Part shown: positions 1 to 64,000 of the stretch, piece after piece | How the letters are laid out: every line of letters begins with the position of its first letter | Numbering within the stretch: position 1 is the stretch's first letter | Assembly (NCBI RefSeq): GCF_037975245.1 | Contig: NC_092578.1 | Location: 12,940,321-13,004,320, forward strand | Origin: Apostichopus japonicus | Lineage: Eukaryota; Echinodermata; Holothuroidea; Aspidochirotida; Stichopodidae | DNA length: 64,000 bases | Reading direction: 5' to 3' | Translations under genes and position numbers: made by a program | The notes under the pieces: generated by a model | Databases searched by the model: none | What the model saw: the letters and a program-made list of their open reading frames with translations, nothing else | Told to the model about the DNA's origin: nothing

Positions 1-1575
1 GGTTGGTGAGAGTCTGGTGGTCAGGAGCACTCCAGACCTCAGCTGCCTCCATTTAATAATAACAATCATAATAGCGATTTATAATGCGCACATATCCGCC
101 CTGCGGGTTGCTCAAGGAGCAAAGAACTCACAGGAAATGTCGGAGTACCTGAAGGCCTCATGGTAACCTTGTTGAAGTGTTTGATTTATGTTGTTATGTT
201 GCAATTTATGCTGTAAATTGCAGCATCCAGACTTCAAATAAAAATGAGGAGAAATGTTCATATTGATTTATATCCTTTCTCTGATTAAGTGAAGAGTTAC
301 TATGCAAAAGCAGCTTAAGTTCAATCATATTGAGAATTATATATAGTTGTTACTCAATAGTAGTAGTGATACTAAGATCTTCTGGTTCAAAGAACCAATC
401 AGAACAAAGCCTGGGCAATCTATGTGAGTTTCTTCTAAATCACAAGTTATAAAATAAGACTTTCAATGTGAGCTCCACTTGCAAGAAAAGAACTGCTGGA
501 TTTAAAGGTCTGCTGTAAAGGCCCCAACTGTAGCAAGCTGTCTCGGAAAAGTTTCTTGAGATTACATAATCCTGCCTTGGTCGTAAAATGATCGCTTTAT
601 ACCAATTTGTCTGCAACGTCGGTCACATTGTTTTCCTTGTATGAGGGTCTTTGTGTGAATGGAGTATGATTAACTATACTGTAGACATGAACATATTTTC
701 ACACAGTGTTAACATGGTGTTAAGAAGCTATGCAGGCTAATTGTAGAGCCTGAGGTCGATTTACGACCGTGGCAGGTCGATTACGTAATCACAAAACTTT
801 CCTAGCTATAGCGTGCTATAATAAGGGTCAATAAAGCAGATCTTTAATATAAATTATATTGATAATAACAAAGATTTATAATGCTCACACATCCAACCAG
901 AAAAGGGCACCTATAAAGTCTCTTTGTATAGTCTAAATTTTTTTGGGGGTGTTTTGGTGGTGTAAGGAATTTTGTACTCAAAAGTTATTATTTATTGAGC
1001 AGCTTTCATCACTACAATATGATACAATAGTCATTGATTGGATCAGAGCTGAATCATTGAAGTTTTTAAATATATATGTGTATGTTTACAAGGGGATTCT
1101 TGGAACTTGCACACTCAAGTGTGACTCCTTATCAAACTCTTCAAAACTTACCAAATTACAACGAGTAGCAACATTCATGTAGTGATGATCTACAAAGATC
1201 TAGGGTTGATGTGAGGCTTCCCTAAAGAACCAGTTTACATATTTGTTCCTTTTATCCAAGTGTTGTAACATCTTGGGAAAATTTCCAGGCCTTGCTATAA
1301 AGGAGACATGCAATATATTATTGCGTTTGACAAGAACTCATAGAAAAGCTATAGATACCAAGCAATTGTAATAACTGCTAAACTGCATGTTAGAAGTAAG
1401 GTCATGTTAGAAGTATTGTCATATTACTCTTGGGAGATATCTTTTAGAAAATATCAAAAATACCCTTTCTTGGTTTCTGACAAGATGCTGTTAATAAAAT
1501 TAATTGAATTAAATGTAAGTGTAGTGAAAAGAGCGATTGAAGCAAACAAAACATAACTGCATCTTTGTATTTCAG
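1..1575. other. SUGCT intron sequence with repeat debris
   Basis: No coding exon is supported. Two degraded copies of an AGCGATTTATAATGCGCACA-type repeat lie at about 50-130 and 850-910. The right edge is the TTTGTATTTCAG acceptor at 1575. Confidence 0.6.
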
Positions 1576-4500
1576 CTTGCAACAAAATGTGACATATTAG
1601 TAGAAAATTTTGTACCTGGCAAGTTAGCCGAATTTGGCTTGGGATATGAGGACTTGAAAATTCTAGCACCATCCCTTATTTATTGCTCAATAACTGGTAA
1701 GTCTGGGAATAATATACTGTTTACATCTTTGCATATAAGTTTTCATGTCTTTTAACTTGATAATTATAAATTACTGAAAATACAATAAACTAAGATCAAA
1801 ACTGCTATACATGTTTGCATTTGTTTAGCCCCTCGATCATGTTTGTATTTTGCTTTTTGTAACATGAGATACTGAATAAATTATTCCCTATTAAAGGTGG
1901 ACCAGTTCCTTGACTTACCAAAGCCCCAAGTGCTCTAATATTAAATTACAACTTCCACACTTCAATTACTGTATGATTTCGATGTTTATGTTCTTATTGT
2001 TTACTGGCAGAAAACTGCAAGGGCCAGTTTTGTTTACTTGCCATAGGCAGGCAAGTATCCTATGCAGTCAAGTTTGTGTGTCCACGTGTGTGTTATGTGA
2101 CACCCTAGCTTGTAAACACGATATCTCAAGATTGGTAATCTCTGCAGTTCTCAGAGCAATATTGTTTTGGGTTGAGGTCAAAGGTCATTTGGGGTCAGCA
2201 GAGGGCAAAATTTGAAAATCTCCAGAACCTGAAAATCAAAGGGGCTCATATATGCATGGTAGGTTGGCCTTATTTCCGGTAAAGTATTTACACAATTTGG
2301 TGTAGGTCACAGTTTATTTAAGGTCATTACACCAGTGGTCAAAACTCGTAATCCTTGTAAACACGATATCTCCAGATAGGAAACTTTATCAGCTCTTACA
2401 TGTGGCTTCCCTATAATGAGTACAAAACCTCATTGTTTTGGTGGAGGTCAAAGGTCAAGCAGGGTCATCAAATGTCACACTCTGTACAGCCTTATAAACA
2501 CAAACTTTGTAAACACGATATTCCAAGATAGGTTACATCACATACAGTAGCTCATATTCTGGCATGTGTCATTCTTATAGCGAGTACATGAACCCTATTA
2601 TTTTGGGTGGGGTCAATGGTCATTTGGGGTTAGCAGAGGTACAAATGTGAAAATATCAAAGTGCATTATCTTGAGAACTTTACTTTCAAAAGAGATTATC
2701 TATGCATGGTAGTATACCCAACTGATAAGCAAAATTGCTCCATACAGGTGAAAGCTCATTTAAGGCTTGCAGAAGCCATGTCTCAATGAAAATGAGAAAG
2801 GTATGCTGATTTGACTTCTTCATATTTAGTAGAACCTCCTTGCTGTTTAGGTCGAAGGTCGGCTCAGGTACATGCAGTAAGAGCTTCAGCCAGGATTAGC
2901 TTACGAGCTACTCTTCTGCTGCATAAATGTATTTAAAAGCAAGTAACCTCAAGAATCCAGAAAACAGAAACCGCAACCAGAAACCGTAACCAGAAAACCA
3001 GGACCAGGGGGCATGGCCCTCTCTTTGAAATGTGTTTGGTACTACAGATAAGCTGGCAAAAATATTAAGTTTCTGTACTAAGTTTCTGTTTTCATGGAAA
3101 CATTGCAATCATTTTGACATGAAAAGATGTTAAACATATTGACATCACTGAAACATTTCTGTGATCTTAAAATATTCACCATTACTTTATTTCTATATTA
3201 AATTTGGGTGTTTATCAACAGGGTTTGGTCCAGATGGACCGTACGCTAACCGTGCAGGGTTTGATGTGATTGCAGCAGCTATGGGTGGCTTATTACACAT
3301 TACAGGGCCAGAGGTATGATGTTTTAGTTGGTCTGAGAACCGTGTTTACAGTTTTTACATTTGTTCAATTTCTTTGTTATCAATAACACCTCAGCCACCA
3401 GGGCAACCACACTGTCGCTTGTCACCCATTTTGTCTGATCTTTGTACCATCCTCACCTCCCTTCCATGCCATATATTAAGTCTACTCTTGTACCAACAAA
3501 ATGTTAAATTTTGGTAACAAATATTTTCTGTACCTTGCAGTCAAGGAAAAATTATGATGTTCAAATAATTTTGTATCCACATACTTGCTTTCCTTTTTTA
3601 TTCTCCTGTGCCCCTAAGTTACCCCCAAAAGTCCAGCAATGTGGGAGAGGGATAGTGCATCATGGGAACTGCTACTCTAACAGTCAAAGTAGCAGCTCCA
3701 TATGAATTACTTCAATATTTTCCCTATTAGCATGCCATAGGCAAGCCTTAGTATTACCCTTTTAAGTTGTGTACTACTGTAGCCGAAAGTTATAATCGGA
3801 AAGTGCATTTGAACTTAACTATTGTGATGTAACAAGTTTGGCACGAATCCAAATCTCAGATCCTACTAACACAACGTTATATTTATTGCCACGAATAGTG
3901 TCTCAACTGTTACATTCGTTGTAAGACTCTGATTGGCCCAGCTCATCAACTTAGTAATTAATAACAGTGCTTTTTTTTGGCAAATCTAGCAAGCATGGAT
4001 TGGAAAGAGCCAATCAGAGTCATTCAACATGACGTAGCTCAATATAGATCCAATTCTAAGCATCCACAGTAAACTTACCAAGCCACGAGGAAAATCAGCT
4101 TGGCTGTGAGAACAGATTACTTAATTAATGGGCCTTGCTTGTGATTTCTAATCGACAGAATGTAGGCTGAGTTGTTAGATTCTAGGTACAGTTATTATTA
4201 TGTTTCTTTACAATTACTAATTGTCGGCGATATTCCATTTAGCTACTTCACGAATAATTCATTTTTCTGGACTTAAATCAAGAGAGGAAATCAATAAACA
4301 GCAAAATGTGGAATCAAAATTATAACTCTCAACGTTGTTTATTTCAACGTGCATGTCCATTCATCTAATGTCGCTCTCAACGACATCTCAAGTTCTAACA
4401 GTTATATATTCTGAGCAGACAAAGGTTACCGACTACCTAGGTACCAGCCCCCGACGTCCAAAACCATGTTTTAACATGCCACTATGTTTAATTTGAGTGT

Positions 4501-7500
4501 AAGAGAGAAACTGTTGGTGGTTTACAATTCAAACTTTTTCACAATCACATTTCCATGTGACCATGCAATCTGATGGTTGGTAATTGTTTGAATATCAATG
4601 TTTTCACTTCACAGGATGGCGAGCCTTGTGCCGTTGGTATAGCTATCACTGATTTGTCAACTGGTCTCTTTGCTAAAGGAGCCATACTTGCTGCTTTATA
4701 TCAAAGAGAAAAAACTGGTCTGGGCCAAAAGATTGATTGTAATTTACTCTCCACTCAAGTTAGTAATCTGTCAAACTTCTGTTACCTTTCATGTCTCCTT
4801 TTTATGTTTTTTTTTGTTGTCCTTACTGTTAAGGTACTTTATCAAAATTAGGATGCATAAATGAATGCAATGGCTGCATAAGACATAATCTTTGTGCTCT
4901 GTAATTCATATACAATAGTTACTGCTGTTGAGAAGACTTATTATTTCTGTGGTTTGATTCAGGCTTGCTGCAGGGGATTTTGCAGCTTTTCTTTAAACAT
5001 GTTACCTATTTCAATTTATACTGATCATCGTAAGATTTATAGACTTGTACACAGGAGAACATCAGTGTGTTTTTCCTCCCTTATAATCTGTTGATTTCTT
5101 GCGTATGGCGAAAGGAATCTATGCTATACTAATGGCATGTGTGTGTATATGGGTGTGTTTTAACGGGACGCTTTGCTTGTAAACATGATAACTGACTCAT
5201 GCATGTCTGGCGTGCATGAGCTTCATACTTGGTTGTATGTAGATGACTCGTATTGAGTTCTTATACCCACTATAGTTATTAATTCAAAGGTCACTTGAGG
5301 TCACCACTGAGCAAATATGAAAATCTTAAAAGGATGCTTACTCAACAAGTTATCTCATATATGGATGGTAGAGACTCCTGAGTACTAGCATTCTAGTATG
5401 TTTGGTGTAGGTCAAAGGTCATTTGAGGTAAACCATATCCATCAATGTCTAAAACCCCTTGTATAAACAAGCTAACCCAATAAGTACAGCTTTGTTGGAA
5501 TCTCATGTAGATGCAATTTAATGAGGTTTTTTGTTGGTATTGTATTTTCGTGGAGTTCAAAGTGCTCATGTATGGTTTATCTTTCTTCTCTCTTTTTTAG
5601 GTTGCCCTATTAATAAATAGAGCCACTGATTACCTTATGACTGGCATGGAAGCGAAACGGGCTGGCACAGGTCGTATTAGTATAGTACCATACCAGGTAA
5701 AGGTGTAAATTAAATGCATACATATTAGAGTGTCATACAAGAGAAAATGTGTCAAGGAGAGTGAGGTGGGGGAAGGAACAAAAATCTTTGTGTTTTTGAA
5801 AATAATAGCACTTGAGTGTTACCAATGAGCCACCAGTGGCGGAGCGTCCATACAGTCAGGAAGGGGCGGATGCCCCTCCCGCCCCCTGACGGACTCAAAT
5901 GGACTGCTGGCGCCCTTTTCAGCTTTTACCACTTTTTACTTATTCGCGATTATTGACTTTTTTATTACGCTCTCATCTACCTATTGACATTTGTCACATT
6001 TTGTTGGCGATGACACCTATTTATTCTTCGTTTATCTGCAAATTAGCAAGGCTCGGAAAGGGTAATTTCCGGCGATCTAGGAAGTGTCTTTACTCAAAAA
6101 ATTTCTGTAAGCTTCGCGCCAACCTGTGGTGGCGCTCCGCTTAGATAGTGTCGAAAGGGCCCCTACAGACCATTCTCGACCCCCCTGACCAATACCCTTA
6201 GCTCGGCCACTGGCACCCACCTCTATCATGTATCTACCATGAAGCAAAACCTACAGTTAAAATTATTCTTGTCTGCAACTGCAATTGTTTCAGGAAATTA
6301 AAACTGAATTCCAAATTGTATTTTAAGGTTGGGGTAGATAATTAAATTTAATTTGTTTTTATCTAGAGCAATTTTTAAGCCAATGAAACACTAACAAATC
6401 TTATACATGCTATCATTGAGTTTTGGTTCCTTGCTGGAAGCAAGGGAACCTATGCAGTTAAGTTGGTGTGTCTATGTGTTTGTGTGTCTATCAATGACCC
6501 TTGCTTGGGTCTGCGATAACTCAACAACAGAGTGATGGATATTTGTCATACTTGCTGTGTACATGTATTATATTGAGAAGGTGTGCCCCACTGTTTGGAG
6601 CTGACCTTATGAATATTAATGAGGTTATGGGGTCAAAGGTAAAACTCTCTACATTGCAGTAACTCCGCAACCTTAAGTCGGATTGTAGAAAAGTTGGCAC
6701 ATGTAGGCCTGAATATTTTGGGACCATCTGGGCCCAAAAACAGTGCGGGCCCACATTTTTTCAGGTTCAAATTTTGGGAGAAAATATATTTTTGAGCCAG
6801 TTTGTTGGGACAAATATTTTTGGGACAATTAGGCACAAAATTTTAGCAGGCCCAATATTTTGGGGTGGGGACAAAATTTTAAAATTGCAATAACTCCACA
6901 ACCTTCAATCATGTTGTATCCAAATTTGGAACATTTTTTTTTTTTTTATGAAGCTGGAACCTACCCATTTATGTTAAGTTGATACTATGCATTCATTTTA
7001 TCAACTATGATATTGTGTGATAACCTACAACACTTTAATATTCCACTAAGCAATGGACCATATGTGCCCGTTGGGTTTTTGGTTTTTATTTTATCTCTCT
7101 ATTTTATGTGGTTTAGATTCTTGGTAGGACAACTATGCTGTTTCTATGAATGCAATTCACTTTGCAAGAGAAGCAGCATCATATAATTAGGGTCTGTTCT
7201 TAGTTGTCTGATCATTAACCTCGTTGCCTATTTATCCATGTGCTACATTCTTCTCTCTCATCACACAGGCTTTCAAGACGAAAGACGATCGGTATCTGGT
7301 GATTGGTGCTGGGAATGATAACCTGTTCAGATCCCTATGTAAGGTCAGTTTACAAAGGTTTCAAACAGTTTTCAATTTTAAGGCCAGAATTGGTTAAAGC
7401 AGACATGCTATGAAAAGTAACAAGCTAAATGATGCAATTATTTTTGTGCAGGTTGGTGCTATTGATATACTGTATTTATCCATGACTATTGACATATACT

Positions 7501-10500
7501 CCACTACGGTTATTTGATCCCTGTGGGATATAAAACCTTGTTATATACCACTACATTCACATTTGCTTTTAGTTGTTAATTGTGAAGTTATATAATCTGA
7601 TATGGTCCTTATTTGATCCCTGTGGGATATAAAACCTTGCTATATACCCCACTACAGTCCTATTTGCTGTTAGTTGATAATGTGAAGTTATATAATCTGA
7701 TATGGTCCTTATTTGATCCCTGTGGGATATAAAACTTTATTATATACCCCACTATAGTCACATTTGCTGTTAGTTGTTAATGTGAAGTTATATAATCTGA
7801 TATGGTCCTTATTTGATCCCTGTGGGATATAAAACCTTATCATATACCCCACTACAGTCCTATTTGCTGTTAGTTGTTAATGTGAAGTTATATAATCTGA
7901 TATGGTCCTTATTTGATCCCTGTGGGATATAAAACTTTATTATATACCCCACTATAGTCACATTTGCTGTTAGTTGTTCATTGTGAAGTTATATATTCTG
8001 ATATGGTCCTCATTTGATCCCTGTAGAATATAAAACCTTATCATATACCCCACTACAGTCTCATTTGCTGTTAGTTGTTAATGTGAAGTTATATAATCTG
8101 AAATGGTCCTTATTTGATCCCTGTGGGATATAAAACCTTATCATATACCTTGCTACAGTTCCAGTTAGTATCAATGTGTATGTTAACCTTACATATGCCA
8201 TTATCATCCTGTCCAATATGCAACTTTATATAGCCCAGTATAGGCTCATTTTCAGTCAGTGCAATATTAACTTGATGTACCCCTCTATAATCCCACTTGC
8301 GTCCAGTTTGGGTTTGTTAACGTATTAATCCCACCCACCATCATGCTTACTGCCAGAGAACTTTGAGCCTATACTAGATAGACTAAGTGGGTGTATGTTG
8401 GATGGCAGGCTTCAGTATCACATTTTTTCGTAGTGTTTTTCATGTGACAATTCAGTTTATTTCTCTTTTAGGTCATAAAGTTAGGATATCTTCTGGAAGA
8501 TGACAGGTTTCTGAAGAATGAAGATAGAGTGAAGCACAGGGGTACTTTGATTCCAATTATACAAAAGAGGTTAGTGTGTAGATTCTTGTAAACACTGGTG
8601 TAACTCCTGTAAACACCAGTATAAACACTGGTGTAAACACCGGTGTAAACACCGGTATAAGCACCCGTTCAAATGCCGGTTCAAACACCGGTGTAAACGC
8701 CGGTGTAAACACTGGTGTAAACACTGGTATAACTAGATGTTTGTTTCCGGTATTGACAGTTTCTTTGGCCACTGATATGATTAATTGCTCTTGCAGCACA
8801 TTACATATTTATATGTTATTAAATTGCATGTCGTATTCTGTTGATTCTTTTCCTCTGTTCTTGTTCATACCTATCGATGTTTTGATAAAGAGAAAATAAA
8901 TTATCACATAAACCTTGTCCTTCTTACATCTTGTTGCTTTTGTTAGAGAAAAAGAAGAACATTTCATGTTAGATTACTTTAGTGACAGCAGAGAGTTGAA
9001 GCATTTGTTGAAAACACAAGAAACACCTGACAGATTTATGCCCCTCCCACCTCCCCCACCCCCTGCCCTTTCGAAATACAGTAATTTACTTCTGCCACAT
9101 AGTAATATTTAATAGTTGCAGCATGATCACCTAGGTAAGTGTTAAGATTGTGCAAGATGTCTCTCTTTTTTTTGACAATATATAATCAAAATTACTACTT
9201 TGGGGGTGTCTTTGATGTAACAAAAAAAATAATAACTAAACTATTTGCCCTGAAAAACAATTGAAGTTTGAGGAAATATTACGCTGTACTAATCTGGTGT
9301 ATAAAGCGGTAAATATGCCACCATTTGGATATTTATGTAGCCCTGTAAAATTCAAAATGTTCTTCAATGGGTCATATCCACCGCCTGCCCCCTGATACAC
9401 TTCCCCTTACACCTCTCCTCCAAGATGCATTGTCCCAATTTTCAACCAAAGGAATGTGATAACCCTAAAGAAAAACTGGAAATGCAGAATGTAGTTCAAG
9501 AGTAGTTCAATGTAGTTCAAGAGGTTCAAGAGTAGTTCAATGTAGTTCAAGAGGTTCAATGTAGTTCAAGAGGTTCAATGTAGTTCAAGAGGTTCAATGT
9601 AGTTCAAGAGGAAATGCAGAATGTAGTTCAAGAGGTATTAAATCTGATTGTTTCTTTCATTCCTGGTAGATTAATGGAGAAATCTCTATCAGAATGGCTA
9701 GAAATTCTCGATGGGACTACTTTGCCTTACAGCCCAGTACAGTCCATGGAACAGGTCTTCAACGACCCTCAAGTCCTACATAATAATCTGCTATTAGAGA
9801 TGCAACACAAGTCAATGGGAACTATTAAAGTCCCAGGTGAGTGCTAAGTCCTGTAGTTAACCCTTATCACTGAGGGGAGGGGTAGGTTGAGGGGTAGGGT
9901 GGAGGGGTAGGGTGTGGGGCATTACAGCTACTATGTTTTTTTTAAATTTCCAATAAATAAAAAAAGTCTGAAGGCTTCATGATTTCTTGCCATATGATTT
10001 GGTCAAAATTTCACTGAACTAAAGTACAGCAAGTGAGTTAAATTGTCTGAGAACCAGAAATATCAGAGATTTTAGCTCTTATTAGTAGCACTCACTTGTG
10101 AGCATCAACCAATTAATTCACAGGTAAGGATATCACAATATACTGTGTACACTGTAAAATATTTTCACAACTTACAGTCAAAGCTAAAGTCATCTAGTAT
10201 AAAGCACAATTTTTAGGCCATTTTAGATAATCTGTTGACCCCTTGAGTCAATTTTGAGACCATTTGAGATAACCTTTTGACCCCTTGAAGCTCAGAGGGT
10301 GACAACTGATAAAGGAATGCTTGAGTCTGTTGTAATAAAGCAAGACTATCAACTCTTTGAAACAGATTTCATTTCCTGAATGACTGTATGTTTTGCTGAA
10401 GGCCTGTAGAGCCCCTTCACAAAACTGAACTGGAGATGACTTTTCACCCCAACACATTGAAGCATTGAAAATCTCACAGATTAATTGTAACTTTAATTTT

Positions 10501-12429
10501 GTAGTCCTCATATTTACAAGGATTTCAGACATTAACCTCTGTTGGCCTTCACAGAAAAGAATAGTGTTCTCATACTCATTGAGATAGATCCACATACCAA
10601 GTATGCAGTTAATCTACTGTGAACTTTTGAAGGTACCTGTTTACAAGCGTCACATTCACACACCATTACCGTGGCATAGGCTCCTTTTGCCTCTGAATCA
10701 ATTGGGTTGGTTTTGTTCCTGTAGGACCATCACTGCATGACTTCACAACTAATATTACTGAAATAACTTGGCAATTTGCCATTTGGAGCTCTGAAGAAGA
10801 TCATGTGTCATGCAATGCCTCCTAGTGTTCTTATTGTCACATGGAGGTACCCTGGAGATACTACCCAGATTTTCAGGCTTCGCAGGGAGGATATGTCACA
10901 GTTCCTCACCCAGGGAAGTAAATAATGCACTGACTGGCTGACTAGGCGCACAATTGACTACCAAGCAATTTATTTTCCCCAACCCCCAAATTAAGTTTGC
11001 CAACCCATAAATTCATTTTGCCCACCAGTAACTTATTTGATTTTGACCACAAATTTTTCATTTTCATAGATATGCATGAAAACAACCAAAACATTGGGGC
11101 TTACCTCAAGTAGAATTATGAGAATTACTTGCATATTTTATTTCTTCCAATTAAGTTATTAACATTTTCGTGATGAGTGAAGTTGACTAACTGGGACTAT
11201 GGTTTCAGGTGTGTTGATCCTATGAGATATAATGTGGACATTTTGAGGAATGAGTCGAAAATTTTCGATAGGAGCATAAATTTGAGGACACGGTGGAAGT
11301 TTTGAAATTTTGTATGTACCATCTGGGCCAGACTAGTGTCTACAAAATTCAAATTCTTCTTGGGAAGATCCCCAAGTTGGCGGACGGGGTTTTCTTGGCC
11401 TCCCTCCAGACTTATCGATAACTTCCTATACCATGCCCTGAATAATTTGCTCCCTGGAAACAGGTACAGGGAAGGGGATAGAATTGTAAAAGGAGGTACC
11501 ACTTTCAGCCAAATTTGTCAATGATTCTGATGAAGCACATTTGCATCCATGGAGGGCTGGCATCGGTAAGTTTGCCCCCTCCAATCCTGAAAACAGATCA
11601 CCTCAACTTACTAGGAACGTTCTCACCTCCACTTATTATTCAAATATCTTTTTGGGGGTTTGCTTCGATGACACCAGTTACAATGGGTATCTCATATTGC
11701 TGGCCAACATCGAACCGCAGGGCTGGTTTTTGAACCCCCGGTAAACTTTCGTCATAACTTATGTGGTACCTGACTAAAAACGTCCCATAAATATTTTTTC
11801 TTTAACTTAACAATTTTATCCTGATTCTATACGAATTGTGAGGAGAGAATAATGAATGCAAAACCAACTTGATCTGTTGATCATTGGCGTGCTTGAAGCA
11901 GTAAGTTTTAGACAGTGTAGCCTGACTTCTGTGTAGCCTACATTTAGCAAACAATTCGGGGGCAATATCTGTAGTACACACCTTCCACCCGATGCTACCA
12001 GGAATCATATCCTATCAACATGACAAGAGCTTTGGTATTGCTTGAGAAGTTGAGTAAACAATGTGATCCACTTTGTAATCTTTTTGAATGAAGATCCAGT
12101 ACAACCAAGTCATGCATCTTTGATTCGATCATGTGATTGGGTCATCTTTATTTCTCATTCTCCTTTTCTGCTGTCTTATTTTTAATAGATGATCCCTGCT
12201 ACGTAATTACACATAGTTTCTTCTATTTTTCAGAATTCTTAGTTTCATCTTTTTTTCACAATTTTCAGGTCCGGCGACCAGTTACAGCCATTCTACCCAG
12301 ACAGAGCATTCACCCCCTCCACTGCTTGGAGAACATACCGTAGACGTGCTTCATACTGTCCTCGGTTTAACACCACAAGAAATAGATAAGCTGAAAACTG
12401 AGGGCACTATAGATGCACACCAAACCTAA
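1576..12429 (+). CDS. SUGCT: SUGCT-like CoA-transferase family III, last eight exons (5' end outside window)
   Basis: Exons read 1576-1696, 3222-3313, 4615-4758, 5601-5696, 7269-7343, 8472-8569, 9670-9836 and 12269-12429 (stop TAA). Every junction has AG..GT and the phases join exactly (1,0,0,0,0,2,1), giving 317 residues. Visible family signatures are [27 protein letters not shown], the ITDLSTG segment whose Asp (4651-4653) aligns with the catalytic aspartate of the CaiB/BaiF family, [18 protein letters not shown], and the PPPLLGEHT tail. Known members move CoA between acyl groups through an aspartyl-CoA thioester; SUGCT acts on glutarate in mitochondria in lysine/tryptophan breakdown. The N-terminal third, with the start and any targeting peptide, lies left of the window. 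The last exon sits in copy A of a segmental duplication. SUGCT rather than another family III enzyme is inferred from the C-terminal half; the family itself is clear. Confidence 0.9.
2030..2870. repeat. Dispersed GGTCA-rich repeat family, several tandem pieces
   Basis: Recurring modules TTGTAAACACGATATCTC (about 2110, 2355 and 2505) and GAGGTCAAAGGTCATTTGGGGTCA (2174, and variants at 2443 and 2605). Further pieces lie at 5115-5460 and 6440-6700. Perfect AGGTCA direct repeats with 1-base spacing are at 2175-2187 and 2445-2457, and at 5409-5421 in the second cluster. Confidence 0.7.
3865..4450. other. SUGCT intron with a partial palindrome
   Basis: GACTCTGATTGGCCCAGCTC at about 3925 and GAGCCAATCAGAGTCATTC near 4010 are inverted. 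This suggests a decayed foldback element, but I could not set its ends. Confidence 0.35.
5115..5460. repeat. Second copy of the GGTCA-rich repeat family
   Basis: Shares CTATGCTATACTAATGGCATG-like and TTGTAAACATGATAACTG modules and the GGTCAAAGGTCATTTGAGG block with 2030-2870. AGGTCAAAGGTCA is at 5409-5421. Confidence 0.65.
5834..6212. mobile_element. hAT-like element in SUGCT intron
   Basis: Begins CAGTGGCGGAGCG and ends CTCGGCCACTG. It is the same family as 18649-20109 in reverse orientation (shared blocks GGCGGATGCCCCTCCC and GGCGCTCCGCTTAGAT). The flanking octamers TGAGCCAC and GCACCCAC match at only five positions, so it is probably an older insertion. No transposase. Confidence 0.8.
7508..8165. 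repeat. Tandem repeat, seven copies of about 100 bp
   Basis: TATTTGATCCCTGTGGGATATAAAAC-type units begin near 7509, 7609, 7709, 7809, 7909, 8010 and 8110. The regular 100-bp period and few differences mark a young satellite-like expansion within a SUGCT intron. The first and last units are the most diverged. Confidence 0.9.
8583..8735. repeat. Minisatellite of about 12 bp
   Basis: Repeats of GTGTAAACACCG and variants (GTATAAACACTG, GTTCAAACACCG), about twelve units, start only 14 bases after the donor of the exon ending at 8569. CACCGGTG within the unit is itself palindromic. Confidence 0.85.
9485..9645. repeat. Minisatellite of TGTAGTTCAAGAGGTTCAA units
   Basis: About seven units of a 19-20 bp repeat, with a shorter AGTAGTTCAA variant at the left and AAATGCAGAATGTAG at both ends. 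It ends about 25 bases before the acceptor of the exon at 9670, so it overlaps where a branch point would be expected. Confidence 0.85.
9837..12268. other. Last SUGCT intron
   Basis: 2.4 kb with no exon that fits phase or family. The left duplication boundary (about 11460) lies inside it. A 115-codon minus-strand frame at 10248-10595 has no recognisable domain. Confidence 0.6.
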
Positions 12430-14765
12430 ACTGAAATACACCCTACAGACATTAGGCATATATATCAGTATTGACCTTTAATTGTTACCATTTTATAACT
12501 TTTTTTTTACTATTTCATATCAAGGGGATGGGGGGGGGGGGGGGTTAGGGAGGAGGATTTTTGTTGCTGAAAAAGGATAATCATGTGAAATTAATTTCCA
12601 ATGATCCTTTAACAATGATATCATCAATTATGGAATGCAGTATTTCCAAAAATGACACCTTGCAGCAGCATGTTGAATCATGCATTAAGATGTTTATGAA
12701 GGCTAAACAAAATCATCCTTCCTTTCCTCTCAAGATAGATCATGATACATGTGGTTGTTTCTCTTTCCCCTGCACCATTGGATGGACATATGGTCAAGTG
12801 GGGAGTGGTGGAGGGGGGGTGGAGGAGAAAGGCTGCATCATATATTTGTTACAAAGAAATGCGTCTGATCATTCACTGAAACAATAGTTTCGCTCATTAT
12901 TAATTTTGCGCTCAACTGGCACTGTTTTTGATAACCAAATTTCCACATATCGAAACAGTTCAAAGATAAGTCAAAAACAGCTCTAGATTGTCTTAGAGCT
13001 CTGAGAGTCTGAGATTCAATCACAAACAAAGACTAGAAATTGGTCATAAGGCCTCATCTTTAATAGACAACAAATATTTTAACTATTGATAATTACATTA
13101 ATAATAATAAAAATTTATAATAATTACATTAATAATAATTACAAGAGAAATATTTGGTAAGTTGCAATGTCAAAAGTAGGATACAAATGAAGCTGCAGAA
13201 TTCTGTAGGTTATAATCTTTTGTGCTTCTCAGTTTCACACAATAGACACTACTGGCTCTGCAAAAATAAATCCCTATTGTTTGATATTGATTCATCTCGC
13301 TAGCTGCTGTTGTAGCTCTTTTGACTCGGGGGAGCTCTCCTCTGTTTGCTTCCACTTTCAAATGTCAGGTTATAGAAAATGCCTTGCCTAATCCACTGGT
13401 GCTCATTGGTATCTCATACTCGGCTTTAATTTATCTCAAGAAATTGGTTCACTTGTTAGCTTTTAGAGAGTCTATTTCCCCTAATATTTCAGCATAGCTG
13501 TATGTAATCATGAACCTGCCACCTTGGATGTGTTGTCATTATTGTGACATTTAATATATTGAGTCGAGATATTGGTGCAAGATTCTAGTACTTGTATTTG
13601 GATCCTCTTTCTCTTAATCATACCAAGGAGAATTCTAGCCGATATAACCATCGTAGAAGCCTGGTTACCGTAAGGATCATCACAAGGGAAGTATTGTGCT
13701 ATTGGTAAAACAAAGGAATTATCATTCGTATTAATCATGCACGTCACAACTTAGCCATTAATGTCTCCAGTCAGCCTACTGTCATACCATGATTTGAACT
13801 TGGTTATAAATAATTCAAGAGTTGAAAAATGAAATTGTGTAACCCATGAAGAATAGGACACTGTTCACCATGATTAACAAAAGTGAGGTCTTTAATGACC
13901 TCAAAAGAATCATGAACAGTGTATTTATGGCTTCGTTATTTCACAATGTACAAATTTTGTTAATGAACAATGTTTTATAGAAGATATGTCATAATTGCAT
14001 AATTCTTGTGTTTGAGTTCTTGTATGTTTTACCCACAGTGAAATATTGTAATAAAGTTAACACACCATTCTATAGTAAAATACCATAGTACAGTATAAAG
14101 ACACACTAGTACTGTTGTTCATCACATTCCAGTAGTTTTAATAAGAAAAATTCCTTGTTGTTCTCAAAATAGAAATTGATCAAACTAAGATACCTCTCTT
14201 GTAATTTCCCACCAAATAAAGATTAATTAGTCAAGATTTTCTTGAACAATTAACAGACAACAAGCACATGGTTAAATGTGTTTGCCTGAACTATTATCAC
14301 AGAAGGTGCTTAAACAAAAGGCTTAATTAAATTGCTCATTTGTATGTACATTTGTAATACCAAGTCAACCGGGAGAATGACAAAGTGTCGTTAAGAAGTA
14401 TGCTTTGTTTGATTCATTTTGTAAAGAACTTTATTACCTGCAAACAGCTTATCTGATATAGAAAATGAGTCTATAATAATATTAAAATATTGTATCTGTA
14501 TGTCATCATTTGGTGTGTTCCTTCTCGTTACTATTCCTGCCCCTTCAGGACACCATTTTCTTGCATAATCTTCCTAGCAATTTTTGAAAAACTATCTACT
14601 TTTTTAAGACCAACCATTTTTCTTCCATCTAATAGTAAGGAAATGTTAAAACAGAGTTTCATTTAAAGACTGAATACGACTGAACTCTGCATGTTCAGAA
14701 CCACCAAAATAGTAAGCCACGATTAAGGATAAAATGGAACATATTTCAGTCAGTGTTAGTGCAGG
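12430..14765. other. Convergent intergenic spacer, copy A
   Basis: Spacer between the SUGCT stop and the CBR1-like last exon, repeated at 43739-46012. It contains a 15-G run (12530-12544) and AT-rich sequence but no supported gene. Confidence 0.7.
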
Positions 14766-17179
14766 TCACTTGAATATTTTCGAAACTTTCCCATCTGAGT
14801 AGAATTCTCCAGCTCCTGTTTTGTCTCCTTGCGGTCGTAAAGCTAACCAGACAAGTGTAACAGCGCCCTCGTCTGGTGTCTTGTGACCCTTGTAGCTCGA
14901 CATATCGGTAGCTACATACCCCGGACAAACCTGTGAAGTAAAATACCAGAAAAGAATAAAAACTTCTTTGTTGCTAAAGAGAGAGAAAGCGAGGGGGGGG
15001 GGGGGGGCTATGATAGTGTATGCCTCATTCTATTAATTGGGTCAAAATCATTTAAAACACTCATATTCGTGTACTAGTGTATGGCATTGTTTATCTCCAA
15101 CATTTCAATCCTAGGCAAATTTATTGAACTGTCACTATGGTGATCTATCAATATGGGCTTGTAGCTTATGTTGAGTTACCCATTATATCTTAACATGGGA
15201 GGAAGAGTTGTCCAGGGGAGTGGTATAAGTTAGGGATTTCACTCTCCCCTTTGTGGGAAAAATGATCTTGAAGGGTACCTACAAGAAACTGGCACCAGAT
15301 TTGAAGGTAAAAACAAAACATACTTCGTAAGATCTGAACGGTTGAAAGACAGTGTCCACAATGACAATTTGTCTGTGCTCAATTGAAGACAATAGGAATG
15401 CAAATATCGGGTACAATTACTGACAAAATGTCAAACATTAGGCAACTGGTAGCGACCAAAGAAAGTCCTGTAGTCTATGAATATTCATAATCAATCATCT
15501 TTACTTACTGAATAAACATTAATTCCTGGTCTGCTTGAGTCCTTCTGTACCTCACTGTTCTGGATCCTAGTCAATGCAGAAAGTCCAAGCTTGGAGAACC
15601 CGTAACGGGTTGAAGGTGTGAAGCCGTGCTTCTCTTCCTCGCCGGACGCCACCACCCTGCAAAATGATCATACAGTTGAGATAAGAATCCATATTTTCTC
15701 AAGAAGACCCAAACCTACAGGGAATCATTTTAGCTTTTAGATTTTATGTAGCAGTGTTTTAGGCTCTGAATGTTGTCTCTAATGTAATACTATGTGTTCC
15801 TGTGTAACGAAATCCTGCTATACATCCTTGGGCTCGTGTAGCTGCAATTGGACCATCATTTTGTATAGCATTTTATGATACGATACTGGATAAATTATTC
15901 CCTGATCCTCTACTTAGGAAGGAATCGACATATATGTTGTGATTTAACGCACACTATCATCGATTGCTAACAGACCTGCCAACCCCTCAAAGGTGATCCC
16001 ACTGTGAGACAATACATATAAAAACAGTAAGCCTTGTTTAAACCCAGGAGCCTCTCAGTGAAACCAGGGAGTCACTCTTTTAATCCAGGCAGGTGAAAGA
16101 ATTGGAGAAAAAACAACAATTATTTGAAGCTACGTAGATTGCAGCCTGTAATCTTGATATTGTTTCGAAACAATCATACAGGGATGCCAGAATTTCGGCA
16201 ATAGCCGGAATTAGGGCTTTTCCCCGATTTTGAAATTTGGTTCCGGTTCCACACAATCTTTCCGTACTTGTTGAAAAAGGCATGAGCTTTTCCTGCGAAT
16301 TTCTAGCTATTATCCTAACACACTGTAGTATACCCAAATTGGAGCCTATACCGCAAGTTTTTCTTTGGATTTTCATAAAGTCCCAATGATCTTTGGGACA
16401 TCCAAGTGCCCACAACTTTCAGGCCCTAGGGGCAAACCCTGCTGGCATCCCTGAATCATAGCAATACAATTGGGTAAGAGTGAATTATAAGCACTCTCTT
16501 GGCTTCAGCTACAGCTAATTGATGTTTTGCCACCCATGTCCCCACATGGACTGTCATAACACTTTCCTTTCAAAACACATTTCACTACATTCAGGAATTC
16601 AAAAATTGGTATAAACTAATAGACTTATTCATATACTTGCTAATGATCAACCTAAGACTTGTAAAACAGGGTCATGGAACTGTAGATTTAACTATATATG
16701 TAGTCGTTTTAAATTTAAAAACAAAACATGGAAGTCATAAAAGTAATCAGCCAAGCGCATCACTTCAAAGTACTGTTTTATACAAAGTCATTGTCTGAGG
16801 ATTTTCTAGAAATCTTGTGAAAGCTTCAGCATGATCTCTTGGCAAGGGTTGTTGTGTACAGTTTCAATTAAGGGGCAATGAACAGCCCTGTCAATCATGC
16901 AAAACGAAAAGGATAAACCAACTCTCAAGTACAAAGTGAGAATGAGTTTTATCTGGAGAGATCGTTGTTTCTCCATTTCTAAGAGCCCCTGGAATACTTT
17001 GATTTGAAATTGGACGGTATTTAACAAATCAAGAAGTTATAACAAAAGCTTACTCAACGTATTTGTTGACAAGTGCATCAAGTTCCTTACGAGTAGCAGC
17101 ATTCCTAAATGCTTCTTTCACTGGCTCACCAAGAGTGTCATATGCAAACTGAGCAGACAAACTGGATACATTCACCACT
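14766..17179 (-). CDS. Second copy of CBR1 exons 4-6 (cut off from exons 1-3)
   Basis: Exons 17179-17054, 15656-15509 and 14930-14766 are the copy A counterparts of CBR1 exons 4, 5 and 6, with the same lengths (126, 148 and 165 nt), phases and splice sites and no stop before the terminal TGA. They carry the catalytic VNVSS, YGFSK and VCPGYVATDM segments. Against copy B I count 12 coding differences: 10 silent, and two that change residues (Lys164 to Glu, Glu182 to Ala in B). Nine of the ten differences in exon 5 are silent. The duplication ends before exon 3 and I find no second exon 2 or 3 upstream, so these exons could be expressed only as alternative 3' exons spliced from exon 3 about 34 kb away, from an unseen promoter, or not at all. 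Recent gene conversion is another reason they could look intact. Confidence 0.7.
15971..16453. mobile_element. Possible old hAT-like element shared by both duplication copies
   Basis: CAGACCTGCCA at the left and TGGCATCCCTG at the right form inverted repeats at 8 of 11 positions. The copy B equivalent is about 47231-47727, so it predates the duplication. No target duplication is visible. A minus-strand frame inside (16080-16415) is not preserved in copy B. Confidence 0.4.
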
Positions 17180-17519
17180 CTGTAAATCAAAAATCATTAA
17201 TTGCAGTTGACGGTTAATATTTATTGATGATTCATGTTTAAGACATTCTATTCCCACCACCTCACGCATCCTTCCCGTGGTTATCGATCAGATAGAACAA
17301 AGACAACTTGACTTTTAACACCAAACACCAAAACCGCAATGAAAATCTTCCCATTGGTTACTTATCATACGAGAACTTGCACTCACTACAAAAGATGCAA
17401 TTACTAAATATGAAGTTCATTCAACCTGTTGACCTCAAATCACCTGTCACTTCCAAAGGAAAGAAGTCAGGGTTCACTCTCATGGATGCAAATACTTACT
17501 TGACTTTTTGAGTTCCTGT

Positions 17520-17860
17520 GTTTTACAAAGTTTTTCAGACTTTGACCACTGCTGACCTCAATCAAATGGGTTCGTGTACACAATATTAAAGGTAGATCCA
17601 CAAACCAACTGGAGTTATTGTGTATACAAGGTTTCTAACTTTGACCTATGACCTTCACAGATAACAAAGATGGACACACATACCAAGTATGAACATCATT
17701 CAAACTATACTTCTTGAGTAGTTACAAAAGTTTTCAGACTTTGATTTCTGATGACCTCATATAACCTTTGACCTTCACAATGAGCTGTATCTACATACCA
17801 ATTCATAAAGCTGCACATGTACTTTTTTGAGTCACTTTGTTGAAAACTTGTGGCAAGTAC
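17520..17860. repeat. TTGACC-type repeat, reverse relatives of the GGTCA family
   Basis: Modules TTTTCAGACTTTGACC and ATGACCTTCACA occur two to three times with ACATACCAAGTATGAA. Similar blocks lie at 27300-27540, 50640-50760 and 52680-53030. They are copies of one dispersed family of unknown class. Confidence 0.55.
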
Positions 17861-18648
17861 GCCTAGAAATGTACCCACATATATGAAATGCGAAACTTGG
17901 GCAAAATTATTTTGCTGTTTACCACGTTGCTATTCAAAATCACGTTGGTGTCTCATTGATGTCTTAACACGTTTCTTGAATTTCTTAATCAAATATTCAT
18001 GGAAAATTTGATCCGCTCAAAAAGGTTCTCAGCCAAAGTTGACTTTTGTACATTTGCTATTTATTCAGTTAATCTGTGTAATTATTCCATTACATCTACC
18101 TAATATCAAGGAAAGTATTCGTCACTTTTCTTATTGCCAGATGACTTTTGTTCGTTCAAGCTACCTAAGAAACCCTGCTTTCAGCTCAACATCTTGCATA
18201 TTACTTGCAATAACACTGAACTTATTGGAGGTGAGGTTTATGAAGCCTTTTTTATCTCCCACTTCAGTTCCTGGCATTTGTGGATGCTTTAAGTAATAGT
18301 GGTGGAGGCCAAATTAAGTATGCTTATATGCCAGGCGCGGCGGAACGGAAAAATTATTGGGGGGGCTAATGTGTGGAGACTATCTAAGCGGAGGGCCACC
18401 ATCGGTTGGCGCGGAGCTTACAAGAAAATTTTGGGTTTTTTTCAAACCCCCAGATGGCCGGAAACGGCGCTTCCCGAGTGTTTTATGCTGCGAATACCTG
18501 ACCCTAAAATATGGGTCTCAAGCCTGCAATTTCTCAGATTGCACGTAAAGTCTGTAAAAACATTGTAATTTGTATATTCGATGGTGTTTTAAGAGAGTAG
18601 CTATTACTCGTAGTGTACTCGCAAAGACGTTTTTGAGTGTAGTAAGGG

Positions 18649-20109
18649 CAGTGGCGGGGCGCGAATTTCTTTTTCCTGAACCTTTCGGGCAGTGTACGTG
18701 GAGTTTAGCCAATCAGAGCGAGGCTGTGTTGATGACGTACTACTCAGTAAAGATGGTCAGTCGGGTAAATGCGTCCCCTCAATAACATAAGGTGGAAAAC
18801 GAAAGAGCGCGAGTTCGAGCCCCCGTGTGGATTTCCCCCCCCCCACTTTTTCTCATGTTCAAGTAGTTATGTCCAAGTATTATATCATGAATTGAAAATC
18901 GATATTATAAGTTATGTCATGGTTTTCGTGCATGGTCATCTTATATATGAAAGCCCGTAGATAGTGTGGCGAAAATATATATAGTTTCTTTTGTTTATTT
19001 TCCTTCTAGATCTTATTAGAGGGAAATCGGTCTCAGCCCCAAAATGTGGTACATCCGTTTTAGGAAAGTTTATCATAATTTAAAGGCAAATGACTGCTAG
19101 AATAAAAGACAAGGGAAACAGATATTCATTCTGGAACAATTAAAGAGAGAGGATTTATTGCATAATAAAACAAGGGCAGTACTTGCCCTCTTATTTACCT
19201 AATTCGCTCATCAGTTTACAACAAACATTTGGCAGTTTCCACAATAAACCGTTAATTACTGGACCTCGTCTCTCACAAGGAGGTGCTATAGGACTGTACC
19301 ACTGTGTACAAATATTGCTGTGTACATGTGTGTAAACTGTAAGTACGTAACATACTACTGTACCAGTACTACAGTACTGAGTACAGTGTCATGTCAATCT
19401 GAAGACATTGTAAATTTGTATAACAGACAGCGATCATACATCGCCGTTTTTAACAAAAACCGATGCAAACGTCACGTAAGTTGTGCACAATGATTCAGTA
19501 TAATGTTATTAGTGCAAGGCCTATATACCTCAATACTTTCTGCTGTAGTACAACAATTATGTTGACTTATCGAATGTGATTTCCCCATGCACTTCAACAT
19601 TTGGTAAGCACGCCGCTATCTTTACTGTAGTACGTCATCAACACAGCCTCGCTCTGATTGGCTAAACTCCACGTACACTGCCCGAAAGGTTCAGGAAAAA
19701 GAAATTCGCTGGCGGGGCTAGGGGTATTGTCGGGGGGGGGCAAGAATGGTCTGTAGGGGCGCTTTCGACACTATCTAAGCGGAGCGCCACCACAGGTTGG
19801 CGCGGAGCGTACAGAAAATTTTTGAGTAAAGATACTCCCGAGATTGCAGGAAATGACCCTTTCCGGGGCCTTGCTAATTTGCAGATAAACGGAGAATAAA
19901 TAGGTGTCGTCGCCATTTTGTCGGAAAATACACCAACAGAATATGACACATGTCAATAGGTATATGAGAGCGCAATAAAATAGTCAAAAATCGCGAATAA
20001 GTAAAAAGTAGTGAAAAGCTGAAAAGGGCGCCAGCAGTCCATTTGAGTCCGTCAGAGGGGAGGGGGCATCCGCCCCTGACTGTATATATGGACGCTCGAT
20101 CCGCCACTA
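18649..20109. mobile_element. hAT-like element, middle level of the nest
   Basis: Begins CAGTGGCGGGGC, ends GATCCGCCACTA and is flanked by AGTAAGGG (18641-18648 and 20110-20117). Excluding its own insertion it is about 400 bp and matches the reverse complement of 5834-6212 nearly end to end, including the block CTATCTAAGCGGAGCG. Non-autonomous. Confidence 0.85.
18661..19709. mobile_element. MULE-like element with roughly 100-bp terminal inverted repeats, innermost level
   Basis: Ends GCGAATTTCTTTTTCC and its reverse complement begin near-identical inverted repeats of about 95-100 bp (18661-18757 and 19612-19709), containing GCCAATCAGAGCGAGG. It is flanked by the 9-bp duplication TGGCGGGGC (18652-18660 and 19710-19718). 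Long inverted ends with a 9-bp target duplication are typical of Mutator-like elements. The 850-bp interior has no transposase frame. Confidence 0.8.
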
Positions 20110-20675
20110 AGTAAGGGGATGTTGGAGAACTGGCTGAAATGAGGCAAGTGATTGGCCTAAGACGAAGTTGTGTTACGCTTACCGGTACTCACACTCACTG
20201 CTTCCACTTTTCACGGGGCGTGAAGACGCGGTTGGGGTGACAATGTGGTCTATAGCCAAGCGACGGGCCGAGGGTCCCCCAGCAATTACTAAAATGATTA
20301 CACCTATAGAGTATACGTGTGCATCGGACAGATCGACAAGTATGCATTGAAAAATGGGCAGATGTACGTTTCGGAGCCTTGGTAAATATTGGGGGGGCTA
20401 ATCAAGCATTTGCCCCCTCAACTTTTTTATTGGGGGGGCTGAGCCCCCCAAGCCCCCCCGGTTCCGCCGCCACTGTTATATGCTAATGCTTGTAATAATT
20501 TCACAACAGACATTTCATGCTAATAATGTGTCCATTTACATTTCTTCTACTGCTAGAAAATTTTGAAGTTGACTTTCTAGTTTAGGTCGACAAGTTGAAC
20601 AGTTACTGTACTTTCCATGACATTTCACTCTTGATGTTTTAGTGGATGATGACTTAATATGTTGTTAAAACTTAA

Positions 20676-21035
20676 AGGCATTGAAGACTCGCCCCAAACC
20701 CCGTGCCGCGCTCTGAAAAAGTTAACTTTCCGTTGCTTGCAAGTTAAGTTTTTTTCTTGTCGCTACAAAATGCAGACAGTCATGAAACGTGATACCTTGT
20801 TATCTTTAGCTGGACCTGAGATGTCTATCGCTGTAATGTGTGTACACTGTGCTGTTGGTATTGACCGCAACTGTATGTACTGACTGTACACTAGTGTCTA
20901 ATTACCGACAGTAGCAAGCTGTGTTTGTATTTTCTGGGATCGATGGTGGTATCTAACACTTCTGTTACACCTGATTCGAAACTAGGTCAGATTACCGGCA
21001 TAAGACGTTTCTTTTTGCGCGAGTCTTCACACCCT
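20676..21035. mobile_element. piggyBac-like miniature element, TTAA-flanked
   Basis: Ends AGGCATTGAAGACTCG and CGAGTCTTCACACCCT are imperfect inverted repeats. TTAA flanks each side (20672-20675 and 21036-21039). Copy B has a single TTAA at 49244-49247 in the same context. It is 360 bp with no coding capacity. TTAA target use is the mark of piggyBac-type transposition. Confidence 0.85.
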
Positions 21036-21167
21036 TTAAGGAAGTGTTTTTCACAGCTGTGTTAGAAAAGTAGTTAATCTTCTTGAAAAAGGATACAGTT
21101 CTGAGTCATAATGTTCTCTTTTTCAAACTGTTCCTCACAACTTATTCTTTTGTGTAAGGTAAGTGGG

Positions 21168-21300
21168 CCTGACATTTCGATCCTAGCAGGTTCTTCTTCA
21201 GAGGCTGCATAAATGACACTTATCATTCAGCCTCTGAAGAAGATCCTGGTAGGATCGAAACGTCAGGCCCACTTTCTTTTACACATTCTCTTACACAGGC
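21168..21300. repeat. Palindromic repeat GGCCTGACRTTTCGATCCTAGCAGG
   Basis: Inverted arms of about 45 bp (GTGGGCCTGACATTTCGATC and its complement) flank a 25-bp loop. The copy B locus (49390-49900) has this unit amplified. Confidence 0.8.
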
Positions 21301-21609
21301 TCTTTAGTGGATAGGCAGATTGCTAACACTTTTTTTTATTATTTTTACTTCTTTATTTGTCAGCAGTACATCTTGTATCTTGAAGGGAGTGAGCTCTGAA
21401 ATGACACTCGTTTTACTTGATTTCTGACATTCACAGCATTTGCACACATCATATTAATAGGCTCAAATTATTACAATTAGTTGAAAAGTGCTGTATTTTT
21501 ATGCTAGCATTTTGTCTAGACACTCGTTTTACATGATTTCTGACATTTACAGCATACATAGCCAATAACATTTTCAAAGACACTGCGTTGGAGTTATATA
21601 CCGTACAGC

Positions 21610-22372
21610 CAGGGGCGTAGCAAAGGTTTTTTTGTTGGGGGGGGGGTGTGGAGAATTTGATTTGCCGACGGATCTGGAAGTGGTGACTGAAATGGGGGAG
21701 GGGTCTAAGGGGAGGGGGTGTCCCCCTCCCCTTTGGCAATTTTTTAGTTTTGAAACGTCCTTAGATGCAATCTGGTGCATATTTTAAGTCAAATTTGATT
21801 TGCCGACGGATCTGGAAGTGTTGACTGAAATGGGTGGGGGCCGGAGGGGTCTAAGGGGAGGTGATGTCCCCCTCCCCTTTGGAAAATTTTTAGTTTTGAA
21901 ACGTCCTTAGATGCAATCTGGTGTATATTTTAAGTCAAATTTGATTTGCCGACGGATCTGGAAGTGGTGACTGAAATGGGGGAGGGGTCTAATTTTTAGT
22001 TTTGAAACGTCCTTAGATGCAATCTGATGTATATTTTAAGTCAAATTTGATTTGCCGACGGATCTGGAAGTGGTGACTGAAATGGGGGAGGGGTCTAAGG
22101 GTAGGGGGTCTACCCCTCCCCTTTGGAAAAATTAGTTTGAACGTCCTTAGATGCAATCTGGTGCATATTTTAAGTCAAATTTGGCACGGAAGAAGCTCCC
22201 GTTCTCCTTTTTCTATTCAGCTTTCCTTCTTTCTTCCCCTTCCGCACTCTTCACCTTTTCTCCTTTTGCCGACAGACCCAAAATTTGCCGACAGCGACCA
22301 AATTATTGGGGGGTGTGACACCCCCCCACCCCCCCCCCCCCCCACCCCCCCCCCCCGCTCGCTACGCCCCTG
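21610..22372. mobile_element. hAT-like element with internal tandem repeats
   Basis: Ends CAGGGGCGTAGC and GCTACGCCCCTG are perfect 12-bp inverted repeats flanked by CGTACAGC (21602-21609 and 22373-22380). Copy B has the empty CGTACAGC at 50317-50324. Inside are four copies of a unit beginning TTTGATTTGCCGACGGATCT, about 110-165 bp long, each followed by a GGGGAGGGGG hairpin-like block in the fuller copies. A C-rich run lies near the right end. Non-autonomous. Confidence 0.92.
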
Positions 22373-22790
22373 CGTACAGCAGTGTGCATTGCATGCCGTC
22401 CAGGCCTTAAGGTCTGCAGTTGGTAAACCATTATTTGGTCAGTTCAGTAGTTGCACAGAACAGTAAGTCGAACAATATTATTTCAAGGTTGGTGAAATCA
22501 GCTCCTGCACAACATGGTTGTCAAAAAAAAAAAGACTTTTTGCGAGATGACAAAATCTCGTGCCAAATCTCTGGATTAAATTCATTTCGATCATGGACGT
22601 ATCCATAAACAGAGTACACATATTAAGCTACAACTGATGACTTTTCCCTTAATACTAACCTTTTATCTGGAAAACGACAAACATTGTTCACTACTGTTCG
22701 ACAGGAATTTCTTTTTTACCATGTCACCAGTTGTGGCCTAGACAAGTACACACATACAAACACGCATACATACACGCACACACACCCACG

Positions 22791-23539
22791 CACACAGAAA
22801 GGTTTAACCGGCTTGTGCAGTTGTGCGACTAGAGAAACTCTTCCTTATATATAAACTGTAATGACTACGGTTTTCAACGTTTTATTTTCTTTGTAGGGGT
22901 GGGTTGGTTGGGTTTGTGTGGGGTTAGAGGTGGTGGGCTTCATTGGTTACCAAACAAAATCGTTTTCTACATTATCTCTGAACACACAAAACTTTCTTGG
23001 AATGATATATTTTTGAAAAGTTCCTGTTTTTGGTAAACTTCTTCTATTTCGTAAGTTTTAATTTACTGTTAATTATAGTCAACGTAATTTCTCCATTCTT
23101 TATGTGTTTTGAGGAAGATATACGTATCGAGTAATAAGACATATTGAACTTGATAAATGCAACCTGACAATTTGCGTGCCTTAAACTCGTATAGGGGATG
23201 ATAATCCTTATTTCATTAGATGCTTAGAATAATTAGATACCGTTATTATATTCATGAAATAGGGCTGAATATAACCTGCTATCAAATTGCACTTTAATAT
23301 CGTAATGCAGAACTCATAAGCTGGTATATCGGAATTGTATTCCGTTTAGTGAATTCATCTTCGACACTCAATGAATATTCATTTCGAACCGCAGAAAATG
23401 TTATCAACGAATCGGAACAGTTGATCAACTCTCAGACTACATGTCTTCGTCCATGCAAAGGTAACGCCCACGAAAACCAAAGCTATATTAATGTTCGTTC
23501 AGAACCTTCAACGCCCAGAGTTTTGTAAGAAGTCAATCG
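22791..23539. other. Unique spacer after copy A
   Basis: AT-rich sequence upstream of the FG-GAP repeat gene, after a CACACA-rich stretch near 22750-22795. No coding sequence seen. Confidence 0.5.
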
Positions 23540-23585
23540 ATATTTACAAACGAGTTCAGTCTCTTAGGCCGTGAGAATCTGAAAG
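23540..23585 (+). promoter_or_regulatory. Possible untranslated first exon of the FG-GAP repeat gene
   Basis: CTGAAAG|GTAAGT at 23585/23586 is a near-perfect donor and is preceded by an initiator-like CAGTCTC. It would pair with the acceptor just before the ATG at 25426, making a 1.8-kb intron in the 5' leader. The transcription start and any TATA element are not convincing; CTATATTA near 23490 is the only candidate. Confidence 0.35.
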
Positions 23586-25425
23586 GTAAGTTAAATTAAT
23601 TATTTATCTCTGTAAAATTAATTGTTTAATTTTCAGTTCTCGCTATATTATATGGTTTTATAGTCAATAATAATAACGTTTTAGGTATTTTGCTGTTTGT
23701 AAAAAGGCATATTAAAAGTAATTGGTATCAGCATGCAAAAACTTTTCTAAAAATTGTTTAAGTATTACTTTTCTGTAGTTTATGCCGTTCCAAACTATTC
23801 CTTGGAATGGTGGTGTGTTCAATTAGACAATTAATTGCTTCAGTAAGGAAAAATACGTCTATACTGTTGCATTTATCTTTATTCTACTTTTTTAATTAAA
23901 TTCAAGTTTCTAAACATTTGTATTTTTCTAAATGTTTCTATCAAATGTATACGAAATATTGTAAAGTATCTCTACATTTTCTACTTGGACATATGGCTTC
24001 TGTTTTTCATTGGATATATTGATCAAGTCTTTAAGAAATCTCCATTACAACTTCCCACGACAAGTATGTAGATATATCTTTACATATACATTTTTTCCTG
24101 TTGTCCATGCTGATACTTTAAGAAGGATAAAACTGTGCATTGCCTTGCAGTAACTGGTAAAACACACTGAGTCTCCGTGATGGCAAAGATATGGATGTTT
24201 AAGCTTATTAACTTAAACTAAAAATGTAGCTGTTAATTAGTTATGACATTATGAAAGTGCCAGATTGCCTAACGTAACATGACTGCAGTAATTGATAATG
24301 GTAATATGCAGTTTTCCTCATTCAATAATGTGAAGCTGTAGAACAACACAATTTCTCGTGTTTCGTGACCATCGATCGTCTTGAAACAGGATGTAAAACT
24401 CCCTGTAGAAAATTGTACAGTAACACCCAAGAAACAAAGAACAAAGAAAGAAATAAACAAAGAAACATAAAACAAAGAAACACCCACTAGAAAAAAGAAC
24501 AAAGAAACACTTACTAGAAAAAAAAAACGGGTATGATTATTCCCTATAGTTAAAAAAAAATAGTCTTAACTTCTTAAACGATCAGAACAGTTGAAAACGA
24601 AAAGTGGGGGAGAAAAGTTCTTTTTTAAACCTTTCTTTTGAATGGCGAAAAAAACCCAAGGAAGATCAAACTATTTAAGTTAAGTTGTAGACCTAGTATA
24701 TGAACTTCTTCTGACAATATCTACATAGCGAAGAAACATATTTAAAAGAAAAGAGGATCTTCATGGAGAAACAAAATGTTTATCCATCTTAAGTTGAAAG
24801 TGAATGATTAAAACTTGAACAATAAGCTGAATCAGATTATAGATTATATTATTTTGTTTCTAACATTATTATTCATAACTAATTGAATGAAAAACACTAA
24901 TTCATTGGTCCTTACAATTTAAACGTGATCAATGAAAGACGAAAATCAAAAGGCAGCCAACAATATAAAAATAATATAAACCACAATACAAAGAGCAAGG
25001 TGGGATGTATAAAGTATAAAATAAGTACAAAAAAAGATAAAAGTTAATTCCAAAACATCATCATCCATTCTCAATCGATGTATAAACATGGGATAATAGA
25101 GTTTCTTAATAAATAAAATGTAGTTTCTTAAACACAAAATTAGTGTTTTCAGAAATTATATGCACATGATGTGTTGTCATATTCAGATTCGTAAGGTACA
25201 GTACTATCGACGTACGATTCCCATCACTAGCGCAAGTGCCCCGGGGGGGGGGGGGATAATATACAATGCTCCGTTATATACTTCATTGTCATATCTTACC
25301 AGCAATGACTCACCACTATCCCTGATCTTTGCTTTGTCGTTAAGTTTGATAATTATCAGAAACTTAGTCAAATACATGTTGTTAAATGCATGATTTTCTA
25401 ATCGTTTTCACTCGTAGAAACCAAA

Positions 25426-26451
25426 ATGATCTTCAGCCGCACGTTTGGTGCTGTCATCATAGCTGTGGTGCTCATTATCCCGTCTGTTATTGCCAGAAGA
25501 TGGGAACGTGACCTTCAATGGTGCCGCAGCGAATCTCAACTTTACGAAGGCGACTTCAACGGTGACGGTAAGACTGATCTGCTTTGTCACAGAACGAACG
25601 ATGGATACAAGTGGATTGCTTTCGCTGATTCCAATGGCCAGTTCACGGGGACAAGCTGGGAGCAAGGCATAGGTTGGTGTTGGCATAACAACGCACAACT
25701 GCACATTGGGGACTTCAACGGGGATGGTAAAGATGACATGCTTTGTCACGATACAAGTTCCGGTTACAAATGGATCGCGTTTGCCAACAGCCAAGGTAAC
25801 TTTGCTGAACGTACTAGCTGGAAGGCTGACATCGGGTGGTGCCGTCATGCAAGTGGTGAACTTCATATTGGGGACTTCAACGGGGATGGTAAAGATGACA
25901 TGCTTTGTCACGACACGAGTACCGGCTACAAATGGATCGCTTTCGCCAACAGCCAAGGTAACTTTGCTGGACGTACTAGCTGGGAGGCTGACATCGGGTG
26001 GTGCCGCCATGCAAGTGGTGAACTTCACATTGGGGACTTCAACGGGGATGGTAAAGATGACATGCTTTGTCACGATACAAGTACAGGGTATAAGTGGATA
26101 GCTTATGCCAACAGCCAAGGCAACTTCGCAGATCGCACTGGATGGGAAGAGGGAATTGCATGGTGCCGACATTCTGGGTCCAGTCTTCACATCGGCGATT
26201 TCAACGGCGACGGCAAAGATGACATGTTGTGTCACGACACTAACGGATACAAGTGGGTTGCCTTGGCGAATTGCCAAAACAACTTTAGTGACAAGACAAC
26301 ATGGGAAGCTGATCTCGGTTGGTGTAATCATCGAGGCGCTGTCTTCTTTCTTGGTGACTATGATGGTGACTCAAAGACGGATATGTTGTGTCATGACTCC
26401 AACACAGGGAAGAAGTGGATCATTTATGCCGAGTTGACCATTTTTCAGTAA
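25426..26451 (+). CDS. Secreted protein of six FG-GAP/VCBS-like repeats
   Basis: One uninterrupted 341-residue reading frame. Residues 1-23 are a signal peptide (MIF, hydrophobic core VIIAVVLII, then SVIA). The rest is six tandem repeats at residues 26-77, 78-131, 132-185, 186-239, 240-292 and 293-341. Each runs W-x6-C, then GDFNGDGKxD-[ML]-LCH, then GYKWIAFANSQGNF. The DxNxDGxxD core is the calcium-binding loop of FG-GAP/VCBS beta-propeller blades. Two cysteines per repeat at fixed spacing suggest disulfides, so an extracellular product. Repeats 3 and 4 are almost identical at DNA level, pointing to recent internal duplication. Six blades could close a propeller (inference). An acceptor (TTTCACTCGTAG) 8 bases before the ATG implies an untranslated 5' exon. 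AATAAA lies at 26544-26549. Ligand and role are not recognisable; lectin-like recognition is a guess. Confidence 0.85.
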   Translation: MIFSRTFGAVIIAVVLIIPSVIARRWERDLQWCRSESQLYEGDFNGDGKTDLLCHRTNDGYKWIAFADSNGQFTGTSWEQGIGWCWHNNAQLHIGDFNGDGKDDMLCHDTSSGYKWIAFANSQGNFAERTSWKADIGWCRHASGELHIGDFNGDGKDDMLCHDTSTGYKWIAFANSQGNFAGRTSWEADIGWCRHASGELHIGDFNGDGKDDMLCHDTSTGYKWIAYANSQGNFADRTGWEEGIAWCRHSGSSLHIGDFNGDGKDDMLCHDTNGYKWVALANCQNNFSDKTTWEADLGWCNHRGAVFFLGDYDGDSKTDMLCHDSNTGKKWIIYAELTIFQ

Positions 26452-26543
26452 TTGCCTGTTAAAATGCATGTCGATTACGTATCGTTATAATATAGGAAAC
26501 AAGCCCGATCTATTTGGTTTGCCTGTCTCAAGTAGTTTTCAGC

Positions 26544-26549
26544 AATAAA
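26544..26549 (+). terminator. Polyadenylation signal of the FG-GAP repeat gene
   Basis: AATAAA, 93 bases after the TAA stop, followed by further A-rich sequence. Spacing and orientation fit a short 3' UTR. Confidence 0.6.
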
Positions 26550-28182
26550 AGTAAAAATAAATGAAATATAGTGAATACATAATATTACTTTCAATGTATT
26601 ATTTGATTATCAACTCTCACGAGCTTGAAAACTGAGCATGTAGAAGAAAACATTCATGTTTATTCATGATGTGCACCTAATGTACCACCAATAGCGTATT
26701 GTCCCTTTCAATAGCCATTTCCTAATTGAAGAAAATATCATTTTAACCCTTTAAACATTTGAGTACATAATTTGTCACAGCTATCCTTTCATGTCAGCAT
26801 AATTAAGGATTTGAAAACAAATTGAAAACCTTGTAGATTTGATATAGTTCTATTTGATATCAAGTCTTGGTTCGAGCAGCAGCCTATGTAATAATTTACA
26901 TCTGCTGAACACAGGATAACTGTGGGATTCACTCATATGGGAGTAACAAGTTCCTATTCCTTCCGAGAATAACTTCCGAAACAACAGATTGTGCAGTTGC
27001 TAACGTTATAAGTAGTAACTTCCGTTAAACTAACACATTGGTAAACAATCCACCCAGTTACATATCGCATCGCAAAATCACGTATTTTTTAATGAGCTGC
27101 AAAACAATGTTTGAAGATTCAAACTCTTATTCATGATGCCACACATAATACAGCAACATTTGTACTTCTATCCTGTTGACTGTTGGACCCCATGCATCAT
27201 TGTTACTATATACTTTGACAATACTTGTGAACTTTTTTTCTATTAAACATATTACTTTTGTATTCAGAGTAAAAAGTCTCTTTTCGCTTCAGTTGATCTT
27301 TAATCTGTGAACTTTCATTGTGAAGGTCATGAGATGGTTGCATGTCAATACTATGCTTCCCCTGGAGCATTATATAATAAAAGAAGAAAAATCACTATTC
27401 ACTTGATTTGACCTTCGACCTTTGAACTTTTGACATGACTGTTTACGAGAAACAATTCCCGATCATTGGGCACATTTCTACCAAGTTTGAAGAAAATCAG
27501 CCCAACTGTTTGAGCCGCTTTTTACACAGAATTTGACGATGTAACTCACCCACACTGGTCACTCTCGTTGAAAGATACTCAAATGATAGTCAATATGGGG
27601 TGACTTCTATTAATTTGCGAAAATAAAGTTTCTGAGCTGGTAACCGCTGTTCATGACAATACCGCACATGTTTTGTTATTACATGTTCATCAGCATTCCT
27701 ACACCTCGTCACCAACCCGTCTGATCTGTAACACTAACTCACCTTTGTCGACAGATTACCAAACAATCAACGACTACAATGTCGTGGTACCACTAATCGG
27801 TGGTCTCTATCTTGTTTGATAGATTCATACCCGTAGGTAGCGACAAACACGTCCTACGCATGCAATGAAACACGAAATAAGACTCACAGCTTAGAAAGCA
27901 CTTCAAATCTTGCTCTCCCGTTCTCCAACTTTCTTATAGTTTAAACATACTCACCACAAAAGCAACAAGCAGCAAGCTCAAATAATAGTCAATATAGGCT
28001 GACTTCCAATTATTTTGCGAAAATAAATTTTCTGAGCTGGTATCCCCTCCCTTACCAAAACTCGTCATTGTTGTAGCATTCGCTCTGACCATAGGGCCCA
28101 ATGAACCCGCTCTCCTCCCTTTCCTATTAGAAAGTTTTGAAATTCGCAGTGTTTTTAAAATGGAAGAAGACAAGAATCATTT

Positions 28183-28272
28183 GGGGGGGGGGGGGGGGGG
28201 GGTAGGAGGGATGGGGTGAGGGGGGTAGGCGGGATGGGGTGAGGGGGGTAGGCGGGATGGGGTGAGGGGGGG
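28183..28272. repeat. G20 run and GGATGGGGTGAGGGGGGTAG minisatellite
   Basis: About twenty consecutive Gs, then three units of a 22-23 bp G-rich repeat. It could form G-quadruplexes. Confidence 0.85.
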
Positions 28273-28980
28273 TAACTACGATATATCGGCAGCCGCAGCA
28301 TGGATTATTGATGTGACTACAGAAACGTTGATCTCGTATGTAAAATATAAATATATTCCTCACACAATTTTGGCAAATTCGGATTGGCCAAACTGCCACT
28401 CCTACGCAGAAACAGGTAAGCAACGTTTTTAGAGAAGTTGCAACATATTTACCAATATCAACTAAAGTCTGATATATATTTCAGCTAAAACATCTTACAG
28501 CCTACTCCGCGATTAGAAACTGCATAATTTAAAATTACAATTAAAGTTGCCTGTTTGGCGATCAAAATGTTTTTCTTTCAGATTTTCATTCAAAGAAGCT
28601 AATAGTAAGTTTGTTGTCAATATTAAACTGATGGGGCCAATCGGGTTAAAGCGAGTAAATGATGCACATGATGCAGTCGCCATCTATCATCAGAGTCTCA
28701 ATGTAAACATCAGACAACACTTGGTACACAAAAGAACAAGGAACATGACGATGAATAGTTACCGTTATCAGAACTTGTAGAAAATATGAAGGTATTTCTT
28801 CAACAACGATGTAGCAATGTTGATACGAAAAAAACACTGAAGGATCGTTTTACAGAAGCAATTCTCATTACAGGATGTAATGGAAAACCCAACGTAGTTA
28901 CCGTAGGCACAACAGTAGGCGGTCCAAGGGGTTCATTGAAGCAGGGCCTCCAATGTTCAGGGACCACTGAATACTAATAT

Positions 28981-29168
28981 CAGTGATGTTTTGTTTAAAT
29001 AAGTTAATGAGTGCCAGCAAACCTATATGCCTTGGTCGGTCTTATTTCACCAACCAACCGATTTTTGTAGCGATAATATCAGTGATGTTTTGTTTAAATA
29101 ATTTAATGAGTGCCAGCAAACCTATATGCCTTGGTCGGTCTTATTTCACCAACCAACCGATTTTTTTA
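28981..29168. repeat. 98-bp tandem duplication
   Basis: Two almost identical units starting CAGTGATGTTTTGTTTAAAT at about 28981 and 29079, ending in CCAACCAACCGATTTTT. Differences are few. Confidence 0.9.
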
Positions 29169-30883
29169 GCTAACACACAAAGTAGATGCCCACAAGCTTT
29201 CGTAGATATTTTAATTGATGAACCGTGATAAACAGTGCATCCAGCACGCTTTATGACAGTTAAGTTTCCAATTCAAGCACATTCCGTGATCCTTTTCTGA
29301 AGTATAATAATACCACTATCGCTTATATACCAGTGCAATTAACTCAGTAATGTTGTTACACTGAATTTCCATTAATTAATTTCATACAATGAAGATGAAA
29401 ATGAAAACGAAGACATCCATGGCTAATTAAGAAACCAAGTGCCTCCACGTTTATCTTTAGTAATATAGATGTCCTTAGATATTTGGCTTCATATATTCCT
29501 TAGAATATTTTCTGATACAACCTGTTCCTTCCTATACAAGTATTACAACGTATGATTATGCTGCTCAGTTTGTGTCATTCTGTATGCGTGCCTGTCTGGA
29601 CTTTTGAGTGCATGGTAAGATGGTAAATATAGAATCAAATAACGGGGAAATAGTCTTTGTGGTGAATCAAAAAAGGAAGAGGAATTTTCGTGTAAGCGGT
29701 TATTTTCGTGCGCTGAACAGAAATCTGTATGTGCAAATTCCGCCATTTCCTTTTCCGGAATATGAATTACCCAAGCACTGGCTCTTCTGAATACTGGTGC
29801 AGCTTTTTAACTCGTCATTTTTCAGTTTTGTGTTTTAGGGAAACCGTAGAGTTGGCAGAAATTGCGCACGGAATATTATTCTAAATCGCGGTAGATTGTG
29901 CATGAGGTGTTTCAGACCATTTTTGTCCGGTTTGAGGCTGATCATATTAACAATTATGTAAGAACTCCTGCTGGGCATTGTATACAACCTTTAATGTAAT
30001 GGGGATTATTGAGGGCATCAATTCGACATCAGATAATATAAAGGAAATGAATCGGTGGCAAATATGTAAATGGAGAAAGAGAGAGTGAGGGATATGACAG
30101 AGGTGGAGAGAGAGGTGGAGAGATGGAATGAGAGGAGGGGGGGGGGGTAGATGTGCTTAGGTTGGTTAGCAGTTTTACCCAAATCCTTTTTCACCGTTTC
30201 GCTACGTATATGTATATCTTTGTAGTATCTCACTGTAGCAACTGATTCGTAATTGTTGTCACATTTCTGCCCACGATCAAACAGATGGAAGAAGAGTTTT
30301 GACATGTCGTCCAAGTCTTAATTTGAGTCTTCGATTCAAGTCCAGTGACATGATTAGCTCATCACTACGGTGCTTTTTAGTAGTAAAAAAGTCAGTCGCG
30401 TCACCTTGAGTATTGACTCGAACTATGACTTTTAACAACACAGGCATAACATTAATTAAAACGCAGGAGGCATCGAAAGCCTGGTGGGGTCCTGGGGATA
30501 ATTATATCAATGGGAACCCCGGTTTGCTCTTACCATTTATATATCATCTTATCAGAATGAATATACACTCTATTTTTCTTCCATGTTTACTCGGGCCCTT
30601 GAATGACCTCCAGTTGATCCTCCTTCGTCAGGCCTGTATAGGCAAGGCGGGCCACCGATTTGTAAAACAACTGTCTGGCTGTCTTGAGCAGTTACTGAAA
30701 CCTATAGCCTGATAGTTTATAAATCTACTAAATAACAAGACATGAATGAACACAAGTCATGTAACGTCATGTGACTGCACTCTCGCATATATACTAAGGA
30801 GAAAGGACAGACAGGAACTGCTAATAAAGGAGGCCATAGAAACTAACTGAAATTACTATTGGACTCAATTCGTTACAGTTAAA

Positions 30884-33420
30884 ATGGCAATCAAACTTTA
30901 CTGTATAATAGCCATTATGCTTTTTAACACTAATTCCACGGAAGACATGTGCGAAAATAATGTATCTTGTAAGTACTATGACATCGATTCTTTTAATAAC
31001 TTACCATCCCATAAGTGCATATCATTACTACATCACAATAGTCGTAGTCTAAAGAAACACTTTTCCGATATTACTACTTTTATCTCTTTGTTAAATCAAG
31101 ATTTTTCCATAATTGGTTTTACTGAAACCTGGTTTACGAATGATATATCTCCTCTTATTAAGATTGACAATTACACACTAATTGAACAGCATCGTAATGA
31201 AAGAAGGGGTGGTGGTGTTTGCCTTTTCATAAATAATGACTTTAATTTCAAACACCGTACAGATTTGTCTATCTTAAACAATTCTATTGAAGCTATATTC
31301 ATTGAAACCAGTACACCTAGTAACGAAAAACTTATCGTTGGTTGTGTATACAGACCTCCCAACAGTTCGAATGATGATTTCAATTTAAATATGCAGCTTA
31401 TACTTAGCACCATCGCTAATGACCACTGCAGTACCTATATTATGGGAGATTTTAATATTGATTTATCTAAAGCAAGCATATCTACTGACTTTATTAACCT
31501 TATTTATTCGAGCGGGTTTTATCCCACGATAAGTAAACCTACTCGGGTTAGCCCATCTTCTGCCACCATAATTGACAACATCTTAACCAATGTTGATTCT
31601 CTAATGACATCTGGAATACTTATTACAGATATTAGTGACCATTTTCCTATTTTTCTTCATGCCTCTGTGAATCAGAGTACAGTCAGGTATAACCCATTGC
31701 AAGTCCGTAACTATAGCAATAAGAACATCCATAAGTTTATTTCTGAAATTAAAAGTAAAACATGGGATGAAGTGCTTACTAAGCCTGACGCTAACACTTC
31801 TTATAATGCTTTCTTTGATTCATTTCAATCAACGTACAATACCTGTTTTCCATTGCATACCATCAGCAAAACAAAAAGGAGGAAAAAGAAACACCCTTGG
31901 ATAACTAATGGAATCTTAAAATCCATAGGAATCTTAAAATCCAAGAGGAAAAACCAGCTCTATAGACGCTACCTAAAGAACAATACTAATGACAGTAGGT
32001 CAACCTATACTATATACCGGAACAAACTTAACCAGATTATTCGTTTGTCAAAGAAATTATACTATTGTAATAAGATTAACAATAGCAGAAACAATATTGG
32101 CCAAACATGGACAACTGTAAAGAAAATTCTCGGACAAAATAAGCATTCCAATTATCCCACTGCCTTTAATGAAAACAATCAACTAGTTAGTGATGATAAG
32201 GAAGTAGCAAATCATTTTAATAATGTTTTTCTCAACTTGGGCCAGGAACTTGCCAGTAAGATTAAAAGCAAGAACACTGCTGAAAAACTCATTCACATGA
32301 ATGACAGCATAAACAGCCATTCTCTTTTCAGTTATCCTGTTACTGAAGCTGAGTTCATTAAAATAGCAAGCTCCAACTTAAAATCAAATAAGGCAGCGGG
32401 TTACGATGGTTTTAAGCCAGGTATTATCAAACATGTTATTCATTTTATTGCAAAACCCATGACTCACATCTGTAATATCTCTTTTAATACTGGCATATTT
32501 CCTGACAAACTCAAAGTCGCAAAAGTAGTACCTATCTTCAAAAAAGGTGACACGAGTTCTTATCAAAATTATCGCCCCATATCACTGTTATCATGTTTTT
32601 CAAAACTGATTGAACGGTTAATGTTCAATCGTATTTACGATTTTACGTGCAAGTACAACATTCTTTGTAACCAACAGTATGGTTTCCGCCCTGGTCATTC
32701 TACTGAACTTGCTTTGGCAGATGCTATTGACAGACTTTACACTAATCTCGATAATGACAACACTTGCATCGGCGTCTTCCTAGATCTGTCCAAAGCATTC
32801 GACACAATTAACCACTCCATTTTATTATCCAAACTATCTTTCTACGGAATCAGAGGAACAACCCTAAATTGGCTAGACAGTTATATCACAAATAGGTTAC
32901 AATACACTACATACAAGAATTCAAATTCTGGACTTGGTGAAATCGCATGTGGTGTGCCTCAGGGCTCTGTGTTAGGTCCTTTGTTGTTTATTATATACGT
33001 TAATGATATCTGCCATGTCTCCAACATCGCTCATACAGTCTTATTTGCCGATGACACCAATCTTTTCTTTCACTCGAAGAACGTAAATTCACTCCAAAGT
33101 ACTGTCTCTTGTGAACTGGATAAGTTCTGTGATTGGTTCTCAGCAAACAAATTAAGTATTATTATTGATAAGACTAAGTATATTGTTTTTAGTACCAAAA
33201 GAGCATTTCGTTGGGATAAGGATATTACGATGGACGGCAAAATAATTAAATGTGTAACTGAAACTAAGTTTCTTGGTATTAATATTGATAGCAAACTTTC
33301 TTGGAATAACCATATTTCATAACCATATCCTCCCACAGCATGTCCTTAGAATGCTTTATCAAACACTAGTTCTGCCACACCTATCCTATTGTACAACTAT
33401 TTGGTCTGGTACATACAGGG
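30884..33420 (+). mobile_element. Non-LTR retrotransposon ORF2 (endonuclease plus reverse transcriptase), damaged 3' end
   Basis: An 812-codon frame (30884-33322) holds an APE-type endonuclease at residues about 45-260 (FTETWF, GCVYRPPN, MGDFNID, SDHFPIF) and a reverse transcriptase at about 480-770 (FKKGDTSSYQNYRPISLL, FLDLSKAFDTINH, GVPQGSVLGPLLF, and the catalytic FADD). The arrangement is that of the jockey/CR1/L2 group. The frame stops at a TAA just after SWNNHIS. Sequence typical of the downstream thumb region (MLYQTLVLPHLSYCTTIWSG) resumes at once in another frame, so a short internal deletion with frameshift removed part of the C-terminus. Similarity then ends at a GC-rich hairpin near 33415. 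ORF1 is absent. The long open frame suggests fairly recent insertion, but this copy cannot be active as it stands. Confidence 0.9.
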
Positions 33421-33827
33421 GTATAAGGGGAGGGGGAAACCCACTCCCCTTATACCCCTCCACCAGGACTGCGATTCGTGGCATGGACCAGCATTTGCCT
33501 TCTCAAGAGTTCGGAGCTATATGTAAATGTATGAGCATGAGGATTTACAGTTTAAAACCATTTTGAAACCACAGGCTGGTTGTAAGAAATTTATAACCTA
33601 TGAGAAATAAAATTTCTTGAGAAAGATGATCCCAACTTTGTTTTATAAATATTTTAGAAAATTACACCTGGGAAACATTTTTTTAGAAGTAAATTAACAT
33701 CACCATTGTACACTTTTGTCGCACCAAATTGCATCTGAGGGCATTCAGCAATAGAAAATTTTCCAAAGGGGAGGGGGCACCCCCTCCCCTTATACCCCTC
33801 ACCCATATCACTCTAATGCCACTTTGG

Positions 33828-34460
33828 CAAGGGCGGCGGAACCGGGGGGCACGTGCCCCCCCAGTTTTCCTCAGGTTAAAAATGTGCCCTTTTTCTACAT
33901 AAAAATTGAGGTGTCTCAAGTTTGCAAGAGGCCAGGGAACCAGAATGAACACTCGGGAAGGGCCGTTTCCGGCCATCTGAGGGGTTTGTAAAACCAACAA
34001 TTTTCTTGTACGCTCCGCGCCAACTGATGGTGGCGCTCCGCTCAGATAGTCGTGCATACAACTTTGCAAATCCTGGCTACGCCCATGACTTTTAATGAAT
34101 TTCTGTGGGTCAAACTCAAGCTATTTCGAATGGAAAAAATTTGTTTAGATATTAACAAGAAATAAACTACATTAGCAACAAGCATGATTTCACCTCATTT
34201 TGTCTCAAAAGAAAACTTGTTCCTTGTTTCCCAATTTGCACATTGGATATTGCAGTGCTAGTATGCATATTTTCCTTGAGGGGGGAGGGGGGTGGGGGGG
34301 CGTTGATGGAGTGATGTGTATACGCAAATAAGACAAGACAATAAGAGTTATAAAGGAAACAAAATATAAGGCTGCATCAGTCCAATCGAATTTCTGCAAA
34401 GTGCCCTTTGATGTCGGTGCCCCCCCCCCCCCCAGATTAAAAGTGCTTCCGCCGCCCTTG
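33828..34460. mobile_element. hAT-like element, GGGCGGCGGAA family
   Basis: Ends CAAGGGCGGCGGAA and TTCCGCCGCCCTTG are 14-bp inverted repeats, flanked by CACTTTGG (33820-33827 and 34461-34468). It is 633 bp with no transposase. It interrupts another repeat whose right end reads GGATCCGCCAGTG near 34503. The family includes 39145-39684 and the outer element at 18332-20475. Confidence 0.9.
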
Positions 34461-34519
34461 CACTTTGGCCCCTCCCAAACAAAGGCTCTGGATCCGCCAG
34501 TGTGCGTCACAAGTTAGAG

Positions 34520-36300
34520 TAGGGGCATGTCTCTCACAGAGTGGCAACCAGTTGCGTTTGCATCCAAGATACTTAGTCAGTCTCAAAGTAACTATGCTAA
34601 AACCGAGAGGGAAGCCCTAACTATTGTCTTTGGCATAACAAGGTTCCATACGTATTTATATCGAAAGGACTATATTGCAATGAGTTACCACAAGCCATTG
34701 GAGATGATCTTTAGAGTGCTCCACCAAGATTGCAGAGAATGCTGGTGCACCTTCAGAAATATAACTTTCAAGTGGTTACAAGCAAGGAGCAGATGTTGTA
34801 GTTGCAGACACACCCAGTCGGTTAGCTAATGCTAGTGATGTATATGACGTTGATTTGGGTGTATCGGGTGATGAAATTGAAGTCCAGCTATGTGACTTCA
34901 GCAGCACGAGCAACGACAATTGATTGCAGAAACAAATAACGACAGTAGTCTGTAAGATCTGATCAAGATAGTTATTGAAGTATTGGACATGCCGTGATGA
35001 CTTAGGTGTTCTTGTAGGAAACTTCGTTTTTAAAGAAACAAGTTGTTGTGCCAACCAAGATAAATTCTGCAAAAACTCCACCAGACTCCGCATGGAATTG
35101 AGAAAACTAAGCTGTTGACGAGAGAACAAGTTTATTTGTCAAACATAAACAAGGACATTAAAAATGTTGTTAAAACATGTGAAAGTTGTCAAGAACATTA
35201 GCTTAGACAGTCATATGAGCCACTTCAACCACATGAGATCCATGGCTAAAATTTGGAACTAATCTGTTTACACTGCAAGGTATTCAGTTTATGATTGTTA
35301 CTGACCACTCAAAATTTTAGCTAGTTTATCAACTGACAAGTACCACAAATGAAACTGTATCAAAAACGCTGGCAGGGCATTTTAGTATATTTGGACCACC
35401 AAGAGAGAAAGTACCAAACGAGGGTCCACAGCACACTTGGCAAGCGTTTTAGCAGTTGTGTGAAACATGGAACATCTCATATACTCAAGGGCGTAGGAAC
35501 CGGGGGCGGGCAAATATGGGGGGCGGAAGTATCGTTCCGCCCCCCCTCTCTGCAAGTCAGAAAACCCCTTTTTCATTTCCAAATGAGAAATAAATCTCAT
35601 TTGAAGCACCAAATTGCATCTAAGGCCAGGTGAAAATGCAAAATTCTTTACAAAATGGAGTGGGTGTTGAAGTGTGCTATATTGCACCAAATTGCATCTG
35701 AGGCCACCTGGAAATGCAAAAAAATTCCAAAGGGGAGGGGGACACCACCTCCCCTTAGACCCCTCCCCCAGGCCGGCCATCAGTCTTCAGCCCCCCCCCC
35801 CACTCAAAAGTACCTTCCTACGCCACTGCATATACTACGTCGTCACCCCCACTATCCTAGGTCCAATGGCTAGCAGAAAGTATGGTACAGACCAATAAGA
35901 AATTAAAATACAAAGCCAAAAAGGGTGATCTAGCATTGGCAATGCTGAGGCATAGAGCTACGCCAATTGCAAGCAACATGCATCACCAGCAGAACTCATT
36001 CTCAAAAGGTCCATTTGGACTGAACTGCCATCAAGAGGTTACTTCCAGGCAACTTCACAAGATGAGTACACTCATAGAATGATTAAGAATAAACAGGTTA
36101 ACACCAGAGAGTTGCATGGCAGGAATGTGGTGCAGGAGCTTCCTGAGCTACAAGTGAATTCAAGAATAAGAGTCCTGGAGGAGGGTGACCACAATAGGTG
36201 GACTCCAGTTATTATCAGAGAAATTGGTCAAGGACCAAGGTCATATCTTGTGGAGACACCAAATGGATCAGTATTGCAAAAGAAACAGCAACCATTTTAG
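34520..36300 (+). mobile_element. Decayed Ty3/Gypsy-like pol remnant (RNase H to integrase C-terminus)
   Basis: Fragments of one polyprotein appear in order but in shifting frames. RNase H is at 34527-34720 (PVAFASKILSQSQSNYAKTE, then HKPLEMIF). An integrase zinc-finger end is near 35120-35200 (NVVKTCESCQEH). Integrase core pieces are around 35270-35450 and again at 35840-35900, and a C-terminal segment is at 36079-36300 (PRSYLVETPNGSV). The core is split by a 343-bp hAT-like insertion (35486-35828). Protease and reverse transcriptase are missing on the left, where sequence gives way to other transposons. It is a dead copy. Confidence 0.8.
35486..35828. mobile_element. hAT-like element inserted in the Gypsy integrase
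   Basis: Ends CAAGGGCGTAGGAA and TTCCTACGCCACTG, flanked by CATATACT (35478-35485 and 35829-35836). It is 343 bp, with two internal copies of CACCAAATTGCATCT and a GGGGAGGGGG/CCTCCCC hairpin. It separates the two halves of the integrase fragment, so it post-dates that retroelement. Confidence 0.9.
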
Positions 36301-36750
36301 AAACTTAGCAGCACCAAGCATACATGAAAACAGAGAATAAGACGAACCGAGAGAGGAACTAGATGAGAAGAAAACATTAACTTAAAGTTTCTAGGTCCCT
36401 CAGACCCGAAGTTGAAGAGTGATAAAGAAACCGATCAGACTGTTGGAACAGAGAGAGTGATTTATGTACTATTTGAAACTTGTTAAGACATGGACTGTTA
36501 ATATGATAGAACAGAAAGTAGGAACAATGGATTAAAAAGAAAAGAAAAGTGCATTTGGACAATGAACACTTGCAAATATAACTGAAGGCAGTAATTCATA
36601 TATTCAACTGCATTTATTGAGATATATAACACCTTGATAACAATAAGCGTGCGTTCTAGAATCAGTATCACTTGTAAATTTGTTGAAAAGAATTAAGAGT
36701 TTCAATTTTTTTGCACTAGCTTGTTTATGAAATAATTATCAACTTGATCT

Positions 36751-36829
36751 GAAAAGAGGGGGATGTTGTATGATGACACATATCACCATTGATTGTTGCA
36801 GTTAGTTCTTAATTAACATTGCTGCCCTG

Positions 36830-36893
<64 letters not shown>

Positions 36894-37000
36894 TGTATAT
36901 AGCGTAGTATATAAAGTTCAGTGATAGCAATATAGTGCTCAATACAACTGGTGCAGAGCTAAATAGATATATGTATGATTGAGTTACTTTCACTGCCGCG
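36751..37000 (+). mobile_element. Possible polypurine tract and 3' LTR start of the Gypsy-like remnant
   Basis: GAAAAGAGGGGGA (36751-36762 or so) is followed by TGTTGTATGATGACAC, the usual order of a polypurine tract and an LTR beginning with TG, about 450 bases after the integrase end. The candidate LTR contains the AT microsatellite at 36838-36882. No matching 5' LTR is present, so the right edge is undefined. Confidence 0.35.
36838..36882. repeat. AT dinucleotide microsatellite
   Basis: About 22 uninterrupted TA units followed by ACACACATATATG. Confidence 0.95.
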
Positions 37001-37318
37001 ATCATCAGGCAATATATGCTGAAAATACACGATTAAAGCAAAATGAGGCTGAAATCGATCTTTTCAGTCACATTCTGTTGTTCATATAGTGATATAACCA
37101 CCTATTCTGATCTCTCTTGAAAAGAACCAATAGCAACATGAAATAACAACAACCAAAAAGGTTAACAAAACCATTCCTTGAAACTGACAAAGGCAGTAAA
37201 ATTTGAGTTTCTTTTAAATATCCCGTGACATTTATGATTTATCGACGTTAAGTGTTAGTGTCTTAGAATGAGCTTAAATGTCATAGTACTATATTCATCA
37301 GGTTACCTTTACTGCTGC

Positions 37319-37940
37319 GTTAGACCGTTTTTAAGCGTTGAAAAATAATAATTCTGGTGTGTAAATGTCACGTGATATTTTACTGCAACGCTGTATATGC
37401 ATCATCAGATCATGTTTCTTCAAGGTTGAATGTTATAAGCTTTAAAATAATCGGGAGAACGCTCATCGTGATGGTAAACATACTGGTATACACAGATATA
37501 AGTCGCTCACATTTTCATGTAGTGGCAATGTACTTTTATTGAAATTGAGTAAAATATTGTTGTTACCTACTTCGAGGGTGAAGAATCGATTGAGTTGAAT
37601 TATTTCTGACTGGTTTTTGCCGAATGTCCACCTAAGGGCCATATTCTCCTTTTCATATACTGACGAATACTACATTCGTCATTATAACCACTCAGTCTCA
37701 GTTCATATTGCATTGGTCGAAACAACTTAATCGATAGGAAAATCGTTGAGGAATTTTCTTACACAAGACTGAAACGGAGTACTCTCTATTGTGTAGAACA
37801 GTCTTTTTAAGCGTTAACATCAAAATGATTCTGGTGTTTAAAATACCACGTGATATCATAGTACAACGCTGCATATACATCAAAGTTCAAGGTTATAAGC
37901 TGTGAAATGTGGAGAACGTTAATCATGGTAGAAAAGGTGG
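37319..37940. repeat. Degenerate direct repeat of about 155 bp
   Basis: 37319-37478 and 37787-37940 share TTTTTAAGCGTT, ATTCTGGTGT, CACGTGATAT and CAACGCTG in the same order. The copies are about 470 bases apart. Confidence 0.6.
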
Positions 37941-38276
37941 TATGCTTGATAGAGAAAGAAAGGATACGGGTGCAGGACTAAAAAAAAATAATATTGTATG
38001 TCATACCTGCATGGTTTTATAAGTTCCTTGCTTGATTACATTTCATGGAAACTTCTTTATCTGTCATTTTCAATTTAATTTTGGTAAACACTTTTTATGT
38101 GAACTTAAAGAAGATATTATGTTTTTTTCATTTCATCGTCAATATTATACCCCTGAGTATTGATACACAAAGTAAGACGTTAAATATGAATCTAAGAGAC
38201 TGACTTCAGTTAGCTTGTGGCTTTGATAAGCCAACGATGGATCCCTCGCGAGTTCCTGCTTGCAGGAGGATCTAAA

Positions 38277-38322
38277 ATACATACATACATACACGCATAC
38301 ATACATACATACATACATACCA
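38277..38322. repeat. CATA tetranucleotide microsatellite
   Basis: About eleven CATA units with one CACG interruption. Confidence 0.95.
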
Positions 38323-38324
38323 GC

Positions 38325-38620
38325 AGAGACTACAGTGTGGGGTTCTTGGTGTTTGTACAGTGTGGGGCTCCACTGTTGGTATATTGATACATGGTGGGGT
38401 TGTGAAATTCAATATGTATAATACTACAGTATGGGTTTCAATATGTTGTATGCACAATGGGACTATTTATGCACACACATTGTGGGGATAATTTAGTAAT
38501 GAATCAATGTGCTAATATTTGTATTTATTACATTATGGGAATGTTCTTGTATATATAGTTTGTGGGACTGAACCATGCTAATACAGTATGGGTTGAAATC
38601 ATTGTACACTTTGGGACTGT
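38325..38620. repeat. Irregular ACAGTGTGGGG repeats
   Basis: Variants of ACA(G/T)T(G/A)TGGG recur about nine times at uneven spacing (for example ACAGTGTGGGG, ACATTATGGGA, ACAGTATGGGT). It looks like a decayed interspersed-unit tandem array. Confidence 0.45.
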
Positions 38621-39144
38621 TTATGTATTATTTTGTAAGTATGGTTGCAGTCTGCAATTAATTATATATGTTACATTGTTATACATGCTACAAGAGAAAC
38701 TGGCCAATTCCTTTCTCTATTACTTCATCCTTCCTTTCCCCAGTTTCAGGACTAGGATACTCAATAGCTGTGCAAGTCTATGCAGGGGTTTAAAAATCAT
38801 TGACCAAAAAGTTATTTGAGCCTGTGACCTCCTACATGGAACACGTGCCCTACCAGTACCATTACTCTCTCTATACTGTATATATGTGTGTGTGTAAAGC
38901 AATATTAATTATGCTGGACTTTGGAAAAACAAAAGCTGTACTTATTTTGCTTCTATTTATTTTAAAAAATTTAAACATTCTTCCAAAATAGTATGAAAAG
39001 AAGAGACCAATGACAAGAATGATCTTTCTAAAAACAGTTCAATATTCCAACTCTTTCAAAATTTTAGCATCCTGAAAATTTGGGCTTTCCAATAAGCTGT
39101 AAATAAAATTTATAAAATATTCAAATTTGAAACAATAACAAATT

Positions 39145-39684
39145 CAAGGGCGGCGGAACCGGGGGGCACAGGGGGCACGTGCCCCCCACTTTTCCTCAGG
39201 TTAAAAATGTGCCCTTTTTCTACATAAAAATTGAGGTGTCTTAAGTTAGCAAGAGGCCAGGGAACCAGAATGAACACTCGGGAAGGGCCGTTTCCGGCCA
39301 TCTGAGGGGTTTGTAAATCAAAAATTTTCTGGTCAAACTCAAAGCTATTTCGAATGGAAAAAATTTGTTAAGATATAAACAAGATATTAACTCTAATTCG
39401 GGAGAGTCCTACATTAGCAACTAGCATGATTTCACCTCATTTTGTCTCAAAAGAAAACTTGTTCCTTATATCCCAATTTGCACATTGGATATTGCAGTGC
39501 TAGTATGCATTTTTCTTTGGGGGCGTTGATGGAGTGATGTGTATACGCAAATAAGATAATACAATAAGAGTTATACTAGGGTACAAAATATCAGGCTGCA
39601 TCAGTCCAATCGAATTTCTGCAAAGTGCCCTTTGATGTCGGTGCCCCCCCCCCCCCCAGATTAAAAGTGCTTCCGCCGCCCTTG
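39145..39684. mobile_element. hAT-like element, GGGCGGCGGAA family, second copy
   Basis: Nearly identical to 33828-34460 and with the same ends, but missing an internal block that includes GGTGGCGCTCCGCTC. The flanks do not show a target duplication, so the element may have been rearranged or one flank lost. Confidence 0.85.
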
Positions 39685-42600
39685 TCTAAGAGTTAAACCC
39701 TCTAAGTACAAACCTGTCAACTTTCGCTATCATACCCCCCACCCCCACCCCCAGCTCCATTTTCCGTCTCATAATTCTCTCATTCTCTCCAGCGACAAAG
39801 CATATCTCCTCGTAGTAAGCTTCGACAAGAAGCTCTCCTATTGCAATAATATCGCAGATCGCAGCAGATAACATATTACGTACCTCATATTCCTCTCCCG
39901 TTTGTAACATGTTAACCGCAATACCCTATTTATTATCTACAATTCTCACCTCAAACCCCAACCATATACATGCCAGCATGCATATGTCTCTTCTTTACGT
40001 CCCCGATAACTTGTCACTAAAAAGGTTCTCTACAAAATTCACATTCAAGCCTGTGTACAGCCTTTCAAACATTTTTAGTATATGTAATATTTATAATATA
40101 AGTTTGTTTATCCGATATTTGTGAATAATTTCCCTTCCTACGTCTTTTTCATCAGCAATCGGTCTATTCAAGGTTTTAGAGTCGTGTTTTTTTTAAATCA
40201 CTTTACCGATGTTCGAAATTCTGGAAAATATGGGGAAAAAGAAGTAGTATGTTTAAGAAACCTCATATTTATGGGGGAAAAAAGTTGCTGTGAAACATGG
40301 AATAAAACTTTAAAACAGGTAATGTTGTGTAATTAGGTCTAAATGCAAAATGATGCTAATAACTATACTTTTGAATATTTGTGTAAGGTCGAAGGGGGTT
40401 GGGGTTGGGGGAGGGGGTATGGTAGGGTGTACATCCTCACGTCCCGTGCATCCCCCGCCTATTAGTGTAAGGACTCCGGCACAGTTTCATTCACTTCACG
40501 AAGCGCCGTCATGATGACATGGTTATAGTCTCGATGTCAGCTGATTGGGGTCCAGAGTGGCTCAAGTTGTTTGGTTTTTTGCCGAAATAAGGCTGTATCT
40601 TGGGTGACTTTTCTTAAACTTCACGTAACTTCATTCGTTCGTTACCGCATACCACAATGAGAGAAGCCACATGCGAACAGGATGGGGCTTGCAAGCAAGT
40701 CTGGTACACCAAGAATATAACGCAGACTGGCACTGAAAAGGATCATACTCGCTTCCCCTAGCCCCCCCCCCCCACACACACAAATAAAATAATGTAGTGG
40801 CTCATTTTAGGTGAGCACGGCTAACATGTTTTCCTCGCTAGGATATGTCATATCTTGGGTTCGTTTCGAGACGCAGAAAACAAAGATGGTTCCACTTGCA
40901 ATATATTCTTTAATTTTCGGCATTGGTGTATAGTCTACAATACCAACATAATATATTTATCCCCTTGAAAATCTTGAGTGCTGCGTGTTTCGTCTCTTAT
41001 GTGCATGGCAGGCTATCACTAAAGAAAAAAACCTTAAAAGTGAGTTTTAGAATATACATATAGTAAAAACTTATATGACAATGTTAGACTTACCCAAACC
41101 AATTCCATATTAATTTAAAGTTCCAACGGTATGCTGATGTTGTAATTGTTATCATACAACGTATCAGGTTCCTCGCGTGTTAAACTACAAAAATAAGCAA
41201 AAAGATATCTGGAAGAGAGATGCATGTGGAGAAAAAGAAGGGAAGAAAAGTTATTATTTAATTTAAACTCGGACTACTTTTGTTATACTATACTAACGTG
41301 TATAGTATACTTGTTGAACAAAACGTAGAGTTTTGATAAGAATATCATAACCTCAATAATGATATTCGCGCTGTTAAGTTAAATCTATATTTATAGTTGA
41401 GTCTGGAACAAACACCTCATCCCATTGGCTGTGGCGTCATACTGCATGTGTCATACGCTGTACTTGTACCGGTTGCATAACTTGCAAAAGAATAATATAC
41501 AATCTAGCTATATCATATATCATATATAATATACAGTAATAGAATAATATACAAATTATAGAATAATATACAAGAACCACTTTACCTTCTGACGTTAAGG
41601 TTGAAAAATACTGATTCCTCGTCACTGGGCAATTTTACGGCGGAAAAGCTAAAAAAAAAATAATATTTTCTGAAACAAATTTCAATCCAAAAAACCAAAT
41701 TACACCCTTTTCACAAAGACAGTGGAAGCAAAATATGGGAACTCAAATTTATGTTGTTATTTTTTCTTATTGTAATAGCTAAGCGAAGGATACAGCGACG
41801 GATTTATAATTAGGAGCTAGGGCTGGTCATGGGATCGTTGGCTCCATTTTACAAAGTATCCTTCCCCAGAAATACAATTATAGACGTCAAATGATGAATT
41901 TTGAGTCAATTTTGGTCTAGAAATTAGGTCTAAGTGCAATTTGTATACTTATAGGTTTACCTTAGTTTGAGTGAGAGTGGGGAGGAGGGGTACACACCAC
42001 AGCTGACTCTATATCATTATCCTTTAACTTAATGCTACAACAGAATAGAGTTATAACTTTGACCCCTCCCATCCATAATCATATGTACTTCCGAGTCGGG
42101 TGGTTGTCTACTTCTTTATACGTTTTCAACCAACTACGTCATCCTCAAATTAAGAGGGCTATTCTTCTTTGCTTCTTTAGTCCTCATTTTATATCTAGTT
42201 GTAATCTATGACCTCTGTAGTGTATAAAAGTAAGGACAAGTCATATATGATTCGCTTAACTTCGCCAGGGCTGTGGCACCCCCCCCCGTGCACCCCCACC
42301 CCCGGTGAAGCCGGTCATGTTTTTTTAATTTTTTAATTCGGTATTTTTGTTAACGCGTCCGGTGGATGTTGGGGTGGGGATATGAGGGGCAGTATGTGGA
42401 ATATATAATATATTCTTGAATATTCGTAAACATCATGAATGTCAAAGTATTCTGTTCATTTTCATAAATCAACTTCAGTCATTCTGTAAAGCCTGAAGAA
42501 GAAGACTTGAAAGAAACAAAACATTGGGAGCAAGTATGCTGAAAAGATGTTTGATATATAGCGACATCATAGGGTACTATTGTGGCAGTTACTATATCTT

Positions 42601-43577
42601 GGTTTGTTAACGCATTCATGCATGCATGTTGACGTTGGTTTTCTTTGTATTCTTTGAATGTGCAGGATTTTACAGCCAATGTACTGCAGCATCTGTGCAC
42701 ACGACGATAGTTTGTAATGTTGGCAATCTCCTCCCTGCTGAAACGGTGATGCTCATTTGATCTTTTGTTGATTGTGAAGCAGGTACAAGGTAAGGGATAG
42801 ATCTGTAAAAGGAGGTACCTCTTTCAGCCAAATTTGTCTAAGCTTCTGATCAAGCACATTTGCAGCCATGGAGGGCTTGTATCGGTAAGTTTGCCCCCTC
42901 CAATCCTGAAAACAGATCACCGCAACTTACTCGGAACGTTTTCACCTCCACTTATTATTCAAATATCTTTTTCGGGGTCTGCTTCGATGACACCAGTTAC
43001 AACGGGTATCTCATATTACTGGCCAGCATGGAGCCGCAGGGCTAGTGTTTTAGCCACCGGTAAACTTTCGTCATATCTTTTCTGGTACCTGACTAAAAAC
43101 TTCCCATAAACTATTTTTTCTTTAATTGAACAATTGTCTTGTCCTGATTCCATTCGAATTGTGAGGAGAGAATAATGAATGCAAAACCAACCTGATCTGT
43201 TAATCATTGTTCTAGGAGTTATACTTTCTAGGCTATGTAGTCTGACATCTGTGTAACCTAACGTTTAGCTACCTCTTCGGGGGCAATATCTGTAGGGCAC
43301 ACCTTCTACCCGATGCTACCAATGGAATCATATCCTATCAACATGACAAGAGCCTGGGTTATAACTTGAGAAGTTGAGTAAACAATGTGATCCACTGGCT
43401 TCTTTATCTTTATGAATGATGATCCACAGTCTAACCAAGTCATGCATCTTTTTTCCTTTTTTCTATTCCTCATTCTCCTTTTCTGCTGTCTTATTTTTAA
43501 TAGATGATCACCGCTAGTAATTACACATTTCTTCTACTATTCAGAATTCTTAGTTTCTCCTTTTTCACAATTTTCAG

Positions 43578-43738
43578 GTCCAGCGGTCAGTTACAGCCAT
43601 TCTACCCAGACAGAGCATTCACCCCTCCAATGCTTGGAGAACATACTGTAGACGTGCTTCATACAGTGCTCGGTTTAACACCTCGAAAAAAAAGATAAGC
43701 TGAAAACTGAGGGCGCTATAGATGTACACCAAACCTAA
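43578..43738 (+). pseudogene. Decayed copy of the SUGCT last exon
   Basis: This is the copy B counterpart of 12269-12429. The acceptor (TTTTCAG) and overall length are kept, but one C is missing from the C run after the first 14 codons and one base is gained in an A run near the end. The frame inherited from the upstream exon therefore meets a TAG soon after the first shift. The exon is separated from the other SUGCT exons by more than 30 kb. It is a relic of the segmental duplication. Confidence 0.85.
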
Positions 43739-46012
43739 ACTGAAATACACACTACTGTGACATTATGCGTATATATTTCCTCATCAGTATTGACCCGTAA
43801 TTGTTACCATTTTATAACTTTCCTTTTTTTAATTACTAATTGATATCAAGGGGATTTGGGGGGGGGGGGGGTTGTTGCTGAAAAAGGATAATCATGTGAA
43901 ATTTATTTCCATAGTTCATTTACAATGATATCATCAATTTTGGAATGCAGTATTTTCAAAAATAACAACAGCAGCATGTTGAATCATGCAAAATCATCCT
44001 TCCTTTCCTCTCATGGTTGATCGCAATACGTTTCGTTTTTTACTGGAGGTAAATATGGGTCAGGTGGGGAGTGGGTGGAGGAGAAAGACTGCATCATATT
44101 TTTGATGCAAAGAACACCGTCTGACCATTAACTGTTTCTCTTTATTATTAATTTTTCGCTCAACTGGCACTGTTTTGACAACCAAATATCCACGTATCGA
44201 AACAAAGATAAGTAAAAAACAGCTCTAGTTTGTCTCAGAGCTCTTAGAGTTAGATTCAATCACAAAAAAAGACTAGAAATTGGTCATAAGGCTTCATCTT
44301 TAATAGGCAACAAATATTTTAAATACTAATAATTACAAGAAAAATATTTGGTAGGTTGCAATGTCAAAAGTAGGATACAAATGGAGCTGCAGAATCCTGT
44401 ATGATGTGATCTTTTGTGCATTCCAGTTTCACACAATAGACACTACTGGTCTGCAGAAATAAATCCCTATTGTTTTGATATTGATGCATCCTCGCTAGTT
44501 GCTGTTGTACCTTTTTGTCTTTTGACTAGGGGGAGCTTCCCTCTGTTTGCTACCACTTTCAAATGTCACGTTATCAGAAAATGCCTTGTCTAATCCACTG
44601 GTGCTCTTCGGTACCTAATAATCTGCTTTAATTTATCTCAAGAAATTGGATCACGTGTTGGCTTTTAGAGAGTCTGTTTACCTTAATATTTCAGCATAGC
44701 TGTATGTACTCATGAACATGCCCCCTTGGATGTGTTCTCATAATTGGGGCCTTTTGTTATATTTAGTAGAGATAAAAAGGCAAGATTCCAGTACTTGTAC
44801 TCGGAGCCTCTTTTTCTTAATCATTCCAAGGGGAATTCTAGCTGATATACCCATACTACAAGCCTGGTTACCATAGGGATCATCACAAGGGAAGTATTGT
44901 GCTGTTGGTAAAACAAAGGAATTGTCATTGTATAAATCATGCACGTCACAACTTAGCCATTAATGTCTACATTCTCTTCTGAATGTCAATGATTTCCAAG
45001 TCAGCCTATACGTCATACCATGATTTGAACATGGTTTTAAATCATTCAGAATTGAAAAATGAAATTGTGTAACCCATGAAGAAAAGGACACTCTTGATCA
45101 TGATTAACAAAAGTGTGGTCTTTAAATGAACAGTGTATTTGTTAATTTGTGGCTTTGTTATTTCACAATGTACACATTTTATAATAAACAATGTTTTATA
45201 GAAAATATGTCATAATTGCAAAATTCTTGAGTTCTTGTATGTTTTACCACAGTGAAATATTGTAATAAAGTAAACACACCATTCTATAGTAAAATAACAA
45301 AGTACAGTATAAAGACACACTAGTACTGTTGTTCATCACATTCCAGTAGTTTTAATAAAAAAAAATCTTCCTTGTAGTTCTCAAAATAGTAATTGATTAA
45401 ATTAAGAGACCTCTCTTGTAATTTCCCACCAAATGAAGATTAATCAGTTAAGTATATTCGCTTTTGACTGTCAGAAGATTTTTTTGAACAATGAACAGAC
45501 AACATGCACATGCATGGTTAAATGTGTTTGCCTGAACTATTATTCCAGAGGGTGCTTAAACATAAGGCTTAATTCATTTGCTCATTGTATGTAATTTTTG
45601 TTTACCGAGTCAGCAAAGAGAATGACAAAGTGTTGTTAAGACGTTTGCTTAGTTTGATTCATTTGTAAAGAACAACTATTACCTGCAAACAGCTTATCTG
45701 ATATACAAAATGAGTCTATAATAATATTAAAATATTGTACCTGTATGTCATCATTTGGTGTGTTCCTTCTCTTCACTATTCCTTCCCCTTTCGGGACACC
45801 ATTTTCTTGCATAATCTTCCTAGCAATTTTTGAAAAAACTATCTACTTTTATAAGACCAACCATTTTTCTTCCATCTAATATTAAGGGATTGTTAGAACA
45901 CAGTTACGTTTAAAGTCTGAATACGACTCAACTCTGCATGTTCAGAACCACCAAAATAGTAAGCCACGATTAAGGATAAAATGGAACATATTTCAGTCAG
46001 TGTTAGTGCAGG

Positions 46013-49000
46013 TCACTTGAATATTTTCGAAACTTTCCCATCTGAGTAGAATTCTCCAGCTCCTGTTTTGTCTCCTTGCGGTCGTAAAGCTAACCAGACA
46101 AGTGTAACAGCGCCCTCGTCTGGTGTCTTGTGACCCTTGTAGCTCGACATATCAGTAGCTACATACCCCGGACAAACCTGTGAAGCAAAATACCAGAAGA
46201 GAATAAACACTTCTTTGTTGGCAGAATAGAGAGAGGGAGGGGGCTATGATAGTTTATGCCTCATTCTATTCATTGGGTCAAAATCATTTACAACACTGTC
46301 ATATTCATGTAGTGTATAGCATTGTCTATCTCCAATATTTCATGTGTGTGGCGGCAAGCCCACGCAAATGTATTGGAAAGTCACAATGGTGATCTACCAA
46401 TATGCTCTTGTAGCTCATCTTGAGTTACCCATTATATCTGAACATAGGAGGACCAGTTGTCCAGGGGAGTGGTATAAGTTAGGAACTTCACTCTCCCCTT
46501 TGCAGGAATAATGATCTTTAAGGGTACCTACAATAAACTGGCATCACTGATTTGAAGGTAAAAACAAAACCTACTTCATAAGATCTGAATAGTTGAAAGA
46601 CAGTGTCCACAATGACAATTTGTCTGTGCTCAAATTTGAAGAGGATAGGAAAGCAAATACCGGGTACATTACTAACAAAATGTCAAACATGAGTTTGTTT
46701 GCAGAAGGCAACTGGTAGCAACTAAAGAAAGTCCTGCAGTATATGAATATTCATAATCAATCATCTTCACTTACTGAATAAACATTAATTCCTGGTCTGC
46801 TTGAGTCCTTCTGTACCTCGCTGTTTTGAATCCTAGTTAATGCAGAAAGTCCAAGTTTGGAGAACCCGTAACGGGTCGAAGGTGTGAAACCATGCTTCTC
46901 TGCCTCGCCAGACGCCACCACCCTGGAAAATGATCATACAGTTGAGATGAGAATCCATATTTTCTAAAGAAGACCCAATCCTTCACGGAATAATTTTAGC
47001 TTTCAAATTTTATGTAGCAGTGTTTTAGGCTCCAAATGTTGTCTCTAATATTATACTATGTGTTCCTGTGTAAAGAAAACCTGCATTACATCCTTGGGCT
47101 TGTGTAGCAATTGGACTTTCATTTTGTGTAGCATTTTATGATACAATACTGGATAAATTATTCCCTGATCCTCTACTTAGGAAGGAATCGACATATATGT
47201 TGTGATTTAACGCACACTATCATCGATTGCTAACAGACCTGCCAACCCCTCAAAGGTGATCCCACTGTGAGACAATACATATAAAAACAGTGAGCCTTGT
47301 TTAAACCCAGGAGCCTCTCCGTGAAACCAGGGAGTCACTCTTTTAATCCAGGCAGGTGAAAGAAGTGGAGAAAAAACAACAACTTTATTTGAAGCTACGT
47401 GCATTGCAGCCTGTAATCTTGATATTGTTTCGAAAAAATCATACAGGGATGCCAGAATTTCGGCAATAGCCGGAATTAAGGCTTTTCCCCGATTTTGAAA
47501 TTTGGTTCCGGTTCCACACAATCTTTCCATACTTGTTGAATAAGGCATGAGCTTTTCCCCGCGAATTTCTAACTATTATCCTAACACACTGTAGTATACC
47601 CAAATTGGAGCCTATACCACAAGTTTTTCTTTGGATTTTCATAAAGTCCCAACATAAGCTTAGATATCTTTGGGGCATCCAAGTGCCCACAACTTTCAGG
47701 CCCTAGCAAATCCTGCTGGCATCCCTGAATCATAGCAATACAATTGGGTAAGAGTGAATTATTAGCACTCTCTTGGCTTCAGCTACAGCTAATTGATGTT
47801 TTGCCACTCATGTCCCCACATGGACTGTCATAACACTTTCTTTCAAAACACATTTCACTACATTCAGGAATTCAAAAATTGGTATAAACCAATAGACTTA
47901 TTCATTATACTTGCTAATGATCAACCTAAGACTTGTAAAACAGGGTCATGAAACTGTAGTTTGAACTATGTAGTCATTTTAAATTTAAAAACAAAACAAA
48001 AAAACATGGAAGTCATAAAAGTAATCAGCCAAGCGCATCACTTCAAAGTACTGTTTTATACCAAGTCATTGTCTGAGGATTTTCTAGAAATCTTGTGAAA
48101 GCTTCAGCATGATCTCTTGGCAAGGGTAGTTGTGTACAGTTTCAATTAAGGGGCAATGAATAAACCTGTCAATCATGCAAAACGAAAAGGATAAACCAAC
48201 TCCCAACTACGGAGTGAGAATGAGTTTTATCTGGAGAGATCGTTGTTTCTCCATTTCTAAGAGCCCCTGGAATACTTTGATTTGAAATTGGACGGTATTT
48301 AACAAATCAAGAAGTTATAACAAAAGCTTACTCAACGTATTTGTTGACAAGTGCATCAAGTTCCTCACGAGTAGCAGCATTCCTAAATGCTTCTTTCACT
48401 GGCTCACCAAGAGTGTCATATGCAAACTGAGCAGACAAACTGGATACATTCACCACTCTGTAAATCAAAAATCATTAATTGCAGTTGACGGTTAATATTT
48501 ATTGATGATTCATGTTTAAGACATTCTATTCCCACCACCTCACGCATCCTTCCCGTTATCGATCAGATAGAACAAAGACAAGTTACTTTCAACACCAAAC
48601 GGCAATGACGATCGTCCCATTGGTTACTTACCATACAAGAACTTGCACTCACTACAAAAGATGTAATTACTAAATATGAAGTTCATTCACCTTGTTGACC
48701 TCAAAGCACCTGTCACTTCCAAAGGAAAGAAGTCAGGGTTCACTCTCATGGATGCAAATACTAACAAATGTACATTTGCTATTTATTCAGTTAATCTTTG
48801 TAATTATTCCATTACATCTACCTAATATCAAGGAAATTATTCGTCACTTTTCTTATTGCCAGATGACTTTTGTTCTGCAAGCTACCTAAGAAACCCTGCT
48901 ATCAGCTCAACATCTTGCATATTACTTGCAATAACACTGAACTTATTGGAGATGAGGTTTATGAAGCCTTTTTTATTTCCCACTTCAGTTCCTGGCATTT

Positions 49001-52000
49001 GTAGATGCTTTAAGTAATAAGTGATGAAGGTCAAATTAAGTATGCTTATATGCTAATGTTTGTTATAATTTCACTACAGACATTTCATGCTAATAATGTG
49101 TCCATTACATTTCTTCTTCTACTGCTAGAAAATTTTGTAGTTGACTTTTTACTTTAGGTCTGCAAGTTGAACAGTTACTGTACTTTCCATGACATTTCAC
49201 TCTTAATGTTTTAGTGGATGATGACTTCATATGTTGTAATAACTTAAGGAAGCGTCTTTCACAGTTGTGTTAGAAAAGTAGTTAATCTTCTTGAAAAAGG
49301 ATACAGTTCTGAGTTATAATGTTCCTTTTCCAAACTGTTCCTCACAACTTATTCTCTTTATTGTGTTTTTGTACCTTCTCTTACTGTTACTTGTCATTTA
49401 GCCTCTGAAGAAGATCCTGTTAGGATCGAAACGTCAGGCCCACTTACATTTACACATTCTCTTACACAGGCTCCCTAGTGGATAAGCAGATTGCTAACAG
49501 TTTTATTTTATTTATATTTACTTTAACTTATTCTTTTCTGTCAATGTAAGTGGGCCTGACATTTCCATCCTAGCAGGATCTTCTTCAGAGGCTGCATAAA
49601 TTACACTTATCATTCAGCCTCTGAAGAAGATCCTGCTAGGATCGAAACGTCAGGCCAACTTACTTTTACACATTCTCTTACACAGGCTCCCTAGTGGATA
49701 AGCAGATTGCTAACAGTTTTATTTTATTTATATTTACTTTAACTTATTCTTTTCTGTCAATGTAAGTGGGCCTGACATTTCCATCCAAGCAGGATCTTCT
49801 TCAGAGGCTGCAAAAATTACACTTATCATTCAGCCTCTGAAGAAGATCCTGCTAGGATCGAAACGTCAGGCCAACTTACTTTTACACATTCTCTTACACA
49901 GGCTCGTTAGTGGATAAGCAGCTTGCTAACACTTTTTTTGTTTTGTATTTTACTTCTTTATTTGTCAGTAGTCCTTCTTGTATTTTGAAGGGAGTGAGTT
50001 CTGAAATGGTGCTCGTTTAACCTGATTTCTGACATTAATTCACAGCAAATGCACACATCATTCATCATTCAAATTATTAAAATTAGTTGAAAAATGCACT
50101 GTATTTTTATGCTAGCATTTTGTCTAGACACCCGTTTTACATGATTTCTGACATTCACAGAGTATACAGCCAGCGTTTCAGGGATCAATTAAATCAGTTA
50201 AGAATTGCAGTATTTTTATGCTGGCATTTGTCTAGACACTCTTTTTACTTGATTTCCGACATTCCCAGCATACATAGCCTATAACATTTCAAAGACACTG
50301 CCTTGGTGTTATAAACCGTACAGCAGTGTGCATTGCATTGTTTAAACAACTCTCCCAATAGGTTAACCAAGCAATCATTAGGAGAAAACAAATTAAAACC
50401 ACCATTATTTAATAACACAAATTCTCTGAATGGAATACAGTGTAGTACTGCAAGTCTAGTATTTATTTCCTTTGACTTTAAGTCTCCACTTAGCAACTGA
50501 CACTGGGGACCTCAGTATCTCTGAGGGTCAGTGTAAATTACCTTCTAATGGGTGAAAGTAACTTCAACTAGGTGTGAGAGAATTCTCCTAGGGGATGAAG
50601 CTCAACAAATTTTGTACTTGAGTAGTCATGTTTTAAAGGTTTTCAGACTTTTGACCTCACAATGAATTTTTAGCTCCACCCACTCTAGGCTTCTTGTACT
50701 CACAAAGACAAATCCACTTTCCATGTATCAAGTTCATTCAAGCTCGTTTCACACACACTTACTTGTTTTGTATCGTGTCAGCTACATCTGACAACTTTTC
50801 CCTTAATACTAACCTTTTATCTGGAAAATGACGAATATTGTTTGCTACTGTTCAACAGCTGTTGACAGGAATTCCTTTTGTACCATTTCACCAGTTGTGA
50901 GGCCTAGTACAAGAACACACATACAACACACACACCAAACTTGAATGCAGAGGTAACTACTGTAACCAAACAGCAAATTTTTTTCCCCATTATAATGACC
51001 ATCCACCCTCTTTTTCCTTTCATCCTCCCCATGAAAGGGTTACACTTAATCTCTTTTTGTTTATCACTTAATCTACATGCTCCATTCTTAGATATAAAAC
51101 ATCATCCTAATGTTACAGGTATACAAAAATCATAATTCATTAGATGGATGGTTTTGTACAATTACCTCGCATTAGAACGTAAAATTGGTGACAAGATGTC
51201 GTAAACCATGGCAGAACCAAAGTAGTTGATTTCACAAGAGACTTTAGATTGTTCAGGGCCTGGTGTAGTATCATTCATCTGCAAATTTCAAAATCAAAAC
51301 AAAATAATCTGCAAGAAAACTTTTCTTTCTTAAGACAAACTGTTGCTTTTTAACAACACTGAAATGATGTAAACACCTACGATATCTTAAAGGGTAGCAA
51401 AACGAGATTACATTGTTACCGATTTGACACCAAGTTAAACTTTATGAAGTATCAAAGGTCAAGCACAGTACAGGGTCAGTTTTCTAATGGGGTATGATCC
51501 TTAGTCACAGATGGTTATTATCAGGTACTCTAACTCTTTAGACATAGTTCACATTTGAAAGGCAAGGGGGGATCAGGATGTTGTCTTCCCTCGGCCACCT
51601 CTGGGGAAGTTATAAAGCTGATCCTAGTAACATCCACATTTGAGAATTGGTGGTGGATCATCGTTATAGAGGGTTTCTAATCATTATGAAGCATCCCACA
51701 TAGTACAAACCATTCATTTTTGCCTTCATGAGATATCATATGCTTATGTAGCCTCTGTTGACCTCAAATAACAGACAAGCTTCATTTACTAAACAATGGG
51801 TATCCAAGTACAAAACTTGCTGAGCCATCTACTGTAAGTTACCCACTTGAGCTGATGTGTTAATGAGATTACCTGTTTACATGAACAAAGAAAAATTTCT
51901 TATCTTATATATTTTAAGTTCCACCCTTGGCCTGTCTCACTAAACTGTATAAGGGGCCACACAGAGTCAATATTAAATCCAACATCCCTTCAACTAAACA

Positions 52001-55000
52001 TACTGAAGCTTCTCACAAAGCAGATTCTATATGTAGGGTTATACATACAGTGTAAACGTGCATCACCTTGCACTAATTACTATTAATGTGAAAAAGCATT
52101 TGTCAGTTCTTAGATGAAGTAAAACATCAAATAACGCTGCTTCTAATCCTGAGCCTTTAGGAACACCACTTTATAGACATCCTGCTAAGCAGAAGACCAT
52201 TCATGAAGATACTTCTCAATGCAAGCTAACAAATTAACACCAACAGTTGACATTAAATTTCTATTACGTAACATTTGAAATGGCTCACTTTATATGCAAA
52301 ACCAGCATTATTAATGAGAATATCCAGCCCACCATGTTCTTTTTTGAGATGGTCCCTCAGGGCCTGTACTGATTCTCGTTTTGTGATATCTAACTGATGA
52401 AATCGTGGCTTTAGTCCTTCCTTCTCGAGGTCAGCCACGGCCTTCTTGCCGAGCTCTGGATTTCTGGCAGTCAGGTAAACAGCATTGTCATCTTTAAGCT
52501 GCTTGCAAAGAGCTCTTACACAAGCAAAACCAATGCCCTTGTTGGATCCGCTGACCTACAAATGAAATCAGATCACCAACAGATTTAACAAGTTCTTGCT
52601 ACAACTCATATGAGAACATTTAAGAAGAAACTGCCCAGACTTTGCCTTCAGCAAAATACTTGCCTACATGAGGAACTGAAATATCAAAAATTTGAAGTAC
52701 AACCAAGCACTTTCGAGTCATTGATAAGGGTTGCAGACTTTTGATATCTTCCAACCTCAGATTACCTTTGACCACCACAAAAGCCAGCAGGGTTCTTGAT
52801 CTACCTGTACACAAGGATAGCCTTTGTTATTAAATGTTTACAAGGTTTTCACGCTTGGACCTGTTAACCTTAAATGATCTTTGACCTCTACAGGTACACA
52901 ACATAAATGGGATTCTTTTGAGATGGATCTAGAAATTACATACAGTAGTAAGTTCATCCAGACGGTACTTTTGTTGTTATGGTGTTTACAGCATTTTTCA
53001 GTCTTTGACTTCTGCTGATCTCAGATCTATGTCTCCATCAATCTTTAGGATTTAAAAAAAAAAAGAGCAGCAAATGTCCATTTCAATAGGACGTTTGGAA
53101 CTTACCAAGTGCTATCTAAAGATCAAGTATAAATGTCACCCAAGCTGCTCTTTTTGAAATTATCATTCCAAAACAGATGTCCACCCACATACATGTATAC
53201 ACACACATACATTGCACACAACTTCATGACTGTCAAGATTGCTTTTAACTTCAGCAAGAAATATAAAATCATAAAAGATTGCTGATTGATGGTGACATTA
53301 AACACAACCAACATGATGAAAGGAAGTGCCCTATAATGATGGCATAGATCTGTTCCTTCCTCTGACCTCTCTGTATCTCAATCAGTAACCATTCACTGTA
53401 ATTGTTCTACCAACCAATACTGACAAGCATATCCATTCCATGTTGTTTCGAATTGGAAATGTACAGTTTTGCATTTCTACATTATAGGTTTTGGAAAGCG
53501 AAATATATTTTAACGTGTTATTATTTGAGGTTATTATGTCTAGTACAAACAATACATAATAAAGATTAAAATGCTTTCCTATAATATAAATCTAAAGCAA
53601 ATCTAAAGTTGCTATTTCATGCTGCCATTCAGCATGAGGAAGGGGTTTTGATGCAATTTGTTTTACCAAAGTAACTATGTTAGAGCTTTTAGAGTTTCAT
53701 ACCTTAGTTATTATTATAAAGTTCTTACACCTAAATGAATTTCAGGGTTCTAGCCTTCCTCAATATTAATTTATGAAGTTGTTAAGTTGCTCCGATGTTC
53801 AAAAGAAGTCGTCTTTGACAGCCAATAACTCAAAATGCGTCATGCTGAAAAAATCTGATAATTTTTTTCTGGAAGAGATATAGTACCACCCTGTTTGTAC
53901 ACAAAATTTCAGGAGGGTGTTTTGCCTTATTTTGAAATGAAAAATCAAAGTTTGGGATTTTTACAGAAATCGTTTTTTGCCTGTTTTGATGTTCCACATG
54001 TAGGCCGTCTTCCATGTGCCAAAAAAGTGCTTAGTTTTTGGATTTTGCTCAATTTTTTAGGGAATACTTGATTTGAGTGAAAATGAGTACAATTTGATAT
54101 AAGGTTTGGTTTTCTGTTTGTTGGCAGCGACCAAATGTGCACACGGCTGTGCCAAGAACCAAAATGGCGGCTAGCTGCCCATATATGGCTATGATGAATT
54201 TGGAAGTTTTTTTAATAGCCAGGGTGGAAGAGTAGAGTAATATAAAACAATCCCTATGGAGGGTCTTCTGGAGAACAAAAAGCCCACCAAATTTGACATT
54301 TGTCCAATGCTGACTGGGGGAACAATTAACAGAAAACCAAATAGAGGGCGCCCTTTACTCGTTGATTAGACTTTTTGAGAAAACCTACCGACCTGTTTAA
54401 GAAACAATACAGAGGTTGTAAGTAATAACTTATGACTGAAAGTTACATACACATGTGAAATATGGTATCATAGAATATTCAATGCTATTATGATGACTTC
54501 AGAAAGTATTGCTGTTGCCAAGGTAACCAAACATTTTGTTGTTTTTGAGGATTGACCAGAAGGAACTTTAGCTGTGATATCTCTACAGTATATCTACTTG
54601 AGCTCTGACCTCGAACCTTGATAGGAATGTATTATTCTTGATTGAGACCAGTTTCATTACAACTTTTCTTTGGTTTCTGTGGTATAAATAGATTTCTGGT
54701 GGTCAGAAATTCATGATACACTGGCTTCAGCTTTCTGTATAAATTATAGGGCATATTGTAACGTTAACTCAGTCTAAGATTCGGGGTATTGGGGGGGGGG
54801 GGGGGGTTGGTGCCTGAATATTCCCTACTGAGGACTGGTGGTGGTATGGAAACAAATGCGGCTTCGATGGCAATATGTTACTAACGATGAGCCTTGAACC
54901 TCGCTATTACATGCAAAGAATATAACACATAGATTAAAGAGTATAGAAGGAGCGCTGAGATTTTGCAATCTATTACTATAATCAGCCACGGTGCAAACAA

Positions 55001-58000
55001 TACATCGGCACGAAGCCCTCAATAATAGGTAGAAAACATGCACTTAAACGAAATGGTCACAAACAAGGTCTCAATACCGAAATAGAGTCCTATAACTATA
55101 CATAAAATAGTGTATGAAAGACGAATACAAAACAGATACAAGTACGACCACAATGATCGGAGCCGGCTACTACCGAACCAAACGATTCAGAACGGGAGCG
55201 AAGACTGATGCACAATCTGATCCAGCTGAGTTGATGAACAAACGTAACATGACCTGTAATACTTATGTCACTGTCCGCATCGAAAGCACATGTGGCTGAA
55301 AACAGTGACATGTAGCCTAGATAATAGAGGTCGACTGATATGATGACCAACTGGCAGCTAAAACACATCAACTGTATGTACTTTAGGTCAAATGAAGTGG
55401 GAAGTTGGTTTTTTATTAGAATTAATATTTTTCATCAATGTGCATTTCTGTATGTACACCAATGTACAGTATATCCCCACTAATTTTTCACACTTGTTTC
55501 ACCTATGTAATTATATTTCACATTTGAAAGCAACAAAAACATGGGGTACTTGCAAATAGATGATACTTTTTTAAGCAATTTGATGATGACTCTGGAAATA
55601 AATTTTGATTGCTAGTTAGTTAGATTTGCTAAAGGCCTTCCTTCATATTATAGAATATACACTCCTCTGGTAGCACATTCTGTGACCTTGATGAGGAAGA
55701 AGCCAACTTTGATGATCAGAGGAGTTGTTTTTCCAGAGGTTCATCAATTTCTGTGTGGTGATCTTCAATAGAGGTATCTAGATCTGAAATCAAATTAAAA
55801 AAATGTAAAACAATTAAAATCCCTCAGGATACCTCCTCTATCGGAAAGTGACATACAGTTGCCTTGTTGGGTTGATATGTTTTTTGTGTATGACATTCCT
55901 ATGTTGAGTTGGAACAATTCCTTTTCAGAGATATCTGTGAGTGACAGCTTTTCTCACATTTTATGTGGGCCCAACAGACACTGACTGTTCGTTGCACAGA
56001 AAATTATATTTGTCTTAGAAATGACAGCATGACACATAGCACAGTGAAGCCTCACTCAATTTGGAAAACATACAAATGATCTTTATCAATTTCAAATTAT
56101 GCCTTTCTGCTAACAGATTAAAGCTAAAATGATGATTGAACATCCTTTTTTGTTGATAGTCATAACAAACTAGCCTCATTTTAAAATTCATAAATGATAA
56201 CAAGATGTCTAATGGTCTTATCTTCCTTCATTTCACCTAATGTTTTCAAAATTCATATCAAACTGCACTGCAGGTTTTCTAACAATTCTTCAATTCCCAA
56301 TTTCATGTGTAGTCAGATAAACTCATTTAACAAAATCATGCCTTAGAGGCAACTACCGTCAAGACAGGATATCTAAATACCAGGATCAGGCATAAAAAGA
56401 ACATTTGGGAATAAAACAATAAAAGGCCCTTTTTGCTCACACTAAATCTTCTAGAAATCTGCAGTACTTATTTACCACGTATTCATATACCAATGTAAAT
56501 TCAAGCAGTTCAATTACATTGTATGCAAGGGGAAATGAGCTTTTAAAGTTCCAACAAGTGAATTGATCCAAGAAGTGTTACATCACATCATTAAAACAAT
56601 TTGTTTGTGTTCATTGACATGTTTCTGTATTTCATTACTGTTTAAAGGTAGTCTGTATTAGCCCCAAATTATAGCATGCTATAATTTAGAAGTACAAGTT
56701 TTCAAAAAATCGTTCCCTGTGGGTCTTTACTTTCCAATTTGTTCTTAGACATACTACATGAGCACACAAGATGACTGAATGTCCTGGTGAGGTAAATTTC
56801 CTCCAGGGTGGTAATAAAAAAAGTTCAAGAATTTTGACCAAAAGTTACCATATTTGAAAATGAGGCATATTTGGGATCGATACAGCATACCTATAACTTA
56901 TAATAAAATGCATTTTGACAAACTTCTTACCTTCAAGTGCTTTATGTTGAGGTAATTTCATCTGTCGTTTCTTTGCTCTGATAATATCTGTTTTGTTGGT
57001 AAAAGCCACATAGCAATCACGATGGTAGAAGATGTCCTCAAAGCTGTCAGGCAGTTCTTTGCAGGTGGATAGAACTTTGTGAGCAACATCACACTGTGGG
57101 CCAGATAATTTGCACCATTCCTCAGCACTGGCAATAACTTTAGACCAACTGATTGGGGTGAACCTTGTTAATGGCCCAATCTTCCCAGCACAATGGACTG
57201 CACATTTGTGAGAAGTTATCATCAAACTGTTAGAGAAAATAGCAAAATAAAACAAAAAGCTGGAACTTTACTAGTTCATGCATTCATAACCATAGCTAGT
57301 CGATATGGAGTAGTGAGGCACAGTGGCTGCTTTCCTGGTGCAATCCACTTGAACAGATCCTAGTGTTATAGTACTTTGCAAAACCTTGGTTGTTTTATCA
57401 AAACGTCTTTGTCTCTTATTGACTTGTGCAGCGCCTAGCCCTATTGCATCTAATGTACAGTTACAGTAATTACAATTATATAGCAAATTTGGCAAAAGGA
57501 TAAGTCTAGCATCTATGCCAGTAGGCTAATCATTAGGCTTAGTCTGAGCAAGTATACCATCTACGATCTAACGTCACGATCAGTTAAGTAGGCCCATGCC
57601 AAGGATGGTTCTGATTATTTATTATGTTAAAGCTAAATAGGAGCAACAACTAACATTAGGCGTAGGCCTACGCCAATACAAATTGATACGAAAGTCAACC
57701 CTGCTCATTGCAGCAATTCCTCGATTAGAAATCTAGGCATAAACAACATTGGATGTACCAAAGTTCAATCGTCCGTATTATGAGGACATCATAAACTAGG
57801 CCAAGCATAGGCATAGCCTATATTGTTTGCTAAGTCTAATGTCAACGAAGACATTGGTCAGGCAGATATATAATGTAGGCTAATGCAATATCGCTATCCC
57901 AACCGGCGTTAGGCGTTACAACTTTGCAGCGTAGGCCTACGTACTAAATCAACAGAAATTTCGACCTCATTTGCCTACAATATCATACAAGTGTACACAT

Positions 58001-59878
58001 ACTGTATATTTTACGACTTTTTTGCGTCTACAGTTATTCTATTCTTACCTTTGTCAAAACGTTTTCTGATCATTTGGACTGCCATCTCCGATAGATTGGA
58101 GCAATGGATGGGCTACAGGCTCTATATGCAGACAGTGCGTGATCTAGGCTAGCTTCAGTAGATGTAAACAAAATAAGTTCGGGCCGGGTCAAAAGGTCAC
58201 GAGAAGCAGCCCTATGATTGGTCAGTTGCTCAAAATCAGGCATGTCCCATAATCAATTAAACTACTACAAATTTACTGCATCTTTAGAGTAATGTGCAAC
58301 AATCGTTTGTTGGCATAGCAAATTATGAATCTCCTGATTATTCTCCGCATTTTAAGCTACAGTAACACCATTCCCCTGAAAAATTGAGCAAAGGAAGCGA
58401 AAAGCAAGCCATGGAAGACGGCCTAATGTTGTGAGCCTGGGCATTGTACTTCAAGGTCCTTCAATTCAATACTGTGCAGTTTTTAATTTCATATAAACAA
58501 ATACTTTTTGCAATGTACTTGTCTGTTTCTGGTTTAATTAATTAAATTAAAAGACAAAACAATATAATGAATGTCAACCAGTACATACTGTACATGTACA
58601 GTACAGTACATACAGTACATGTACTGGGTGTACATGTACAGTGTGTGTAAGTGTTAGGTGTAAACATAGTCTTCTGGCACTCATCCAAATGGATCCCCAC
58701 AAAACAGTTTACAAAAAATACACACTGTACATGTACACCGAATACAATGTATGTACTGTACACACTGTACATGTATGTACTGCTTGAACTTCATTTTATA
58801 GTAAAGTCTTTTAATATGAACTAAACCAGAAACAGTACATTGCAAATAGTATTTGTTTATATGAAATTAAAAACTGCGCAGTATTGAATTGAATGTCCTT
58901 GAAGTACAATACCCAGGCTCACAACACGTGGAACATCATACAGGCAAAAACGTTGAAAATTGGCATCAAAACCCCTACGTCATGCTGAATCGCAGCATGA
59001 AATAGCAACTTTAGAGTTGCACTACTTGCAAATATATCATAGGAAAGCATTGTAATCATTATTTTGTATTGCTTGTACTAGACATAACAACCTCTGAAAG
59101 AATCAAGTACCCTGAAGCAATGGTAAGAGCAATTCATCACTAAAAATAGCACATATTTTAGTGAAAAGTACAAATCGAATATTTTGACAGTTTTAAGTTG
59201 ACCTAACTCCACAAGACAATATTTTTGTAGCCTAATTGTTTATATTCCTGTTTTATGGGATAGACTCTATTTGCATCTGTAATAGGATGTTTAATTACTG
59301 AGAAATGAGACCTCAAAAGTCAGAATATGGTGGTGACAAATTGCGGAATTTCAAAGTGTGATAAATAGGCCAATTGTGAAGCAATGCAACTGAAATTTTC
59401 AGAATATGCCTTTTTCATGGTGTTCCAATGATACAATAAATTTGGGAATTTTTCAAAGATGTCGCACTACAACATACTCCAAAATTTGGTGATTTGATAT
59501 GGAATGACCCATGAAACTCTTTACTGAGTAAAGAGGTTTGTTTACAAGCAACAAAAACTTCAGTCTCCGTCAGTCTAATAGCAATAAACCCTCATGTTTA
59601 TGATATGGAAAATTGAAAGTGCCATGTAAGGCCAACGTGTCAGCTATCCAGTGATGGGTAGCTAGGTTTAGTTAGTGATGACTTCTAAGTTCTAGAAGGA
59701 CTTAGATATTACATTACTAAAATACGATTTTTACCTGTAAATACAGCCAACTGTGTGGCACATATACATAAGCAGCACCCGTGGGCCTACACTGTCTGTT
59801 CTGACTGTAATATAGCTAGGCTACGACTCTCATGGACCATATTATACTCAAACAACTTACCACCGCGACCTTAGCCAT
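46013..59878 (-). CDS. CBR1: Carbonyl reductase 1-like short-chain dehydrogenase, complete, six exons
   Basis: Exons, in transcript order: 59878-59861, 52555-52289, 51278-51166, 48457-48332, 46922-46775 and 46177-46013. All have GT donors and AG acceptors and join in phase, giving 278 residues (human CBR1 has 277). The six-codon first exon MAKVAV joins VSGSNKGIG to make the Rossmann TGxxxGIG-type cofactor loop (residues 8-15). NNAG is at 88-91, the catalytic Ser in VNVSS at 138-139 and YGFSK puts Tyr193 and Lys197 at the human positions. Known family role: NADPH-dependent cytosolic reduction of ketones, quinones and prostaglandins. Exons 4-6 lie in copy B of a segmental duplication; a second intact set lies in copy A. 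Intron 1 (7.3 kb) contains another same-strand gene. The tiny first exon is the least certain part. Confidence 0.9.
49390..49900. repeat. Tandem expansion of the palindromic block in copy B
   Basis: A unit of about 217 bp, containing the palindrome plus ACACATTCTCTTACACAGGC and CTTATTCTTTTCTGTCAATG, occurs twice in full with a partial third. Copy A has one palindrome, so the expansion is specific to B. Confidence 0.8.
53505..54085 (+). repeat. Left member of an inverted repeat pair around the 192-aa gene
   Basis: Reverse-complement similarity to 58345-59110 is clear at 53590-53660 (block GCTATTTCATGCTGC) and 53968-54060 (blocks TGATGTTCCAC, GGCCGTCTTCCATG and TGCTCAATTTTT). About 300 bp between these blocks are absent from the right member. 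It sits in CBR1 intron 1. Confidence 0.7.
55716..58085 (-). CDS. Unrecognised 192-aa protein, four exons, inside CBR1 intron 1
   Basis: Exons 58085-58049, 57449-57272, 57226-56931 and 55783-55716 have GT donors and AG acceptors, and phases 1, 2 and 1 that join without a stop. The second exon ends in TA, so the apparent TAG there is split by an intron and becomes TAT. The protein starts MAVQMIRKRFDK, has a basic stretch (KRQRRFDK), then a Cys/His module (SHKCAVHC, then FYHRDCYVAFTNK about 60 residues later), a basic helix (RAKKRQMK) and a short acidic tail. The C..C..H..C pattern could bind zinc (inference). I recall similar CxxC..FHxxCY..FT modules in uncharacterised invertebrate proteins but cannot name a family. 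The gene is on the same strand as the surrounding CBR1 intron and lies between inverted repeats. Exon 2 boundaries are the weakest part. Confidence 0.6.
58345..59110 (-). repeat. Right member of the inverted repeat pair
   Basis: Inverted counterpart of 53505-54085, split by the 500-bp foldback element at 58427-58926. Matching blocks are GCAGCATGAAATAGCAAC, CCTATGATATATT (complement strand) and GTACTAGACATAA. Together the pair brackets the four-exon gene at 55716-58085. Confidence 0.7.
58427..58926. mobile_element. Foldback/MITE element, 500 bp, with about 125-bp inverted ends
   Basis: TGTTGTGAGCCTGGG at the left and its complement at the right start inverted repeats that run to about 58555 and from about 58800, roughly 90% identical. 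The loop is rich in TGTACATGTAC motifs. Its empty site is seen in the inverted repeat partner near 53997-54001, where the flanks GGAAGACGGCC and TGGAACATC are joined directly. Confidence 0.8.
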
Positions 59879-62800
59879 ATTTTCAGTTCTTTCACGCCTT
59901 TCTAAAGAATACCTGATCGAAGTAACCTGACTCTGTAAGAACTTCAAGATGACTGATTGTTACAACAACCATTCAATAACAAGGGTCCGTTTGGATCTAC
60001 CGAGACAGTTATACACGTTTCGAGATTCCCTTGGCATGAACTGCACATATTGCGCAATCAGCTAAACACTAAGGAAGCGTGTAGGTACTTTTAATTAAAA
60101 CATTGTAGTATCATACAACAAATAAATGCTATAGTCACACGAATGTGGTTCATGATGCCTTGAAGTTGTTACTAAACCAAAGCTAGACTTTTATGGATAA
60201 CTGACAGGTTGTTTATTCATAGCACTTTCGGTTTCCGTACCATAAACGTGAAGGTGTTGTGTAGTATGATCGAGAACACCAACTTTTATTCACCTAAATA
60301 CACGGCGAAATTTCCGCTTCACAGTTCTTGGCTCTAAAGGCCTAAACTTGTCACTTGACCAAATGTACGTACCACATGAACTTCTACTTGTGAACTTTGA
60401 CCTCCAAGCCCGAAACAAATCAACCTCATGTTTGGTAATTTATGGAAAGCGGTAGCCTATGTTGGGTATTGAACACAACACCATGGATGGTTATTGAATT
60501 GCAAAAATAATTTGAGCTTTCTGTCTTTAGATTTTTCCAAAGGGTCCTTGAAGGCGATTTTATGCCCCCCCCCCCCTGATCTCTTTGGATTTCAAGAAAC
60601 TAAACTCACTAAACGGACTAATAAATATCCAACACGAAATATGCCACCTTATTCTGTTTCATAATAAAATCGATTAGTTAACCGGTACATTGGATAATCA
60701 ACTTTTAAATGGCGATATCGGAATTTGTGGGAGCATCGTTATTGAAAAGTTGCTTTTAAACATGTTGAACAGTATTATCTGTCAGGGCCGGGCAGAAATG
60801 TTGTGGATCGAACCGCCGGTTCCGTCAATTACAAACACGAGCTTGTTAACCTTCATTTGATGACAGCCTACGGGGACTATGTGTGAAGACCGAATTTTAG
60901 TTGAATTGATTGTCAATATACTCAAAGGGGCGTATCTCTCTACTCCTCCCCTCTCCACTGGCAGACATAATTTCACAAAAGCAGTCACAAATTCTTCAAC
61001 ATTGTTTAAACAATTGCAAAATATAGCACCAAAGCACCCTCTATTATACTAATATTTTCCACAAATTACTGACGTAAAATATTGAGGCCAGCTCCCCCAC
61101 CCCCACCGCTTTATAAATATTCCTATTCCTATTCCTTTATATAAACTCCTTCCTTGGACGACATAAAATTTTAGGCACCCACCCCCAGTACAAAAATATG
61201 TCACTGTCTCACTCACGATCTCTCTTACTCAGAAATTCAAATTCCACAAAAAAATAATCATTGAACTTTACATTGACCAGTTCCTTGATAAATTGTTTAC
61301 CGAACGTTATCTCAGAGTTGCAAAGAATCAGTTTTCCAATTTCGAATCGAGCCGATTTTAGCATTCGCTGTCTCTGACTGCGCGAGTCGATTCGTGGATT
61401 CGAACCTATATATTATCAATATAAATCAATACCTCTAAAGCTTGTTCGAGTCACGTGCTTTTAAAGCTTACGTGACTCGAGTTTCATGAACTGTTTCATT
61501 TTTACAATGGCATTTTAACCCTTCCGTACGGCATATGTTAATTTGAATATCACATTAGCTGAAGGGACGGGTCTCCTTGAAAACGCAATGACTAAGCATT
61601 TTACATAAGTACAACAGACATCCTATTCGGATAGACTTTTCGTGAATGGTATACGAACATTGTCTGGTTTTCTTCTTCTTCAAGAATGGCTTTTGGCACA
61701 AACTTAAATTACTACTGTTGTAGACCGTTCGAAAGCACTGCTATTAGTGAGTGCAGGTTGTACCACACTTTTGACTGTTGAGAAGTGACCCCTTAAACAG
61801 CTGATTTTCACCGATTACAGTGACTGGGTTATATAATCTCATACAAAGACCAATATATTTATATATATAGGTTAGTTCCACAATGGGAAAATATACTTTT
61901 ATGGCCTCAAAGGACACGTTTACGATGTAGAATAAATTTGTCATGAAATGTCTTACAAGGGTGTGCAGTTATTAATATGAATTTACAATAACAGGAATAA
62001 TTCATAACAAAACGAATTTTGCTGCATTGCACCATTGAACGAGTTAATGAGCTTTAATCTGTTAATATTGTGGGGAAATGGTCCCACAATCGACCGGGTA
62101 GGTGGGAGGGGGTATGTGAGTAATAAAAGAAAACGTAAGATATACTGGTACCTTTAAGCAAGTTAATCCATCCGAGGCAAGAGACAATCCGAATTAAAAT
62201 TTTAAAAATGCACACCTTCGACTCATCACGGAAATACAAATCAAAAGGCAAAGAGAGCACGAAACATGTATTTTATAACTTAAGTTTTTTATTTCCGTGT
62301 GTCAATCTTATTAAATGAAATAAAATATCAAAAGTGTTCTAGATATATGCTGCTTTAAGCAAATAAAATCATCTGCTTCCAGTATTATTTGTTTAATTAA
62401 ATACCCCTAATTATAAAGAAAATAAGGTACATGAAAGAAACAAGACAATGAGCAAATCAAGTGAAGGAGAGAAAAAGTTGATAACACCCTCTTCAAACCA
62501 CCCCAACCCCCACCCCTACCCTCTCCCACCAGCCCCCATCCGGCCCTTGTCTTTTTTTCCAGAAGATTCACAGCGAGTTAACGCTGCTTCAAACCCTTCC
62601 CAAATCCCGATCTCCAATCTGCCCCACCCCTCCCCTCCGATGGTATAATGGCTTCTCTCCCTTATTAACTGTATTAACTTCAAGGTTGTTGTATAGTTTT
62701 ACGTCTTTGCCGTGGACCTGTCATTGCTAATTTGTTTTACTGTATGGATAAACAAAAGTCGCTCTTAGTTTAACAAAATGACAGTTTGACTTATAACCTA

Positions 62801-63140
62801 ATAGACCCGAGCTTACACTGATATTTATTATATATGTTTTTTTAATTGTTATTACTAACTATTGCGTCTTTGTTATTAGTACTAAATACTTTCTAAATCT
62901 ATAGCAATTGTTATATTTGATGTCATCATCCGGCGTATATTATAAGTTATTAAACAATATCGATAAACACGGTAAGCATGGGATGCCAAATGTGAAGACT
63001 CTTAAAGGTCGTTTTGTATATGATATCTGTAATGGCTTCTCCTTGAGTTTACGTAAACGCTAACTAATTGAAACACTTTCATCAAAGATCCACTTTATGT
63101 TGACTACGAGACGGACACCTTTAGAAGCACTAGTCCTAGT
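59879..63140. other. Upstream region of the CBR1-like gene
   Basis: Would contain the promoter and 5' UTR of the minus-strand CBR1-like gene just beyond 59878. I see no clear TATA or initiator there. The rest shows C-rich tracts (60565, 61090 and 62500) and no supported gene. Confidence 0.45.
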
Positions 63141-63501
63141 CAGGGGGTAGGAAGCTTACAAAAAGTGTGGGGGAGGGGCGTGCACAACATCAGAGGGGCA
63201 CTTTCTCATTCCACAACCACCACTCGTTATGCTATAAACCGATACACACCGGCCATATAACTTAAATATTTATAATGTGTTAGTATGCTATCAATACTTT
63301 TTATTGAGATTGTTTATTGTTAACCGTGCTACAAAATTAGCATGTACAGACTAAAAATAAATAATTAAAATACAATATTAAAGTCCAAATGACAATTCTT
63401 CATCAAAGGGGCACATTTTAATTGCCAGAAGGGCACATTTGCTATTTTGGGGGAAAATGGGGGCGCGTTCCCTCCCCCCTCCCCCGGCCCCTACCCCACT
63501 G
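63141..63501. mobile_element. hAT-like miniature element
   Basis: Ends CAGGGGGTAGG and CCTACCCCACTG are imperfect inverted repeats flanked by GTCCTAGT and GTCTTAGT (7 of 8 identical). It is 361 bp with no coding capacity. Confidence 0.75.
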
Positions 63502-64000
63502 GTCTTAGTGACCATCGAAAGAAATATAATGTATCTAAACATTGTCTCTTTCTTAAAGTGGATACAAACCCAACCAGTCATCTTTGAATTGTTATATACA
63601 TGTAATCTCCTCCAAATAGCTAACATAAATATTGTTCCGTTTTGGAGATAGGCTTTTCGTATTTTTCATTTTAATAGTGTTGACACTGACGCAAATGCCA
63701 TCTTTTAGGTCATAGTTAGAGGTTTAATATTTTAGATTCAGGGTTTCCAAAATCAATCTCTAGTACAGAAAATAAAAAAGGCAATTTAATTAAGAAAACC
63801 ATTAAAAAAGTGATAGCACATGTGGTTCAATGATGCCATATTAAGACTTAATTGACCAAGTGTTTCAGCCTTGTGTGTGAAAGAGAACATTAAAATCCGT
63901 GATATCTCCCAAATGGAAGAAGATTGTTCTTAGCTGTTTGAATACGTTGTCTGTGACTGTTATCTCTATCAACTAGACCAACGATGATGGTAGGGGTTTT

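Follow-up and report, generated by a model that had tools for sequence, protein, structure and literature searches.

A partial duplicate of a CBR1-like reductase gene in Apostichopus japonicus, with evidence of gene conversion around exon 4 and a bias towards silent change in exon 5

The stretch of DNA analysed here (the window: 64,000 nucleotides of Apostichopus japonicus, numbered from the first letter) holds one complete CBR1-like reductase gene, whose six exons run on the minus strand from 59878 to 46013. Its last three exons are called copy B to distinguish them from a second set, copy A.

59861 to 59878, minus strand: proposed exon 1, MAKVAV and then the donor GTAAGT, predicted to read MAKVAV joined to VSGSNKGIG
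52289 to 52555, minus strand: exon 2, carrying SGSNKGIG and NNAG (tblastn and a PDB match to human CBR1)
51166 to 51278, minus strand: exon 3, in codon phase 2 at its end, 51166 (tblastn and sequence)
48332 to 48457, minus strand: exon 4 of copy B, with Glu164
46775 to 46922, minus strand: exon 5 of copy B
46013 to 46177, minus strand: exon 6 of copy B, with the stop codon

We take SGSNKGIG in exon 2 to be the NADPH-binding motif and NNAG to be a motif likewise, while exon 5 presumably holds the active-site Tyr and Lys. A pattern scan upstream of exon 2 returned three candidates for exon 1, of which the one encoding MAKVAV was chosen. The spliced exons 2-6 align with residues 9-274 of human CBR1 (PDB 1wma, E 2e-62), match CBR3 over the whole length (E 1.6e-53; PDB 1wma and 2hrb being carbonyl reductases 1 and 3 of the SDR superfamily), and are matched by the Pfam family adh_short (E 3.5e-29). 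The Rossmann and NNAG motifs lie at 52555 and 52315. Judged by this full-length similarity together with the two motifs, the gene formed by exons 1-6 with the copy B tail is a CBR1-like short-chain dehydrogenase/reductase. Elsewhere, a search of the window with Rfam at gathering scores gave no match, and neither did Pfam on 10 of the 79 stop-free frames (at least 78 amino acids, neighbour genes). FG-GAP and LINE frames are also present in the window and were likewise scanned with Pfam. Taken by themselves, introns, a CBR1-like gene and a LINE would point to an animal source, probably an invertebrate one. Protein relatives of CBR1 were sought in viral_contigs, where none of four stretches was confirmed; for the LINE protein none of three stretches in viral_contigs and 22 in genome_contigs was confirmed.

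The first-pass annotation had reported exons 4-6 in intact form twice, at 17179-14766 and 48457-46013, and an exon-by-exon comparison bears out both sets of coordinates. Copy A consists of the following exons, with its differences from copy B:

17054 to 17179, minus strand: exon 4 of copy A, one difference, replacing (Lys164 against Glu164 in copy B), none silent
15509 to 15656, minus strand: exon 5 of copy A, nine silent differences and one replacing (Glu/Ala at residue 182)
14766 to 14930, minus strand: exon 6 of copy A, with the stop codon, one silent difference and none replacing

Across the 439 bases of the three exons the two copies thus differ at 12 positions, ten silent and two replacing, and our recount reproduces the earlier figures, including the ratio of 9:1 in exon 5. 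With the proposed exon 1 counted in, the earlier numbering of the two replaced residues as 164 and 182 is likewise correct. Copy B shares its Glu164 with human CBR1, so the Lys164 of copy A is probably derived; residue 182 gives no indication of direction. Copy A has no premature stop, no coding indel and no broken splice site: all five of its splice sites (three acceptors and two donors) are of the AG/GT form, and its splice phase fits exon 3, as would be expected of a mutually exclusive terminal exon set. Introns 4 and 5 are both retained, and a processed pseudogene, which was considered as an identity for copy A, is ruled out by their presence. Neither tblastn up to E 10 (12 other hits, all at E 1.5 or weaker) nor a motif search, which gave a single further loose match, at 6214, revealed a second pair of exons 2-3 in the window. 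Hence, whereas the likeness of the spliced exons 2-6 to carbonyl reductases 1 and 3 extends over their whole length, copy A alone lacks the nucleotide-binding (NADPH) half and does not by itself qualify as a CBR1-like SDR. Downstream of its stop, at 14430 to 14435 on the minus strand, copy A has an AATAAA hexamer, a possible poly(A) signal; the corresponding site of copy B reads AATAGT.

The two exon sets belong to a longer duplicated segment, delimited by a self-comparison of the window and by alignment of the edges:

11457 to 22766: copy A of the duplicated segment, its intron 3 portion carrying insertions
42776 to 50934: copy B of the duplicated segment

The collinear blocks from the self-comparison span 11457-22763 and 42776-50931 at 82-96% identity, and edge alignment extends them to 22766 and 50934. 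Matches shorter than 80 bases were dropped at first and included later for both segments, one 25-base piece among them being identical. The segment takes in part of intron 3, all of exons 4-6 and some 3 kb of the 3' flank beyond them, in the same orientation in both copies, which lie about 31 kb apart; its intron 3 part is longer in copy A on account of several insertions. The right edge falls inside intron 3, some 230 bases short of exon 3, within a stretch that by eye is CA-rich in both copies. That homology stops within the gene, about 230 bases into intron 3, is what defines a partial gene duplicate.

Such an arrangement might also be produced if copy A were a misplaced contig or represented the second haplotype, and two functional alleles would likewise differ chiefly at silent sites. 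However, the window contains no N, and the sequences flanking the duplicated block are not collinear: 22764-42775 has one short match to 50935-64000 and two to 1-11456, and 1-11456 has three to 50935-64000, all of them out of register. Haplotypes joined end to end should go on matching beyond the block, so the flanks argue against such a join. Further, a level of 9-10% divergence, together with the 41 indel events of the aligned core, is high for alleles. An assembly artefact is therefore disfavoured, and we regard it as quite improbable.

Divergence between the copies is strikingly uneven. In the aligned core (copy A 17496-13140), 272 of 3852 non-coding sites differ and the 41 indel events occur. 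The earlier description of flanking introns with indels and many substitutions can be refined, since the introns are unevenly diverged: intron 4 differs at 54 of 1386 sites, against 206 of 2161 in intron 5 plus the 3' flank (Fisher P 9e-11). With the exons included, a model with two states, at 1.9% and 10.2%, fits better than a single rate by 39 log units, and its segmentation singles out two principal stretches, the first supported also by counts:

15884 to 17302 of copy A (47147-48577 of copy B): low-divergence tract holding exon 4 and most of intron 4
14683 to 14933: second low-divergence stretch, covering exon 6 plus 83 bases on its 3' side

The first of these was obtained by merging two low pieces across one short break, at 16939-16877. 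Three shorter low-divergence stretches were found besides 17302-15884 and 14933-14686. Non-coding divergence is 2.5% within the tract (32 of 1282 sites) against 9.6% below it (228 of 2385), in a comparison whose borders were drawn from the same data as were tested; the 185 sites above the tract lie outside this comparison and account, by subtraction, for the remaining 12 differences. The longest identical non-coding run, which crosses exon 4 with the sites of that exon removed, measures 243 sites, a length reached in none of 5000 permutations. In the exon 6 stretch an identical run of 224 bases is likewise reached in none of 5000 permutations, with exons included; for non-coding sites alone the run is 91. 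Silent differences are also few in these regions at the rates of the high-divergence regions, with none in exon 4 against 2.9 expected (P 0.05) and one in exon 6 against 6.1 (P 0.016).

Sites that were duplicated together should have diverged about equally, which implies that the tract was homogenised later, most simply by gene conversion. Tracts that are alike and that end in a sharp change of non-coding divergence are the mark of this process, and the contrast of the two rates, the permutations and the Fisher test together support the view that gene conversion, or another homogenising process, acted on the tract that lies at 17302-15884 in copy A. The exon 6 stretch was perhaps converted as well. 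Intermediate divergence is seen in the outer intron 3 pieces, at 3.5-8.7% except for one that reaches 14%, so the pattern is a mosaic rather than a single tract set against an even background. Uneven mutation or constraint could account for part of this mosaic, which weighs somewhat against our reading. Exon 4, lying inside the homogenised tract, is uninformative on selection. It had been suggested that gene conversion keeps the two copies alike; this appears to apply to exon 4 and most of intron 4, but not to exon 5, which lies outside the tract.

This division of the segment bears directly on the silent bias of the exons. The non-coding alignment (the flanking introns and the 3' flank) supplied the mutation rates, which were split by CpG and by transition or transversion. 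The first-pass annotation had proposed dN/dS and a codon-aware neutral expectation set against the introns. In this comparison pairwise omega is about 0.08 over all exons and about 0.05 in exon 5, and at least ten silent among 12 differences has P 1.4e-4 if both copies drifted and, over all exons, P 0.007 if one drifted while the other accepted no replacement whatever. The latter is the fair null for a partial copy born dead, namely one copy drifting and the other perfectly constrained. Under this same null, exon 5 taken alone gives P 0.0047: it shows nine silent differences and one replacing, where local rates predict 5.5 silent changes and 13.3 that replace a residue or create a stop; the exon was singled out after its counts had been seen, and there are only 12 differences in all. 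As a control for codon phase, none of 2135 overlapping non-coding windows of 148 columns with at least eight differences had 90% of them in one phase, the maximum being 70%. The absence of coding indels, with 4.7 expected at the flank rate, has P 0.009, or 0.10 if only one copy was free to change. Since exon 5 sits in the diverged part of the segment, outside the conversion tract, its 9:1 ratio does suggest coding constraint. The earlier proposal that the whole copy A set is constrained thus retains its footing in exon 5 (P of about 0.005, and 0 of 2135 in the phase control) and loses it in exon 4. The time that copy A could have spent without constraint has an upper 95% bound of 37-62% of that since the split, varying with the exons and the omega assumed.

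The number of silent differences in exon 5 (nine, where a rough count by hand puts the silent sites at about 34) was itself considered as a possible trace of a divergent donor. The expectation is 5.5 at the rates of the high-divergence flanks (P 0.10) and 4.1 at those of all non-coding sites (P 0.023), so that the excess does not call for a donor, although it is not wholly dismissed. Four of the nine silent sites touch, by eye, a CpG in one copy, and copy A has G or C at seven of the nine, which amounts to nothing as a bias towards G/C (two-sided P 0.18).

Copy A could also be a partial duplicate that was never used, with exons kept clean by conversion from functional copies, perhaps including a third CBR1. 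This would predict the mosaic of divergence and the low silent counts of exons 4 (P 0.05) and 6 (P 0.016), and would leave the absence of coding indels unsurprising with one copy free (P 0.10); yet exon 5, outside the alike tract, has nine silent differences to one replacing, a result with P 0.003-0.005 under the model, and we consider this reading unlikely. The account we favour is that a partial CBR1 duplicate arose, extending from the interior of intron 3 past exons 4-6 into roughly 3 kb of 3' flank, in the same orientation; that ectopic gene conversion would then have re-copied exon 4 together with the greater part of intron 4 and, perhaps, exon 6; and that, during much of the period after the split, exon 5 of copy A would have been translated. 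Support is good for a partial duplicate with conversion and moderate for the translation of copy A over much of its history; taken as a whole, the account seems to us probable. Besides the small number of differences, the choice of exon 5 after inspection and the drawing of tract borders from the tested data, it has against it that a patch of exon 5 derived from a third, divergent CBR1 would yield silent-only differences with no use of copy A. Additionally, the sole coding difference in the exon 4 tract is a replacement, which speaks slightly against present constraint on copy A.

How copy A would have come to be translated admits several answers. It could be the tail of a complete CBR1 copy that was under selection and that lost exons 1-3 more recently, in which case copy A would be a young pseudogene. 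This explains constraint with no present use, in keeping with the bound on free time (0.37-0.62), predicts the same silent and replacing counts, and fits as well as a tail in current use; the several insertions in the intron 3 remnant of copy A are compatible with it, weakly. Conversely, the interval 22764-42775 holds neither a remnant of exons 2-3 (by tblastn and motif) nor a collinear match to the region upstream of the intron 3 edge of copy B, so the loss of the front must have been complete. We deem this history possible while leaning against it. Alternatively, exon 3 (51166) might be spliced either to copy B or, about 34 kb on, to exon 4 of copy A, yielding isoforms distinguished by residues 164 and 182. 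The intact acceptors, donors and phase of copy A, which fit exon 3, are consistent with this, as are the constraint on exon 5 and the AATAAA found in copy A and absent at the matching place in copy B. Terminal exon sets of a comparable sort are known from Drosophila pip, which PMC9013439 treats under untranslated regions, and the C-terminus is swapped in 77 of the 236 human tandem duplicated exon events given in PMC9741552. Against it stand the near identity of the two predicted proteins, the possibility that copy A has been free for up to 37-62% of the time (95% bound), and the fact that the stop and 3' end of copy B come first, so that 3' end formation there must be skipped for copy A to be used. 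An alternative tail of this kind is somewhat unlikely, and translation of copy A by way of its own recruited 5' exon is highly improbable.

A partial duplicate with conversion is an already known kind of object. Both partial duplicates and conversion among paralogues are described as common in the Katju review (PMC3449122), and the present case resembles those in being an incomplete gene copy elsewhere that converts with its source; it differs in that the 5' half is the part missing and in that a search by likeness to exons 2-3 identified no recruited exon. The clusters of tandem duplicated 3' exons or mutually exclusive terminal exons, such as those of pip and the tropomyosins (PMC9013439 and PMC9741552), share with it homologous terminal exons placed 3' of common 5' exons, with orientation and phase kept. 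Here, by contrast, such use is only a candidate, and each set has three exons, separated by introns of about 1.4 and 0.6 kb; the two sets lie 31 kb apart and encode nearly the same protein. Among the papers inspected on CBR duplication, partial duplication, tandem exon duplication and the expansion of reductase families in sea urchins, none describes a CBR1 with a duplicated three-exon tail. In its fullest form the reading would be of one CBR1 with two interchangeable three-exon tails, both selected for coding and mutually converted, giving isoforms that would differ by charge at residue 164 and by Glu or Ala at 182, the second tail lying about 34 kb downstream, past the first stop and 3' end; this combination we rate as rather doubtful. 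The locus serves as a worked example of how the effects of conversion and of selection can be disentangled inside a single duplicate, the homogenised exon being silent on selection and the exon outside the tract carrying the signal. If copy A is indeed spliced to exons 1-3, a metabolic enzyme gene would have gained a whole spare catalytic tail.

In copy B, the one with exons 4-6 of the complete CBR1 gene, intron 3 contains a tandem repeat with a 216-base unit present in 2.6 copies (49389-49955), within which there are inverted repeats, and a relative of this stretch is found at 21139-21552 in copy A, the one with the second set of these exons. Intron 3 of copy A additionally carries an insertion (18332-20475) with no counterpart in copy B; this insertion has inner inverted repeats at 18661-18754 and 19618-19709 and is perhaps a DNA transposon.

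Self-comparison of the window further identified a self-complementary stretch of 500 bases (58427-58926; inverted repeat, 80%) in the intron 1 proposed for the CBR1 gene, and a tandem repeat with a 100-base unit in 6.4 copies lies at 7510-8149. On the forward strand, an 812 aa frame of a non-LTR retrotransposon (30884-33322), free of internal stops, combines endonuclease and reverse transcriptase domains.

A 341 aa open frame (25426-26451, forward strand) lies in the interval that separates the two exon sets, on the strand opposite to both. Its FG-GAP-like repeats stem from a 162-base tandem repeat in the DNA, and its start, as judged by eye, is hydrophobic.
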